Assembly (NCBI RefSeq): GCF_000384295.1
Contig: NZ_KB913037.1
Coordinates: forward strand, 1,283,975-1,347,974
DNA from: Amycolatopsis balhimycina FH 1894
GTDB taxonomy: Bacteria; Actinomycetota; Actinomycetes; Mycobacteriales; Pseudonocardiaceae
Reading direction: 5' to 3'
Length of the DNA stretch: 64,000 nt
The notes below the pieces were generated by a model. It did no database searches. It saw only the letters and a list, made by a program, of their open reading frames with translations, and was not told where the DNA came from. Both the position numbers and the translations under genes were made by a program. Below are positions 1 through 64,000 of the stretch, one piece after another. Every line of letters starts with the position of its first letter. The first letter of the stretch is position 1.

Positions 1-1
1 G

Positions 2-742
2 CTGCACGTCGGCAAGTTCGTGCACGGCCTGGCGAAGGCGGCCGGTGACCTCGGCGCGACGATCTGCGAGAACGCCGAAGTGACCGCGCTGGACCGCAAT
101 CCGCGCGGCGGGCACACCCTGCAGACCACCCGCGGGCGGCTGCACGCGGACCAGGTGCTGATCGCCACCAGCGGCTACACCGGGAAGGTGACGCCGTGGC
201 TGCGGCGGCGGGTGATCCCGGTCGGCAGCTTCATCATCGTGACCGAGCCCCTGGCCCAGGACGTCGTGGACCGGATCCTGCCGCACCGGCGGCAGGCGTC
301 GGACAGCAAGAACCTCGTCTACTACTTCCGGATCACCCCCGACAACCGGCTGCTCTTCGGCGGCCGCGCCCGGTTCGCGATGTCCAGCCCGGACTCCGAC
401 GTCCGGAGCGGGCAGATCCTCGTCAGGGCGATGACCGAGCTGTTCCCGTACCTGGCGGGCACCCGGATCGACTACACCTGGGGCGGCCTGGTCGACCTGT
501 CGATGGACCAGCTCGTGCACGCGGGCGAGCGCGACGGCGTCCACTACTCCGTCGGCTACAGCGGCCACGGCGTGCAGATGGCCACCTACATGGGCCAGAA
601 GATGGCGCGGTTCATGTCCGGGGACGCCGAAGCCAACATCTGGGGCGACGTCAAGTTCCCCGCCGTGCCGGGGCACTTCGGCCGCCCGTGGTTCCTCCCG
701 CTGATCGGCGGCGGGGCGCGGGTGCTGGACGCGATCTCATGA
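2..742 (+). CDS. FAD-dependent amine/amino-acid oxidoreductase (DAO family), 5' truncated by window edge
   Basis: This is the C-terminal 246 residues of a D-amino-acid-oxidase-fold flavoprotein; the reading frame is open back to base 2, so the N-terminal FAD GxGxxG lies outside the window. Visible family features are the LIATSGY segment, the substrate-domain strand with YYFRITPDNRLLFGGR, and the C-terminal flavin loop VGYSGHGVQMATYMGQ. The layout resembles gamma-glutamylputrescine oxidoreductase (PuuB-like) enzymes that oxidise a primary or secondary amine to an aldehyde plus H2O2. Its stop overlaps the start of an aldehyde dehydrogenase by four bases (ATGA), which fits an amine-to-aldehyde-to-acid pair. 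The exact substrate cannot be read from the sequence. Confidence 0.85.
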   Translation: MHVGKFVHGLAKAAGDLGATICENAEVTALDRNPRGGHTLQTTRGRLHADQVLIATSGYTGKVTPWLRRRVIPVGSFIIVTEPLAQDVVDRILPHRRQASDSKNLVYYFRITPDNRLLFGGRARFAMSSPDSDVRSGQILVRAMTELFPYLAGTRIDYTWGGLVDLSMDQLVHAGERDGVHYSVGYSGHGVQMATYMGQKMARFMSGDAEANIWGDVKFPAVPGHFGRPWFLPLIGGGARVLDAIS

Positions 743-2220
743 CCACCACGGCTCCGGTGACGGCGTCGTTCGGCCTGCCCGGCGGCGCCCTGGTCGCCGG
801 CGAGTGGCAGACCGGCGGGCTCACGTCCGGGGTGGCCGACCCCCACGACGGCACACCCGTCGGGTGGGTCGCGCGCAACGACGCGGCCGACGTCGATGTC
901 GCCGTCCGGGCGGCGGCCCGAGCGGTCGCCGAGCCGTGGCCGCTCTGGCAGCGGCGCGAGGCCCTCGAGGAGGCCGCCCGGCTGGTCCGGGACGAGGCCG
1001 CCTGGCTGGCCGGGATCATCAGCGCCGAGGGCAGCAAGACGATCGCCGAGGCCGAGCAGGAGGTGCGGCGCTGCGCCGAGACGCTGCGCCTGTCCGCGGC
1101 GGCGGGCCCGGTCCTGCGCGGCGAGGTGCTCGAGTTCGACGACAGCGACCGCGGCGCGGGCAAGCGCGGCTGGTTCGTCCGCGCGCCGATCGGGGTCGTC
1201 GCGGCGATCACCCCGTTCAACGACCCGCTCAACCTGGTCGCCCACAAGGTCGGCCCGGCACTGATCGCGGGCAACGGCGTCGTGGTGAAACCCGCCGACA
1301 CGACTCCGCATTCGGCGCTGGCCCTGGCGGCCATCCTGCTGCGGGCCGGGGTCCCGGCGGCCCGGATCTCGGTCGTGTGCGGCGACGGGGAAACCGGGCA
1401 CGCGCTGGTGACGCACCCGGGCGTCGACGTCGTCTCGTTCACCGGCGGCCCGGCCACGGCGGCACGGATCGCGGCGGCGGCCGGGCCGAAGAAGCTCCTG
1501 ATGGAGCTCGGCGGGAACAACCCGGTGATCGTGTGCGGTGACGCGGACCTCGAGAAGGCCGCCGACGCGATCGTGCGCGGCGCGTTCGGGTGCGCGGGGC
1601 AGAACTGCCTGTCCGTCCAGCGCGTCTACGCCGACGCGGCGATCCACGAAGAACTGCTGACCCGGATCACGGCCGGCACCCGCGCGCTGAAGGTCGGCCC
1701 CAAGACCGACCGCACCACCGACGTCGGCCCGATGATCAGCGAGGCCGAGGCCGCCCGCGTCGAGGCCTGGGTCGACGCGGCTTTGGCCGGGGGCGCCCGC
1801 GCGCACACCGGCGCCCACCGCGGCGGCGCCTACTACCACCCGACCGTCCTCACCGACGTGCCCGCGGACGCCGACGTCCTGGTGCGCGAGGTGTTCGGCC
1901 CGGTGGTGACCGTCATCCCGGTCGGCTCCGCCGACGCGGCGATCGCGGCGGCGAACAGCTCGGAGCACGCCCTGCAGGCCGGTGTCTTCACCGGCGTGCT
2001 CGACGACGCTCTGTCCATCGCGGACCGGCTCCACGCCGGCGCCGTGGTCGTCAACGGCACCAGCGACGTGCGGATCGATTCGATGCCGTTCGGGGGATTC
2101 AAGAGTTCGGGGATCGGGCGCGAAGGCATCCGGTTCGCGGTGGAAGCGATGAGCGAGCCGAAGTGCACGATCATCGCCGGGGACCCGCAGCGTCAGTCCA
2201 CAGTGAATCGCACCAAGTAG
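739..2220 (+). CDS. NAD(P)-dependent aldehyde dehydrogenase
   Basis: A 493-residue soluble aldehyde dehydrogenase of normal length. The ATG at 739 overlaps the upstream oxidase stop; the longer open frame starting upstream runs antiparallel in codon logic to that oxidase and is not used. Diagnostic motifs are the cofactor segment ITPFNDPLNLVAHKVGPAL, the general base Glu in MELGGNNP (about residue 256) and the nucleophilic Cys in GCAGQNCLSVQRV (about residue 290). It should oxidise the aldehyde produced by the preceding flavin oxidase. It groups by eye with the methylmalonate-semialdehyde/betaine-aldehyde-like branch of the superfamily, but the substrate is unassigned. A 76-bp gap separates it from the ABC transporter genes. 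Confidence 0.93.
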   Translation: MTTTAPVTASFGLPGGALVAGEWQTGGLTSGVADPHDGTPVGWVARNDAADVDVAVRAAARAVAEPWPLWQRREALEEAARLVRDEAAWLAGIISAEGSKTIAEAEQEVRRCAETLRLSAAAGPVLRGEVLEFDDSDRGAGKRGWFVRAPIGVVAAITPFNDPLNLVAHKVGPALIAGNGVVVKPADTTPHSALALAAILLRAGVPAARISVVCGDGETGHALVTHPGVDVVSFTGGPATAARIAAAAGPKKLLMELGGNNPVIVCGDADLEKAADAIVRGAFGCAGQNCLSVQRVYADAAIHEELLTRITAGTRALKVGPKTDRTTDVGPMISEAEAARVEAWVDAALAGGARAHTGAHRGGAYYHPTVLTDVPADADVLVREVFGPVVTVIPVGSADAAIAAANSSEHALQAGVFTGVLDDALSIADRLHAGAVVVNGTSDVRIDSMPFGGFKSSGIGREGIRFAVEAMSEPKCTIIAGDPQRQSTVNRTK

Positions 2221-2296
2221 ACAACAGGCATCGGGCATGTTCTGCTCGTCAGCGGTGTGACCGCCGCACGGGCAGCCCCCGTCGAAGGAGAATCCA

Positions 2297-3226
2297 ATGC
2301 GGGTCAAGGCGGCTATGAGCGCGGTGGTCCTCACCGCGGCTGTGACTTTGACAGCGTGCACGACCGAGGGCGCCGCCCCGGCGGGTGGCGGTGGGGGCGC
2401 CACCGCCGAGCACACCGACGACATCTCGGCCGGCGTCCAGCCGGACCCGGCGGCGGTCGCGCTGCTGCCGGCCGCGGTGAAGGCCAAGGGCACCCTGGTG
2501 ACCGCGGAGGACCTGACCAGTCCCCCGACCACCTTCATGGCTTCGGACAACAAGACACCGATCGGCTTCAACCCGGACATCGCCCGGCTCGTCGCGGCCA
2601 AGCTCGGCCTGAAGCTGGAGATCAAGAACGTCAAGTTCGACGTCATCATCCCCGGCCTCCAGGGCAACCGCTACGACCTCACGGTGTCGACGATGGGGAC
2701 CTCGGCCGAGCGGCTGAAGGTGCTCGACATGATCGACTACTTCTCGAACGGCTCGACGGTGGCCACGGCCTACGGCAACCCGAAGCACCTGGCCATGGAC
2801 TCGTTGTGCGGCGCCACTCTCGGCGTGCAGTCCGGCAGCACCCAGGAGCTCAAGTGGCTGCCGAAGCTGAACCAGCAGAACTGCGTGAGCAAGGGGAAGG
2901 ACCCGATCAAGTCGGTCGCGCTGCCGAGCGTCAGCGACGCGCTGACCCAGGTCGCCTCCCGGCGCATCGACGGCGTCTTCTACGACGCGACCTCGCTCAA
3001 CTGGGCGAAAGCCAAGCAGCCGAACGCGTTCGACGTCCTGCAGCCGGTGCTGAACCCGTTGCCGGTGGCCGTCGCACTGAACCTGAACTCGCCGCTGACC
3101 CCCGCCGTCCAGGCCGCGCTGCAGTCCGTCATCGACAGCCCGAAGTACCAGGAAGCGTTGTCCCGCTGGGGTTTCCAGGGCCTGGGCGTCACCAAGGCGG
3201 CCCGCTCCAAGCCGCAGCCGAAGTGA
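2297..3226 (+). CDS. Polar amino-acid-type ABC transporter, substrate-binding lipoprotein
   Basis: A 309-residue extracytoplasmic solute-binding protein (SBP family 3, PF00497). The N-terminus has a signal peptide with the lipobox LTAC (Cys about residue 21), so the mature protein is membrane-anchored through a lipid. A low-complexity Gly-rich spacer follows. The binding domain shows the family pattern GFNPDIARLVAAKLGLK and later YDLTVSTMGTSAERLK. A GAAGGAGAA ribosome-binding site lies about six bases before the ATG. It is the first gene of a three-gene uptake system with the permease and ATPase that follow; the ligand is probably an amino acid, opine or amine given the flanking oxidases. Confidence 0.92.
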   Translation: MRVKAAMSAVVLTAAVTLTACTTEGAAPAGGGGGATAEHTDDISAGVQPDPAAVALLPAAVKAKGTLVTAEDLTSPPTTFMASDNKTPIGFNPDIARLVAAKLGLKLEIKNVKFDVIIPGLQGNRYDLTVSTMGTSAERLKVLDMIDYFSNGSTVATAYGNPKHLAMDSLCGATLGVQSGSTQELKWLPKLNQQNCVSKGKDPIKSVALPSVSDALTQVASRRIDGVFYDATSLNWAKAKQPNAFDVLQPVLNPLPVAVALNLNSPLTPAVQAALQSVIDSPKYQEALSRWGFQGLGVTKAARSKPQPK

Positions 3227-3257
3227 CACGGGGACGACGACGAGGAGGAGGCGACCG

Positions 3258-4109
3258 GTGACCGTACTCGCGCCCGAGGAAAAGAAACGGATCAGGCCCC
3301 CGCGCCCGCGGGACTACGTCGCCTGGGTGGCGGCGGTCGCGATCGTCGCCGGGCTGGCCTACGCCCTGGTCAGCAACGGCAACTTCCACTGGGACGTGGT
3401 GCTGCGGTACTTCACCGCCGCCTCCATCCTCGACGGCGTCGGCATCACCCTCATGCTCACCGCGGTGAGCATGGTCCTCGGGACCGTGCTCGGTCTCGTC
3501 CTCGCCGTCATGCGGATGTCGTCGCAGCGGCCGATCTCGGGGCTGGCCCGGCTGTACATCACGTTCTTCCGGGGCACCCCGGTGCTGGTGCAGCTGGTGT
3601 TCTGGTTCAACGTGGCCGCGCTGTACCCGAACCTGTCCATCGGCGGCCACGCCCTGGACATGAACGCGCTCATCACCCCGCTCACCGCGGCGATCATCGG
3701 GCTGACGCTCAACGAGGCCGCCTACATGGCCGAGATCATCCGCGGCGGCTTCGCGGCGGTGCCCCGCGGCCAATTCGAGGCGGCCGAGTCGCTGGGCATG
3801 GGCGAGTTCACCAAGCTGCGGCGCGTGATCATCCCCCAGACCATGCCCGCGATCATCCCGGCGACCGGCAACCAGGTGATCGGGATGCTCAAGGAAACCT
3901 CGCTGGTCAGCGTCCTCGGCGTCGCCGACTTGCTGCAGAGCGCGCAGGCGATCTACGCCCGGACGTACGAGACGATCCCGCTGCTCATCGTGGCGAGCCT
4001 GTGGTACCTGATCATGACGCTCACGCTCAGCGTTCCGCAGTCGATGATCGAACGCCGGTTCTCGCGCTCGTCCCGCCCGGCGATCAAGGTGAAGGAGTCG
4101 CTGCTGTGA
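3258..4109 (+). CDS. Amino-acid ABC transporter permease
   Basis: A 283-residue integral membrane protein of the HisM/GlnP type (BPD_transp_1). It has an N-terminal cytoplasmic arm, a first transmembrane helix near residues 18-38, and the His/Glu/Gln permease signature including [15 protein letters not shown]. The ATPase-contact loop follows the EAA pattern, [21 protein letters not shown]. The GTG start at 3258 is preceded by GAGGAGG at a good distance. The stop overlaps the GTG of the ATPase gene by four bases, showing translational coupling within the transporter operon. Confidence 0.93.
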
Positions 4110-4873
4110 GCGCCGACGGCACGATCGTGGCACGCAAGCTGTGCAAGAGCTTCGGGCACCACCGGGTCCTGAAGGACATCGACCTGACCGTCGCGGCCGG
4201 CGAGATCTCCTGCATCATCGGCCCCAGCGGCTCGGGGAAGTCCACCCTGCTGCGCTGCATCAACGGGCTGGAGACGATCGACCGCGGCGTGCTCCGGGTC
4301 AACGGCGAGGACTTCGGTCACGTCGAACACGAGAACGCCTACCACGCGGTCACTCCGCAGCGGCTGGCGCACCAGCGGACCCGGATCGGCATGGTGTTCC
4401 AGCAGTTCAACCTCTTCCCGAACATGACGGCCGAAGCGAACGTGATGTCCGGGCCGGTGCTGGTGAAGAAGGTCGCCAGGAAGGCGGCCCGGGAACAGGC
4501 CGCCGAGCTGCTGGCGCGGGTCGGGCTCGCGGGCTGCGGGCACAAGTTCCCGGCGCAGCTCTCCGGCGGCCAGCAGCAGCGCGTCGCCATCGCCCGCGCG
4601 CTCGCGATGGATCCGAGCATCATGCTGTTCGACGAGCCGACGAGCGCGCTCGACCCCGAACGCGTCGGCGAGGTGCTCGCCGTCATGCGCGACCTCGCCG
4701 ACCTCGGGATGACGATGCTCGTCGTCACCCACGAGATGGGGTTCGCGCGCGAAGTGGCCAAAGACATCCTGTTCATGGACGACGGCGTCGCCGTCGAGCG
4801 CGGGGACGCCCGTGAGGTGCTCGCCAACCCGGCCGAGCCGCGCACGCGGGAGTTCCTGGAAAGGGTGCTGTGA
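4106..4873 (+). CDS. Amino-acid ABC transporter ATP-binding protein
   Basis: A 255-residue ATPase subunit of the GlnQ/HisP type. The GTG at 4106 overlaps the permease stop; the open frame extends further upstream, but that part covers the permease C-terminus and is not homologous. Walker A is GPSGSGKST (residues 39-47), the Q-loop lies in [14 protein letters not shown], the ABC signature is LSGGQQQR (near residue 152), Walker B is [13 protein letters not shown], and the switch His is in VVTHEMGFA. It energises uptake with the two preceding genes and is coupled to the following oxidase gene. Confidence 0.95.
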
Positions 4874-6015
4874 TGGACGGCGAACTGGCGGTCATCGGCC
4901 TCGGCAGCGTGGGCAGCATGGCCCTGTGGCAGGCCGCGCGCCGGTCCGGCACCGGGGCCGGCGAGGTCGTCGGGTTCGAGGCGCGGACCCCGGGCCACAC
5001 CCGCAGCGCGGTCGGCGGGGACACGAGGCTGTTCCGGATGACCTACCGCGGCGGACCCCGGTACGCCCCGTTGCTGGAGCGGGCGAACCTGCTGTGGCCG
5101 GAACTCGAAGCCGAGGCGGGGCAGGAGATCCTGAACCGGTGCGGCGGTCTGTCGATCGGCGCACGGGACGGGGAGTACCTGCCGCAGCTGCTCGCGAGCG
5201 CGACGGCCGACGGCACGCCGTTCGAGTTCCTCGACCACGACGAACTCGCCGCCCGCTATCCGCAGCACCGGCTCCGGCCGGACGACTGCGCGCTGTTCGA
5301 CCCGCGGGCGGGCTTCCTGCGCACCGACCGCGCGGTGCTCGCGGCGACGCGGGCCGCCCGCGAAGCCGGCGCCGAAGTGCTGGAAGACACGGCCGTCGAC
5401 GAGATTCACGAGGAACCGGACTCGGTGGTGCTCCGGTCCGGGCCGCGCAGCTGGCGGTTCGAGCGGGTGATCGTCGCCGCCGGCGGCTGGTCGTCGCACC
5501 TGCTCCCGCCGCCGGTCGCGGCCGCCGTCCACCCCCGCCGGAACTACCTCACCTGGTTCGTCGCCCGGCGACCGGAGGAGTTCACGCCGGAGCGGTTCCC
5601 GATCTTCATCCGGATCGAAAGCGACCGGTCCCTCTACGGCGCGCCGAGCACCGACGGGGTGACCGTGAAAGCGACCCTCGACGGGCGCTCCCAGCCCGCC
5701 GAGCACGCCGACCGGCTCAGGCGCGAGCTCACCGAGGAGGAGATCACCGAGACCCGCGAAACGGTGAGCGAGTTCCTGCCCGGCCTGGTCCCGAGCATCG
5801 TGCGGGCCGACGCGTTCCCGGATCTCTTCACCGCGGATCACGCCCCGCTGCTGGGCTGCCTGCCGGGGCGGCCGCGCACGGTCTTCGCCACCGGTTTTTC
5901 CGGCACGGGCTTCAAGATCGCCCCGGCGTCCGCCGAAGCCGCGGTCGCGATCGCGTTCGGCGAGCCCGCGACCGAGGCGAAGGAGTTCGACCCCGCCCGC
6001 TTCGGGGCCGGCTGA
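4873..6015 (+). CDS. SolA/MSOX-like FAD amino-acid oxidase
   Basis: A 380-residue flavoprotein of the monomeric sarcosine oxidase/N-methyltryptophan oxidase family. The dinucleotide-binding motif is [13 protein letters not shown] at the N-terminus, and the C-terminus has the flavin-contacting [20 protein letters not shown]. Start choice: ATG 4873 sits eight bases after GAAAGGG; an in-frame GTG at 4870 is the alternative. In characterised MSOX/MTOX enzymes a Cys before the TxPD segment carries covalent FAD; in the aligned position here ([15 protein letters not shown]) I see no Cys, so the flavin may be non-covalent. It closes the transporter operon and probably oxidises the imported amine or N-alkyl amino acid. 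Confidence 0.85.
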
Positions 6016-6036
6016 GGGGGCGGCGCCCGGACCGGA

Positions 6037-7626
6037 TCAGTCCGCTGTGGACAGACCGGCGGACAGACCGGCGGACCGGCCGGCGCGCTGGGCGTCCAGC
6101 GCCGTCACCGCCACGTGCAGCTGAGCCCGCAGGTCGCCGGATTCGAGGTCGCCGCCCAGGATCTGCTCGATCTGCCGCAACCGCTGGTACAGCGCCTGGC
6201 GGGACAGGTGGCTGCGCCGCGCGGTGGTGGACTTGTTCCCCGCCGACGCGAGGTAGTGGCGCAACGTGCCCAGCAGGTCGGTGCCGTGGGTGTGGTCGTG
6301 GCTCAGCAACGCCGCCAGCTGGCGCTCGGCGTAGGCCTGCACCCGGAGGTCGTCACGCAGCGAGTAGAGCAGCTCGGGCAGGCCGACGTCCCGGATGGTG
6401 TACACCGCCGGCGGCAGGTGCGGCGGTACCGCTCCGGCGACTTGGTCCGCTTCGGCCGCGGAACGGGCCACATCGGACAGTTCACCCACCTCCGCACCGA
6501 CGTGGACCGCGGCGCCGGCCAGCCCGGCGATCTCCTCGGCCAGTGGCCGCCAGCCGCCGGGCTCGCGGAACGTCAGCAGCACGCCGACGCCGCGTTCGCC
6601 CAGGTCGCCGACGAGCGCACTGCCTTCGAAGCGGGCCCTCAGCTTCTCGAGCAGGATCGCCCGGTCCACCGGCCGGATGAGGACCACCACGAACAGGCGG
6701 CCCTGCGCCGGCACGCCGAGCGCCGCGATCCGGACGCGGGTGTCCTGCCAGGACAGCTGCCGGTGTTCCAGCACGTCGAGCAGGGCGTCCCGGTGAGCCT
6801 GGTCCTCCCACCGCGTCTCCTGCGTCAGCCGGGCCAGTGTCACCGCGCCCGCCGCGCGTTCGAGGACCAGGACGTGCTCGGCCCGGAACGGCTCTTCCGC
6901 GGTGGGCAGCATGACCAGCCTGCCCCACTGCCGGCCACGGAACTCCACCCGCGTGACGAGCCACCCCTCGTCCCCGCGGACAGCGGTGCGGTCCGCCGGG
7001 GACGGCGTGGCCCGTGAGCGCGCCTCCCACCGGTCGAGCACGTCCTCGAGGCTCCGCTCCCCCGTGGCGAACACGAGTGCCTGGTGCGTGAGGTTCTCCA
7101 GCACGACGGCGTGCCCGGTCATGGTGACCGCCGCCCGGACGACCTCGCCGGCACCGGCGCCGCGTTGCGAGAGGGCGGTGAACGTGTCGTGGACCCGCTG
7201 CGCGGCGCGCAGGGTGCGGACCTGGCTGCTCACGATCAGGGCGTGCAGTTCCTGGGTCACGTCGATGAAGCGGACTTCGCGGCGCAGGACGATCAGCGGC
7301 ACGCCCCGGGTGCGGAAGCCGGCGACGAGTTCGTGCGGGACTTCCCGGTAGCGGCGGCCGAGTTCGAGCACCACGGCCGCCGCGCCGACCTCCGCGATCT
7401 CGGCCGCGTAGTCGTCGAGGCGCGCCGGGAAGCCGATGCCCGTGGTCAGCACCAGCTCGCCGCCGTCCAAGGCGGCCGTGGGGTTCGCCCACTCGGTGAT
7501 GTGGACCCAGCGCACCGGCCGGTCCAGCCGGTCGTGACAGGCGACGACCTTGGGCAGGCCCCTGGCCAGCACGGGCAGGGCCAGGACCTCGGCCACCGTC
7601 ACGCTTTCGCCATCACTCACCGTCAT
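6037..7626 (-). CDS. PucR-family transcriptional regulator
   Basis: A 529-residue regulator with an N-terminal PucR sensory domain (from VTVAEVLALPVLARG through about residue 125) and a C-terminal PucR-type helix-turn-helix, where LGTLRHYLASAGNKSTTARR is followed by LSRQALYQRLRQIEQILG. I start it at ATG 7626 rather than the 13-codon-longer frame because the PucR domain begins directly after it. PucR proteins usually sense nitrogen compounds such as purines, polyamines or GABA and control neighbouring catabolic genes. It points away from the transporter operon and is read toward it, next to the semialdehyde dehydrogenase and aminotransferase genes, which are plausible targets. Confidence 0.9.
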   Translation of the reverse strand: MTVSDGESVTVAEVLALPVLARGLPKVVACHDRLDRPVRWVHITEWANPTAALDGGELVLTTGIGFPARLDDYAAEIAEVGAAAVVLELGRRYREVPHELVAGFRTRGVPLIVLRREVRFIDVTQELHALIVSSQVRTLRAAQRVHDTFTALSQRGAGAGEVVRAAVTMTGHAVVLENLTHQALVFATGERSLEDVLDRWEARSRATPSPADRTAVRGDEGWLVTRVEFRGRQWGRLVMLPTAEEPFRAEHVLVLERAAGAVTLARLTQETRWEDQAHRDALLDVLEHRQLSWQDTRVRIAALGVPAQGRLFVVVLIRPVDRAILLEKLRARFEGSALVGDLGERGVGVLLTFREPGGWRPLAEEIAGLAGAAVHVGAEVGELSDVARSAAEADQVAGAVPPHLPPAVYTIRDVGLPELLYSLRDDLRVQAYAERQLAALLSHDHTHGTDLLGTLRHYLASAGNKSTTARRSHLSRQALYQRLRQIEQILGGDLESGDLRAQLHVAVTALDAQRAGRSAGLSAGLSTAD

Positions 7627-7683
7627 ACCCTGCGCCCTCACCGCGCGGGACGCAACGAGGAGCACGACAGGCTGACCGGCAAC

Positions 7684-7736
7684 GCCATGAAGGGCACCCT
7701 CATGGCTGTTATGTCCATGAGGGTGCCCTTCATGGC
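7684..7736. repeat. Long inverted repeat H1 (dispersed hairpin family), probable terminator
   Basis: Perfect 22-bp arms (7684-7705 and 7715-7736) enclose a 9-nt loop. The arm begins GCCATGAAGGGCACCCTCAT. It lies 8 bp beyond the stop of the minus-strand dehydrogenase and 58 bp upstream of the PucR start, so it probably terminates the dehydrogenase transcript. It shares the NTGARNGNCWCNYT theme with eight other hairpins in the window. Confidence 0.85.
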
Positions 7737-7743
7737 ATCGGGC

Positions 7744-9183
7744 TCAGCGCACCGGCACCGCCACGTACTGGTGCTCGAGGAACTCGTCGATGCCGATCCG
7801 GCCGCCTTCGCGGCCCAGCCCGGACTGCTTGACGCCGCCGAAGGGTGCCGCCGGGTTCGAGACCAGGCCCGTGTTGAGGCCGACCATCCCGGTCTCCAGC
7901 CGCTCGCTCACCCGCAGTGCCCGGTCCAGGGACCGGGTGAAGACGTACGCGACGAGTCCCCACGGCGTGTCGTTGGCCCGCCTGACGACCTCGTCTTCGT
8001 CGTCGAACGTGAGGATCGCCGCGACCGGGCCGAAGATCTCGGTCGCCATCAGATCACTCTCCGGAGACACCCCGGACAGCACGGTCGGCGGGTAGAACCA
8101 GCCCGGGCCCTCGGGGCTCACCCCGCCGGTGAGCACCCGCGCCCCGCGCCGGACGGCGTCGGCCACCAGCGAATCGACCTTGCGGCGGCCGGCCTCGTCG
8201 ATCAGCGGCCCGACGTCCGCCCCGGTCCGGGTACCCGGTCCGACGGCGAGCGCGCCCATCCGGCCGGCGAGCCGCGTCGCGAAGGCGTCCGCCACTTCGC
8301 GGTGGACGAAGAAGCGGTTGGCGGCGGTGCAGGCCTCGCCCATGTTGCGCATCTTGGCGGCCAGGGCGCCTTCGACGGCCTCGTCGAGGTCCGCGTCTTC
8401 GAACACGACGAACGGCGCGTTGCCGCCGAGCTCCATCGACGTGCGCACCACCTGGTCGGCGCACTGGGCCAGCAGCAGCTTGCCGACCGCGGTGGAGCCG
8501 GTGAAGGACAGCTTCCGGATCCGCCCGCCGCGCAGCAGGGGTTCGACCACCGCCGCGGCGCGGGACGTCGTGACGACGTTCAGCACGCCGTCGGGCAGGC
8601 CCGCCTCCCGCAGGATGCCGGCGAGCGCGAGGCTCGACAGCGGGGTCTGCGGCGCGGGCTTGAGCACCATGGTGCAGCCCGCGGCGACCGCGGGGCCGAT
8701 CTTGCGCGTTCCCATGGCCAGCGGGAAGTTCCACGGCGTGATCAGCAGGCAGGGCCCGACCGGACGGCGGCTGAGCAGCATCCGGTTGCGCCCGTCCGGG
8801 AGCACGCCGTAGCCGCCGCCGATGCGCACGGCTTCTTCCGAGAACCAGCGGAAGAACTCGGCGGCGTAGGCGACTTCCGCCTTGGCCTCGGCGAGCGGCT
8901 TGCCCATTTCGGTGGTGATCACCAGGGCGAGGTCGTCGGCGCGGGAGACGATGAGTTCGTGCGCACGCCGCAGGATCTCGCCGCGCTCGCGCGGAGCCGT
9001 GCGCCCCCAGGATTCCTGCGCGCGCACGGCCGCGTCTTCGGCGAGCAGCGCGTCCTTCGCGCCGGCGTCGGCGACGTGGGCGACCACCTCGCCGGTCGCC
9101 GGATCGTCGACCGGCATGGTGGTGCCGTCCACGGCGTCCAGCCACGTTCCGTCGATGAAGAGCTTGCCGGGCAGGTCGATCAT
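7744..9183 (-). CDS. gabD: NAD-dependent succinate-semialdehyde dehydrogenase (GabD-like)
   Basis: A 479-residue aldehyde dehydrogenase of the GabD/SSADH clade. Motifs are ITPWNFPLAMGTRKIGPA for cofactor binding, the Glu in MELGGNAPFVVFEDAD, and the catalytic Cys in GEACTAANRFFVHREV. The C-terminus PFGGVKQSGLGREGG is typical of the family. The ATG has AGGAG at an ideal distance. It oxidises succinate semialdehyde, or a near homologue, to the acid, the last step of GABA/putrescine breakdown. It is divergent from a class III aminotransferase, which fits a transaminase-dehydrogenase pair. The gabD symbol is a family-level call. Confidence 0.87.
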   Translation of the reverse strand: MIDLPGKLFIDGTWLDAVDGTTMPVDDPATGEVVAHVADAGAKDALLAEDAAVRAQESWGRTAPRERGEILRRAHELIVSRADDLALVITTEMGKPLAEAKAEVAYAAEFFRWFSEEAVRIGGGYGVLPDGRNRMLLSRRPVGPCLLITPWNFPLAMGTRKIGPAVAAGCTMVLKPAPQTPLSSLALAGILREAGLPDGVLNVVTTSRAAAVVEPLLRGGRIRKLSFTGSTAVGKLLLAQCADQVVRTSMELGGNAPFVVFEDADLDEAVEGALAAKMRNMGEACTAANRFFVHREVADAFATRLAGRMGALAVGPGTRTGADVGPLIDEAGRRKVDSLVADAVRRGARVLTGGVSPEGPGWFYPPTVLSGVSPESDLMATEIFGPVAAILTFDDEDEVVRRANDTPWGLVAYVFTRSLDRALRVSERLETGMVGLNTGLVSNPAAPFGGVKQSGLGREGGRIGIDEFLEHQYVAVPVR

Positions 9184-9281
9184 GGGGCTCTCCTGTGGAC
9201 GGAGGAAGTCGGGACCTTCCGAGCCTGATCGCCGGGGCGGGGCCCGGCAAGGACGGATGTGTCAGCTCCGGCGGCCGTCCG

Positions 9282-9298
9282 CTTGACGTTTTGTCAAG
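9282..9298. promoter_or_regulatory. Inverted repeat in divergent gabD/aminotransferase promoter region
   Basis: CTTGAC-GTTTT-GTCAAG is a perfect 6+6 inverted repeat in the 195-bp region between the two divergent starts. TTGACA on the minus strand could also serve as a -35 element for the dehydrogenase gene. A regulator site, for example for the PucR protein encoded nearby, is a reasonable guess; no clear -10 partner is seen. Confidence 0.4.
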
Positions 9299-9378
9299 CC
9301 GTCCGGCCCGCCCGGTCGCGTAGCGTCGGAACCGTCCGCAGTGGATGGTCACGCCCGCCGAGCCGCCTGGAGAACACC

Positions 9379-10659
9379 GTGCCGGAGAACGAGTTCCGCG
9401 TCCTCGACGGACCCGCGCTGTGGAGCGCGCAGGCTCACCTGCCGTCGGTCCTCGGCCGTCAGCTCGTCGTCACCCGGGCCGAGGGCAGTTACGTGCACAC
9501 CGCCGACGGCCGCGCCCTGTTCGACGGCACCGCGGGCCTGTGGCACGCCAACGTCGGCCACGCCCGTCCCGAACTGGCCGACGCGGCGTATGCCCAGATG
9601 CGGCGTCTCGAGACCTACCACGTCTTCGGCCGCTACCTCAACGACCGCGCGGTGGAGCTGGCCGACCGGCTCGCCGCGCTGTCCCCGGTCGACGACGTCA
9701 AGGTGATCCTCAACAGCGGCGGCTCCGACGCGATCGACGTGGCCTGCAAGCTGGCCCGGCGGCACTGGCAGCTCGCGGGACGCCCGGCCAAGACGATCGT
9801 GCTGAGCCGGGAGTTCGCCTACCACGGCCTGCACGCCTACGGCACCAGCATCGCGGGCCTCGAGTTCAACCGCACCGGCTACGGCAGCGAGTCGCTCGTC
9901 CCCGAAACCGCGCGGATCTCGGCCGACGACGTCGCCGCGGTCGAGCGCACGGTGGCCGAGATCGGCGCGGAGCACATCGCGGCACTGGTCGCCGAACCCG
10001 TCCAGGGCACCGGCGGGGTGCACCCGCCGTCGCCGGGCTACCTCGAAGGACTGCAGCGGATCTGCCGCGACAACGACATCCTGTTCGTCGTCGACGAGGT
10101 CATCACCGGCTTCGGCCGCACCGGCACGATGTTCGCCAGTGAGCGCTACGGGCTGACGCCGGACCTGCTGACGTTCGCCAAGGGAGTCACCTCCGGGTAC
10201 GCCCCGCTCGGCGGTGTGCTGATCGCTCCCGCCGTCTGGCGGCCCTTCTACCGCGACTCACCCGACACCCCGGTGTTCCGCTACGGCTCCACCTACTCCG
10301 GTCACGCCACGGCCTGCGCGGTCGCCCTGCGCAACCTCGCCCTGCTGGAGGAGGAGAAGCTGCTGCCGCGGGTCGTGGAGCTGGAGTTCCTGCTGGCCCA
10401 GGAACTCGAGGTCCTGCGCACGGTGCCCGGCGTCGCCGGCACGCGCGTCGCCGGCTTCCTCGGCGGAGTCACGCTCGACGACCACCTCGGCGCCGAAGCC
10501 GTGGCGGACGAGCTCGTGGACCACGGGTTCGTCACGCGGCCCCTGCGCGGCAACACCCTGCAGATCAGCCCGCCGTTCATCACGACCGACGACGAGCTGC
10601 GGCAGCTGGTGAAGGCGATCGGCACCGTCGTCACCGACCAGGGCGACCGGCGCGGCTAG
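9379..10659 (+). CDS. Class III (omega-amino acid) aminotransferase
   Basis: A 426-residue PLP enzyme of aminotransferase class III. GTG 9379 is chosen because TGGAGAA lies just before it and homology begins there; the longer frame would include promoter sequence. The phosphate-binding SGGSDAID, the cofactor Asp in FVVDEVITGFGRTG and the Schiff-base Lys in FAKGVTSGYAPLGG are all present. Such enzymes move the amino group of an omega-amino acid or diamine to pyruvate or 2-oxoglutarate, giving a semialdehyde that the divergent dehydrogenase can oxidise. Its stop is 6 bp from the stop of the convergent MarR gene. Confidence 0.9.
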   Translation: MPENEFRVLDGPALWSAQAHLPSVLGRQLVVTRAEGSYVHTADGRALFDGTAGLWHANVGHARPELADAAYAQMRRLETYHVFGRYLNDRAVELADRLAALSPVDDVKVILNSGGSDAIDVACKLARRHWQLAGRPAKTIVLSREFAYHGLHAYGTSIAGLEFNRTGYGSESLVPETARISADDVAAVERTVAEIGAEHIAALVAEPVQGTGGVHPPSPGYLEGLQRICRDNDILFVVDEVITGFGRTGTMFASERYGLTPDLLTFAKGVTSGYAPLGGVLIAPAVWRPFYRDSPDTPVFRYGSTYSGHATACAVALRNLALLEEEKLLPRVVELEFLLAQELEVLRTVPGVAGTRVAGFLGGVTLDDHLGAEAVADELVDHGFVTRPLRGNTLQISPPFITTDDELRQLVKAIGTVVTDQGDRRG

Positions 10660-10665
10660 CGGACG

Positions 10666-11088
10666 CTAGGCCGTCGGGTCGGGGCCGAGGACGGTGTCCA
10701 GCAGCTCGCCCAGCCGGTCGAGCTGCTCGGCGGACAGTCCGCTGAACGAGTCCTCGACGACGGCTTCGACGGCGTCCTGGCCGGCGGCCCGCAGCCGGTC
10801 GCCTTCCTCGGTCAGCCGGTGCTTCACGGCCCGGCCCGGCCCCGGCACACGCTCGATCAGCCCGCGGTCGGCCATCCGGACGGCCAGCGAACCGAAGGAC
10901 TGGTCGGTCTGGAAGGTCAGCACCGCGAGCTCGTGCAGGGAGGCGTCCGGCCGGCGGTGCAGGTGACGCAGGGTGTCCCACTGGACCAGCGAGAGCCCCA
11001 GCGGCGCCAGCGCGCGGCTCAGCGCGCGGTGGTGGCGGTACTGCAGCCGCTTCACGGCCAGGGAGACGTCGGAGGGGCGGTAGAGCAT
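10666..11088 (-). CDS. MarR-family transcriptional regulator
   Basis: A 140-residue winged-helix regulator of typical MarR size. The DNA-binding region is SLVQWDTLRHLHRRPDASLHE, LAVLTFQTDQSFGSLAVRMA (recognition helix) and the wing GPGRAVKHRLTEEGDRLR. I start at ATG 11086-11088; the open frame extends upstream through the operator and into the divergent gene and is not real. It is divergent from an alpha/beta hydrolase gene across a 97-bp region with a perfect 10+10 inverted repeat, so autoregulation and control of the hydrolase operon are likely. Confidence 0.92.
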   Translation of the reverse strand: MLYRPSDVSLAVKRLQYRHHRALSRALAPLGLSLVQWDTLRHLHRRPDASLHELAVLTFQTDQSFGSLAVRMADRGLIERVPGPGRAVKHRLTEEGDRLRAAGQDAVEAVVEDSFSGLSAEQLDRLGELLDTVLGPDPTA

Positions 11089-11121
11089 GGCGGAGAGCGT
11101 ACCGCACGAAGTCAGGTTGCT

Positions 11122-11155
11122 TATATCAGGACGCTTAGATAAGGTTCCTGATATA
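11122..11155. promoter_or_regulatory. Probable MarR operator
   Basis: TATATCAGGA (11122-11131) and TCCTGATATA (11146-11155) form a perfect 10-bp inverted repeat, with a smaller CTTA-GA-TAAG repeat nested between them (11134-11143). It is strikingly AT-rich for this genome and sits centrally between the divergent marR and hydrolase starts. Confidence 0.8.
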
Positions 11156-11185
11156 CGACTTCGCGCAGAGAGCTGAGAAGGACTG

Positions 11186-11977
11186 ATGAGCACTCCGATC
11201 CCCGCGGGCACCCTCCGGCCCACCCGCACGCATACCCTGCAAACCGACGGCGCCGTCGAGATCACCCTCCAGGACCGCGACCGCACCCGGCCGTTCCTGC
11301 TGCTGCACGGCGGTGGCGGCGTGCAGACCATGGCAGGCTTCGCCGATCTGCTGGCCGAGCGCACCCACTCGCGGGTGCTGCTGCCCACCCATCCCGGCTT
11401 CGCCGGCACCCCGAAGGCCGGCACGCTCACCGGCGTCTCCGCGCTGGCCGAGGCCTACGTCTCGATGCTCGAGCAGCTCGACCTCACCGACGTCACCGTG
11501 GTCGGAAACTCCTTCGGCGGCTGGCTGGCCGCCGAAATCGCCCTGTGCCACAGCCCGCGCGTCAGCGGCGCGGTGATCGTCGACGGCATCGGCATCGAGG
11601 TCGAGGGACACCCCGTCACCGACGTGAGCGGCCTTTCGCCCGCCGAACTCCGCGCGCACTCCTTCCACGACCCGCGCAAGGCACCCGTTCCGCCGGGCGG
11701 CGGCACCGGGCCCAGCCCGGACGTGGCGGCGCTGATCGGCTACACCGGCCCGGCCATGTCCGACCCGGCACTCGCGCGGCGCCTGGCCGGGGTGGACATC
11801 CCGGTCCACGTGGTGTGGGGCGAGAGCGACCGCATCGTCACCCCGGAATTCGGCAAGGCCTTCGCCGCCGCCATCCCGCTGTCGACGTTCACCGTGCTCC
11901 CCCGCACCGGCCACCTCCCGCAGGTCGAAACGCCCGAGGAACTGCTCGGCGCGCTGCTCGACCTCGGCAACCGGTGA
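11186..11977 (+). CDS. Alpha/beta hydrolase
   Basis: A 263-residue cytosolic alpha/beta-hydrolase-fold enzyme. The oxyanion segment is LLLHGGGG, the nucleophile elbow is GNSFGG (Ser near residue 110), the acid lies in VVWGESDRIVTPE, and the catalytic His is in PRTGHLPQVETPEE. The ATG is preceded by GAGAAGG. It is the first gene of an operon with a metallo-beta-lactamase-fold gene (broken) and an ABM monooxygenase, all probably controlled by the divergent MarR protein. The substrate is unknown; the grouping suggests detoxification of small or quinone-like compounds. Confidence 0.88.
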   Translation: MSTPIPAGTLRPTRTHTLQTDGAVEITLQDRDRTRPFLLLHGGGGVQTMAGFADLLAERTHSRVLLPTHPGFAGTPKAGTLTGVSALAEAYVSMLEQLDLTDVTVVGNSFGGWLAAEIALCHSPRVSGAVIVDGIGIEVEGHPVTDVSGLSPAELRAHSFHDPRKAPVPPGGGTGPSPDVAALIGYTGPAMSDPALARRLAGVDIPVHVVWGESDRIVTPEFGKAFAAAIPLSTFTVLPRTGHLPQVETPEELLGALLDLGNR

Positions 11978-12015
11978 CCTCCCTACGCGACCCCTGTGCG
12001 ACAAAAGGAAACGGC

Positions 12016-12794
12016 ATGAGCACCCCTTTGACGGTGACCCGGATCGGCCACGCCTGCCAGCTGCTCGAGATCGGCGGAATCCGCGTCCTCACCGATCCGT
12101 GGTTCACCGAGACCGCGATCTACCACCAGGGCGAGCCCGTCGCCGCGACCGTCGAATCCCTGGGACAGGTCGACGCGGTCGTGGTCAGCCACGAGCACTA
12201 CGACCACTGTGACCTCGACGCCCTCGTCACCGGAGGCTTCGACCTCGGCACCCCGCTCATCGGCCCCGGCACCGTCGCCACCATCGCCCGGGACAAGGGC
12301 TTCCGCGACGTCCGCGCCATCGAGGCGTGGGAGTCCACCACCGTCGGCGGCCTCACCGTGACCGCCACCCCGGGCGAGCACGGCGTCCACGAAGTCACGT
12401 TCGTCATCCAGGCCGGCGGCCGCACCGTCTTCTTCGGCGGTGACTCGCTGCGCGTGCCCGAGCTGGACACCATCCCGCAGCGGTTCGGCCCGGTCGACCT
12501 GGCCATCCTGGCCCGGTCGACCTGGCCATCCTGCCCACCAACGGATTGTGCGTCCGGCCGATGAACATGCGCCAGGTCGTCATGGACGCCGAAGAAGCCG
12601 CCGGACTGACCGCCGCGCTCCAGCCGGCCTTGGCCATCCCCCACCACTACGCCTTCCACAGCGGCCAGCTCGGCGACCGGATGATCACCCGCGGCGACCA
12701 GGACCCCCGTCACTACGCCGACGCGGTCGCCCGGCTCGCCCCCGGCGTCGAAGTCCGGCTGGTCCTGCCCGGCACCCCGGTGACGGTCGCGTGA
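12016..12794 (+). pseudogene. MBL-fold metallohydrolase (UlaG-like), frameshifted by 23-bp tandem duplication
   Basis: From ATG 12016 (AAAGGAA upstream) the product reads as a UlaG-like metallo-beta-lactamase-fold protein with the metal motif SHEHYDHCD and a second ligand region PGEHGVHE. After GPVDLAIL (near 12510) the frame is lost, and the stop comes at 12564. The rest continues in another frame from about 12535 to 12794 (PTNGLCVRPMNMRQVVMDAEE, PHHYAFHSGQ). The cause is visible: a 23-bp period repeated twice at 12487-12533. Removing one unit restores an uninterrupted protein of about 251 residues. It may be a true disruption, a reversible phase switch or an assembly error. Confidence 0.88.
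12487..12533. repeat. 23-bp tandem duplication causing frameshift
   Basis: Bases 12487-12510 recur exactly as 12510-12533 (period 23, two copies; core CGGTCGACCTGGCCATCCTG). Because 23 is not a multiple of three, it shifts the frame of the metallohydrolase gene. Confidence 0.95.
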
Positions 12795-13138
12795 GCGACC
12801 GCGAGTTCATGCCGGAGATCGGCGACGACCTCCCGCCCGGCGAGCGGCCGATGGTGGCCGTCGTCCGGGCGGTCCCCGGCCACGAGGAGCAGCTCGCCGC
12901 CGCCATCGCGACGCTGACCGCCGCCGTCCGGCGTGAGCCGGGCTGCCGGGAGTTCCGGTCGTTCAGCGACGTCGCGAACCCGGGCGTCTTCTACCTCTAC
13001 GAGATCTACGCGAGCACCGACGCGTTCCGGGCCCATCTGAAGACCGCCCACGTGGCGCACTTCTTCACCGAGCTCGCCCGGCACAGCACCACCGACGCCA
13101 CCGCGCTGGTCCAGCTCGCCGAGCTGCAAGTGTCCTAG
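12791..13138 (+). CDS. Antibiotic-biosynthesis-monooxygenase-type (ABM) quinol monooxygenase
   Basis: A 115-residue single-domain ABM protein (PF03992). The ferredoxin-like core includes VRAVPGHEEQLAAAIATL, REPGCREFRSFSDVANPGVF and YEIYASTDAFRAHLKTAHV with the conserved His. Such small dimeric proteins are often cofactor-free quinol oxygenases (YgiN-like). The GTG start overlaps by four bases the TGA of the restored metallohydrolase frame, confirming that the upstream gene was once translated through to 12794. It is the last gene of the MarR-controlled operon. Confidence 0.85.
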   Translation: MSDREFMPEIGDDLPPGERPMVAVVRAVPGHEEQLAAAIATLTAAVRREPGCREFRSFSDVANPGVFYLYEIYASTDAFRAHLKTAHVAHFFTELARHSTTDATALVQLAELQVS

Positions 13139-13160
13139 CCGGAGAAGTGACCTCTGCGGC

Positions 13161-13200
13161 CTGGCCTGCTTCACCGCGCCGCAACGGCGAAGCAGGCCAG
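13161..13200. terminator. Bidirectional hairpin terminator
   Basis: CTGGCCTGCTTC (13161-13172) pairs with GAAGCAGGCCAG (13189-13200), with a further CCG/CGG inside and an 8-nt loop. It lies between the convergent ABM and GH10 genes. It does not belong to the dispersed H1-H9 family. Confidence 0.75.
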
Positions 13201-13240
13201 GGGCCCTCCCTCTCCCTCAGCGGGCACTCGAGCTCCTCGA

Positions 13241-14792
<1,552 letters not shown>

Positions 14793-14816
14793 GTTCGCCC
14801 TCGCCACCGCGCGAAG

Positions 14817-16265
14817 TCAGCCGAGCGTCCACTGCTGGTTGCTGCCGCCGTTGCAGGTCCACAGTTCGACCGGCGCGCCGTCGGCGGTGGAAGCACCGGT
14901 GACGTCCAGGCACAGTCCGGATTGGCCGCCGGTGACCGTGCCGTTGGAATTGACGGTCCACTGCTGGTTGGCCTGGCCGTTGCAGGGCCAGGTCACGACT
15001 TTCGTGCCGGCGCTGGTGCCCTGGCCGGACGCGTCCAGGCAGAGGGTCGCGCCGCCGAGGGTGGCCGTCAGCCTGCCATCCGACGTGCGCGTCCAGGTCT
15101 GGTTCGCCTGACCGGTGCAGCCGGCGATCTGCAGCTGCGTGCCCTGCGTCGAGTTGGGCGCGGCGAGGCACTTGCCCGCCCCCACCGCGTGCAGCGGGCC
15201 GGTGCCCGTGTCGGACCCACCGGTGCCGTAGCCGGCCGCGGTGATGTTGGCCTGCACCGCGTCCTCCGTGGCGTTCGACGGGTAGCCGGACGTCATGACG
15301 CCTTCGTAGAAGGTGCCCGCGGAGCCGATGCTGTTGTCGCCGCCGGTGCCGAGGATGATGGCGCCTTCCTTGCGCATCGGGTTGTAGCCCGACACGTTCG
15401 GCCGCTTGCCGTCGTAGAACGTCGACAGGCCGCCGGACTGCGCGTTGCCACCGCGGATGGCCCAGTGGTTCGCCTCGCCCTTGATGATCGCGGTCAGGTA
15501 GCGGTGGTTGATCGTCGGGTCGTTGGCGTTGTACCCGGCGTTCACCCCGGAGTAGAGGCCGTTCTCGAGGTCGCTCATGATCCACGGGCCCGGTCCGCTG
15601 CCGTAGCCCCAGACCTTGATGTTGCCGAAGTAGATGGCCTCCATCGTGCCGTTGCCGTTGTCGCGGCTGTTGCGCTCGGCGTTGCCGTAGTCGAAGCAGC
15701 AGCCGCCGTTGTAGTGCGTGCCGTCGAAGATCGCGTACATGCCCTCCGGCTGGTCACCGGTCGCGGTGCCGGTGGCGTTGTTGTTGCGGTAGCCGGTGCC
15801 GGGAGCCACGAACACGCCGTACGCCTTCTGCCCGCCGATCGTGATCGGGGCGGCGGCCGCGTTGGCGAGGTTGTCGTAGCCGCCGGCCGCCGGTCCGGAG
15901 AACCCGCCCGGCGGCGCCTGGGTCAGGTGGTTGTTCCGGCCGGACTGGTCGTAGATGACGGTGATCAGGCAGGTCGTCCCGGCGCAGAACGAATCCTGGG
16001 CCGCGGCGTTCGCGAGGCCGCCCGCGCTCAGGACGCCGATGTCCCGCGTCGTGTTGTCCGAAGCACGCCGAACTTGGTAGAGCGAGCCGTTGTACGCGCC
16101 GTACAGCGCCCGGGTGGTGGAATGCGCGGCCACGCACGGCGTACCGCCCGCGGCGTAGAGATCGCACGGCCCCTGGGTTGCGGCCTGCGACGCGGTGGCC
16201 GTGCCGGCCACCGCCCCCGCGGCGAGCACCACCGCCGGCCACAACGTTCTCCAGCGTGCGTTCAT
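14817..16265 (-). CDS. Secreted alpha-L-arabinofuranosidase, GH54 plus CBM13
   Basis: A 482-residue secreted enzyme with a signal peptide cleaved near ATASQA. The mature start CDLYAAGGTPCVAAHSTTRA and the vicinal cysteines in GGCCFDYG are hallmarks of GH54 (AbfB) arabinofuranosidases. The nucleophile Glu lies in GTMEAIYFGN (near 207) and the acid Asp in LGTGGDNSIG (near 312), matching positions known from the fungal enzyme. Fungal AbfB carries a CBM42; here the C-terminus (from about 357) is a CBM13 with QxW repeats instead. It removes arabinose side chains from arabinoxylan or arabinan. It lies 31 bp after the GH59 gene with its own AAAGGAG, so the two are co-transcribed. Confidence 0.93.
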   Translation of the reverse strand: MNARWRTLWPAVVLAAGAVAGTATASQAATQGPCDLYAAGGTPCVAAHSTTRALYGAYNGSLYQVRRASDNTTRDIGVLSAGGLANAAAQDSFCAGTTCLITVIYDQSGRNNHLTQAPPGGFSGPAAGGYDNLANAAAAPITIGGQKAYGVFVAPGTGYRNNNATGTATGDQPEGMYAIFDGTHYNGGCCFDYGNAERNSRDNGNGTMEAIYFGNIKVWGYGSGPGPWIMSDLENGLYSGVNAGYNANDPTINHRYLTAIIKGEANHWAIRGGNAQSGGLSTFYDGKRPNVSGYNPMRKEGAIILGTGGDNSIGSAGTFYEGVMTSGYPSNATEDAVQANITAAGYGTGGSDTGTGPLHAVGAGKCLAAPNSTQGTQLQIAGCTGQANQTWTRTSDGRLTATLGGATLCLDASGQGTSAGTKVVTWPCNGQANQQWTVNSNGTVTGGQSGLCLDVTGASTADGAPVELWTCNGGSNQQWTLG

Positions 16266-16296
16266 CGGCGAACTCCTTTGTCCGGGAGGAATACGG

Positions 16297-18875
<2,579 letters not shown>

Positions 18876-19047
18876 AGCCGCCCTGCCGCCGAACAACCGC
18901 CGTTTCCGAGCACTCCCCGCGCCTTCCGGAATCGCGCGTCCCCCGGCTCGCCGACCGGACATCGGCGCAGGTCATGGCCCTGCCACGGACATCCGGCGCC
19001 CGCCGGTTCCCGCTGCGCGCAGATGTAATTTTCCTGCCGCCGGGTGA

Positions 19048-20529
<1,482 letters not shown>

Positions 20530-20553
20530 TCGGCAAGCGGGGCGCCGCGAAAC

Positions 20554-20606
20554 GTCATGAACGACTCTTTCCTGTCGTCGGACGACAGGAAAGAGTCGTT
20601 CATGAC
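20554..20606. repeat. Long inverted repeat H3 (dispersed hairpin family)
   Basis: Perfect 26-bp arms (20554-20579, 20581-20606) around a single central base make an almost continuous 53-bp palindrome; the arm contains ATGAACGACTCTTTCCTG. It lies between the convergent GH6 and GH95 stops, 25 and 11 bp away, and probably terminates both transcripts. Closely related to H5. Confidence 0.88.
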
Positions 20607-20616
20607 ATCGCAGGCG

Positions 20617-23508
20617 TCAGACAGTGGCGATCCGCCACTGCTGGTGGGCACCGCCCGTGTAAGGGTTCTGGACGATTCGCGCGCCGTCGGCGGTCGAGGA
20701 GTTTTCGGCCTCCGCGCACCAGCCGGTCCGGACGTTCACCAGCCGGCAGACGTCGCCGGAGACCGCGACGACCTGCCACCACTGGTTGTCGCCGGAGGTG
20801 TCGCTCCACTGGTCGAGCCCGGCGCCCCGGGCCGACCCGCCCGGGCTGTCGAGCACCTTCCCGCTGTTGACGCTGACGATCCGGACCGAGCCACCGGACG
20901 CGGGCAGCAGCCGCCATTGCTGGTTGACGGCCCCGGTCCACGGCCACTGGATCACCGCGGCGCCGTCGTCGCGTGAAGCGCCCTTGACGTCCAGGACCTT
21001 GCCGCTGGCCTGGTTCACGAGCCGGCACGTTCCGGTGAGCCCGAGCGTCAGTGTCGTGCGGACGTCCGCCGTCAGCGACACCGTCCGCGCGTGCGCGCCC
21101 AGCGCCGACGGCGTCACCGGCGCGGACGTGCTGATCGACGCGATCCCCCGGCGGCAGATGAGCGTGATGTCCTGGGTGACGGCCGAGGTGACGACGGCGG
21201 TGACCGTGCGCCCGGCAATGTCCCAGGACAGCGATTCGACGAGCACGCGGTTGCGGCCGCGGACGCCGGTGATGCTGCCCTTGGCCCACTGGTCGGGCAG
21301 GGCCGGCAGCAGTTCGAGGACACCCGGCCGGGTGTAGACGAGCGCCTCGGCCACCACGGCGGGGATCGCGTTCGCCGCGTCGGTGTTGTACGTCTGCAGA
21401 TCGGGGTTGTGGCTGGTCACGAGGGACCGCCACACCATGTTCCGGCCGAAGATCTTGAGCAGGTTGGCGTACACGCCGGCGCCGTCCTTCAGCCGGGCGC
21501 GCGCGAACGCCCGGTGCAGGCTGCCGTGCGCCGAGAGGTTCTCGTCGCCCCGCAGGTCGAGCGCCTTGGCGGCCTGCCCGGCCAGCGCGGGCTTGTCCTC
21601 GGGATTGATCTCGTGCAGCGGCCAGGCGCCATACAGGTGCTGTGCGTGCCGGTGGTTGTAGTTGTCGGTCAGGCCGGGCCACGACCACTCGGCCAGCGCG
21701 CCCGAACCGTTGATCGTGTACTCGGGCAGCCTGGCCAGCAACGCCTTCCACCGCTCGACGCCCTGGCCGCTCCCCTGTTCCACGCCGAGCACGCCGGCCG
21801 CGTCGATCGCGGCCTGCAGGGCGTGCTTGCCGGCCATGATGTCGCCGGTGGCGTTGATCGCGAAGTGCTGCCGGGTGCTGGCCGGGGCGTTCTCCACCGA
21901 GAAGGACGGGACGAACACCACCTTGCCCGCGGAATCCGTCTGCTTGAGGAAGTCCTCGTAGAACAGCGCCAGCTCCATCAGCGCCGGCCCGAGCTTCGTG
22001 CGCAGGAAGTCCGCGTCGCCGGTCACCTGGTAGTACTCGAGCAGCGGGTAGAGCAGCCAGTCCGCGCCGCCGGTCCAGCACTGCCCCGGGAAGTCGCTGC
22101 CGTTGAAGTGCAGCATGTGGCCGTACTCGCCGTCGGTGCGCGTCGGCGCCAGGAAACCCCGTGCCCCATAAAGCCTGTTGGCGTTGACGCGCCAGTGGGC
22201 GAGCTGGCCGAGGACCAGGTCGAAGTATCCCTGCATCGACTCGGTCAGGCTGAGGATGTTGCCGCCCGCCACCTGGAGGTTGACGTTGGCGTCGGTGGTG
22301 AAGTCGTCGGCCCAGGCGGCGTTCCAGCTCCCGGTCCACAAGCCGGTCAGCCGCGGGGGCAGCACCCCGCTGGAACTGACGAAGAGGTAGCGACCGGCGT
22401 CGTACATCCGCTCCAGCAGCGCGAGGTCGACGACCGACCGGTTGCCGTTCTGGCGGGCGATCAGTTCCGACGTCGAAAGCTTGCGGTCCGCGGCGGGAAC
22501 AGTGAGGTCCAGCCGGGATCGGTCGTACAGCGACGCGTGCCGGGGCCGATGGCGCTCGAGCAGCGTCATGTAGTCCGCCGGCAGTGCCGCCAACGCCTGC
22601 TGGAGGGCCTGGGCGTCCCAGCCGCCGGCGGTTTCGTAGCGGTCCAGCTTGGTGAGCAGCAGGACCCGGGTGGCCCGGGCCACGACGAGCGACGTGCCCG
22701 AAACCGTCACCGCGGCGTCGTTGCCGGTGACGACGACCCGCGTCACGCCCTCGTAGCCGTACGCGCCGCCGGACGGGTACGTCCCGCGGAGGTTCAGGTA
22801 GCCGTCACGGCCGGAGATGGTCGCGAAGGTCTTGTAGGACACCGAATTCGGCACGCCGTCGAGCGCGGTGTCGACCGCGATGGTGGCGTCCACCGTCCGG
22901 CCGTCGGCCGCGGCCAGCTCGTGCACGACGACCCGGTCCGCGCGCGAGACGAACAGGCGGCGACGCCACACGCCGCCGTTGGTCCAGCTGTGCTCCACCT
23001 CGCCGGAGCGGAAGTCGGTGACCCGGGCGTAGCCGGCGGCCGAGTTCATCCCCGGCGTGCTGAGCCGCAGCTGGTAGCCGGGGTGGAAAGTCTGCGTCCA
23101 GCGCAGGTTCCAGCCGCCCGCGAAGGTGGCCGCCGCGCCGCCGTAGTCGCCCGCCAGCGCCTTGGCCCTGGCGGACGCGAGCAGCCCCGACGTGACCGGC
23201 GGCAGCACGCCCCGGCTTCCGTTGGGCAGGACGAACCGGTGGTGGTCGAGCACGACCCGCTCGTCGCCGGGCGTGCCGTAGTAGACCGCGCCGTACTCGC
23301 CGTTGCCGGTGACGAAGCCGTCCGGCCACCCGGACGCCGCGGCCGGGTCGAAGACGCCCCGGTCGGGCAGGACGACTTGCGGTGGCACGGCGGCTTCGGC
23401 CGTACCGGCACCGCCGAAGAAGGCCGGGGGTAGCGCGGCGGCCCCCGCGCCCGCCGCGGCGGCGGTCAGAAAGGTACGACGGGTCAGCGGCGAACGGGGG
23501 CTCTCCAT
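20617..23508 (-). CDS. Tat-secreted GH95-like glycoside hydrolase plus CBM13
   Basis: A 963-residue protein. ATG 23508 (GGAG eight bases upstream) opens a twin-arginine signal, PLTRRTFLTAAAAGAG. The catalytic part has an N-terminal beta-sandwich (FVTGNGEYGAVYYGTPGDER) and an (alpha/alpha)6 barrel, with LHFNGSDFPGQCWTGGADW, FSVENAPAS and a base-like Asp in LQTYNTDAANAIPAV. These align by eye with the GH95 residues of the neighbouring fucosidase, but the protein is clearly divergent, so alpha-L-galactosidase or another GH95-clan activity is possible. From about residue 823 there is a CBM13 lectin domain. The open frame runs far upstream of 23508, antisense to the CE1 gene; that part is not coding. 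Confidence 0.85.
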   Translation of the reverse strand: MESPRSPLTRRTFLTAAAAGAGAAALPPAFFGGAGTAEAAVPPQVVLPDRGVFDPAAASGWPDGFVTGNGEYGAVYYGTPGDERVVLDHHRFVLPNGSRGVLPPVTSGLLASARAKALAGDYGGAAATFAGGWNLRWTQTFHPGYQLRLSTPGMNSAAGYARVTDFRSGEVEHSWTNGGVWRRRLFVSRADRVVVHELAAADGRTVDATIAVDTALDGVPNSVSYKTFATISGRDGYLNLRGTYPSGGAYGYEGVTRVVVTGNDAAVTVSGTSLVVARATRVLLLTKLDRYETAGGWDAQALQQALAALPADYMTLLERHRPRHASLYDRSRLDLTVPAADRKLSTSELIARQNGNRSVVDLALLERMYDAGRYLFVSSSGVLPPRLTGLWTGSWNAAWADDFTTDANVNLQVAGGNILSLTESMQGYFDLVLGQLAHWRVNANRLYGARGFLAPTRTDGEYGHMLHFNGSDFPGQCWTGGADWLLYPLLEYYQVTGDADFLRTKLGPALMELALFYEDFLKQTDSAGKVVFVPSFSVENAPASTRQHFAINATGDIMAGKHALQAAIDAAGVLGVEQGSGQGVERWKALLARLPEYTINGSGALAEWSWPGLTDNYNHRHAQHLYGAWPLHEINPEDKPALAGQAAKALDLRGDENLSAHGSLHRAFARARLKDGAGVYANLLKIFGRNMVWRSLVTSHNPDLQTYNTDAANAIPAVVAEALVYTRPGVLELLPALPDQWAKGSITGVRGRNRVLVESLSWDIAGRTVTAVVTSAVTQDITLICRRGIASISTSAPVTPSALGAHARTVSLTADVRTTLTLGLTGTCRLVNQASGKVLDVKGASRDDGAAVIQWPWTGAVNQQWRLLPASGGSVRIVSVNSGKVLDSPGGSARGAGLDQWSDTSGDNQWWQVVAVSGDVCRLVNVRTGWCAEAENSSTADGARIVQNPYTGGAHQQWRIATV

Positions 23509-23678
23509 CGAGGTGACTCCATTGTCGCTCGGCGGGGACAGGTGAACGAGGAGCAGGGAGACTTCACACGCTCGGACAGCATAGCCATAGCGCACCGAGA
23601 AAACGCATTCCCGAAATCCGGCACTCCGCCCGGTCCGGCGTGAAACGTACATGGACGCGCATTCGCAGCATGTGCTAC

Positions 23679-23699
23679 AACGCAACGGCGTTTCGCGAA
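23679..23699. promoter_or_regulatory. Candidate operator in GH95 / CE1 divergent region
   Basis: AACGC-AACG-GCGTT (23679-23692) and an overlapping perfect TTCGCGAA (23692-23699) lie 38 bp upstream of the CE1 start in the 228-bp divergent region. No family can be named; a shared sugar-responsive repressor is only a guess. Confidence 0.35.
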
Positions 23700-23736
23700 T
23701 CGTCGAGAATTTCCCCGCCGGCCAAAGGGGTTTCGG

Positions 23737-25110
23737 ATGTCGGGACACCGATCGTTGTTCAGAACCGTCGTGACCGCCGCGCTGCTCGTCCTGGCCGTGG
23801 GTGGCACGCCCCCGAGCGCCGGCGCGGCCACCGCGCCCGGAGCCGGCACCGCGGCGGCGGGCACGCCGAGTGCCGGCTGCGGCAAGAACCCCACGCTCAC
23901 CAGCGGCAAGCGCACCATCCAGAGCAACGGCAAGAGCCGCGACTTCATCCTGAAGATCCCCGACACCTACGACAACAGCTCTCCGCACCGGCTGGCTTTC
24001 GGGTACCACTGGCTGGGCGGCACCGCCGAGCAGGTCGCCTCGGGCGGGAGCGACGGGTACGCCTGGGCCTACTACGGCATGCAGTCGCAGTCGGGCAACA
24101 CCACGATCTTCGTGGCGCCGCAAGGCATCGGCAACGGCTGGGGCAACTCCGGCGGCGAAGACGTCACCTTCACCGACGACATGATCCGGCTCATCGAGAA
24201 CGACCTCTGCGTCGACACGACGCAGCTGTTCTCCATCGGGTTCAGCTACGGCGGCGCGATGAGCTACGCGCTCGCGTGCGCCCGGGCGACCGTCTTCCGC
24301 GCGGTCGTGGCCATCGCCGCGCCCGGCGCGATCAGCGGCTGCAGCGGTGGCACCCAGCCCATCGCGTACATGGGAATCCACGGCGTGTCGGACAACATCG
24401 GGGCCGGCCGGGGACTGCGCGACACGTTCGTCAGGAACAACGGCTGCACCCCGCAGAACGCCCCCGAACCCGCTCCGGGCAGCAAAACCCATTACCTGAC
24501 CGTCTATTCGGGCTGCCGGACCGGGTATCCGGTGGTCTGGGCGCCGTTCGACGGCGGCCACCAGCAGGGCCCGGTGGACGGCTGCACCGGCTGCGAGAGC
24601 GGCGCGAGGAGCTGGGACAAGGCCGAGATCTGGAAGTTCTTCAGCCAGTTCGACGGCAACCCGACCCCGCCGCCTCTGCCGCCGGTCCAGGTGGGCGTGA
24701 ACTACTCCCTGGTCGCCGCGCACAGCGGCAAGTCGGCGGACATCAGTGGCGCGTCCACCGCGGCGGGCGCGGCGCTGATCCAGTGGTCGTCGCACACCGC
24801 GTCGAACCAGCAGTTCGACTTCCTGGCCTCCGCCGACGGGTACTACCGGATCCGGGCCCGGCACAGCGGGCTGGTCCTGCAGGTCGCCAGTTCGGCCTCG
24901 GGGGCGGACATCACGCAGCAGCCGGACAGCGACGCGGCGAGCCAGCAGTGGAAACCGGTGGATCAGGGCGGCGACGCGGTCAGCCTGGTGAACCGGCTGA
25001 GCGGCTTGGCGATGGACGTGTGGGGCGCGTCGACGGCCGACGGGGCGCGGATCTCGCAGTACGCCGCTTCCAGCGGCGCCAACCAGCGGTTCCAGCTCCA
25101 GCGCGCCTGA
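23737..25110 (+). CDS. Secreted CE1-type esterase (feruloyl/acetyl esterase-like) plus ricin-type lectin domain
   Basis: A 457-residue secreted protein. ATG 23737 follows AAAGGGG, and the signal peptide ends near SAGAA. The esterase domain (about residues 45-305) resembles CE1/LpqC/PHB-depolymerase-like enzymes: IPDTYDNSSPHRLAFGYHW, nucleophile Ser170 in GFSYGGAM, and catalytic His in FDGGHQQGPVDGC. It probably removes feruloyl or acetyl groups from xylan. After a short Pro-rich linker, a C-terminal ricin-like domain (from about 318) is nearly a copy of the domain at the end of the next gene, with shared strings such as SGLAMDVWGASTADGARISQ. It is co-transcribed with that gene (29-bp gap). 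Confidence 0.88.
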   Translation: MSGHRSLFRTVVTAALLVLAVGGTPPSAGAATAPGAGTAAAGTPSAGCGKNPTLTSGKRTIQSNGKSRDFILKIPDTYDNSSPHRLAFGYHWLGGTAEQVASGGSDGYAWAYYGMQSQSGNTTIFVAPQGIGNGWGNSGGEDVTFTDDMIRLIENDLCVDTTQLFSIGFSYGGAMSYALACARATVFRAVVAIAAPGAISGCSGGTQPIAYMGIHGVSDNIGAGRGLRDTFVRNNGCTPQNAPEPAPGSKTHYLTVYSGCRTGYPVVWAPFDGGHQQGPVDGCTGCESGARSWDKAEIWKFFSQFDGNPTPPPLPPVQVGVNYSLVAAHSGKSADISGASTAAGAALIQWSSHTASNQQFDFLASADGYYRIRARHSGLVLQVASSASGADITQQPDSDAASQQWKPVDQGGDAVSLVNRLSGLAMDVWGASTADGARISQYAASSGANQRFQLQRA

Positions 25111-25139
25111 TCGCGGCCGCTGCCGATCGGAGGACGACG

Positions 25140-28004
25140 ATGCCGGATCTGACGCGCAGGCAGGCGATGCGGCTCGGTGCCGCGGGCGTGGGCGCCGCGC
25201 TGGTGCCCACGGCGTGGACGGCGACCGCACGGGCCGGGTCGGCCGCGCCCGCGGACGTCCGCGCGGTGAACGACCTGGCGCTGTGGTACGACAAGCCGGC
25301 GGGCACGGAGTGGCTGCGCGCGTTGCCGATCGGCAACGGCAGGCTGGGCGCCATGGTGTTCGGCAACACCGACACCGAACGCCTGCAGCTCAACGAGGAC
25401 ACGGTCTGGGCGGGCGGCCCGCACGACTACAGCAACGCCCAGGGCGCGGGGGCGCTCGCGCAGATCCGGCAGCTGGTGTTCGGGAACCAGTGGACGCAGG
25501 CGCAGTCGCTCATCGACCAGAAGATGCTCGGGACCCCCGCCGCCCAGCAGCCGTACCAGCCCGTCGGCACCCTCAGCCTCGCCCTTTCCGGCGGGAGCGG
25601 GGCGTCTTCGTACCAGCGGTGGCTCGATCTCACCACGGCCACGACGGTCGTGACCTACGTCGCGAACAACGTGCGCTACCGGCGGGAAGTGTTCGCCAGC
25701 GCGGCGGACCAGGTGATCGTCGTGCGCCTGACGGCCGAGACGCCGGGCTCGATCTCGTTCTCGGCGTCGCTGGCCACCCCGCAGCGGGCGACGGCGTCCA
25801 GCCCCGGCGCCTCGACGATCGGCCTGGACGGAGTTTCCGCGGACAGCCGCGGGATCGCCGGTTCGGTCCGGTTCCTCGCGCTGGCCGACGCCGTCGCCGA
25901 GGGCGGGACCACCAGCAGTTCCGGTGGCACGCTGCGGGTGTCCGGTGCCAACGCCGTCACCCTGCTGATCTCGGTCGGCACCAGCTACGTCGACTACCGC
26001 ACGGTGAACGGGGACTACCAGGGCATCGCCCGCACCCGGCTGAGTGCCGCCCGGGCTCTCCCCTACGACTCCCTGCGCGGCCGTCACGTGGCCGACTACC
26101 AGAAGCTGTTCGGGCGCACCACCCTCGACCTCGGCCGCACCGCGGCGGCCGACCAGCCGACCGACGTCCGGATCGCGCAGCACAACACCGCCGACGACCC
26201 GCAGTTCTCCGCCCTGCTCTTCCAGTTCGGCCGCTACCTGCTGATCTCCTCGTCGCGGCCGGGCACCCAGCCGGCCAACCTGCAGGGCATCTGGAACGAC
26301 CAGATGAACCCGTCGTGGGAGTCGAAGTACACGCTCAACGCCAACCTGCCGATGAACTACTGGCCGGCCGACGTGACCAACCTCGCCGAGTGCCACGAGC
26401 CGGTGTTCGGCATGATCGCCGACCTCGCGGTCACCGGCGCCCGCACCGCGCAGGTCGAATACGGCGCTCGCGGCTGGGTCACCCACCACAACACCGACGC
26501 GTGGCGCGGATCCTCCATTGTGGACTTCGCGCAGGCCGGCATGTGGCAGACCGGCGGGGCCTGGCTCGCCACCATGATCTGGGACCACTACCGGTTCACC
26601 GGCGACGTCGAATTCCTGCGCTCCCGTTATCCGTTGCTGAAGGGTGCCGCCCAGTTCTTCCTCGACACCCTGGTGACCGAACCGTCGCTGGGCTACCTCG
26701 TGACGAACCCGGCCAACTCGCCGGAACTGAACCACCACGCGAACGCGTCCGTGTGCGCGGGACCCACGATGGACATGCAGATCCTGCGCGACCTGTTCGA
26801 CGGCTGCGCGGGCGCGTGCCAGGTGCTGGGCGTGGACGCCGCCTTCACCGACCAGGTCAAGGCGGCCCGGCAGCGGCTGGCGCCGATGAAGGTCGGCTCG
26901 CGCGGGAACATCCAGGAATGGCTCTACGACTGGGTCGAGACCGAGCAGAACCACCGGCACATCTCGCACCTGTACGGCCTGTACCCGAGCAACCAGATCA
27001 GCAAGCGCGGCACGCCCCCGCTGTTCACCGCGGCCCGCCGGACGCTCGAGCTGCGCGGCGACGACGGTACCGGCTGGTCGCTGGCCTGGAAGATCAACTA
27101 CTGGGCGCGCATGGAGGAGGGTGGCAAGGCGCACGACCTGCTCCGGCTCCTCGTGCGGACGGACCGGCTGGCGCCCAACATGTTCGACCTGCACCCGCCG
27201 TTCCAGATCGACGGCAACTTCGGCGCGACGTCCGGCATCGCCGAGATGCTGCTGCACAGCCACAACGGCGAGCTGCACGTGCTGCCGGCATTGCCCCCTT
27301 CCTGGCCGGCCGGGAGCGTCGCGGGCCTGCGCGGGCGCGGCGGTTACACGGTCGGCGCGGCCTGGAGCGCCGGCTCGGCGACGCAGCTGACCATCACGCC
27401 CGACCGTGACGGCGACATCAAGGTGCGCAGCCGGATGTTCACCGCGGACTACGCGGTGCTCGACACGACGAGCGGCGCGGCTGTCCAGCCGGTGTCCGTC
27501 GAGCCCGACCTGGTCCGCTTCGCGGGCCAGGCAGGCCACACCTACCGCGCCACTTCCGTCGGCGGGCTGCCGCCGGTGGTGCAACCGGGGGTGAACTACC
27601 GGCTCGTCGCCCAGCACAGCGGCAAGCAGGCCGACATCAGCGGCGGCTCGACGAGTGCCGGGGCAGCCCTGATCCAGTGGGCGGCCACCAGCGGGCTCAA
27701 CCAGCAGTTCGACTTCCTCGTCTCCGACGGCGGCTTCCACCGCATCCGGTCCCGCAGCAGCGGCCTGGTCCTGCAGGTGGCGTCGACGAGCACCGGCGCC
27801 GACATCACCCAGCAACCCGACACCGGCGCGCCGGCCCAGCAGTGGCAGGTGACCGACCAGGGCGGCGGCGTGGTGAGCCTGGTCAACCGGGCGAGCGGCC
27901 TCGCCATGGACGTCTGGGGCGCCTCGACCGCCGACGGCGCCCGCATCTCGCAGTGGACGGTGACCGGCGCGGCGAACCAGCGTTTCCAGCTTCAGCGCGT
28001 GTGA
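25140..28004 (+). CDS. Tat-secreted GH95 alpha-L-fucosidase plus ricin-type lectin domain
   Basis: A 954-residue enzyme starting at ATG 25140 with GGAGG upstream and a twin-arginine signal, LTRRQAMRLGAAG. It carries the classical GH95 features: LPIGNGRLGAMVFGN, NEDTVWAGGPHDY, NLQGIWNDQMNPSWESKYT, THHNTDAWRG (His/Asn/Asp), the acid Glu in NPANSPELNH and the base Asp in FQIDGNFGATSGIAEM. GH95 enzymes invert alpha-1,2-fucosyl or alpha-L-galactosyl linkages, for example on xyloglucan side chains. The lectin domain from about residue 817 is a near duplicate of that on the CE1 esterase, suggesting module copying. Confidence 0.93.
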   Translation: MPDLTRRQAMRLGAAGVGAALVPTAWTATARAGSAAPADVRAVNDLALWYDKPAGTEWLRALPIGNGRLGAMVFGNTDTERLQLNEDTVWAGGPHDYSNAQGAGALAQIRQLVFGNQWTQAQSLIDQKMLGTPAAQQPYQPVGTLSLALSGGSGASSYQRWLDLTTATTVVTYVANNVRYRREVFASAADQVIVVRLTAETPGSISFSASLATPQRATASSPGASTIGLDGVSADSRGIAGSVRFLALADAVAEGGTTSSSGGTLRVSGANAVTLLISVGTSYVDYRTVNGDYQGIARTRLSAARALPYDSLRGRHVADYQKLFGRTTLDLGRTAAADQPTDVRIAQHNTADDPQFSALLFQFGRYLLISSSRPGTQPANLQGIWNDQMNPSWESKYTLNANLPMNYWPADVTNLAECHEPVFGMIADLAVTGARTAQVEYGARGWVTHHNTDAWRGSSIVDFAQAGMWQTGGAWLATMIWDHYRFTGDVEFLRSRYPLLKGAAQFFLDTLVTEPSLGYLVTNPANSPELNHHANASVCAGPTMDMQILRDLFDGCAGACQVLGVDAAFTDQVKAARQRLAPMKVGSRGNIQEWLYDWVETEQNHRHISHLYGLYPSNQISKRGTPPLFTAARRTLELRGDDGTGWSLAWKINYWARMEEGGKAHDLLRLLVRTDRLAPNMFDLHPPFQIDGNFGATSGIAEMLLHSHNGELHVLPALPPSWPAGSVAGLRGRGGYTVGAAWSAGSATQLTITPDRDGDIKVRSRMFTADYAVLDTTSGAAVQPVSVEPDLVRFAGQAGHTYRATSVGGLPPVVQPGVNYRLVAQHSGKQADISGGSTSAGAALIQWAATSGLNQQFDFLVSDGGFHRIRSRSSGLVLQVASTSTGADITQQPDTGAPAQQWQVTDQGGGVVSLVNRASGLAMDVWGASTADGARISQWTVTGAANQRFQLQRV

Positions 28005-28020
28005 CCAGCACCGAACTCGA

Positions 28021-28079
28021 AAGTCCGTGAATGGCACATCAAGGGACTCTACGTCTCTCGATGTGCCATTCACGGACTT
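28021..28079. repeat. Long inverted repeat H4 (dispersed hairpin family)
   Basis: Arms of 20 bp (28021-28040, 28060-28079) are perfect, and an inner AGGGAC/GTCTCT segment pairs with one mismatch around TCTAC. The arm contains GTGAATGGCACAT, the same core as H8 24 kb away. It follows the GH95 stop by 16 bp and probably terminates it. Confidence 0.85.
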
Positions 28080-28103
28080 GGAGTCATTCGTGCGGACTAC
28101 GGC

Positions 28104-28559
28104 GTGGCCGCGCGGACGCGGTCCCTGCGGTGGCGCTGTGCCGCACTGGCCGTGGCCGCCGCCGCCCCGTTCGCCATCGGGCTCGCCGGGTCGGGTTTCC
28201 AGTGGCAGACCTCGCTCGCCGGCTACGGGGTCGTGGCCGTCGTCTGCGTCCTCGGGCCGGTCGCGGTGCAGGTGCTGCTGGCCCAGCGGGAACGCCTGCT
28301 CGCCGCCCCGCGGGAGCAGACGCGGTTCGCGGCGTCGGCCGCCCGGCTGCAGGAGCGGTCCCGGATCGCGCAGGAGATGCACGACCTGCTCGGGCACCGG
28401 CTCAGCCTCATCTCGCTCTACGCCGGCAGCCTCGAGCTCGACGCGGCGCAGCCGGCCGAGACCACCGAGCCCGCCCGGCTCATCCGGGGCACCGTGCAGA
28501 CCGCGATGGACGAACTGCGCGCGACGCTCGGGATCCTCCGCCAGGACGAGGCGGACCTG
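28104..28559 (+). pseudogene. Histidine kinase remnant (HisKA_3 dimerisation region only)
   Basis: The frame from GTG 28104 shows two hydrophobic stretches and then a NarL-partner-type kinase core, RIAQEMHDLLGHRLSLISLY, with the phospho-accepting His. It continues through the second dimerisation helix (TAMDELRATLGILRQDE) and then loses homology. There is no HATPase domain, no ribosome-binding site and probably no true N-terminus. A protease fragment begins about 24 bp later in another frame. It is a relic of a two-component sensor; the partner response regulator is absent. Confidence 0.8.
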
Positions 28560-28582
28560 ACGCGCCCGGCGGACCGGACCGG

Positions 28583-28984
28583 CAGATCCGGGTCGAGCGG
28601 ACACCCGGGGTGCTCACCCTGTTCGCCGAGGGCGGCGACGCGATCTTCACCGGCCGGGCCCGATGTTCCCTCGGCTTCAACGTCACCACCGGCAACGGGG
28701 ACCCCGGCATCCTCACCGCCGACCACTGCGCCGCCGCCGGACGGCAGTGGTCCCTGGCGCAGGGCGGGCGACCGGTCGCCACCGTCAAACAGGCGACGTT
28801 TCCGGGCAACGGCGACTTCTCCCTGCTCACCTACAACGACACCGCGACCGACGCGCCCAGCGTCGTCGACACCGGCGGCGGCCGGACTGTGACCATCACG
28901 CGGGCGGCCGCGGCGAAGGTGAACCAGCAGGTGCTCCGGATGGGCAGCACCACCGGGCTGCACCAGGGCCGGGTCACGGCGCGC
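28583..28984 (+). pseudogene. Streptogrisin-like S1 serine protease remnant
   Basis: An internal fragment of an alpha-lytic/streptogrisin-type (S1E) protease: GGDAIFTGRARCSLGFNV, the catalytic His segment LTADHCAAAG, the Asp segment GNGDFSLLTYND, and a later GSTTGLHQGRVTA. The signal, pro-region and the GDSGGP Ser segment are missing, and it lies in a different frame from the kinase remnant directly upstream. A non-functional relic. Confidence 0.82.
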
Positions 28985-29146
28985 GGGGGATGTCCCGCGC
29001 CGCACGGGTCTCCGGCGCGTTCCGCGCACCAGACCAGCCGTAGCAAAAGTTCGTTGAGAGCCCGCTGAGAACGCTCACGAGCGAGCGTGAACCCCCCGGT
29101 ACCGCGCAGCCGTGCCCTGGGAAGCCACCCCTTGAGGAGATCACGA

Positions 29147-29659
29147 ATGACCGAGTCCACAGTCGTCACCGAGCGCCGCGCCGCTGTCGTCCGCAACGAC
29201 GGCGAGTACCGGCTGGTCACCAACCAGGCCGTGCCGGCCCGCACGCTGCTGTTCACCCTCGAAGGCGAAGTCACGGCGACGCCGACGCGCTACACGGTCC
29301 AGCTCGACGCCGTCCACCACATCGACATGCCCGGCGACTGCCCGCTCGAGGAAGTGCTCGACCGCTATTCGTGGCGGTTCATGAACCACGCCTGCGAGCC
29401 GACCGCGGTGATCCGCGACCGGTCGGTGTTCAGCCTGCGCCCGATCCCGGCGTGGTCGGAGATCACCTTCCACTACGCCACCACCGAGTACGACATGGCC
29501 GAGCCCTTCACGTGCCAGTGCGGCGGCGACCGCTGCGACGGCGTCATCCAGGGCTTCCGGCACCTGCCGAAGGAGCGGCGCGAGGCGTTGCGCGCGCTGC
29601 TCTCGCCGTACCTGCTGGCCGTGCTCGACGGCCGGCTCGCCGAACCCGTCGGGGTGTGA
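29147..29659 (+). CDS. SET-domain protein (putative protein/peptide lysine methyltransferase)
   Basis: A 170-residue protein starting at ATG 29147 (GAGGAGA upstream). It has the SET core, including the AdoMet/active-site motif RFMNHACEPTA (near residues 77-87, the NHxCxP pattern), and a post-SET-like zinc segment FTCQCGGDRCDG. The stop is three bases from the start of the Pls/PosA synthetase, so the two are translationally coupled. SET enzymes are uncommon in bacteria; the coupling suggests it acts on lysine or lysine-like residues linked to the synthetase, its product or the machinery. That role is inference. Confidence 0.88.
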   Translation: MTESTVVTERRAAVVRNDGEYRLVTNQAVPARTLLFTLEGEVTATPTRYTVQLDAVHHIDMPGDCPLEEVLDRYSWRFMNHACEPTAVIRDRSVFSLRPIPAWSEITFHYATTEYDMAEPFTCQCGGDRCDGVIQGFRHLPKERREALRALLSPYLLAVLDGRLAEPVGV

Positions 29660-29662
29660 GGA

Positions 29663-32600
29663 GTGAGCGAGGCGTTCCAGCCGGATGTGCCGGCCCGGGG
29701 TACCGCCGGGCCGGCACTCCTGCACCACTTCTTCGAGCAGTCGGCCCGCCGCCGGCCGGACGCGATCGCCCTCGACGTCCCGCCGTCCGGCGGGCGGGCG
29801 CGGCGCACCGTGACCTACCGCGAGCTGCTCCGGCGGTCCTCGGCCGCCGCCCGCGTGGTCCAGCAGGCCGTGCGGCGGCCGGGGATCGTCGCGATCCTCC
29901 TGTCCCGCGCGACGGAGGACCTCTACCTGGCGCAGCTCGGCGTGCTGCGGGCCGGCTCGGCGTACGTCTGCGTCGACCCGTCGTTCCCCGACGAGCAGCT
30001 GGCCCACATCCTCGACGACGCCGCGCCGGCGCTGCTCGTCACCGACCGGGCCGGGCAGGAGCGGGCGGTCCGGGCGGGCTACACCGGCGCGGTGCAGCGC
30101 GTCGACGGCCCGGCCAAGCCGGTCGGCCGGCCGGTCATCGCGCCGGCGGCGCCGCCGGGACTGGCTTACGTCATCTACACCTCGGGCACCACGGGCAAGC
30201 CGAAGGGCGTGCTCATCGGGCACCAGGGCGTGGTCAACCTGATCCGCTCGGACGTCGCCGAGTTCGGGCTCGGGCCCGGCGATCGCGTGGCCCAGGGGTC
30301 TTCGCCCGCGTACGACTCCTCGGTCGAGGAGGCGTGGATGGCGTGGGCGTGCGGCGCCACCGTCGTGGTGATGGACGACGAGACGGCGCGGCTCGGCCCC
30401 GACCTCGTGCCGTGGCTGCGGAACGAGCGGATCACCGTGCTCTGCCCGCCGCCGACCCTGCTGCGCGCGACCGCGTGCGAGAACCCGCGGCGGGAGCTGC
30501 CCGACCTGCGCCTGCTCTACGTCGGCGGGGAAGCCCTGCCCGACGACGTCGCCGAGCGCTGGGCCCCGGGCCGCCGGATGGTCAACGGGTACGGGCCGAC
30601 CGAGTGCACGGTGACCTGCCTGCGCGCCGACGTCGAGCCCGGGAAGCCGGTCGCCATCGGCAAACCGGTGCCGGGCATGCGGGCCTGGGTCCTCGACGAC
30701 AAGCTCGAACCCGTCAAGCCGGGCGAGAAGGGCGAGCTGTGCATGACAGGCGCCGGCCTGGCGCTGGGCTACCACGGCAAGCCGGAGCTGACGGCGGAGA
30801 AGTTCCCGCGGCACCCCCGGCTCGGCCGGCTGTACCGCACGGGCGACCTCGTGCACGCCGAAGCGGACGGCGGGCTCTTCTACCACGGCCGCATCGACTC
30901 CCAGGTCAAGCTGCGCGGCTACCGGATCGAGCTGGAGGCCATCGAGTCGTCACTGGCCCGGTTCCCCGGGGTGCGCGAGGCGGCGTGCCGGGTCCAGGGC
31001 GAGGGCGCCGGCCAGGTGATCGCCGCGCACCTGGTGCCCGACGGCGCCATGCCGGACCCGGCCGCGCTCAAGGAACACCTGCGCAAAGTCCTTCCGGTGT
31101 ACATGATCCCGGCGGTCTTCGGCGAGGCGGAAACCCTGCCGCGCAGCGCCGGCGGGAAGCTGCGCCGCGACGACCTGCCGGTGCTGGCGGCCGGGCGGCG
31201 GCACGCGGCCAGGACCACCGGCACCGAGACCACCGGGAACGAGACCGAGGAGTTCATCGCGGCCGCCCTCCGCGAAGTGCTGGAAACGCCGGACGTCGGT
31301 GCCGACGACGACTTCTTCGACGACCTCGGCGGCAGCTCGCTGCAGGCGGCGATGCTCATCTCGAAGCTGCGCGTCAACCCGCTCACCGAAGCCATCGCCG
31401 TCCGGGACGTCTACCGTGCCCGCACGGTGTCGGGACTGGCGAAGCTGGCCGCCCCGGTGACCCACGACGAGATCGACGCGGTCGCGGCCCCGGCACGCAG
31501 CGCCGTCTCCATCACGATGGCGCAGGCGGCCTGGCTGTTCGCCGAACTGGCGATCGCCGCGCCGATCGGCTGGTTCGCCGTCTTCGTCGCGCTGCCGTGG
31601 CTGGCCGAGCGGATCGGCCTGGTGCCGTTGATCGTCCTGCTCCCGACCGCGCTCGTGGTGGTCGCCTTCGGCTGGACGCCGCTGGCCGTGTTCTTCGCCG
31701 TGCGGGCGAAACGGCTGCTCATCGGCAAGTTCGAGCCGACGCGGGTGCCGGTCTGGAGCGGGTTCCACCTGCGGCTGTGGATCGTCCGGCACCTGTTGCG
31801 GTTCGTGCCGTGGGGCACCATCGCCGGCACCGAGTTCCAGAACATGGCGCTGCGGAGGCTCGGCGCCCGGATCGGCAAACGCGTGCACATCCACCGCGGC
31901 GTCGACGTCGTCCAAGGCGGCTGGGACCTGCTCGACATCGGCGACGACGCCACCATCGGCCAGGACGCCCAGCTCGGCCTGGTCCAGCTGAGCGAGGGGC
32001 ACCTCACGATCGGCCGGATCACCGTCGCCGGCGGCGCCACCGTGGACGTCCGCGCGGGCATGTCCCCCAACACCCGCCTCGGCCGCGGTTCCTGGCTCGC
32101 CGCGTTGTCGTCACTGCCGTCCGGGACCGCCGTTCCCGACGGACGGCGCTGGGACGGCGTCCCGGCGCACGACGCCGGCCCGGCGCCGCGCGTGCCCGTC
32201 CCGGTCGTCGGCGGCAGCGTGCTGTCGCCGTTCGCGCACGGGCTCGCCACCATCGCCGCCCGCGCGCTCTTCGCCTGGGTGTTCGCGCTGCCGCTCTCGA
32301 TCGTCATGATCGCGTTGGTGCTGGCCTTCGACGTCACCTACCCGGCGCTGCTGGACGCGCTCACCCGGCCGTGGGCGCACCCGACGTTCCTGCTCGTCTT
32401 GGCCGCGGCCAGCTGCCTGTCGCTGCTGATCGGGGTCTGGGTCGAAGCGTTCTGCGCCCGCGCGCTCGGCCGGGTGGAGGAAGGCGTCATCAGCCGCTGG
32501 AGTCTCGCCTACATCCGGGTCAGCCTCAAGACCGGCCTGGTCACCACGGCCGGGAACTGGCTTTCCGGTGGGCTGTTCTGGCCGGTGTGGCTGCGCTGGG

Positions 32601-33838
32601 CCGGGATGAAGGTGGGCCGCGGCTGCGAGATCAGCACGATCATCGACGTCGTCCCGGAGCTGGTCGAGATCGGGCCGGACACGTTCTTCGCCGACGGCAT
32701 CTACCTCGGCGGCCCCCGCATCCAGCAGGGCACGGTCACCCTCGCCCGGGTCCGGCTCGGGCACGACACGTTCCTCGGCAACCACGCCGTCATCCCGGGC
32801 GGGCAGCGGCTGCCACCGGACATCCTGATCGGCGTCTGCACGGTGGCCGACGACCGCATCATGCTGCCCGGCACGTCGTGGTTCGGCCACCCGCCGATCC
32901 TGCTGCCGCGCCGGGAGATCGTGGAAACCGACCGGAGCCTGACCCACGACCCGTCGTTCGCGCGGGTGGTCACCCGGGTGTTCTGGGAGTGGCTGCGGTT
33001 CGCGCTGCCGGTCGCCCCGCTGATCGTCATGACGGCCTGGTTCACCGGAATCGCCTACGCCGCCGGCGTGCTGCCGCTGGCCGCGTTCCTCTTCCCCGGC
33101 GCCGCCGTGGTGACGGTGGCGGCCGGGATCCTGCCGTGCCTGATCGTCCTCGCCCTCAAGTGGGGGCTGCTCGGGCGGGTCAAGCCGGGCGTGCACCCGC
33201 TGTGGTCCTGCTGGTGCAGCCGGTGGGACTTCCTCTACGTCGCTTGGGGTGTCATCGCGGGCGGCGTGCTGTCGGCGCTGGAAGGCACCCTGATGCTGCC
33301 GCTCTACCTGCGCCGCATCGGCATGGACATCGGCAAGCGCGTGGTGCTCGGCGAAGGCTTCGCCCAGGTCGTCGACCCCGACATGCTGCACTTCGGCGAC
33401 GGCGCGACGGTCAGCGCGATGTTCCAGGCCCACACGTTCGAGGACCGCGTGCTCAAGATCGACCACGTGTACGTCGGAGCGCATTCGACCCTGTCACACG
33501 GCACGGTTCCGCTGTACGGGGCCGAAATCGGCGAGTACGCCTACGTCGCCCCGCACAGCGTCGTCATGAAGCAGGAGCGGCTGCTCCCCCGGCTGCGCTA
33601 CGCGGGTGTCCCGACCAAGGAGCAGAAGGCCCCGTCGCCGCGGACGAACCCGGAGCCGATGACCCAGCCGCTGCGGCAGGCCGGGCGGCACCGGCCGGTT
33701 CCCGAACCCCCGACGCAGGCGTTCTGGCAGTTCGACCGGACCTTCGCGGTGCCCGGCGAGCAGCCGAGGGCCCGGTCACTGCCGGTGGGGTGGCGTGCCG
33801 CACCGGCGGCCGGTCCCCGGCACCAAGGGGGCGTCTGA
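29663..33838 (+). CDS. Pls/PosA-family membrane NRPS (poly-amino-acid synthetase-like)
   Basis: A 1391-residue single-module synthetase. An adenylation domain (about residues 20-510) has A3 YTSGTTGKPKG (near 170), A5 NGYGPTE (near 308), A7 YRTGDLV and A10 SAGGKLRR. A carrier domain follows with the phosphopantetheine Ser in DDLGGSSLQAA (near 557). The C-terminal ~780 residues are the TIGR02353-type region: transmembrane helices alternating with acyltransferase-like left-handed beta-helix segments. This is the architecture of epsilon-poly-L-lysine synthetase. Reading the specificity pocket by eye gives D-S-E-C-Y-G-G-V-T; the acidic third position would suit a basic amino acid. No condensation or thioesterase domain is present, as expected for the family. 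Confidence 0.92.
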   Translation: MSEAFQPDVPARGTAGPALLHHFFEQSARRRPDAIALDVPPSGGRARRTVTYRELLRRSSAAARVVQQAVRRPGIVAILLSRATEDLYLAQLGVLRAGSAYVCVDPSFPDEQLAHILDDAAPALLVTDRAGQERAVRAGYTGAVQRVDGPAKPVGRPVIAPAAPPGLAYVIYTSGTTGKPKGVLIGHQGVVNLIRSDVAEFGLGPGDRVAQGSSPAYDSSVEEAWMAWACGATVVVMDDETARLGPDLVPWLRNERITVLCPPPTLLRATACENPRRELPDLRLLYVGGEALPDDVAERWAPGRRMVNGYGPTECTVTCLRADVEPGKPVAIGKPVPGMRAWVLDDKLEPVKPGEKGELCMTGAGLALGYHGKPELTAEKFPRHPRLGRLYRTGDLVHAEADGGLFYHGRIDSQVKLRGYRIELEAIESSLARFPGVREAACRVQGEGAGQVIAAHLVPDGAMPDPAALKEHLRKVLPVYMIPAVFGEAETLPRSAGGKLRRDDLPVLAAGRRHAARTTGTETTGNETEEFIAAALREVLETPDVGADDDFFDDLGGSSLQAAMLISKLRVNPLTEAIAVRDVYRARTVSGLAKLAAPVTHDEIDAVAAPARSAVSITMAQAAWLFAELAIAAPIGWFAVFVALPWLAERIGLVPLIVLLPTALVVVAFGWTPLAVFFAVRAKRLLIGKFEPTRVPVWSGFHLRLWIVRHLLRFVPWGTIAGTEFQNMALRRLGARIGKRVHIHRGVDVVQGGWDLLDIGDDATIGQDAQLGLVQLSEGHLTIGRITVAGGATVDVRAGMSPNTRLGRGSWLAALSSLPSGTAVPDGRRWDGVPAHDAGPAPRVPVPVVGGSVLSPFAHGLATIAARALFAWVFALPLSIVMIALVLAFDVTYPALLDALTRPWAHPTFLLVLAAASCLSLLIGVWVEAFCARALGRVEEGVISRWSLAYIRVSLKTGLVTTAGNWLSGGLFWPVWLRWAGMKVGRGCEISTIIDVVPELVEIGPDTFFADGIYLGGPRIQQGTVTLARVRLGHDTFLGNHAVIPGGQRLPPDILIGVCTVADDRIMLPGTSWFGHPPILLPRREIVETDRSLTHDPSFARVVTRVFWEWLRFALPVAPLIVMTAWFTGIAYAAGVLPLAAFLFPGAAVVTVAAGILPCLIVLALKWGLLGRVKPGVHPLWSCWCSRWDFLYVAWGVIAGGVLSALEGTLMLPLYLRRIGMDIGKRVVLGEGFAQVVDPDMLHFGDGATVSAMFQAHTFEDRVLKIDHVYVGAHSTLSHGTVPLYGAEIGEYAYVAPHSVVMKQERLLPRLRYAGVPTKEQKAPSPRTNPEPMTQPLRQAGRHRPVPEPPTQAFWQFDRTFAVPGEQPRARSLPVGWRAAPAAGPRHQGGV

Positions 33839-34109
33839 TCGGTGAAGCGGGATGCCGGCGGCGGCTGGGAGTGGGGGGCGAGCCGCCGCCGACCGATCCG
33901 TGCCGCGGTGGTCGTCGCGTTCCATGGGGGCCTCCCTTCCCGGGTTCTATACTCGGTACCGCGGGCGCCGGCCGGCATCGGCGAACCGGCTGGAACCGCC
34001 CGCCGGGCGGCTGGTGACGACCGGCCGGGACCCCTTCGAGGCGAACCACCGCGCTTGCCGGACGTCTCTGGAAGATGATCTCGCTATCGCCCAGGGAAGG
34101 ACTGGTGGG

Positions 34110-35798
34110 TTGGCCCTCTTGACGAGCCGGCCGCCGGGCACCGATGCGGCGACCCCGGACGAACATCCGCCTGGCCGGCTGCGGCGGCACCGGCGGTGGT
34201 GGTTCGCGCTCGCCGTCGTCGCGCTGCTCGCCCAGATGGCGATCGCCATGGTCACGACGGCCGTCGAGCAGTCCCCGACCATCGACGAGCCGGTCTACGT
34301 GGGCACCGCCGTGTACTCCCTGCAGCAGCACAGCCTGCGGTACAACCCGGAGCACCCGCCGCTGGGCAAGCTGATCATCGCGACCGGGCTGGTCTTCGCC
34401 GGCGCGCACGTCGACCCCGCCTTCGACGGCGACCAGACCCAGCTCGGCCGGCGTGTGCTGTACGAGTCGGGCAACGACCCGGGCCGGCTGATGTCGGCGG
34501 CCCGGCTGCCGATGATCGTGCTGACTCTGTTGTTCGGGCTGGTCGTCTTCGCCTTCGCCCGTGATCTGACCGGTTCCGCCGGCGGGCTGGCCGCGCTGGC
34601 CCTGTACGCGTTTTCCCCCGACCTCATCGCGCACGGGTCCCTGGCCACTCTGGACGTGCCGGCGGCCGGGTTCCTCCTGACGTCGGCCTGGCTGCTGTGG
34701 CGGGCCCGGCGCCGTCCCGTCCTCCACCTCCCGCCGGCCGGGCTGGCCCTCGGCGCGGCCGTGGCCACGAAGATGAGCGCCCTGGCCGCCGTCCCCGTGG
34801 TGATGCTCCTCGCCGTGCTGTCGGTCTGGCACGCCCGGCGCGCTCCCGGCGATGGTCCACGCAGGACGGTCCGGAACCTCGGGCTCGGCGTAGCGGCGGC
34901 CGCCGGCGTGGCACTGATCGCGGTCGCCGTCGTGTGGGCGTCCTATCTCGCCGTGGATCCGCGGCTGCGCTGGGCGGCACCGCCGGGCCTCCCGCCCGTC
35001 CAGGGCCTGCGCGCCCTCGTCGAGTGGCTGCCGTTCCCCCGGCCCTACCTCGACGGGATGCGCGTCCAGTTCGGCTTCGAGGACCAGGTCTGGACCACCT
35101 TCCTGTTCGGCAGGCTCCACGTCGGCTCGCTGTGGTACTACCTCCCGGCCGCACTGCTGGTGAAGACGCCGCTGGGCGCGCTGGCGCTCTGGCTGGCCGG
35201 CGCCGTCGTGCTGGTGGCGGTTCCGCGGCTGCGCCCGGCGGCACCGTACGTCCTCGTCCCCTCGGCCGTGCTGCTGGCCGTGGCGATGACGGGCAGCCGT
35301 GACCTCGGCGTCCGGTACGCGGTCTTCCTGCCGATGTTCCTGGCGGTCGCGGCGGCCGGCGTGGTCGCGATCCGCCGGCGCTGGGCGTACGTCGCCGTGG
35401 CCGCGCTGGTCGGGTTCTCCGCGGTCAGCTCGCTGCGGACGTTCCCGTACTACCTGCCGTACTCCAACGAGGCGTTCGGCGGCCCGGCGGAGACCCACCG
35501 GTGGCTGCACGACTCCAACGTCGACTGGGGCCAGGACCTGGGCCGGCTGGCCGACCGCCTGCGGCGGGACCACGCGGGTGAGCGGGTCTGGCTCGTCTAC
35601 AAGGGCAGCGGCGTGCCGTCCTCCTACGGCATCGACGCCGCCGACCCGTTCGGCGTGCCGCCGGACGAGGTGCGCGGGCTGCTCGTCGTCTCGGATTCCG
35701 CCGCCGCCAAGGCCGACGGCCGCCTGGCCGCGCTGATCCACGAAAGCACGCCGATCGGCGAAGTCGGCCACTCCATCACGCTCTACCGCCGGCCGTGA
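34110..35798 (+). CDS. GT39-like membrane glycosyltransferase
   Basis: A 562-residue polytopic protein of the dolichyl-phosphate-mannose/ArnT-like superfamily. I choose TTG 34110 because GGGAAGGA lies eight bases before it; the open frame extends to 33852 without a signal. The first extracytoplasmic loop carries the acidic motif PTIDEPVYVGTAVY followed by YNPEHPPLGKL, typical of GT39. About ten further hydrophobic helices follow, and the C-terminal loop has DSNVDWGQDLGRLADRL. It probably transfers a sugar from a polyprenyl phosphate outside the membrane. The 271-bp gap from the synthetase holds no other gene, and a functional link is unproven. Confidence 0.85.
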   Translation: MALLTSRPPGTDAATPDEHPPGRLRRHRRWWFALAVVALLAQMAIAMVTTAVEQSPTIDEPVYVGTAVYSLQQHSLRYNPEHPPLGKLIIATGLVFAGAHVDPAFDGDQTQLGRRVLYESGNDPGRLMSAARLPMIVLTLLFGLVVFAFARDLTGSAGGLAALALYAFSPDLIAHGSLATLDVPAAGFLLTSAWLLWRARRRPVLHLPPAGLALGAAVATKMSALAAVPVVMLLAVLSVWHARRAPGDGPRRTVRNLGLGVAAAAGVALIAVAVVWASYLAVDPRLRWAAPPGLPPVQGLRALVEWLPFPRPYLDGMRVQFGFEDQVWTTFLFGRLHVGSLWYYLPAALLVKTPLGALALWLAGAVVLVAVPRLRPAAPYVLVPSAVLLAVAMTGSRDLGVRYAVFLPMFLAVAAAGVVAIRRRWAYVAVAALVGFSAVSSLRTFPYYLPYSNEAFGGPAETHRWLHDSNVDWGQDLGRLADRLRRDHAGERVWLVYKGSGVPSSYGIDAADPFGVPPDEVRGLLVVSDSAAAKADGRLAALIHESTPIGEVGHSITLYRRP

Positions 35799-35804
35799 CC
35801 CGGC

Positions 35805-36002
35805 GATCGACAGGACGAGTTCAAGCTCTTCCGGCACAACCCCGAGGTGGACAAGGTCATCGCCCACGACACCGGCTATCCGGACGCGCCCCCGGTGGTG
35901 ATCTGGGCCAAGACCACCCGCCGAGCCGACGATTTCACGAATTACGGAGAACCGACGCACGATTTCCGCATTGAACACGCCACGCCCCATTGTCAACGTT
36001 GA
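35805..36002 (+). pseudogene. Unidentified coding remnant
   Basis: The frame from 35805 to a TGA at 36000-36002 has strong coding-type GC3 bias for its first ~40 codons (peptide includes RQDEFKLFRHNPEVDKVIAH) and then becomes AT-rich and unbiased. There is no start codon or ribosome-binding site. I do not recognise the family. It looks like the 3' end of a lost gene within the 304-bp stretch between the glycosyltransferase and the double-psi-barrel gene. Confidence 0.45.
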
Positions 36003-36003
36003 C
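35992..36003. promoter_or_regulatory. Perfect 12-bp palindrome, candidate LacI-type operator
   Basis: GTCAACGTTGAC is a perfect CG-centred palindrome 100 bp upstream of the double-psi-barrel gene. The form fits a LacI-family operator; the regulator is unknown. Confidence 0.5.
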
Positions 36004-36102
36004 GGCCGATCTTGTCCGGACACTTCTTTGTCATAGCAAGGTATTGCTGTCGGCCAGTAGCATCCGGCGCGAACACGTCCGCAACACGAGGGAAAGGGAC
36101 GA

Positions 36103-36516
36103 ATGCGTAAGACCACCAAGTCGCTCGGTGTACTGGCCGCCGCTGTCGCACTTCCTCTGACGATGAGCGGTACGGCGTGGGCCGACATTCCTTTCGACCA
36201 ACCGGTCAACGGACGCGCCACCTACTACAACGACGCGGGCTTCGGCGCCTGCGGCACGCAGATCAACGCCGCCACCCAGATGCTCGTCGCGGCCCCGGCC
36301 GCGTACTGGACGACGGCCAACCCGAACAACGACCCGCTGTGCCGGGGCGTGTCCATCCGGGTGTCCTACAACGGCCGGTCCATCACCGTGCCCGTGGTCG
36401 ACAAGTGCCCGAGCTGCGACAGCGCGCACATCGACCTCAGCCAGCCGGCATTCGCCCAGCTGGCGGACACCAATCTGGGCAACATCCCGGTGACCTGGAC
36501 GTTCGTGCACTCGTGA
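36103..36516 (+). CDS. Secreted double-psi beta-barrel (RlpA/expansin/barwin-like) protein
   Basis: A 137-residue secreted protein with a signal peptide cleaved near GTAWAD. The mature domain is a double-psi beta-barrel: GRATYYNDAGFGACGT at the start, the VSIRVSYNGRSITVPVVDKC core, and the terminal AFAQLADTNLGNIPVTW. Cysteines in ACG, LCRG and CPSC should form disulfides. The acidic residues in VVDKC and HIDLS resemble the expansin/RlpA fold, which suggests cell-wall or polysaccharide binding or loosening; some relatives are labelled protease inhibitors. No cell-wall-binding repeat is attached. Confidence 0.88.
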   Translation: MRKTTKSLGVLAAAVALPLTMSGTAWADIPFDQPVNGRATYYNDAGFGACGTQINAATQMLVAAPAAYWTTANPNNDPLCRGVSIRVSYNGRSITVPVVDKCPSCDSAHIDLSQPAFAQLADTNLGNIPVTWTFVHS

Positions 36517-36524
36517 CCCCCGTG

Positions 36525-36554
36525 CCGGCCTCCGGCGGCACCGCCGGAGGCCGG
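36525..36554. terminator. Hairpin terminator after double-psi-barrel gene
   Basis: CCGGCCTCCGGCGG and CCGCCGGAGGCCGG are perfect 14-bp arms around CA, 8 bp after the stop at 36516. It is GC-only and lacks a T-tract, like many actinobacterial terminators. Confidence 0.75.
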
Positions 36555-36610
36555 CCTATCACCCTCCAGGCCCCGGCAAAGTCGTTTCCGCAGTTCAGAG
36601 AATCCGCGAC

Positions 36611-36663
36611 GTCGTGAACGACTCTTTCCTGTCGTCGGACGCCATGAACGAGTCGTTCACGAC
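36611..36663. repeat. Degenerate inverted repeat H5 (dispersed hairpin family)
   Basis: Perfect outer arms of 14 bp (GTCGTGAACGACTC, 36611-36624; 36650-36663). The left half continues as in H3, but the right half differs (GCCATGAACGAG in place of the pairing sequence), so the inner stem is broken. It is a partially decayed or recombined sister of H3 and lies 94 bp after the double-psi-barrel stop. Confidence 0.8.
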
Positions 36664-36720
36664 ATCCGATGACCACCGCGAAGGCCCCTTCCCCGCACGG
36701 AACGAACGGAGGTCGAACCC

Positions 36721-37473
36721 ATGCTTTCCAGGAGGTTCTTCGCTATCGCCGCGGCGATCGTGGTGGCGTTGACCGTGAGCTCACCGGCGGCTCCGGCCAC
36801 CGCGGCGGGCAACCACACCGTCACGTTCGTCAACCGCTCCGGCCAGACGCTCTGGCTCGGCAGCACCGTGAACGCCGACCAGTCCGTCAACTTCGCGAAC
36901 CTGCCGACACTGGCGAACGGGCAGTCGGCGACCGTGACGATCCCGGAAACGTCGGCGCCCGGGCACTGGCGGGGGAAGTTCTTCGCGCGCCAGGGTTGCA
37001 CCGGCACCTCGGGCCAGAACTTCCACTGCGTGGTCGGCGACTGCGGCGTCTACGCCGACCACTGCGCGACCGGTGAACAGCCGGCCAGCCTGGCCGAGTT
37101 CAACTTCGACACGGCCGACGGCCTCGCCCCGTGGTACGACGTCAGCTACGTCAACGCGTTCTCGCTGCCGATCACGATCGAGCCGGTCAACGCGACCGTG
37201 CCGCCGGGTTCGGCGTCGTGCGGCACCGCCGGCTGCCCGGAGAACCTGCTGCCCTACTGCCCGGCCGGAGACCGCCAGTACTCCCCCGGCGGCACGCTGG
37301 TCAACTGCGTCAACCCGGACCGCGACGCGCCCACGAGCTACAGCGACACGATCAAGTCGCACTGCCCGAAGGCGTACGCCTGGTCCACACAGGACACCGA
37401 GCCGGGCAACCAGACGGTGTACCAGTGCGCCTCCTGCACCGGCTTCACGATCACCTTCCACGGCGGTTCCTGA
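36721..37473 (+). CDS. Secreted thaumatin-family protein
   Basis: A 250-residue secreted protein. ATG 36721 has GGAGG upstream and a signal peptide ends near PATAAG. It matches the thaumatin fold: HTVTFVNRSGQTLWLGS at the start, ATVTIPETSAPGHWRGKFFARQGC, a GDCGVYADHC segment, LAEFNFDTADGLAPWYDVSYVNAF (the central acidic cleft and DVS motif), YCPAGDRQYSPGG and the C-terminal PKAYAWSTQDTE. Plant members bind or cleave beta-1,3-glucan and are antifungal; bacterial copies are uncommon and of unknown role. It is next to the secreted double-psi-barrel protein. Confidence 0.9.
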   Translation: MLSRRFFAIAAAIVVALTVSSPAAPATAAGNHTVTFVNRSGQTLWLGSTVNADQSVNFANLPTLANGQSATVTIPETSAPGHWRGKFFARQGCTGTSGQNFHCVVGDCGVYADHCATGEQPASLAEFNFDTADGLAPWYDVSYVNAFSLPITIEPVNATVPPGSASCGTAGCPENLLPYCPAGDRQYSPGGTLVNCVNPDRDAPTSYSDTIKSHCPKAYAWSTQDTEPGNQTVYQCASCTGFTITFHGGS

Positions 37474-37509
37474 CGCCGTCACGGCGGCAAGCCCCACCGC
37501 TCTTCCCCG

Positions 37510-37568
37510 AAGTTCGTGAAGGCCACCTTGAGGAACTCTACGTTCCTCAAGGTGGCCTTCACGAACTT
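37510..37568. repeat. Long inverted repeat H6 (dispersed hairpin family)
   Basis: Perfect 27-bp arms (37510-37536, 37542-37568) around a TCTAC loop; the arm contains GTGAAGGCCACCTTGAGGAA. It is 36 bp after the thaumatin stop. H9, 23 kb away, is nearly identical in core and loop. Confidence 0.88.
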
Positions 37569-37618
37569 TCACGCCCGTGACGTCGGCGGATTGCCTTCGT
37601 CCGGCTGGGCGACGCCCG

Positions 37619-37882
37619 TCCGGCCCGCTCGCGGTGCACTGCAGCGCCGGGCGGGACCGGACCGGGGTGCTCGTGGCGCTCGCGCTGAGCGTCGCCGGCG
37701 TGCCACCCGCTTCGATCGCCGCGGACTACGCGCGCACCGACGGCTGCAGCGGCGACACGATGCTCCGGATGCTGAGCCACCTGGACGACCGTCACGGCGG
37801 CGCGCGCACTTACCTGCCGGCGGGCGGAGCGACCGGCGCCCAGCTCGAGCGGGCAAGGAACCGGCTGCTTTCCCAGCGGTTC
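37619..37882 (+). pseudogene. Tyrosine-phosphatase C-terminal remnant
   Basis: The frame shows the active-site loop of a Y_phosphatase3/PtpB-like protein, LAVHCSAGRDRTGVL, followed by ALSVAGVPPASIAADYARTD and a helical C-terminus. Everything N-terminal to the P-loop is missing, and the frame upstream runs straight into hairpin H6, 50 bp away. It is a relic inside the 615-bp space between the thaumatin and subtilase genes; the remaining ~200 bp before the subtilase hold no feature I can support beyond its ribosome-binding site. Confidence 0.8.
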
Positions 37883-38088
37883 TTCACCCCCATTTCGAAT
37901 GGTACCGTGATGCCGGTGAAACGCCAGATCCGGACGCCGCGGGTGGGCACAATTCGAGGGGTGTGAATTTCCGACCGTTCCGGACTGCCGGACGATTCAT
38001 GATCGGCGGCAGTGTGACGCGGATATTCGCCGTGCTCGCATTGTGGGGGCTATCAGGATGGGCACCGAACAAATCGGGAGGTCCTGAC

Positions 38089-41000
38089 ATGCAGCGAAAA
38101 CGGAAGAAGACGGCGGGCGCGCTCGCGGCCGTGGTGGTGGCGAGCTTGGCACAGTCCATGCCCGCGGTGGCGGCACCGGCCGCCGTTTCCCCGGTGCCCG
38201 GCGGTCCCGGGCAGACCGTCACGTTGATCACCGGCGACAAGGTGCGGGTGCTGCCGAATCCCCGCGGGGCGAGCCCGGTCGTGATCGAACCGGGCCCTGG
38301 CCGCGACCGGATCGGCTTCCTCCGCGAAACGAATACCGGCACGAAACCCGGCGACATCACCGTGGTGCCGTCGGACGCGCTGGCGCTGGTGGCGTCCGGC
38401 AAGCTGGATTCCCGGCTGTTCGACGTTTCCGAGCTGCTGCGGCAGCACCTCGCCGACTCCGCGCCACAACTCCCCCTGATCCTCACCGATTCGGCAGGGG
38501 CCGCCGCCGAAGCTCCCCCCGCCACCACGACGGTCCGCGACCTGCCGAGCGTGCACGGCACGGCCCTGCGCCAAGACAAGCGCCGTGCCACGGAGTTCTG
38601 GACCTGGCTCACCGCGCGGGCCGGGGTCGGCAAGCTGTGGCTGGACGGCCTGGCCACGCCGGCCCTCGACGTCAGCGTGCCGCAGATCGGCGGCCCGGCC
38701 GCCTGGCAGGCGGGCTACACCGGCAGCAGTGTGACGGTCGGCGTGCTCGACACCGGCGTCAAGGCCGACCACCCGGACCTGGCCGGCAAGGTCGTGGAGG
38801 CGAAGGACTTCACCGGGACCAGGCCGGACGCGAGCGACGACCTCGGGCACGGCACGCACGTCGCCGGCATCATCGCCGGCACCGGAGCCGCCTCCGGGGG
38901 CCGCTACCGCGGGGTGGCGCCGGACGCGCGGCTGATCAGCGGCAAGGTCTGCGTCGCCTACGGCTGCCCGGAGTCCGCGGTGATCGCCGGCATGGAGTGG
39001 ATCGCCCCGAAGGTGCGCGTGGTCACCATGAGCCTCGGCGGCGAAGCGACCGACGGCACGGATCCGGTGTCCCAGGCGGTGAACGCGCTCACCGGCCGGT
39101 ACGGCACGTTGTTCGTCGCCCCGGCGGGCAACGACCGTTCGAACGACCTGCCCGAACCGGGGCCGGTCGTCGCGCCCGCCGCCGCGGACGCGGCGCTCGC
39201 GGTCGGCAGCGTGTCGGCCCAGGACACCACCAGCGCGTTCTCGAACCGTGGCCCCCGGCTCGGCGACTACGCGCTCAAGCCCGACCTCGCCGCGCCCGGC
39301 GAAGGCATCGTCTCGGCCAGGGCCGCGGGCACCCGCGACGGCGACATCGCTCCGGTCGACGAGAACTACACCAGGCTGTCCGGCACGTCGATGGCGGCGC
39401 CGCACGTCGCCGGTTCGGCGGCGCTGCTGCTCCAGCGGCACCCGGACTGGCTCGCCGATCGGCTCAAGACCACGCTGACGAGCACCGCCCACGCCACCGC
39501 CGACGTCGTCGAGCAGGGCGCCGGCCGGGTCGACGTGGGACGCGCGGTCACCCAGCAGGTCACCGCGACCACCGGGAGCCTCGGCTACGGCTTCGTCGCC
39601 TGGCCACGCGCCCAGTCCGTCACGAAGACCGTGACCTACCGCAACGACGGCGACGCGGCCGTCACCCTGGCCCTCGCCACCACCGCCGCGCTGTTCACGC
39701 CGTCGGTGCCGTCCGTGGTGGTCCCCGCCCACGGTGCCGCCGACGTCGGCGTCACCCTCCGGCCCGGCGCGGCCGGCGCCGGCCAGTACGGCGGCCGGCT
39801 GACCGCGACGGCACCCGGGATCAGCGTGCAGACCGCGCTCGGCGCCTTCCTGGAAGCCGAAAGCTACGACGTGTCCGTCCGGCTGATCGGCCGGGACGGG
39901 CGGTTCACGGTGGGCGTCGCCACCCTGGTCGACACCGCGACCGGGGCCGCCTTCGGGGTGCGGCCGTTCCGCTCCGACGGCACGGCCGTGGTGCGCGTGC
40001 CGAAGGGACGCTACGACCTCAACGCGTTCGACGTGTCCGGTGATCCGGCGGGCCAGACCCGGCCGGCCGCGGTGACGCTGCTGTCCCGGCCCGGTCAGCC
40101 GGTGACCGGCGATGTCGCGTTCACGCTCGACGCGCGGGCGGGCAAACCCGTGCGCGCGGCGGTCGATCGCGCGGACGCGCGGCTGCAGGGCGGCGAACTG
40201 GGCCTGGTGTCCGGAAATCCGGGCGGGACCCGCACCAGCACGCTCGCCTGGACCGTCCAGCCGGGCAACGAGCTGTACGCGGTGGGCTCGGACCGCGAGG
40301 TCACCGACCACACCTACGCGCTGTACTTCCGGGCCACCCTGGCCGCCCGGCCACCCGGTGTGGATCCGAACGGTTACGTCTACCAGCTGGCACTCCTCGA
40401 GCGCGGCCGCGTTCCGGCCGACCCGGTCTTCCGGGTACGCGACCGGGACCTCGCGGTGGTCGACACCCGTTACCACACGCAGGGCAAACCGGCGAACGGG
40501 CTGCGCGTCGACGACTCCACCTTCGGCTTCCCGGGCGCCGACACCTCCACGTACCTGGTCTCGGCGCAGACCCTGCCGAGCCGGCGCACGGAGTACTACA
40601 CCGCCGGGCCCGGCGTGAGCTGGCAGCACATCGTGGCGGTGTACCCGACCCCGCTGACCGACGCGGAGAACAACTACTCGTACCGGACCTACCGGCCCGG
40701 CCCCCAGCGCTCCGGCTGGAACCGCGCCCCGGTCGGGCCCGCCTTCGGCGCGCTCCAGGACGGCTGGGGTGTGCTCCGCGCCGGGAACCAGCTGACGTAC
40801 GCGATCCCGCTGGTGTCGGGCAGCGACCCGCAGCAGTACACCTCGCCACCGGGCGGCCTCACCGGCACGGCGACGCTGTCCCGCGACGGCGTTCCGCTGG
40901 GCACCTCCGCGAGCCCGGCCTTCGGGGCGTTCGCCATCCCGGACGGCCCGGCCACCTACACCCTGCGGTCCGTCGCCACGCGCGACGTGCCGTGGTCGGT

Positions 41001-41391
41001 GGTGGGCACCGCGGTGGACGTGGCGTGGACGTTCCGCGAACCGGGTCTGGCGGCGCCGGCAAAACCGTTGCCGCTGCTGGTGGTCCGGGCCGAGGGCGCG
41101 GTCGACGACCAGAGCCGGGCCCCGGCCGGGAAGCCGTTCGTGCTCGCGCTGACCGCACAGCGGCAGCCGGGTGCCGGCGAGTTCCGGCTGGCGGACCTGC
41201 GGGTCGAGACGTCCGCCGACGACGGCACGACCTGGACGCCGGTACCCGCCGTCCGGATCGGCAACGGCGGGCTCGCGCTGGTGCGCAACCCGGCGGGCGA
41301 AGGGTTCGTGTCGTTGCGGATCACCGCCCGCGACACGGAAGGCAACGCGGTCAGCCAGACAGTGATCAGGGCGTACCAGACAACACCGTGA
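38089..41391 (+). CDS. Secreted subtilisin-family (S8) serine peptidase, large
   Basis: A 1100-residue secreted protease. ATG 38089 follows GGGAGG; the signal peptide ends near PAVAAPAA, and a pro-region runs to about residue 205. The catalytic triad is visible: Asp in VGVLDTGVKADHPDL (near 221), His in DLGHGTHVAGIIAG (near 258) and Ser in LSGTSMAAPHVAGSA (near 433). About 650 residues of beta-rich C-terminal domains follow, with no obvious sortase motif. The architecture matches large actinobacterial S8 peptidases that degrade extracellular protein. Its 3' end overlaps the convergent small membrane gene by 26 bp. Confidence 0.93.
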   Translation: MQRKRKKTAGALAAVVVASLAQSMPAVAAPAAVSPVPGGPGQTVTLITGDKVRVLPNPRGASPVVIEPGPGRDRIGFLRETNTGTKPGDITVVPSDALALVASGKLDSRLFDVSELLRQHLADSAPQLPLILTDSAGAAAEAPPATTTVRDLPSVHGTALRQDKRRATEFWTWLTARAGVGKLWLDGLATPALDVSVPQIGGPAAWQAGYTGSSVTVGVLDTGVKADHPDLAGKVVEAKDFTGTRPDASDDLGHGTHVAGIIAGTGAASGGRYRGVAPDARLISGKVCVAYGCPESAVIAGMEWIAPKVRVVTMSLGGEATDGTDPVSQAVNALTGRYGTLFVAPAGNDRSNDLPEPGPVVAPAAADAALAVGSVSAQDTTSAFSNRGPRLGDYALKPDLAAPGEGIVSARAAGTRDGDIAPVDENYTRLSGTSMAAPHVAGSAALLLQRHPDWLADRLKTTLTSTAHATADVVEQGAGRVDVGRAVTQQVTATTGSLGYGFVAWPRAQSVTKTVTYRNDGDAAVTLALATTAALFTPSVPSVVVPAHGAADVGVTLRPGAAGAGQYGGRLTATAPGISVQTALGAFLEAESYDVSVRLIGRDGRFTVGVATLVDTATGAAFGVRPFRSDGTAVVRVPKGRYDLNAFDVSGDPAGQTRPAAVTLLSRPGQPVTGDVAFTLDARAGKPVRAAVDRADARLQGGELGLVSGNPGGTRTSTLAWTVQPGNELYAVGSDREVTDHTYALYFRATLAARPPGVDPNGYVYQLALLERGRVPADPVFRVRDRDLAVVDTRYHTQGKPANGLRVDDSTFGFPGADTSTYLVSAQTLPSRRTEYYTAGPGVSWQHIVAVYPTPLTDAENNYSYRTYRPGPQRSGWNRAPVGPAFGALQDGWGVLRAGNQLTYAIPLVSGSDPQQYTSPPGGLTGTATLSRDGVPLGTSASPAFGAFAIPDGPATYTLRSVATRDVPWSVVGTAVDVAWTFREPGLAAPAKPLPLLVVRAEGAVDDQSRAPAGKPFVLALTAQRQPGAGEFRLADLRVETSADDGTTWTPVPAVRIGNGGLALVRNPAGEGFVSLRITARDTEGNAVSQTVIRAYQTTP

Positions 41392-41929
41392 CAGCGACCG
41401 CGGCGAGCGGCACGACGAAGGCGGCCCCGGTCAGGAACCTCAGTTCCCGGCCGTGGGCCCGCCACTCGCCGTCCCAGCCGTTCTCACCGTCGTAGCGCAG
41501 GTTCGCCGTCGTCATCAGGGCCCGGCCGATGCCGAACCCGGCGCCCGCGCACAGGGCGGCGGCCACCGAAGCCGTGAGGGCCACGGCGACCGCGGCGACG
41601 TACGGCAGCCCGCTGGGCAGGTAGGTGCGGGCGCCGGTGCCCATTTCGAACCCGAACTGCAGCGGGCCGAGGTGCCGGCCGAGCCGGAACACGGTGTCCG
41701 GCACCAGCCGCCGGTTTTCCGGCAGCCGGAACGACCACACGCCCGTTTCCCGCAGCAGCACCGCACCGAGCGCGGCCGCCACCACGGCCCAGCGCACGAA
41801 GTCCGGCAGGGGTGCGCGCAGCAGCGATCCCGCCACGAGGAGAACCGTCGCGGTCAGGGCGCCGCCGCAGACCAGTCCCGCGCAGAACGCCACCACCGGA
41901 GTGCCTCGCCAGACCGGCGAGCTCAGCAC
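41366..41929 (-). CDS. Small membrane protein of Mau-like cluster (possible MauF-like)
   Basis: A 187-residue membrane protein with about four hydrophobic segments; start GTG 41929. A central cytoplasmic-looking segment VWSFRLPENRRLVPDTVFR leads into LGPLQFGFEMGTGARTYLPS just before a membrane helix. The compact Gly-rich FGFEMGTG motif looks like a substrate- or cofactor-handling loop of CcdA/MauF-type membrane proteins, but I cannot confirm that. It is the last gene of the five-gene minus-strand operon, 18 bp after the preceding ORF. Confidence 0.7.
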   Translation of the reverse strand: MLSSPVWRGTPVVAFCAGLVCGGALTATVLLVAGSLLRAPLPDFVRWAVVAAALGAVLLRETGVWSFRLPENRRLVPDTVFRLGRHLGPLQFGFEMGTGARTYLPSGLPYVAAVAVALTASVAAALCAGAGFGIGRALMTTANLRYDGENGWDGEWRAHGRELRFLTGAAFVVPLAAVAVTVLSGTP

Positions 41930-41947
41930 GAAGGCCGAGTTCCGGCT

Positions 41948-42121
41948 TCAACTGGAGCCGCTGGTGGCGAACCCCGCGGCCGCGCACAGGACGAGCCACG
42001 CGCTCGGCAGCAGCCAGCCCGGCCGGGCGAGCAGGAGTGCGCCCGTCACCCCGGCGGCGGCGAGCGCGAGCCCGGCGGCGATCGTCAGCGGGTGCCACCG
42101 GCGCCGCGGAACCGCGCGCAT
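41948..42121 (-). CDS. 57-residue two-helix membrane protein
   Basis: Its ATG (42119-42121) overlaps the stop of the Tat-exported protein gene by one base within ATGA-type spacing, which supports translation. The product begins with a basic patch (MRAVPRRRWHP) and has two hydrophobic helices separated by ARPGW. No family is recognised. The tight coupling suggests a subunit or assembly factor for the cluster. Confidence 0.65.
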   Translation of the reverse strand: MRAVPRRRWHPLTIAAGLALAAAGVTGALLLARPGWLLPSAWLVLCAAAGFATSGSS

Positions 42122-42687
42122 CAAAGGGCGGCGCGGCAGATCGTCAGGTACGTCTGGCCGGTGTACCCGCCGCCCCAGAAGGTGGAGAAGCCGTCCGAGC
42201 AGCGGTAGACCTTCTGGTCCGGTGTCGTCCACCGCCACGCGTTCTTGCCCACGAACTGGCCGCAGGTGTTGGCCACCGGCTGATGGTCGACCTGGATGCC
42301 GCCCTCGTTCCAGGTGCCGTACTTGTGCCACCCGGCGTCGCAGTAGGTGCTTCCCCGCCAGAAGCCGCCGAAGCAGGCGGCGTAGGCGTTGACGTAGGCG
42401 CCGCTGGTGTCGGGCAGCTCGGCGTAGCCGGTCGGATAGGCGTCGTGGCAGTCGTTGCGGTCGAAGCCCGGCATGCCGTACGGGCTGAACTCGGCGTTCG
42501 CCTTCCGGACCCGGGACAGGCCCGACCAGTCGAGCGCGGTCGCGCCGAGCGTCAGCGCGCCGAGCGCCACCGCGCGCAGGAACGTCCTCCTCGTGCCACC
42601 CGCCTTCAGCTTCCGTCCCGCGCGGGTGCCTCCGGCGTCCGGTCCGGGCCGGTCAAGACCGGGAATGCGCGCCAACTCCAGCGTCAC
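42121..42687 (-). CDS. Tat-exported cysteine-containing protein (MauA-like position)
   Basis: A 188-residue protein; GTG 42687 has an excellent AGGAGG eight bases upstream and overlaps the preceding MauD-like gene by 35 bp. A long N-region leads to a twin-arginine signal, GTRRTFLRAVALGALTLGA. The mature part (~130 residues) has six cysteines and is rich in Trp, Tyr and Gly (YVNAYAACFGGFWRGSTYCD, YRCSDGFSTFWGGGYTGQTY), ending TYLTICRAAL. The Tat leader on a small disulfide-bonded protein beside MauD/MauE homologues recalls the methylamine dehydrogenase light chain MauA, although MauA has many more cysteines and the Trp pair that forms TTQ cannot be placed. Treat it as an exported redox or binding protein of unknown function. 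Confidence 0.75.
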   Translation of the reverse strand: MTLELARIPGLDRPGPDAGGTRAGRKLKAGGTRRTFLRAVALGALTLGATALDWSGLSRVRKANAEFSPYGMPGFDRNDCHDAYPTGYAELPDTSGAYVNAYAACFGGFWRGSTYCDAGWHKYGTWNEGGIQVDHQPVANTCGQFVGKNAWRWTTPDQKVYRCSDGFSTFWGGGYTGQTYLTICRAAL

Positions 42688-43177
42688 CGCTATCGCCTCC
42701 TGCCTTCGGGACGGCCCATTCGGCCAGGGTGGTGTCCACTTCGCCGGCCCGGACCGGGAGCAGCATCCGGCGGACGCGGCCGGTCCCGTCGAGCAGCATC
42801 AGCACCGGTGGCGCGAGGTGGGAGACCGAACGCCACGCTTCGCCGTCGCTGACCACCGGCAGGCCGTGGGCCAGGTCCGCCCACGTCGTGCCGGGTTCGT
42901 GGGTCAGCAGGGTCGCTTCCGCGCCGAGCCCGGCCAGCCGTTCCACCACCGTCAGGCACAGCGGGCAGCCGGAATCGACCGCCGCCACGATCCGGCCGCC
43001 GTCCCCGGCGAACCGCGGGCCGAGGACCAGATCCGGGGGCACGGCGACGAACCCGTCCGTCGTCCGGGTGACCATCCCGCGCAGCAGCCGGACTTCGCGC
43101 AGGACGGCGGCCAAGCCGAAGAACAGCAGGATGATCGCCGCCCAGGTGAGGACGGTGACCGCGGTCGTCGGGGTCAT
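42653..43177 (-). CDS. MauD/TlpA-like membrane-anchored thioredoxin-fold protein
   Basis: A 174-residue protein with an N-terminal membrane anchor (TWAAIILLFFGLAAVL) and an extracytoplasmic thioredoxin-like domain whose redox motif is CPLC in AAVDSGCPLCLTVVERL. The cis-Pro region is HLAPPVLMLLDGTGRV. MauD proteins have this arrangement and, with MauE, form disulfides in the methylamine dehydrogenase light chain. The ATG overlaps the upstream stop (ATGA), and the gene overlaps the Tat-exported protein gene, its probable client. Confidence 0.82.
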   Translation of the reverse strand: MTPTTAVTVLTWAAIILLFFGLAAVLREVRLLRGMVTRTTDGFVAVPPDLVLGPRFAGDGGRIVAAVDSGCPLCLTVVERLAGLGAEATLLTHEPGTTWADLAHGLPVVSDGEAWRSVSHLAPPVLMLLDGTGRVRRMLLPVRAGEVDTTLAEWAVPKAGGDSGDAGVGAHSRS

Positions 43178-43866
43178 CGGCGGTCCCAGGCGACGTCGAT
43201 CTCGTCGAGCCAGTCGAGCCGTTGCCGCTCGGTCTTCGCCGCCGTGTCCGCGAGGTGGACCTCGGCCACGCCCGCCGGGCACCCGAGGACGAACGAGCGC
43301 GCGGAATCCCCGGCGTACGCCGATTTCCAGACCTCGCCGTGTTTCGTGCGGGCGCCCGCGTGCCGCGGGATCAGGCCCGCCGCGTGCCGCGGCGCGGGGA
43401 TGGACAGCGCGCCGTGGTCCTTCACCACGACCACGAAGTGTTCGTTCGCCGAGTCCAGCAGCGTCGCCGTTTGGGGGACGACGGTCATGCCGCCGGCGTG
43501 GTCTTCGATCCGCAGCGAACCGAACAGCGCGAGCACACGGTCGCGGCGGGGCGCCGGTCCGGCGTACACCGTCATCAGTTCGTGGTAGGTGCCGATCAGG
43601 GTGGCCAGCGACGACTGCCCGTCGCGGGCCTCGGCGACGATCACCTCCCGGCCGTGCACGACCAGGCGTTCGCGGGTTTCGGCCGGTGCGACATGCGTGC
43701 AGGCGAAGTCGTGGTAACCGCGTGGCCCGATCTGGAACCCGGTGCCGAACGAACCGCCGACGAAACGGACTCCGGCCACCACGTGGGAAACGGGGGCCGC
43801 CGCGGAAAGGCCCACGGTCACCCGGTCACCGCTCGGCGCCACCAGTCGCAGCCGTTGTGTCGCCAT
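43174..43866 (-). CDS. Hypothetical soluble protein of Mau-like cluster
   Basis: A 230-residue protein with no signal peptide or membrane segment, beginning MATQRLRLVAPSGDRVTVGL. It is beta-rich with two cysteines (FACTHVAP and VLGCPAGVAE). It occupies the place in the operon where a mau cluster would have the large subunit MauB, but there is no beta-propeller pattern and it is too short. First gene of the minus-strand operon, divergent from the MauE-like gene across 135 bp. Family not recognised; a cytosolic sensor or modifying enzyme is possible. Confidence 0.75.
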   Translation of the reverse strand: MATQRLRLVAPSGDRVTVGLSAAAPVSHVVAGVRFVGGSFGTGFQIGPRGYHDFACTHVAPAETRERLVVHGREVIVAEARDGQSSLATLIGTYHELMTVYAGPAPRRDRVLALFGSLRIEDHAGGMTVVPQTATLLDSANEHFVVVVKDHGALSIPAPRHAAGLIPRHAGARTKHGEVWKSAYAGDSARSFVLGCPAGVAEVHLADTAAKTERQRLDWLDEIDVAWDRR

Positions 43867-44001
43867 GAGACCTCCGATTCCCCCGGAATCCGCCCGGCGA
43901 GACTAGCCGACGGATTCGACCGCGGCCACGATCGTTCCGGAACGGTTTCCGAATTGCTCCGATCGGGGGACGGCAATTTTGTCAGCGAATACAGTGGTTC
44001 C

Positions 44002-44556
44002 ATGAACGTTTTCTGGCCGGCGGGAATGACCGTCCTGACCGCACTCGGGGCGATTCTCCTGGCCGTGGCCGGCGTGGCGCACGCCGCGCGGCCGCGGGAG
44101 CACCGGGCGGTGCTGCGAGTCCACCGCTTGCTGCCACCGGCGTGGACGGCTTTCGCGGCGCCGGCGACCGCCGTCACGGAGGTCCTCGTGGGCGTGGCCG
44201 TCCTCGCGTTCCTGCTCGCGGACCCGGCGGCCGCGGTTCTGCCCGCTGCTGCCCAAGCGGTCTTGTACTGCGCCTTTGCCGTCTACGCAGCCGTGCTGCG
44301 GACGCACCGGCCGGGCGTGCCGTGCGGCTGCTTCGGCGCGGAGAAGGTGTCGTGGGTGGTGGTGTCCCGAGCGGTCGTGCTCGCCGCGGGCAGCGCCGGA
44401 TACGCGGTCGTCGGGGCGGTAGTGCCGGACCGATGGTCGTGCGTGACGGCCGGCGTGGTCCTCGCGATGGCGAACCACTGGGTTTCCGCGTGGCGTGAAA
44501 CGGTTGATGATTCTTCAACCGCAATTCACGACCGGCGGAATCCGGCCGGGAAATAA
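44002..44556 (+). CDS. MauE/DoxX-like redox membrane protein
   Basis: A 184-residue protein with four to five transmembrane helices. The MauE signature is the cysteine pair in RPGVPCGCFGAEKVSW between helices, expected to exchange disulfides with a MauD partner. No convincing ribosome-binding site precedes ATG 44002; a TACAGT -10-like element only seven bases upstream suggests a leaderless message. Divergent from the operon encoding the MauD-like protein. Its 3' end overlaps the convergent ftsW-like gene by 31 bp. Confidence 0.85.
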   Translation: MNVFWPAGMTVLTALGAILLAVAGVAHAARPREHRAVLRVHRLLPPAWTAFAAPATAVTEVLVGVAVLAFLLADPAAAVLPAAAQAVLYCAFAVYAAVLRTHRPGVPCGCFGAEKVSWVVVSRAVVLAAGSAGYAVVGAVVPDRWSCVTAGVVLAMANHWVSAWRETVDDSSTAIHDRRNPAGK

Positions 44557-45812
44557 CTGACGAGTGTTCTCTTTTTCCGGATCGGCGACCGGAGTCCCTG
44601 TTCGCGCAGCGCGGCGACGGCCTCGGGTTCGTGGCGCGCGCAGTTGGCGAGGATGCCGAACACCAGCATGGTGACCAGCAGCGACGAGCCGCCGTAGGAG
44701 ATCAGCGGCAGGGTGACGCCGGTGACCGGCAGGAGGCCCACGACGTAGCCGACGTTGATCGCCGCCTGGCCGACGACCAGCAGGGTCAGCGTGCCCGCGA
44801 CGATGCGGATCCAGGGATCCGCGGTGCGGCGGGCGATCCGCATCCCGACGACGGCGACGCCCGCGTACAGCGCGAGTACCGCGACACCGCCGACGAAGCC
44901 CAGTTCCTCGCCGATGAGCGCGAAGATGAAGTCGTTCGCCACGCCCGGCAGGTAGCCCCAGTTCGAGCTGCCCTGCCCCAGCCCGCGGCCGAACACTCCC
45001 CCGTCGGCGAGCGCGTACGACGCCTGGGTCGTCTGGTACGAACCGGAACCGGAGTCAGGTGCCGACGACAGGAACGAGAGCACGCGCGCCTGCCGGTAGC
45101 CCGCGCTCAGGGCGAGCACGGTGAACCCGGCGGCCGCGCCGAGGACCAGCGCCGTGAACAACCGCGCGGGCATGCCGGCGAACCACAGCAGGCCGAGCAT
45201 GATGATGCCCAGGGTGATCGTGCCGCTGAGGTTCGGCTGCGCCATCACGAGCGCGAACATCAGCAACGTCACCGGGACGACGGGCACCAGCAGGTGCCGC
45301 CACCGGTGCAGCAACCGGTCCTTGGCCACGAGGACGTGCGCGCCCCACAGGGCGAGCGAGAGCTTGGCGAACTCGATCGGCTGGACGGACTGCCCGGCGA
45401 CGACGAACCAGCGCTGCGCCCCGCCGCCGTCGGAACCCAGCGGGGTCAGCACGAGAAGCAGCATGCCCAGCGAAACGATCATCGCCCCGCCGGACCACCG
45501 GCGGATCGTCGCGAGCGGCACGCGCAGGCCGAGCCAGAAGACCCCCGCACCCAGTGCGACGTAAGTGAGGTGCTTGCCGAACAAGCCGCCCTGGCCGGGA
45601 GTGCGCGGGTCGTAGGACGCCACCGACGACGCACTCGACACCATCACCACCCCGACGACGGTGAGGATCCCGGCCAACGCCAGCACCAGGTGGAACGACG
45701 CGAGCGGCCGGGTCGTCCACCCGGTCAGCCGCTCCCACGCGGCGGCCGCCGGTGCCCGCCGGACGCCGGCAGCTCGCTGCGCGGGCACGGGAGAAGCCGA
45801 ACGTGGTGGCAC
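44526..45812 (-). CDS. FtsW/RodA/SpoVE-family peptidoglycan polymerase
   Basis: A 428-residue polytopic protein (SEDS family). I start at GTG 45812 because GGGAGGAGG lies at the correct distance; a second GTG is adjacent and a longer frame exists. About ten transmembrane helices carry the SEDS motifs GGAQRWFVVAGQSVQPIEFAKLS (with the conserved Arg and Glu), the long extracytoplasmic loop with GRGLGQGSSNWGYLPG and the functional GEELGF, and the C-terminal GLLPVTGVTLPLISYGGSSL. SEDS proteins polymerise glycan strands with a class b PBP. No PBP gene is adjacent, so this is probably a paralogue outside the dcw cluster. Confidence 0.9.
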   Translation of the reverse strand: MPPRSASPVPAQRAAGVRRAPAAAAWERLTGWTTRPLASFHLVLALAGILTVVGVVMVSSASSVASYDPRTPGQGGLFGKHLTYVALGAGVFWLGLRVPLATIRRWSGGAMIVSLGMLLLVLTPLGSDGGGAQRWFVVAGQSVQPIEFAKLSLALWGAHVLVAKDRLLHRWRHLLVPVVPVTLLMFALVMAQPNLSGTITLGIIMLGLLWFAGMPARLFTALVLGAAAGFTVLALSAGYRQARVLSFLSSAPDSGSGSYQTTQASYALADGGVFGRGLGQGSSNWGYLPGVANDFIFALIGEELGFVGGVAVLALYAGVAVVGMRIARRTADPWIRIVAGTLTLLVVGQAAINVGYVVGLLPVTGVTLPLISYGGSSLLVTMLVFGILANCARHEPEAVAALREQGLRSPIRKKRTLVSYFPAGFRRS

Positions 45813-45931
45813 CACCGGGCCTCCTCCCGTTCCGCTGTGGTCCGGTCCGAGCTTGCCAGGCCCGGCTGGCAAGAGACTGAGAACCCCGCAGAACTCCTTC
45901 ACGCCGGCCATACGCGTCGCATGGGAAGGCT

Positions 45932-47545
45932 TCAGGTGCAGGCGAAACTCGAGGCGCTGTCCGGATCACCCGCGAGATACCGGGGCCAGCCCGGATAAGC
46001 GCACAGCGGCCGGGTGCGGTGGTGGGCCAGGTCGGTCACGACCTGGTTCGCGGGTGGCCGTCCCGCTTCGGTCCACCGCTCGAGCGCCGTGAGCGAGTCC
46101 CAGCCGGCCGCGAACGCCGGCGTGCCGAAGTTGGCGTGGTTCGCCCCGGGGACGACGTAGTACCGCAGGAACGCACCGGTCTCCCGGGGCCCCAGCACGG
46201 CACGGACCCGCTCGTAGTAGTCGCTCGTCGAGAACGGCGAGACCAGTTCGTCCGCAGCGCCGTGGAGCAGGATCAGCTTCCCGCCGGCGCGGGCGAACGG
46301 GCGCAGGTCCACGTCGTTCCGATCCTCCACTGTGGACAGGAAACTGATCCGGCCGAGCCACCGGCCGGGGTGCCGGGGGTCCACTTCCAGGGGGCTGTGG
46401 CGCGGGTCCCGGGTCAGGAAGTACTTGACCCACTGGTCCCAGTACTGCGTGCCGTACCCGCTCGTCACCGGCATGGGATCGGCCGGCGCGGTGGTGCCGA
46501 ACCCGAGGAACGGGGTCCGCATGTCCGCCCCCGCGAGGAACGGGAATCCCGGGTACCCGGTTTCGCCGCTGGCGATCCGATACGGCCACCGGAACGGGGA
46601 GGACAGGGCGGTCACGGCCCCGATTTGCGGATCCGACAGGCAGTCCGGCCCGGTATCGGCCCCTCCCGGGCAACGAAGCGTGCGCGGATCGAAGCGGCAG
46701 CCGCCCGGGTTCGAGACGACCTTGTCCCGGAGGCCGTCCTGACCGTCGCACGCGGCGACGACGCTGTCGTAGAGCAGCGTCTGCTTCGCGGGTCCGGGAA
46801 AAGCGCCGGGACGCGACAGGATTTGCGTCAGGTAGCCCAGGTCCAGGATCTCGGCGAGGTTGTTCCACGCCGGAAACGCCGAGATCACGCCGTCGAACGC
46901 GGCCGGCCACCGCTGGGCGACGACGAGGGCCTCGCGGCCGCCGGTCGACCCGCCGGCGAAGAAGACCTCGGCGGGCATCGCCGCGTAGGCGTGCCGGATG
47001 AGGAAAAGGCTCGCGTCGCGCGTCTTCTTGAGCGCGTCACCGGCGGCGAAGTTCCGCAGGGCCTCGTCGTTCACGCCGAACGAGCCGTCCAGTGACGGCG
47101 GGGACGCCGGGTTCTGCCGGTGGCCGGAGTCGCTCGCGAACGTCGCGTACCCCCGGGCCAGTGGCACCGGCCGGTCGGCGGGACCGAACGGCACGTTCGC
47201 CGTCAGGTCCGGGATGGTGCCGTCGAACCCGCCGCCGCCGAACATCATCGCCTTGTGGTTCCAGGCGCGGGGCAGCGCGACGCGCAGCTTGATGGCGGGC
47301 GCGGCCGGGTCGACCGGAAAGAGGTCGGCGTCGGCCTGGCAGTACTCGCCACGGACGGGATCGGACACGACCGAAACCGCCGTGACGCGGCCACCGGTGG
47401 TCGGCAGGCTCATCACCGCCGCGGGAATCCGCAGCCCGGCCAGCCCGGCACACCCCGGTGCCGCCGAGGTCGCCGCGGCGGGTCCGGGCACGCTCGCCGC
47501 CAGCACCACGGCCGCCGACACGGCGAGCCGACAGGTTCTCCTCAT
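45932..47545 (-). CDS. Secreted tannase/feruloyl esterase-family hydrolase
   Basis: A 537-residue secreted protein. ATG 47545 (GGAAAGAGG upstream) is preferred over the GTG one codon earlier; the signal peptide ends near PAAATSAAP. It follows the fungal tannase/FaeB family: nucleophile Ser in AGGSTGGREAL (near 201), the calcium-site segment CDGQDGLRDKVVSNPGGC with its disulfide, the acid in LHGAADELVSPFST and the His in VPGANHANFGTP. It hydrolyses galloyl or hydroxycinnamoyl esters. It lies 30 bp downstream of an MHS-type transporter, which may import the released aromatic acid. Confidence 0.92.
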   Translation of the reverse strand: MRRTCRLAVSAAVVLAASVPGPAAATSAAPGCAGLAGLRIPAAVMSLPTTGGRVTAVSVVSDPVRGEYCQADADLFPVDPAAPAIKLRVALPRAWNHKAMMFGGGGFDGTIPDLTANVPFGPADRPVPLARGYATFASDSGHRQNPASPPSLDGSFGVNDEALRNFAAGDALKKTRDASLFLIRHAYAAMPAEVFFAGGSTGGREALVVAQRWPAAFDGVISAFPAWNNLAEILDLGYLTQILSRPGAFPGPAKQTLLYDSVVAACDGQDGLRDKVVSNPGGCRFDPRTLRCPGGADTGPDCLSDPQIGAVTALSSPFRWPYRIASGETGYPGFPFLAGADMRTPFLGFGTTAPADPMPVTSGYGTQYWDQWVKYFLTRDPRHSPLEVDPRHPGRWLGRISFLSTVEDRNDVDLRPFARAGGKLILLHGAADELVSPFSTSDYYERVRAVLGPRETGAFLRYYVVPGANHANFGTPAFAAGWDSLTALERWTEAGRPPANQVVTDLAHHRTRPLCAYPGWPRYLAGDPDSASSFACT

Positions 47546-47575
47546 CACGGCCTCTTTCCGGAGATCGCGGGACGC

Positions 47576-48943
47576 CTAGTGGAGGTGCGCACCCGGGACG
47601 GCGAGCGGGTCAGCACGGACTTCGGCGGGGTTCGTCTCGGGCAGGAACCACGCGCTGGCGAACGTGATCAGCCCCATCGCCGCGATGTAGGCGGCGACCG
47701 GCAGGGTGCTCCCGGTCTTCGCGATGAGCGCCGTCATGAGGAACGGCGTGCCGCCGCTGACGACGATCGCGGACAGCTGGTAGGCCAGCGACGCGCCCGA
47801 GTAGCGGACGCCGGGTGCGAAGAGCTCGCCGAGGAAGCTCGCGATCGGGCCGTAGGTGAGGCACTGGAACACGAAACCCACCGTCACCGCGACGAAGATC
47901 AGCGGCAGCGAAGCGGTGCCGACGAGCCCGAAGTACGGGAAAGCCCAGACGGCGACGCCCAGCCCGCCGACCAGGATCAGCGGGCGGCGGCCCACCTTGT
48001 CCGAAAGGTACCCGGACCACGGAATGATCGCGAGCATCGCCACGGACGCGATCAACACGACGGCGAGGAGCGAATTCCGCTCGAGCTTCAGCGTGCCGGT
48101 GCCGTAGCTCAGGAGCCCGGAAATGCTGACGTAGAACAGGCTGTTGGTGGCGGACAGCAGCCCGCACCCGAGCAGGATGGTCCCCCACCGGGTGCGGAGG
48201 ACCTCGGCCAGCGGGGCGCGGGCCACCGGCTTCGACACCGCGCGCTGCAGTTCGCGGAACTCGGGCGTGTCCTCGACCTTGGCCTGGATGTAGAGCACCA
48301 CCCCGAACATCACGACGCTGAGCAGGAACGGGATGCGCCAGCCCCAGCCGAGGAACGCGGCGTCCGGCATCAGGCCACTGGCGGCCACGAAGATCAGGTT
48401 CGAGAGGATGACCGCGACCGGGACGCTGGTCTGGCCGAAAGTGCCGGCGAACCCGCGCCGCTTGGGACCGGCGGACTCGGTGAGCAGCAGCACGATCCCG
48501 CCCCACTGGCCCCCGGCCGCGATCCCCTGGACGAACCGGAGGGTGACCAGCAGGATCGGCGCCAGCGCCCCGACGTCCGACGCGCCGGGCAGGCAGCCGA
48601 TCAGGAACGTCGCGGCGCCCATGAGCGCCAGGCAGGTGACGACCACCGGCTTGCGCCCGTACCTGTCCCCGAGGTGCCCGGCGAGCACCCCGCCGATGGG
48701 CCGCGCCACGAAGCCGGCCCAGAAAGTGCTGAAGGCCAGGAGGGTTCCGGTCAGCGGCGAGGCGTGCGGGAAGAAGACCTTGGGGAACACCAGCGCGGCC
48801 GCGGTGCCGTAGAGGAAGAAGTCGTACCACTCGATCGAACTGCCGATGAGCCCCGCCGCCAGCAGCTTGCGGAACGCCCGGCGCCGGGTCGCGGGCAACC
48901 CGGTGCCGGACTGCCCTTCGGGTTGGGTGAGCGGGATGGCCAT
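47576..48943 (-). CDS. MHS-family (MFS) metabolite:H+ symporter
   Basis: A 455-residue, 12-helix MFS protein of the metabolite:H+ symporter branch (ShiA/ProP/KgtP). Motifs are GSSIEWYDFFLYGTAAALV in helix 1, the loop GHLGDRYGRKPVVV between helices 2 and 3, and RFVQGIAAGGQWGG. It is probably an importer of an aromatic or dicarboxylic acid; the paired tannase suggests gallate, ferulate or a similar compound. It is the first gene of a two-gene operon and is divergent from a GAF/CdaR-type regulator. Confidence 0.9.
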   Translation of the reverse strand: MAIPLTQPEGQSGTGLPATRRRAFRKLLAAGLIGSSIEWYDFFLYGTAAALVFPKVFFPHASPLTGTLLAFSTFWAGFVARPIGGVLAGHLGDRYGRKPVVVTCLALMGAATFLIGCLPGASDVGALAPILLVTLRFVQGIAAGGQWGGIVLLLTESAGPKRRGFAGTFGQTSVPVAVILSNLIFVAASGLMPDAAFLGWGWRIPFLLSVVMFGVVLYIQAKVEDTPEFRELQRAVSKPVARAPLAEVLRTRWGTILLGCGLLSATNSLFYVSISGLLSYGTGTLKLERNSLLAVVLIASVAMLAIIPWSGYLSDKVGRRPLILVGGLGVAVWAFPYFGLVGTASLPLIFVAVTVGFVFQCLTYGPIASFLGELFAPGVRYSGASLAYQLSAIVVSGGTPFLMTALIAKTGSTLPVAAYIAAMGLITFASAWFLPETNPAEVRADPLAVPGAHLH

Positions 48944-49019
48944 GGATGCCGCCTTCGTCGAGGAGCACAGGCAGGTGATGGCGGTGATGGTAGGGCGCCG
49001 TTACGCTGCTGGCTGAGGT

Positions 49020-49065
49020 GTGGACCACCCACTCCTCCCGCCGGAACGGTGGGACTTTCGCCCAC
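49020..49065. promoter_or_regulatory. Candidate operators in MHS-transporter / GAF-regulator divergent region
   Basis: GTGGACCAC (49020-49028) and GTGGG-N7-CCCAC (49049-49065) are two GTGG-type inverted repeats in the 146-bp divergent region, just upstream of the regulator's GAGGAGG. They may be sites for the adjacent regulator. Confidence 0.35.
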
Positions 49066-49089
49066 TCGACGCCGAGGAGGACGGCTCCC

Positions 49090-50778
49090 GTGACCAGTAC
49101 GGCGGAACCGCGCCGGCAGCGTGAACTGGCGTCGTTGTACGCGACCGTCAAGTCGCTCACCGCGCTCGGCGAGCTCGACGAGGTCCTGCAGTCGATCGTC
49201 CACCACGCCCACGACCTGATCGGCACGGACTTCACGTACCTCTCGCTGGTCGGGGCGGACGGCAGGCTGTCGGCCCGCGCGTCGGAAGGCACGATCTCCG
49301 CCGGGTTCCTCGCGGCGGCCATCCCGGCCACCGTGGGGCTCGGCGGCAAAGTGCTGGCTTCGAAGAGCCCGCACTGGGTGCGCGACTACGCCACCTCGAC
49401 GCTCATCCAGCACGACCCGGGCTTCGACCGCCTGGTCGTGACCGAGGAACTGGTCGCCTTGCTGGGGGTGCCGCTGGTCGTCCGCGGCGAAGCGGTGGGC
49501 GCCCTGTTCGCCGCGGACCGCTCCGAACGGTCCTTCCAGGCCGAGGAGATCGCGCTGCTGAACGCGTTCGCCGACCACGCCGCGGTCGCGCTCGACAACG
49601 CCCGGCTCTACGAAGCGAGCCGGACCGCCTTGCGGGAACTGCGGGTCGCGTACCGCAAGATCGAGCGGGCGCAAGCGATCCACGAAGCGCTGACCGGTGT
49701 CGTGCTGGGCGGCGGGACCCCGGGCGACGTCGCGCGGCACCTCGCCGACCGGCTCGGCGGAAGCGTCACGCTCCTCGACCGGGCGGGCGAGATCGACCTG
49801 GCCGACACCGTCGAAGCCGCCCGGCGTTCGGGCCGCTGCGCGGTCTCGGTGGGCGCGGACGGAACCACCCGCAGCGTGGCGGCGGTCCAGGCGGGCGACA
49901 GTTACCTCGGCGCGCTGGTGTGGCGCCGGCCGTCGGGCACCGGGGACGACACGGACCTGCGGACCCTCGAGCGCGCCACCCACATCCTGGGGTTGCTGAT
50001 CCTCAAGGAGCGGGCCGTGGCCGAGGCCGGCGAGCGGCTGAGCGGAGAGCTGCTGACCGAGCTCATGGTCGGCAGTCCCGGAATCGGCCCGGCCCAGCGC
50101 GCCCGCGCCCGGGCGCGCGACATCGACGTCGACCGCCTGGATCTCGTCCTGGTCGCGGACTCCCCTGCGGCGCTGCCTGCCGACCTCGCGCGCCACCTGC
50201 ACGACATCGCCCGGGAGCGCGCCGGGCTGGCCGGCGAGCACCTGGGCCGGGCCACGATGATCCTCCCCGGCGCCGACGACGAGGCGACCGTCGCGGAAGT
50301 CCACACGAGACTGCGGCGGACGCTGGGCGCCGCCGTCATCGTCGTCGGGGAACGGGCGGGTGGCCACGACTGGGCACGGGCGTTCTCCCTGGCCGGGCGC
50401 TGCGGCGCCGTGCTGCGCGCGCTGGGGCGCACCGACGCCGGCGCCACCACCCGCGAATATGCCTTGTACGCCATGGTCTTCGACCCCGAGCGGGCCGGCG
50501 AGCTCGAGCGGTTCCTCGCCGGCACGATCGGCCCGCTCCTCGGCTACGACCGGCGGCGCGGCACCGACCTCGTCGGCACCCTCACCGCCTACTACGGTCA
50601 CCACGCCAACGTGGCCGCGACCGCCCGCGCGGTGCACCTGCACGTCAACACGCTGCTGAAGCGGCTGGACCGGGCCGGCACCGTCCTCGGCTTCGACTGG
50701 CGCCACGGCAACGACCTGGAACTGCGGCTCGGGCTCCGGCTGCACCAGCTCCGGGCGATCACCGCCGGCCCGTCCTGA
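49090..50778 (+). CDS. GAF-domain CdaR/PucR-type transcriptional regulator
   Basis: A 562-residue regulator. GTG 49090 is chosen because GAGGAGGA precedes it and the shorter protein begins at the natural N-terminus of the GAF helix. The GAF domain occupies about residues 20-170 (ELDEVLQSIVHHAHDLIGTD, EEIALLNAFADHAAVALDNA). A middle sensory region and a C-terminal PucR-type helix-turn-helix follow: DLVGTLTAYYGHHANVAATA then VHLHVNTLLKRLDR. Such regulators usually activate aromatic or ester catabolism; the divergent transporter-tannase operon is the natural target. Confidence 0.9.
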   Translation: MTSTAEPRRQRELASLYATVKSLTALGELDEVLQSIVHHAHDLIGTDFTYLSLVGADGRLSARASEGTISAGFLAAAIPATVGLGGKVLASKSPHWVRDYATSTLIQHDPGFDRLVVTEELVALLGVPLVVRGEAVGALFAADRSERSFQAEEIALLNAFADHAAVALDNARLYEASRTALRELRVAYRKIERAQAIHEALTGVVLGGGTPGDVARHLADRLGGSVTLLDRAGEIDLADTVEAARRSGRCAVSVGADGTTRSVAAVQAGDSYLGALVWRRPSGTGDDTDLRTLERATHILGLLILKERAVAEAGERLSGELLTELMVGSPGIGPAQRARARARDIDVDRLDLVLVADSPAALPADLARHLHDIARERAGLAGEHLGRATMILPGADDEATVAEVHTRLRRTLGAAVIVVGERAGGHDWARAFSLAGRCGAVLRALGRTDAGATTREYALYAMVFDPERAGELERFLAGTIGPLLGYDRRRGTDLVGTLTAYYGHHANVAATARAVHLHVNTLLKRLDRAGTVLGFDWRHGNDLELRLGLRLHQLRAITAGPS

Positions 50779-50797
50779 GGCGATCGGCACCGGCGAC

Positions 50798-50843
50798 GTG
50801 AGTGACTCGTTCGCGAGCTCCCTTTCGCGAACGAGTCACTCAC
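50798..50843. repeat. Long inverted repeat H7 (dispersed hairpin family)
   Basis: Perfect 19-bp arms (GTGAGTGACTCGTTCGCGA, 50798-50816; 50825-50843) around 8 nt. It lies between the convergent stops of the GAF regulator and the GH10 gene and probably terminates both. Confidence 0.87.
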
Positions 50844-50855
50844 CCTCCTCGTCCC

Positions 50856-52325
<1,470 letters not shown>

Positions 52326-52374
52326 TCACCTACTGCCAGCAGGAGAGCACGCCGCCGGAGCGCCACGCAAAAAG

Positions 52375-52394
52375 TTTCGATCGACTTTCGAAAG
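52375..52394. promoter_or_regulatory. Candidate xylanase-type operator
   Basis: CTTTCGAAAG (52385-52394) is a perfect 10-bp palindrome, with TTTCGATCGA just before it, 130-150 bp upstream of the GH10 start. The TTTCG/CGAAA half-sites are the same as in the CGAAACTTTCG box upstream of GH59. Confidence 0.45.
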
Positions 52395-52421
52395 CCGGCT
52401 CCGCTGAACCCGCCCCGCCGG

Positions 52422-52484
52422 GGAAGGCCGTGAATGGCACATTGAGGGACTTGAAGTCCCTCAATGTGCCATTCACGGCCTTCC
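52422..52484. repeat. Long inverted repeat H8 (dispersed hairpin family)
   Basis: The longest member: arms of 31 bp (52422-52452, 52454-52484) with one central base, a nearly perfect 63-bp palindrome; the arm contains GTGAATGGCACATTGAGGGA. It lies 9 bp after the stop of the minus-strand fusion reductase and probably terminates it. Shares its core with H4. Confidence 0.9.
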
Positions 52485-52493
52485 AGGGAGCCG

Positions 52494-54632
52494 TCACGGC
52501 TCGGCGATGTCGAGGGTGACTTCGGACAGCGGCCGGCCCACGCACGTCAGGACGTAACCGTCGGCGTTCTGCTCCGGCGTCAGGCAGTTCGGCCCGTTCA
52601 TCGCGACGTCACCGCCGCGGAGCTTCACCATGCAGTCCCCGCAGTTGCCGACCGTGCACGAGTACGGCATCGGCAGCCCCGCCGCCAGGCCGGCGTCGAG
52701 CAGGGTCTGGCCGGGCTCGACCACCACGGAACCGACCTCGTGCGTTCCGTCCTCGACGATCAGCTTCCGCGGCACGGTGGCCACGGTGATCAGGTCCGCC
52801 CCGCTGGTGTAGCGCTCGTGGCGCACGTGCTCGGCCGGCACCCCGCGCTCGGTCAGGACACTTCGGACCAGGTCCGTCAACGCCTCGGGGCCGCACACGT
52901 AGTACCGGGCCTCTTCCGACGTTCGCAGCCCGGCGAGCCAGTCGTGCACTCCGGCAGCGTCGAGCCTTCCGTGCTCCCGCGTCAGGACCGGCGTGACCGT
53001 CAGCCGCTCCGAATGCCCTTGCGCCAACCGGGAAAGCTCCTCGGCGAAGATCATCTCTTCCTCGCTGCGGCTGCTGTACAGCAGCGCGATCCGGCCGGCC
53101 GCCGGTGCCGCCAGGAGCGTGCGGATCATGCTCATCATCGGCGTGACCCCGCTGCCCGCGGCGATCAGGACGACTTCGGGCGCCGCCGCCGGGTCGACGT
53201 GGAACGCTCCCGAGGGACCGCGCACGAACAGCCGGTCGCCGGCGCGCAGGTTCCGGTGGACGTGGGTCGAGAACCGGCCGCCGTCGACGTGCTTGACCGT
53301 CACCTCCAGCCGTGGCGTCCCGGGCGCCGACGACGCCGAGTACGCGCGCCGCACCGGCCGGCCGTCGATGTCGGTCACCAGCGTGAAGAACTGCCCGGGC
53401 CGGAAGTCGAAGGCGCCCGGTCGCCCGGCGTCTTCCAGCACGAGCGTGACCGCGCCGGGTGTCTCCCGGCGCACCTCGGCGATCCGCACCTCCCGCAAGG
53501 GATTCGCCGTTTCGGGCGCGACGGCGGAACGCGGTGACCCGAGCTCGACGTCCTCGTAGCCCTCCTTCCGCAACCCGGACCGGTACGCGCGGTTCATCAC
53601 CGGCCGCAGCATCCGGCCGATCCCCGGGACCCTCGTGAGGCCCTTGAGCAGGCGGGCGAGCAGACCGGCGCCCGCCAGGTTCGCGGCGAGGTGGTTGCCG
53701 GCCACGACCATCAGATCCGGCACCGCGCCGGGACGCTCCGCGGTCCACACGCGCGAGCGTGTCAGGGCTTCACTGGCCGTCACTTCGGCGTGTTCGACGT
53801 CGACGAGCAGCGCCGCGTGCGGCGGTGTCCCCCGCAACGCCATCGTCTCAAGCAACGCGGGGTCGTCGGTGATCGAGCCCCGGCCCCGCACGTGCAGCAC
53901 CCCGGTCCGGCCCGGAACGAGGGCGGCGAAGGAAAGCCGGTCGTCCCGCAGGAGGTTGTGCAGGCTGTCCGCGCGCTTGTTGCCCTTCCGGTCCGGGATG
54001 ACGAGCGTGCGGCCGTCGAGGATCCGCGCGACGGCCTGCCGGTCGCCGCGCGGGCTGGTGTCAGCGCCACCGGAGTCGTCCCAAGTGGACAGAGCGAGAA
54101 ACGGCGCGGTGGCGAGGAACTCCGCCACGCCGGGACCGCACAACGGGCCCGCTCCCCCGACCTCGGGGATCGGCCCGGCGGCGACCGGCGGTTGCCAGAG
54201 GCGGGAGCGGATGACGGCCTGCGCGCAGTGCACGTACGCCTCTTCGACGTCCACGAACGTCTCGGCTCCCTTCCGCTTGGCCACGGAACCGTTGACGCGC
54301 AACGTTTCCCCGACGCCCGGCAGCAGGAAGACGAACGAGACCGGGCCGTGCGCCTCGCCGTCGGGGAGGGTGAACGACATCCGCGTCGGCGAGTGAACGC
54401 GGACGAACCCCGGCGTGCCGCCGATGAACGTCGTGCGGCTGACGCCGCCGGCATCGCGGTAGCCGAAGCCCGCGAGCGGGCACTGCGCCAGGACGGCCCG
54501 GCAGCCTTCGTCGAGAGTGGCGATCTGCTTCAGCATGATCACCGACGGCGGCCGCCCCAGGATCGCCTCGACCTCGCCTGCCGTCTCCAGGCGCGGCAGC
54601 GCCCGCACCGGGGTATTGTTTTCGCAGCTCAC
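52494..54632 (-). CDS. Fused flavin split-barrel / ferredoxin reductase / [2Fe-2S] ferredoxin protein
   Basis: A 712-residue multidomain protein starting at GTG 54632. Residues 1-330 contain FMN-binding split-barrel (pyridoxamine-phosphate-oxidase-like) sequence, including LSTWDDSGGADTSPRGDR and IPDRKGNKRADSLHNLL. An FNR-type module follows, with the FAD site RRAYSASSAPG (near 430) and NAD site AAGSGVTPMMSMIRTLL. A C-terminal plant-type [2Fe-2S] ferredoxin (from about 625) has ligands in PYSCTVGNCGDCMVKL and VLTCVG. It should pass electrons from NAD(P)H through FAD to the iron-sulfur cluster; the split barrel may bind flavin or F420. Divergent from a TetR regulator. Confidence 0.9.
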   Translation of the reverse strand: MSCENNTPVRALPRLETAGEVEAILGRPPSVIMLKQIATLDEGCRAVLAQCPLAGFGYRDAGGVSRTTFIGGTPGFVRVHSPTRMSFTLPDGEAHGPVSFVFLLPGVGETLRVNGSVAKRKGAETFVDVEEAYVHCAQAVIRSRLWQPPVAAGPIPEVGGAGPLCGPGVAEFLATAPFLALSTWDDSGGADTSPRGDRQAVARILDGRTLVIPDRKGNKRADSLHNLLRDDRLSFAALVPGRTGVLHVRGRGSITDDPALLETMALRGTPPHAALLVDVEHAEVTASEALTRSRVWTAERPGAVPDLMVVAGNHLAANLAGAGLLARLLKGLTRVPGIGRMLRPVMNRAYRSGLRKEGYEDVELGSPRSAVAPETANPLREVRIAEVRRETPGAVTLVLEDAGRPGAFDFRPGQFFTLVTDIDGRPVRRAYSASSAPGTPRLEVTVKHVDGGRFSTHVHRNLRAGDRLFVRGPSGAFHVDPAAAPEVVLIAAGSGVTPMMSMIRTLLAAPAAGRIALLYSSRSEEEMIFAEELSRLAQGHSERLTVTPVLTREHGRLDAAGVHDWLAGLRTSEEARYYVCGPEALTDLVRSVLTERGVPAEHVRHERYTSGADLITVATVPRKLIVEDGTHEVGSVVVEPGQTLLDAGLAAGLPMPYSCTVGNCGDCMVKLRGGDVAMNGPNCLTPEQNADGYVLTCVGRPLSEVTLDIAEP

Positions 54633-54642
54633 AGCACTATTA

Positions 54643-54656
54643 TGAGCATTAGCTCA
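54643..54656. promoter_or_regulatory. Probable TetR operator
   Basis: TGAGC-ATTA-GCTCA is a perfect inverted repeat in the 66-bp gap between the divergent fusion-reductase and tetR starts, in an unusually AT-rich stretch. It probably represses both genes. Confidence 0.7.
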
Positions 54657-54698
54657 GATACTTGCTACTCGCTTTTGCCGAGGCACGGGAGAACCAGG

Positions 54699-55319
54699 AT
54701 GCCCACCGGAAACCGTCGCTTGGAGCCACGTCGGAAGCCTCGCCAGGTGCGCGCCGAGCTCACCCGCGAGCGCATCCTCACTGCGGCTGCTCACGTTTTC
54801 GCCGACCACGGCTACGCCGCCGGCACCACCAACCGCATCGCCGAGCGCGCCCGCATCTCCATCGGCTCGCTGTACCAGTACTTCCCCAACAAGGACGCCA
54901 TCCTCGTCGAGCTCCTGATCCGGCACATCGACCGCGGCACCTGGACCGGCGCCCAGGAACTCGACCTCTCGCCCGGGACGCTGGAGGCGACGGTCCGGGC
55001 GCTCGTCCGCGACGCGATCGACCACCACGACGACGATCCCCAGCTGCTGCGGGTGATGATCGAGGAGCTGCCGGCCTCCCCGGAACTGCGCGACACGATG
55101 GACCGGCACGGAAAGCTGCGCACGGCCCAGGTCCGCGACGTCATCGTCCGGCACCCCGACGTCCGCGTGGGCGACCCGGACGTCGCCGCGGACCTCATCC
55201 TGCTCACCGTCGAGATCAACACGCACAAGTTCATGGCCGCCCCGGGAACCGTCCCCGTCGAGACGTTCGAGAACGAACTGGTCGCCATGGTCACCCGCTA
55301 CCTGCGCGGGGATCAGTGA
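54699..55319 (+). CDS. TetR-family transcriptional regulator
   Basis: A 206-residue regulator. ATG 54699 follows CGGGAGA. The N-terminal DNA-binding domain is standard: RERILTAAAHVFADHGYAAG, TTNRIAERARISIGSLYQYF, PNKDAILVELL. The ligand domain is C-terminal. It is divergent from the fusion reductase with a shared palindromic operator, so it probably controls that gene in response to a small ligand or drug. Confidence 0.93.
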   Translation: MPTGNRRLEPRRKPRQVRAELTRERILTAAAHVFADHGYAAGTTNRIAERARISIGSLYQYFPNKDAILVELLIRHIDRGTWTGAQELDLSPGTLEATVRALVRDAIDHHDDDPQLLRVMIEELPASPELRDTMDRHGKLRTAQVRDVIVRHPDVRVGDPDVAADLILLTVEINTHKFMAAPGTVPVETFENELVAMVTRYLRGDQ

Positions 55320-55332
55320 CGCCCCCGGCGCG

Positions 55333-56958
55333 TCACACCGAGCACTCCGACGGCAGCTCGAACCACTGCGCGTCCTCGAAGCCGTCGGCCACCCGGCCGG
55401 GCTCCGGGCCGCCCGCCGCGCCCAAGATCCGGTCCGCGTCTTCGAGGTGCGCCGGCAAAACGGCCTCCGGCAGCGTGTCTTCCGCGAGGGGCCGGCGCAC
55501 GCCGTCCGCGGTGTACCGCAGGCCCGCCAGGCTCAGCCGGGGTTCCGTCGCGCGGTGGTGGCGCCACCGCCCGGTCGCCGGGTCGAACCGGTAGTCCGGC
55601 AGCAACCTCCACCCCCTCAGCGCGACCTGGCGCACCGCTTCGATCACGTAGGCGACCACCGCGTCGGACATCGTGTAGTCGAAGCTGATCCGCACCCAGC
55701 CCGGCTTGCCGCCCTCCCGGCCGGCGAGCACCTCGTCCCGGAACCACCGTGAGCGGGCCGGGCCGATCCCGAGCAGGCGGTGCCCATACGGGCCGGCGCA
55801 GGAACAGCCACCGCGGGCCTGGATGCCGTACAGGTCGTTGAGCAGCGCCACCACGTAGTTGTGGTGCAACAGCTTCCCGCTCGGCCCGCGCACCAGCAGC
55901 GACACGATGGCCACCCGGTCGGCGTCGGCGTTGCCGAGCACCTCGAGGTTCGGCTCGGCCGACCACGACTCGAGTGCGCGCCGCAGCACCGCCTGCTCCC
56001 GTTCGCGGACGGCCTCGACGCCGACCGCCTGCTGCAGGCCGAACACCAGCCCCGCCCGGACGGATTCGACGATCGCCGGCGTACCGCCTTCCTCCCGGTG
56101 CGCGGCGTCGCCGATGTAGTGGTGGTCGGTCGCGCTGACGTAGTCCACGGTGCCGCCGCCGGGCACGCTCGGCACCCGGTTCCGCAGCAGCGCCCGGCGC
56201 ACCACCAGCACCCCCGGGGTGCCGGGACCCCCGGCGAACTTGTGCGGCGACAGGAACATCGCGTCCTTGTCACCCATGCGCACGTCTCCGTGCGGCGCGG
56301 CCGCCGCGCAGTCCCAGAACGCGAGGGCGCCGTGCTCGTGCAAGAGGTCGGTGACCGCCGCGGTGTCGGTGAGGATGCCGGTCACGTTCGACGCCGCGGA
56401 GAACGACCCGAGCTTCAGGGGCCGGGCGTGGTGGCGGACCAGTTCGGCGCGGAGGGCGGGCAGGGACACGTGGCCGTCGGCGTCTTCCGGGATCGTGACC
56501 ACGTCGCAGATCGATTCCCGCCACGGCAGTTCGTTGGAGTGGTGCTCGTAGGGGCCGAGGAAAACGACTGGCCGGTCATCCGGCGCGGCTGGAAGGCGCA
56601 GGCCGAGGATGGTGATCAGCTTGTCGATGGCTCCCGTGGCGCCCGAGCCCGTGAAGATGACGACCGTGTCCTCGCCGCCTCCGACGGCGTCCCGGATCGC
56701 CGAGCGGGCTTCCTCGCGCAGCGCGGTGGTCTGCGCCCCGGTGGCCGAGGAGTCGCTGTGGGTGTTGGCGTACCAGGGCAGGACGTGGTCGCGGATGAAG
56801 TCCTCGATGAACGAGACAGCGCGGCCGGAAGCGGTGAAGTCGGCGTAGGTCACGCGGCGGCGGCCGAAGGGGCCGGTCATCGCCAGGTCGTCGCCGATGA
56901 TCGACTCCCGCACTTTCCGCATCAGCGCCTTCTCCGCCACTGTTCCATTGGAGGCCAC
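55333..56958 (-). CDS. Class V aminotransferase (cysteine desulfurase-like), long form
   Basis: A 541-residue PLP enzyme of aminotransferase class V. It has the GPYEHHSNELPWRE His region, the cofactor Asp in AFWDCAAAAPHGDVRM and the Schiff-base Lys in FLSPHKFAGGPGTPG (near 237). A Cys-rich loop, IQARGGCSCAGPYGHRLLG, lies where IscS/SufS enzymes carry their catalytic Cys. The protein is longer than a normal cysteine desulfurase (about 400), with an extra C-terminal domain of about 100 residues. Start GTG 56958 has a weak ribosome-binding site. No Fe-S or thiolation partner genes are adjacent, so its substrate is open. Confidence 0.87.
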   Translation of the reverse strand: MASNGTVAEKALMRKVRESIIGDDLAMTGPFGRRRVTYADFTASGRAVSFIEDFIRDHVLPWYANTHSDSSATGAQTTALREEARSAIRDAVGGGEDTVVIFTGSGATGAIDKLITILGLRLPAAPDDRPVVFLGPYEHHSNELPWRESICDVVTIPEDADGHVSLPALRAELVRHHARPLKLGSFSAASNVTGILTDTAAVTDLLHEHGALAFWDCAAAAPHGDVRMGDKDAMFLSPHKFAGGPGTPGVLVVRRALLRNRVPSVPGGGTVDYVSATDHHYIGDAAHREEGGTPAIVESVRAGLVFGLQQAVGVEAVREREQAVLRRALESWSAEPNLEVLGNADADRVAIVSLLVRGPSGKLLHHNYVVALLNDLYGIQARGGCSCAGPYGHRLLGIGPARSRWFRDEVLAGREGGKPGWVRISFDYTMSDAVVAYVIEAVRQVALRGWRLLPDYRFDPATGRWRHHRATEPRLSLAGLRYTADGVRRPLAEDTLPEAVLPAHLEDADRILGAAGGPEPGRVADGFEDAQWFELPSECSV

Positions 56959-57030
56959 CCCACGGCCGGGCGGCAGAGGAAAACGGGCACTTCTCGTGGC
57001 CGTTTCGCCGAACCTGCCGGGCCGGGTGGC

Positions 57031-57642
57031 CTATCCGGCGGCCAGCCGCGTGCGAAGTCCCGTCAGCAGGGCGTCCAGGCCGAGGCCGAACGCTTCGTCG
57101 GCGCGGTCGCGGCCGCGCGGCGCGGCGCTGATCGCGTCGCCGAGGGTGGGCAGGTCGTCCCGCTCGAGCCGCCACACCTCGTCCGGCGCCGCGAGATCGA
57201 GGGCAGCTCCCAGCGCGTAGCAGTCGAGCACGCCGATCCACAGGACCACCTCGCGCACGGGAACGCCGGTACGGCGCAAGAGGATCGCGATGCGTTCGTA
57301 GGCGTGGAGGACCGGCCCCGCGGTCATCGTCTGCTCGTTCAGCAGCGGGATCAGGGCGGGGTGCTCGGCCAGCGCCCGCCGGTAGCCGCGCATCCACCGG
57401 CCGACCTGCTCGCCCCAGTCGCTCCCGTCCAGCGGGAGCGGGTCGATCGCCGTGGCCATCCGTGCGCGCAGCGCCTCGACGATCGCGGTCCGGCCGCTGA
57501 AGTGGTGGTAGATCGAGGACGCGCTCACGCCGAGCCGCGTGGCCAGCTCGGCCATCGTCAGCCGGCCGGTGTCGTCGACGCACGCCAGGGCGGCATCGAG
57601 GATCGCCTCGGTATCAAGCAACCGTTTTCGTCGCTGTACCAC
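57031..57642 (-). CDS. TetR-family transcriptional regulator
   Basis: A 203-residue TetR protein. GTG 57642 has GGAGG four bases before it; the very long frame upstream is antisense to the permease gene and is rejected. The helix-turn-helix is TEAILDAALACVDDTGRLTM, AELATRLGVSASSIYHHFSG; the C-terminal domain resembles the TetR_C family of small-molecule sensors. It is divergent from the APC permease-amidohydrolase operon across 129 bp that contain a 35-bp palindrome, its likely target. Confidence 0.92.
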   Translation of the reverse strand: MVQRRKRLLDTEAILDAALACVDDTGRLTMAELATRLGVSASSIYHHFSGRTAIVEALRARMATAIDPLPLDGSDWGEQVGRWMRGYRRALAEHPALIPLLNEQTMTAGPVLHAYERIAILLRRTGVPVREVVLWIGVLDCYALGAALDLAAPDEVWRLERDDLPTLGDAISAAPRGRDRADEAFGLGLDALLTGLRTRLAAG

Positions 57643-57715
57643 AAATCCTCCACTATATCGGTTGCCACTGACGGTAACGATCGACGAAATCCTTGACGGC
57701 CTCGACGCGCGGGGC

Positions 57716-57750
57716 GCATGCTTAAGCGAATGTCGTTCGGTTAAGCATGC
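57716..57750. promoter_or_regulatory. 35-bp palindrome upstream of APC permease (operator or 5'-UTR hairpin)
   Basis: GCATGCTTAAgCGAA - TGTCG - TTCGgTTAAGCATGC: 15-bp arms with one mismatch and a 5-nt centre, ending 21 bp before the permease ATG. A second imperfect repeat, GTTGCC-N6-GGTAAC, lies at 57661-57678. The position fits an operator for the divergent TetR regulator; a translation-blocking hairpin is the alternative. Confidence 0.65.
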
Positions 57751-57771
57751 CAGGCCCGAGAGGACGCCACC

Positions 57772-59241
57772 ATGGCCGGATCTTCCCCCGACCTCGCCCC
57801 CGACTCCCTCAAGCGCGGCGTCCTCGGGACGGGCAGCCTCGTGTTCATGGTCGTGGCGGCGGCGGCCCCGCTGACCGTCATGGCCGGCGTCGCGCCGCTG
57901 GCCATCATGGTCGGCGGGATCGGCGCCCCGGTCGCCTACCTGGCCGCCGGGATCGTGCTGACGGTGTTCGCCGTGGCGTTCACCCGGATGACCCGGTACG
58001 TGGGCAGCGCCGGCGCTTTCTACGCCTACATCGCGAAGGGCCTCGGCAAGACCTGGGGGTTCGTCGCGGCGCTGCTGGCGCTCATGTCGTACAACACCCT
58101 CCAGATCGGGGTCTACGGGCTCTTCGCCGCGCAGGCCAAGGCCACCCTGGCCGACGTCTTCGGGCTGGACGTCCCGTGGCCGGTCATCGCCTTCGCCGCC
58201 GTCGCGCTGGTGCTCCTGGTCGCCTGGCTGGGGATCGACGTCGGCGCGAAGGTGCTCGGCGTGCTCCTCGTCCTCGAATCGGGAATCCTGCTGCTGATGG
58301 CGGTCGGCGTCCTGGCGCACGGCGGTGCGTCCGGCGTCGACGCGAAGTCCTTCGCTCCGAGCGCCGTCTTCAGCCCGGGCATGGGCGGCGTGCTCGCCTT
58401 CGGTTTCGCCGCCTTCATGGGCTTCGAGTCCACTGTGCTGTACCGCCGCGAGGCCAGGAACCCCGAGCGCACGATTCCCCGTGCGACTTACATCGCGGTC
58501 GGGTTCATGGCCGTCTTCTACGGTTTCATCGTCTGGGCGGTCATCCAGGCCTTCGGCAGCGGCCAGGTCGTCGGCGCGGCCGCCGGGGACGTCGGCGGCC
58601 TGTTCTTCACCGCCATCGGCACCTACGTCGGGTCCTGGGCGGCCACCGTCATGCACCTGCTCGTGATCAGCAGTGTCTACGCGGCCCAGCTCGCCTTCCA
58701 CAACGCGATCACCCGCTACACCCACGCCCTCGCCCAGGACGGGCTCCTGCCCGCGTGGGTCGGGAAGGTCCACCCCCGCTACGGCTCGCCCTACCGCGCG
58801 AGCATCGTGCAGACCGTCCTGGCGGTCGTCGTGATCGCGGTGTTCGCGGTCACCGGGGCCGACCCGTACACGAAACTGCTGCTGTGGGTGAACACCCCGG
58901 GCGTGGTGGGCATCCTGGTGCTGCAGACCCTGACCGCGATCGCCACCGTCGCGTACTTCCTGCGGCGGAACAAGGCCGCGAGCACCCCGCTCGCGGTGAC
59001 CGCCGGGATCGTCTCCTCCGTGCTCCTGGCGGTCGCCACCTACATCCTGGTCGACAGCGTCGGCCTGCTCACCAACGCTTCGGCGACCGTGAACGTGGTG
59101 CTCGTCAGCCTCGTCCCCGCGACGATGCTGATCGGCGGCGCAGTCGCCCTCTGGCTGCGCAAGCGGCGGCCCGCCGCGTACGCGCGCATCGGCGAAGGCG
59201 ACGGCGAAACCCAGCCCGCCCCCGAAGGGATCCCCGCGTGA
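57772..59241 (+). CDS. APC-family amino-acid/amine permease
   Basis: A 489-residue, 12-helix permease of the amino acid-polyamine-organocation superfamily. Helix 1 carries GTGSLVFMVVAAAAPLTVMAG, with the unwound substrate-binding stretch, and helix 6 carries FAAFMGFESTVLYRREARNPERTIP, typical of the family. It imports an amino acid or amine. The GTG of the amidohydrolase overlaps its stop, indicating that the imported compound, perhaps an N-acyl or cyclic amide, is the amidohydrolase substrate. Confidence 0.92.
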   Translation: MAGSSPDLAPDSLKRGVLGTGSLVFMVVAAAAPLTVMAGVAPLAIMVGGIGAPVAYLAAGIVLTVFAVAFTRMTRYVGSAGAFYAYIAKGLGKTWGFVAALLALMSYNTLQIGVYGLFAAQAKATLADVFGLDVPWPVIAFAAVALVLLVAWLGIDVGAKVLGVLLVLESGILLLMAVGVLAHGGASGVDAKSFAPSAVFSPGMGGVLAFGFAAFMGFESTVLYRREARNPERTIPRATYIAVGFMAVFYGFIVWAVIQAFGSGQVVGAAAGDVGGLFFTAIGTYVGSWAATVMHLLVISSVYAAQLAFHNAITRYTHALAQDGLLPAWVGKVHPRYGSPYRASIVQTVLAVVVIAVFAVTGADPYTKLLLWVNTPGVVGILVLQTLTAIATVAYFLRRNKAASTPLAVTAGIVSSVLLAVATYILVDSVGLLTNASATVNVVLVSLVPATMLIGGAVALWLRKRRPAAYARIGEGDGETQPAPEGIPA

Positions 59242-60824
59242 ACCTCGTCCTCTGCGCCGACACCGTCCACACACTGGCCGGCGACGACCGGCCGGTCCAG
59301 GCGATCGCGATCACCGGCGGCGTCGTCACCGCCGTCGGCACCCGCCGGGACGTCCGCGACTGGCGCGGTCCCGGGACCGAAGTCGTCGACCTGGGCGGCG
59401 CCACCGTGACCCCCGGCCTGATCGACGCGCACACGCACCCGGTGATGGGCGTGCAGCTCACCGCCGACGTCGACCTGTCCGCCGCCCGCTCCCTCGACGA
59501 GGTGGAGCACCTCCTCGCCACCGCGGCCGCCGGCCGGGCACCGGACGAATGGCTCCAGGCGTGGGGCCTGGACCCCAACGTCTTCGGCGACCGGCCGGTC
59601 ACCAGCGCCCCGATCGAGGCGGCGGTCGGTGGCCGTCCCGCGTTCGTGCGGCTGTTCGACGCCCACTCCGCCCTGGCCACCCCGGCCGCGCTGCGGATCG
59701 CCGGCGTCGACGGCCCCCGCCGGTTCGCCCAGCGCTCGAGCGTCGTCTGCGACGAGGACGGCCGGCCGACCGGCCTGCTGCTGGAGGCCGCCGCCATGGA
59801 CCTGGTCACCGCGCACGTCCCCCGGCAACCGGTCGCCGACCGGGCGGCCCGGCTGCGCGCGCTGCTCGGCGAGATGGCCGCCACCGGGCTCACCGGCGGC
59901 CACGTCATGGACCTGCTCGGCGACAGCGCGGAGGTGGTCGCCGCCGCCGAAGACCTCGGCGACCTCCCGCTGCGCCTGCGGTTCGCCCCCTGGTGCGAAC
60001 CCGGCGCCGAGGCGGAACAGCTGGCCGAGCTGATCGCCCTCCAGGGCCGCGGCGGCCGCCGCTGGGAGATCGGCGGCGTGAAGTTCTTCATCGACGGCAC
60101 GATCGACAACGGCACCGCCTGGCTGGAAGAACCCGACGCCCACGGCGAATCGACCGACAGCTTCTGGACCGACCCCGCCGCCTACACGAAAGCCGTGCAC
60201 GTGCTCGCCGCGGCCGGGGTCCCGACCGCGACCCACGCCATCGGCGACGCCGCCGTCCGCTACGCCCTCGACACCCTCGACGGACTCGACAGCCCCGCGG
60301 CGGCACCGCACCGCATCGAGCACATCGAGACGCTGCCGACCGAGCTGATCGGCCGGTTCCGGCGCCAGGGCGTCGTCGCGAGCATGCAACCGGCCCACAC
60401 CCACTTCACCCGCGCCGACCACACCGACAACTGGTCGTCCCGCCTCGGACACGAACGCGCCGACCGGGGGTGGCGCTGCCGCGACCTGCGCGACGCGGGT
60501 GTCCCGGTCGTCCTCGGCTCCGACTGGCCGATCGCCCCCTTCGACCCGCGCGGCACCCTCGCCGCCGCCCAGCTACGCCGCCCGGCGGGCGAACCGGAGA
60601 TCCCGCCGGTGCAGCCGCACCAGGGCCTGACGCCGCTGATGGCCCTGGAGGGCTACACGTCACTCGCCGCCGCGGCCGCGGGTGCCATCGGCGGGATCAC
60701 GATCGGCGCACGGGCCGACCTCACGGCTTTCACGCTCGACCCGCTGCGCACGGCCCCGGACGAGCTGGCCGACGCACCGATCGCGATGACCATCGTCGAC
60801 GGCACGATCATCCACCGCCGCTGA
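59238..60824 (+). CDS. YtcJ-like metal-dependent amidohydrolase
   Basis: A 528-residue amidohydrolase of the YtcJ/NfdA branch. GTG 59238 overlaps the permease stop by four bases. Metal-ligand motifs are visible in order: TPGLIDAHTHPVMG, the carboxylated-Lys segment GGVKFFIDGTIDNGTA, TATHAIGDAA, APHRIEHIE and LGSDWPIAPFDP. Family members hydrolyse N-substituted formamides and other amides; the exact substrate is unknown. A large bidirectional hairpin (H9) lies just beyond its stop. Confidence 0.9.
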   Translation: MNLVLCADTVHTLAGDDRPVQAIAITGGVVTAVGTRRDVRDWRGPGTEVVDLGGATVTPGLIDAHTHPVMGVQLTADVDLSAARSLDEVEHLLATAAAGRAPDEWLQAWGLDPNVFGDRPVTSAPIEAAVGGRPAFVRLFDAHSALATPAALRIAGVDGPRRFAQRSSVVCDEDGRPTGLLLEAAAMDLVTAHVPRQPVADRAARLRALLGEMAATGLTGGHVMDLLGDSAEVVAAAEDLGDLPLRLRFAPWCEPGAEAEQLAELIALQGRGGRRWEIGGVKFFIDGTIDNGTAWLEEPDAHGESTDSFWTDPAAYTKAVHVLAAAGVPTATHAIGDAAVRYALDTLDGLDSPAAAPHRIEHIETLPTELIGRFRRQGVVASMQPAHTHFTRADHTDNWSSRLGHERADRGWRCRDLRDAGVPVVLGSDWPIAPFDPRGTLAAAQLRRPAGEPEIPPVQPHQGLTPLMALEGYTSLAAAAAGAIGGITIGARADLTAFTLDPLRTAPDELADAPIAMTIVDGTIIHRR

Positions 60825-60851
60825 GACCGGCAAGCCAAGCCGTCGTAACGC

Positions 60852-60900
60852 CGTGAAGGCCACCTTCAGGAACTCTATGTTCCTCAAGGTGGCCTTCACG
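60852..60900. repeat. Long inverted repeat H9 (dispersed hairpin family)
   Basis: Arms of 22 bp (60852-60873, 60879-60900) with one mismatch around TCTAT; AACG/CGTT extends the pairing outward. The core is GTGAAGGCCACCTTCAGGAA, nearly the same as H6. It lies between the convergent stops of the amidohydrolase and the aminotransferase. Confidence 0.87.
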
Positions 60901-60930
60901 ACGTTCGCTGCGGGCCAGGCAGGCGCGCTG

Positions 60931-62322
60931 TCAGAGCAGGGCCCAGGCGCGGGTCAGGGTGTCACGCAGGATCTGCTCCATCTCGTCGAACTCCCGCTGG
61001 TCGCAGATCAGCGGCGGCGACAGCTGCACGACCGGCTCGGCGCGGTCGTCGGCGCGGCAGTACAGCCCCGCCTCGAACAGCGCGTCGGACAGGAAGCCGC
61101 GCAGGACTCGCTCGGACTCGTCCGCGCTGAAGGTCTCCTTGGTCTTCTTGTCCTTCACCAGCTCGATGCCGTAGAAGAAGCCCGCGCCGCGGACGTCGCC
61201 GACGATCGGCAGGTCCGTCAGCTTGTCCAATGTGGACCGGAAGGCCGTTTCCCGTGACAGCACGTGGCCGTAGAGGTCCTCGCGCTCCATCAGGTCGAGG
61301 TTGGCCAGCGCCACCGCGCACGACACCGGGTGGCCGCCGTAGGTCGAGCCGTGCATGAACGTCGTGGCGCCGCGGGTGAACGGCTCCATCAGCCGCTCCG
61401 AAGCCAGCACCGCGCCCAGCGGCGCGTACCCCGACGTCAAGCCCTTCGCGGTGGTGATGATGTCCGGCTGGTAGCCGTAGCGCTTGGCGGCGAAGTCGTA
61501 CCCGACCCGGCCGAACGCGCAGATCACCTCGTCGGACACCAGCAGCACGTCGTGCTTGTCGCAGACTTCGCGGACGCGCTCGAAGTAACCGGGCGGCGGG
61601 ACGAAGCAGCCGCCGGTGTTCTGCACCGGCTCCAGGAACACCGCGGCGACGGTGTCCGCGCCCTCGAACTCGATGGCCTGGTCGATCTGGTCGGCGGCCC
61701 AGCGGCCGTAGGCCTCGTAGTCGCCGGCGTGCTCGGGCGCGCGGTAGAAGTTCGTGTTGGGGACGCGCAGGGTGCTCGGCACCAGCGGTTCGAAGTCGGC
61801 CTTCGCGCCGGGGATGCCGGTGATCGACAGCGCGCCCTGCGAAGTGCCGTGGTAGGCCAGCGCGCGGCTGACCACCTTGTGCTTGCCCGGTTTCCCCACC
61901 AGCTTGAAGTACTGCTTGGCGAGCTTCCACGCCGTCTCGACCGACTCGCCGCCGCTCACCGTGAAGAACACGCGGTTGAGGTCGCCCGGAGCCGCAAGAG
62001 CGAGCCGCTCGGCCAGCTCGATCGCGGCCGGGTGCGCGTGACCCCACAGCGGGAAGTACGCGAGCTGCTTCATCTGCCGCGCGGCGGCTTCGGCGAGCTC
62101 TTCGCGACCGTGGCCGACCTGGACCGCGAACAGGCCGGCGAGCCCGTCCAGGTAGCGCTTCCCCCGGGCGTCCCAGATGTACGGGCCTTCGCCGCGCACG
62201 ATCACCGGGACGTCGGTCTCGTCGTAGGCGGAGTGCCGGGTGAAGTGCATCCAGAGGTTGTTGCGCGCGGTCTGGGCGAGACCGGCGGCGTCGGCGGAAA
62301 CAGGCTCGGCGGTAGTGGTCAT
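60931..62322 (-). CDS. Class III aminotransferase (putrescine/omega-amino-acid:pyruvate type)
   Basis: A 463-residue PLP-dependent aminotransferase. It has the N-terminal LWMHFTRHSAYDETDVPVIV characteristic of the omega-transaminase/putrescine-pyruvate group, the cofactor-binding SGGESVETAWKLAKQY, the Asp in LLVSDEVICAFGRVG and the Schiff-base Lys in TTAKGLTSGYAPLGAV. It converts an omega-amino compound to its aldehyde. The adjacent Lrp-type gene, on the same strand upstream, and three copies of an ATTYAGTCGT motif in the 110-bp gap indicate Lrp control. Confidence 0.92.
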   Translation of the reverse strand: MTTTAEPVSADAAGLAQTARNNLWMHFTRHSAYDETDVPVIVRGEGPYIWDARGKRYLDGLAGLFAVQVGHGREELAEAAARQMKQLAYFPLWGHAHPAAIELAERLALAAPGDLNRVFFTVSGGESVETAWKLAKQYFKLVGKPGKHKVVSRALAYHGTSQGALSITGIPGAKADFEPLVPSTLRVPNTNFYRAPEHAGDYEAYGRWAADQIDQAIEFEGADTVAAVFLEPVQNTGGCFVPPPGYFERVREVCDKHDVLLVSDEVICAFGRVGYDFAAKRYGYQPDIITTAKGLTSGYAPLGAVLASERLMEPFTRGATTFMHGSTYGGHPVSCAVALANLDLMEREDLYGHVLSRETAFRSTLDKLTDLPIVGDVRGAGFFYGIELVKDKKTKETFSADESERVLRGFLSDALFEAGLYCRADDRAEPVVQLSPPLICDQREFDEMEQILRDTLTRAWALL

Positions 62323-62360
62323 GACTCGGTTATCGCACGCCTCGAGCCCAGATGCAAGCG

Positions 62361-62433
62361 ATTCAGTCGTACAGCCGAACTTGGACGACTAATTCATGGT
62401 CAAGATACTCAGTCTACCTTCGGATTTAGTCGT
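62361..62433. promoter_or_regulatory. Cluster of three Lrp-type motifs upstream of aminotransferase
   Basis: ATTCAGTCGT (62361-62370), its inverted form ACGACTAAT (62385-62393) and ATTTAGTCGT (62424-62433) occur within 73 bp between the Lrp gene stop and the aminotransferase start. The same motif recurs twice on the other side of the Lrp gene. Confidence 0.7.
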
Positions 62434-62933
62434 CACCCTCCGCGAGTGCCCCACTGGTAGGTCTGTTTCCGCAGCTTGAGGTAGACCATCGCCTCCGCGT
62501 GCCGGACGCCGGGCAGCGCGCGGATCCGCGTCGAGATCAGCCGGAGCAGTTCCTCGTCGTCGGCGCACACCGCCTCGCAGAGCACGTCGTAGCGCCCGGC
62601 ACAGAGGATCACGTACGCGATTTCGTCCATATCGGCCAGCGCGTCCCCGACCGGTTCCAGCGGGCCGTCGACGGTGATCGCGATCATCGCCTGCCGGAAC
62701 AGCCCGACCTGCAAGGGATCCGAGACGGCGACGATCTGGATGACGCCGGAGTCCGACAGCCGCTGCACCCGCTGCCGGACGGCGGCCTCCGACAGGCCGA
62801 CGGCCTTGCCGATGGTCGCGTAGGCGCGACGTCCGTCCTCCTGCAGCTGCGCGATGATCTGCCGAGAGATGTCGTCAAGCACCGGCGGCGCGGGCCGGTT
62901 CGGGATGTCCTGGCTGCTCACGTCCCGGATCAT
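62433..62933 (-). CDS. Lrp/AsnC-family regulator
   Basis: A 166-residue Lrp/AsnC protein: N-terminal helix-turn-helix (DDISRQIIAQLQEDGRRAYA, AVGLSEAAVRQRVQRLSDSG) and C-terminal RAM ligand domain (VCADDEELLRLISTRIRALP, VRHAEAMVYLKLRKQTY). The start ATG 62933 has only a weak ribosome-binding site, and an 8-bp GC hairpin (62946-62965) lies just upstream. It sits between the aminotransferase and a decayed permease, and the ATTYAGTCGT motifs on both sides are its probable operators. Confidence 0.92.
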   Translation of the reverse strand: MIRDVSSQDIPNRPAPPVLDDISRQIIAQLQEDGRRAYATIGKAVGLSEAAVRQRVQRLSDSGVIQIVAVSDPLQVGLFRQAMIAITVDGPLEPVGDALADMDEIAYVILCAGRYDVLCEAVCADDEELLRLISTRIRALPGVRHAEAMVYLKLRKQTYQWGTRGG

Positions 62934-62978
62934 CCCCGACGGGCGGCGCCGGGCAAACCCGGCGCGCCGTCACCACCA

Positions 62979-63027
62979 GTGACTAAATCCGAAGGAAGCG
63001 AGGCAGACCGACAACGGATTCAGTCGT
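62979..63027. promoter_or_regulatory. Lrp-type motifs upstream of Lrp and permease remnant
   Basis: GTGACTAAAT (62979-62988, the inverted form) and ATTCAGTCGT (63018-63027) repeat the motif found upstream of the aminotransferase, with shared flanking CGGA bases. They sit between the divergent Lrp gene and the decayed permease gene. Confidence 0.65.
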
Positions 63028-63101
63028 CCTCACCCCCGTCGACAACACCGAAACGGTGCTGTTCCATCCGTCGCACCTTGCCCCGGCCGGAGGGAACGCC
63101 C

Positions 63102-63351
63102 ATGCCCCGTACTCCCGCCCGCCCGACGTCACCGCGGCCGCCGGCCCCGGGACCGCCCGCACGCTGACCCGGTCCATCGGCGTCGGCGGCGGCACGCTGC
63201 TGACGCTCAGCTGCGTGACGCCGCCGACATCAACCCCTCCGTCGCGGGCGCACTCGTCATGCTCGCGGTCCTGGTGGTGTCGGCGCTGTACTGGTGGGGC
63301 TACCTGCGGCGCCGTCCCGGGCGGTGGGTGGTGACCGTCCCGCCGGAGTAG
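63102..63351 (+). pseudogene. APC permease remnant with large internal deletion
   Basis: A good ribosome-binding site (GGAGGGAA) precedes ATG 63102, but the frame stops after 21 codons. One other frame then gives LTRSIGVGGGTLLTLSCVTP, like the first helix of an APC amino-acid permease. The third frame gives DINPSVAGALVMLAVLVVSA and LYWWGYLRRRPGRW, ending at TAG 63351, like the last helix and tail of the same kind of protein. The ~1.2-kb middle is missing and at least two frame shifts exist. It was presumably the Lrp-regulated permease partner of the aminotransferase. About 200 bp after it, up to the SARP gene, hold no further feature. Confidence 0.68.
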
Positions 63352-63548
63352 TGTCCATTGTGGATTAACCGGCTCACCGGAATGTCCGGTCCCTGTCCGG
63401 GTTTTTGCCGCTAAGATCACCAAACCACCGGGACCGGCCCGGCGCGGGGCGGTACGTCTCCGGCTGCACCGTTCGGACCAGCGACGTATCCCCGCACCGG
63501 GCCGGTGCTTCCTCATCCCCGGCGGAACGTGGCTGTGCGGAGGGGCGG

Positions 63549-64000
63549 ATGACGGGTCGGCGGACGCCGGACATCGATCTTCGGGTGCTGGGACCGTTCG
63601 AAGCCGAGGCCGCGGGCGTCCTGCTCGATCCGGGCGGTCCCCGGCTGCGGGCGATGCTGGCGTTGCTCGCGGCCTACGCCGGGCGGCCCGTGAGCGTGCC
63701 GGTCTTCGTGTCCGAGCTCTGGGGTCCCGAACCGCCGCCGGACGCCGAACGGACGGTCCGCACCTACGTCTCGCGGCTGCGCCGGGCACTGGCACCGGCG
63801 ACCGGGCTGATCGGCACGCGGGCACCGGGATACGTGCTGCTCGCACCGGAGAGCGTGGACGCGGTGCGGTTCCGGCGGCTGGCCCGTGAAGGGCACACGG
63901 CGTTGGCCGACGGTGCCGCCGAGGCCGGACGCGAACGGCTGACCGCGGCGCTCGGCCTGTGGCGGGGCACGGCCTACGCCGAGTTCGACGGGATCGCCGC
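63549..64000 (+). CDS. SARP/BTAD-type transcriptional regulator, 3' truncated by window edge
   Basis: The first ~150 residues of an AfsR/SARP-family regulator. ATG 63549 follows GGAGGGG. The N-terminal OmpR-like winged helix is visible: DIDLRVLGPFEAE, PRLRAMLALLAAYAGRPVSV, FVSELWGPEPPPDAERTVRTYVSRLRRAL and the wing GTRAPGYVLL. The bacterial transcriptional activation domain then begins (DAVRFRRLAREGHTALADGA, LTAALGLWRGTAYAEF). Such regulators control secondary metabolism or stress genes; whether it is a short SARP or a large AfsR/LAL type cannot be seen. Confidence 0.88.
   Translation, partial: MTGRRTPDIDLRVLGPFEAEAAGVLLDPGGPRLRAMLALLAAYAGRPVSVPVFVSELWGPEPPPDAERTVRTYVSRLRRALAPATGLIGTRAPGYVLLAPESVDAVRFRRLAREGHTALADGAAEAGRERLTAALGLWRGTAYAEFDGIA

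Follow-up and report, generated by a model that had tools for sequence, protein, structure and literature searches.

REPINs are doublets of REP sequences that form hairpins and are mobilised by RAYTs, as described in Pseudomonas fluorescens (PMC3116915). A further group of palindromic repeats, the CGTC-tagged REPs, has been described in five phyla, and the word Actinobacteria is absent from the available text of that report (PMC3733652). Hairpins at 3' ends that are I-shaped, or U-lacking, have been reported in GC-rich bacteria on the basis of Term-seq in Streptomyces clavuligerus (PMC8269248). We found no report of the elements described below in Amycolatopsis, in a literature search with subscription journals mostly outside its reach.

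A scan of the window, that is, the whole 64,000-nt stretch of DNA that was analysed, recovered all nine long inverted repeats (H1 to H9) of the original prediction at their predicted coordinates, with scores of 14-31, whereas four windows simulated with an order-2 Markov model reached no more than 12. The theme that their arms had been said to share, TGAANGNCNCNTT, occurs 14 times in the window, compared with 0.15 expected. Rfam gave no match at its gathering score within the window. Gene coordinates are those of a home-made caller based on open reading frames and codon usage, with reliable stops and less reliable starts. The nine repeats are as follows:

H1, 7684..7736, unstranded: TGAAGGGCACCCTCA-type with perfect 22-bp arms, between tandem genes, 7 nt after the stop of an aldehyde dehydrogenase gene (7744-9183, minus strand).
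H2, 14740..14792, unstranded: TGAATGACTCATTCA-type with perfect 21-bp arms, tandem, 24 nt after the stop of an arabinofuranosidase gene (14817-16232, minus strand).
H3, 20554..20606, unstranded: TGAACGACTCTTTC-type with perfect 26-bp arms, between convergent genes with stops 24 and 10 nt away.
H4, 28021..28079, unstranded: TGAATGGCACAT-type with 2 mismatches, tandem, 16 nt after the stop of a GH95 gene (25140-28004, plus strand).
H5, 36611..36663, unstranded: TGAACGACTC-type with 3 mismatches, tandem, 94 nt after a stop with an ordinary GC-rich hairpin intervening.
H6, 37510..37568, unstranded: TGAAGGCCACCTTGAGGAAC-type with perfect 27-bp arms, tandem, 36 nt after the stop of a thaumatin-family gene (36721-37473, plus strand).
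H7, 50798..50843, unstranded: divergent member (TGAGTGACTCGTTC) with perfect 19-bp arms, convergent, stops 19 and 12 nt away.
H8, 52422..52484, unstranded: TGAATGGCACATTGAGGGAC-type with perfect 31-bp arms, tandem, 9 nt after the stop of a gene at 52494-54632 (minus strand).
H9, 60847..60905, unstranded: TGAAGGCCACCTT-type with 2 mismatches, convergent, stops 22 and 25 nt away.

H9 is longer than originally predicted, and H5, with 26-nt arms and a score of 14, is the weakest of the nine. The ordinary GC-rich hairpin at 36524-36555, with a score of 15, outscores H5. A position just after a stop codon, claimed for all nine, holds for the others but not for H5. Placement between convergent genes, said to be frequent, applies to three of the nine in the window (H3, H7 and H9), six being tandem, and to 19 of 29 copies sampled genome-wide.

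A strict pattern matches 351 copies in the host genome (10.86 Mb), the genome to which the window belongs, and its reversed control matches none; these copies are related, so that their counts are not independent events. The exact 45-nt core is kept in 346 of the 351, though the gap in the pattern was free over 8-36 nt. The repeat unit spans about 59 nt around this fixed core, and the flanks beyond it are unrelated between copies. Within subfamilies, identity in the core is 84-94%, falling to background level about 7 nt outside it. Together with the enrichment at 3' ends, the copy number and the relatedness over about 59 nt support the proposal that the repeats form a lineage-specific family sited at the 3' ends of genes. 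The density of one copy per about 7 kb is a property of this window only; genome-wide it is about 1 per 31 kb with the strict pattern and 1 per 25 kb with a covariance model (32 copies in 800 kb of evenly spaced stretches, counting matches above 33 bits with strands merged). The copies are unevenly distributed along the chromosome, 22 of the 32 sampled ones lying in 16 of the 40 stretches, between 3.88 and 7.95 Mb, by which an even spread is rejected.

Among 60 Amycolatopsis genomes, strict copies number from 0 to 346 per genome. The 45-nt strict pattern misses H1, H4, H7 (which was part of the training set of the covariance model) and other families, so that a count of zero does not mean that hairpins are missing: genomes G017, G004, G011 and G013 have no strict copies, yet 39, 17, 20 and 12 covariance-model matches (both strands), and the host, G003 and G005 have at least 150 each (both strands). 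Long hairpins group into 20 repeat clusters in 183 of 215 cases, by single-linkage clustering that is under-split and in which cluster 0 merges several subfamilies. These 183 family hairpins, from 18 genomes, were examined further, and 9 of them lie within called genes. The elements are dispersed, extragenic and of high copy number, as REPINs are.

The gene context of the sampled copies is convergent in 19, tandem in 8 and divergent in 2 (n = 29, after 3 edge copies of 32 were dropped; some neighbouring copies share one intergenic region). Tandem copies lie at a median of 13 nt after the stop and 101 nt ahead of the next start, and the expected enrichment at gene ends and between convergent genes is thus borne out. 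Stable stem-loops are found soon after the stop codon, as is characteristic of I-shaped hairpins, and no U-tract follows them, the T fraction in the 8 nt after the hairpin being 0.21 compared with a background of 0.14 (n = 167). A strand-specific function was rejected because loop orientation is unbiased, 21:21 among 42 odd-length copies. The idea that the elements insert into terminator loops already present was also rejected, since in 68 elements the two flanks, past offset 7 from the 45-nt core, are no more complementary than flanks taken from different elements.

The arms of the long hairpins co-vary, with 22 of 27 pairs altered on both sides and a covariation of 0.446 compared with 0.147 after shuffling and at most 0.10 for slid partners. 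Two small triloop dyads are present in 89 of the 183 family hairpins (18 genomes), and in 87 of these 89 the distance between the dyad centres is exactly 30 nt, compared with 0.2% for shuffled arms; the strict inner dyad is absent from 94 of the 183. Covariation within the inner dyads is 0.156 compared with 0.052, and two of five dyad measures are no better than shuffles (pairs changed on both sides, 53/500; pair types, 476/500). In the 42 listed copies from six genomes of three other genera, the dyad position that varies freely is paired in 63 of 84 instances, compared with a shuffled mean of 26.9 and a maximum of 39. From the dyad evidence, 15 hand-picked same-genus copies were left out, and 1 overlapping copy of 68 was omitted from alignment A2. 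Two inverted REP-like palindromes thus form one hairpin, as they do in REPINs. The inner dyads with their fixed 30-nt spacing, the further hairpin families and the differing families per slot all go beyond the original prediction.

Occupancy of the 3' slots changes quickly between species, the level at which all genomes were compared. Between sister species (94% identity) the same hairpin family was found at only 9 of 31 hairpin-bearing slots, and in a second sister pair (~90% identity) at only 2 of 21, after abutting or overlapping pairs had been dropped (60 tandem and 5 convergent for G020/G008; 53 tandem, 6 convergent and 1 divergent for host/G003). Relatives carry other families or ordinary GC-rich hairpins in the same slots. 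Orthologous divergent regions have hairpins in 0 of 32 and 0 of 26 cases, and 7 of 28 convergent slots are hairpin-free in both G020 and G008. Few clear gains were found. At L127:8678, the host element follows the stop and precedes what is left of a GC-rich hairpin, intact in G017 and G003, and a TGTTCCCGATG element is present in G020 only, among eight relatives aligned at the site; both gains adjoin an existing, unrelated hairpin. In one slot compared across nine species, the outer dyads are constant and the inner stems are of three kinds, a difference that looks like exchange rather than insertion. Empty sites, sought as a sign of mobility, do exist in sister species, but several look like losses: most outgroups have a hairpin at three host-only sites, so that loss in G003/G005 is simpler than gain. 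A reading as gains of host copies at sites where the G003 stops abut or overlap was withdrawn on this ground, once G005, G020, G008, G009 and G012 had been added to the comparison. No insertion within a species was seen, and no target-site duplication was visible by eye in the inspected differences, in which the flanks are no longer alike and the direction of change is often ambiguous.

A RAYT-like transposase, suggested as a check in the original prediction, was not found: Y1_Tnp (PF01797) is absent from all 36 genus genomes (the host and 35 others), by which mobilisation by a RAYT of the Y1_Tnp family is rejected; the family does match in 3 of the 24 genomes from other genera and in 5 of the 14 controls. 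Mobilisation by an RVT_1 reverse transcriptase is unsupported, since its presence does not track copy number in 40 genomes. G016, G022, G030 and G343 have no RVT_1 match, yet 185, 181, 136 and 150 strict copies, and G013 has 9 RVT_1 matches and zero strict copies. The IS91-type Y2_Tnp had no match in 40 genomes, and its control was also without a match anywhere. Carriage by phages or plasmids was rejected as well, the strict pattern having no match in viral contigs and the one family searched in plasmids having none there.

The location, build and turnover of the elements are direct observations, and we judge it moderately probable that the elements are mobile and REPIN-like, non-autonomous and moved by a non-RAYT enzyme, and that they have been recruited as U-poor hairpins acting at 3' ends in both directions. 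The strongest competitor, unlikely in our view, is that ordinary U-poor terminators have become alike through ectopic gene conversion, or through template switching from one palindrome to another, without transposition or a dedicated enzyme. Arm pairing would be preserved by selection for hairpins at 3' ends, and recombination would spread successful sequences. Such conversion would agree with the functional look of the location next to stops and between convergent genes, the other and partly ordinary hairpins of relatives in the same slots, the inner stem swapped within conserved outer dyads in the nine-species slot, the clear gains beside existing hairpins and the lack of PF01797 in the 36 genus genomes. 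However, the element gained at L127:8678 shares no sequence with the neighbouring hairpin, which leaves homologous conversion without an obvious substrate there, and a terminator needs neither the 30-nt dyad spacing nor dyad positions that stay paired as they vary.

Positive supercoils gather between convergent genes, and the enrichment of the elements there might point to sites in duplex DNA whose two dyads, separated by about three turns of the helix, are bound by a nucleoid protein, a topoisomerase or a boundary protein, the hairpin being incidental. The 30-bp spacing and the dyad-symmetric TGAA/TTCA half-sites, nearly invariant among host copies, are in line with this. We consider it improbable, as base-variable dyad positions mostly stay paired, which argues for single-strand pairing rather than reading of bases in the duplex, as some relatives have ordinary hairpins that lack the motif in these slots, and as 48 of 54 tandem copies lie closer to the upstream stop than to the next start. 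In Neisseria and Haemophilus, DNA uptake signals occur as inverted pairs in terminators. A link between terminators and DNA uptake is named in a title cited by PMC13155455, but an origin of the elements as such signals, accumulated through biased transformation, is very improbable, since the elements match in being short, inverted, numerous and at 3' ends and differ in the several sequence families per genome, the fast change between sisters and a fixed 45-nt composite unit unexpected for a short uptake word.

The best explanation of H1 to H9 is that each is a copy of a REPIN-like palindromic element that comes in several families, with two head-to-head dyads per ~59-nt copy. Each dyad would have a 6-bp stem and a 3-nt loop (TGAANG-NCN-CNTTCA or near), with centres 30 nt apart, and one strand could fold either as a single long 20-27-bp hairpin or as two mini-hairpins (a clover). 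That the elements terminate transcription and transpose we infer from sequence: in RNA, the long hairpin would work both ways as a U-poor (I-shaped) terminator or as 3'-end protection, and spread would proceed by copying in trans, through an enzyme that recognises the pair of mini-hairpins and is not a Y1_Tnp-family RAYT. Copies in promoters or genes would be purged by selection and those at 3' ends tolerated or useful; older hairpins would later be lost, and a slot would change hands between species.

Transcription terminators are usually regarded as locally evolved. More tentatively, and as a possibility rather than an expectation, we posit a new class of mobile terminators in this actinomycete family, moved by a non-RAYT enzyme that would recognise a pair of triloop mini-hairpins at a spacing of exactly 30 nt. 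They would insert at, or survive only at, transcript 3' ends, so that the genus would replace a large part of its terminators about as fast as new species arise. With a hairpin family shared at only 9 of 31 hairpin-bearing 3' slots at ~94% identity, Amycolatopsis species, with their 0 to 346 strict copies, offer a direct test of how terminators turn over and of whether some may stem from mobile palindromes. If the elements are mobile, their mobiliser would be something other than a RAYT, and the 30-nt dyad geometry offers a precise handle, as probe or model, in the search for it. For actinomycete engineering, the elements are also candidates for natural 3'-end parts that work in both directions.

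As far as REPINs are described in PMC3116915, the Amycolatopsis elements resemble them in the two inverted short palindromes that make one long hairpin or clover, in compensatory arm changes, extragenic location and several families per genome, and in the occurrence of singlets, doublets and tandem clusters. They differ in that no Y1_Tnp/RAYT gene is found in the 36 genus genomes, in that only 2 of 68 host copies have GTAG on the left or CTAC on the right at 12 nt or less from the core, in their tie to stop codons and convergent genes, and in the 30-nt spacing of 87 of the 89 strict triloop dyad pairs. With the CGTC-tagged REPs, according to the available text of PMC3733652, they share short palindromic repeats, dimers in the form of large hairpins and no known dedicated transposase, but a 5' CGTC or a 3' GACG is present in only 12 of 68 copies (further out from the core, CGTC 6 times on the left and GACG twice on the right). 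Like MITEs they are short, non-autonomous inverted repeats in many copies, although no target-site duplication was seen by eye in the inspected differences, the flanks of which have diverged. Finally, they share with the I-shaped hairpins a stem-loop without a U-rich tract, here at putative transcript ends, and unlike those, as far as described in PMC8269248, they are dispersed, near-identical repeats, with 183 of 215 in 20 clusters.

All nine long inverted repeats of the window (H1-H9) were recovered where the original prediction had placed them, between positions 7684 and 60905. They score 14-31 in an inverted-repeat scan of the window, with a maximum of 12 in four simulated windows, and the 14-base theme common to their arms occurs 14 times vs 0.15 expected. 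No Rfam family matched in the window. The proposed position just behind a stop codon does not hold for H5, which is separated from its stop by 94 nt that include an ordinary GC-rich hairpin, and the density of one repeat per 7 kb proved special to the window rather than genome-wide. Two neighboring features are as follows:

window:36524-36555, ordinary terminator candidate directly before H5: perfect 15-bp GC-rich hairpin 7 nt past the stop of a 117-aa DPBB gene
window:13241-28004, polysaccharide hydrolase run (GH10, arabinofuranosidase, GH6 with CBM2, two GH95 with ricin-type lectin domains) with H2-H4 interspersed

Further copies had been expected across the genome, and in the single 10,858,503-bp contig searched for Amycolatopsis balhimycina the doubled theme, its gap left free at 8-36 nt, yielded 351 (reversed control, 0), of which 346 are kept when the gap is fixed at 19 nt. 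Named nearest homologues of one conserved gene also point to the genus Amycolatopsis. A covariance model built from H1-H9 (rows above 33 bits counted, strands merged) gave 32 copies in evenly spaced stretches totaling 800 kb of this genome, which scales to about 430 per genome. At least one copy of the strict pattern was present in 52 of 60 genomes of the genus, A. balhimycina included (range 0-346; control 0). Matches were patchy within the bacterial family (77/297 genomes, 23/46 genera; control 0), and beyond it one of 24 genomes of the order matched, with two copies. The relative G017, about 91% identical to A. balhimycina in the L136/L127 region, holds 0 strict copies vs 346, despite 39 covariance-model matches with both strands counted; either fast expansion or loss may explain the difference in copy number.

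The copies share about 59 nt of sequence, beyond which they diverge to background. In 67 copies from A. balhimycina (65 distinct) the long hairpin is 89.6% paired, both sides have changed in 22 of 27 pairs, and covariation is 0.446 vs 0.147 after shuffling and at most 0.10 with slid partners; here and below, covariation counts do not equal independent events, because related copies inherit changes together. Each arm contains one short dyad of its own. These inner dyads are 85.5% paired with a covariation of 0.156 vs 0.052 shuffled, and neither their doubly changed pairs (count reached by 53 of 500 shuffles) nor their pair types (476 of 500) rise above shuffles. A freely varying dyad position was paired in 63 of 84 cases among 42 listed copies (six genomes, three other genera), with a shuffled mean of 26.9 and maximum of 39.

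We also surveyed 2.0 Mb from 18 genomes, where 20 repeat clusters take 183 of the 215 hairpins with an arm score of at least 15, leaving 32 singletons. The same build recurs with different sequences from species to species. Of the 183 family hairpins, 89 carry a triloop dyad under a strict criterion (4 bp or more), with dyad centers exactly 30 nt apart in 87 of them; shuffled arms carried a dyad in 7% and the 30-nt spacing in 0.2%. Eight clusters show this spacing. The other 94 hairpins, including most AGCAAGG, GTTTAGTCC and GTGATTGAGG hairpins, lack the dyad geometry by the strict criterion. Another hairpin family of A. balhimycina, CGTGATTGAGGCCGTAACTCGCGAGTTACGGCCTCAATCACG and variants, is without 30-nt dyads. 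Its members and other arrangements are listed by DNA stretch and position:

L134:17508, CGTGATTGAGGCCGTAACTCGCGAGTTACGGCCTCAATCACG-type hairpin
L117:7591, CGTGATTGAGGCCGTAACTCGCGAGTTACGGCCTCAATCACG-type hairpin
L102:3906, CGTGATTGAGGCCGTAACTCGCGAGTTACGGCCTCAATCACG-type hairpin
L135:3726-3841, element with both ends intact and its center replaced or interrupted by unrelated sequence
L109:6700-6877, L130:14431-14552 and L135:13619-13761, paired elements, close or abutting, each in a single intergenic region, recalling clusters of REPINs
L138 (relative G003), convergent region orthologous to L127:3085-3202, tandem array of CTGGCTGCCCGG-like units adjoining a TGAATGAGTC element

The predicted enrichment between convergent genes was borne out. 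Among 29 classifiable copies of the evenly spaced sample (3 edge copies omitted), 19 are convergent, 8 tandem and 2 divergent (p=5e-9 vs the fraction of intergenic bases lying between convergent genes; 8e-8 vs the fraction of gene pairs that are convergent). The 183 family hairpins comprise 113 convergent, 54 tandem and 2 divergent copies, 9 inside called genes and 5 at edges. Tandem copies of all cluster families lie a median of 13 nt past the upstream stop and 101 nt ahead of the next start, the stop being closer for 48 of 54, and negative distances, by reading, indicate that a few copies apparently provide the stop codon of the neighboring gene. Loop orientation is balanced (21:21 in 42 tandem copies of odd length), and no U-tract follows the hairpins (n=167).

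Different elements occupy the same orthologous slots in different species. The relatives G020 and G008 (94.2% identity) have a hairpin family in common at 9 of 31 three-prime regions bearing a hairpin in at least one of them, and A. balhimycina and G003 (89.5%) at 2 of 21 hairpin-bearing ones; orthologous divergent regions bear hairpins in 0/32 and 0/26 cases, respectively. At the convergent slot own220 18644, A. balhimycina carries a family element, G020 one of another family, G009 an ordinary hairpin, and G008 and G012 imperfect hairpins under the scan threshold (by eye), while in G003 and G005 the stops meet or overlap without intergenic space. Slot 45331 holds three different elements in A. 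balhimycina, G020 and G008, ordinary hairpins in G009 and G012, and no hairpin in G003 and G005. Since most outgroups have a hairpin, the absences at both slots are more simply losses. Better cases for gain are L127:8678, where the A. balhimycina element is flanked by the stop on one side and, on the other, by what is left of a GC-rich hairpin still intact in G017 and G003, and a TGTTCCCGATG element of G020 whose site lacks it in the other seven aligned relatives. Visual inspection of the sites compared showed no target duplication. At L127:14819-14877 and L127:16948-16998, A. balhimycina has an element and relatives have extra gene-bearing sequence: a PNPOx-like gene (PF01243; G017, G003 and G005, passing the Pfam cut-off only in G005) and an alpha/beta hydrolase gene (PF00561; G017 and G005, with similar sequence at this second site in G003). 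These elements may mark gene-loss scars, or the reverse.

Past the stop at about L144:17822 (L144-L152), nine species of the G020 clade carry a AGCAAGGGACC...GGTCCCTTGCT element with the same outer dyads and one of three unrelated inner stems. Ectopic conversion between terminators, or template switching, would account for such swapped stems and requires no enzyme. This main rival explains less well the gain at L127:8678, where the neighboring hairpin is unrelated in sequence, and the 30-nt dyad rule, and we regard it as unlikely. We infer copying by transposition.

The elements are a dispersed, multi-family palindromic repeat with recurrent inner geometry, bound to gene 3' ends and without a RAYT. 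We lean toward mobile, non-autonomous REPIN-like elements that serve as bidirectional, U-poor 3'-end hairpins and are moved by a non-RAYT enzyme. That they form a new class of mobile terminators, whose non-RAYT enzyme would recognize a pair of mini-hairpins 30 nt apart, is a tentative and rather doubtful extension. Y1_Tnp/RAYT was absent from all 36 genus genomes tested; with the same search, 5 of 14 control genomes and 3 of 24 from other relatives gave matches. RVT_1 presence did not track copy number, and Y2_Tnp had no match in 40 genomes or in the control genomes. Viral contigs gave no hit to the strict pattern, nor did plasmids to the one family searched there.

Among the three Actinomycetota species tabulated in a 2025 REP survey (PMC12306157), Amycolatopsis does not appear. 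CGTC-tagged REPs, described as having no known transposase (PMC3733652), carry a tag that is not conserved here. The architecture matches that of REPINs, down to the clover proposed as their alternative fold (PMC3116915). Tests for two features defining the REPIN/RAYT system found no RAYT gene and no conserved GTAG tag (2 of 68 copies), and the elements are therefore not filed as REPINs, only as built like one. In Streptomyces clavuligerus, 3'-end hairpins lacking U have been considered to end or protect transcripts (PMC8269248), and by analogy the hairpins described here may do the same.
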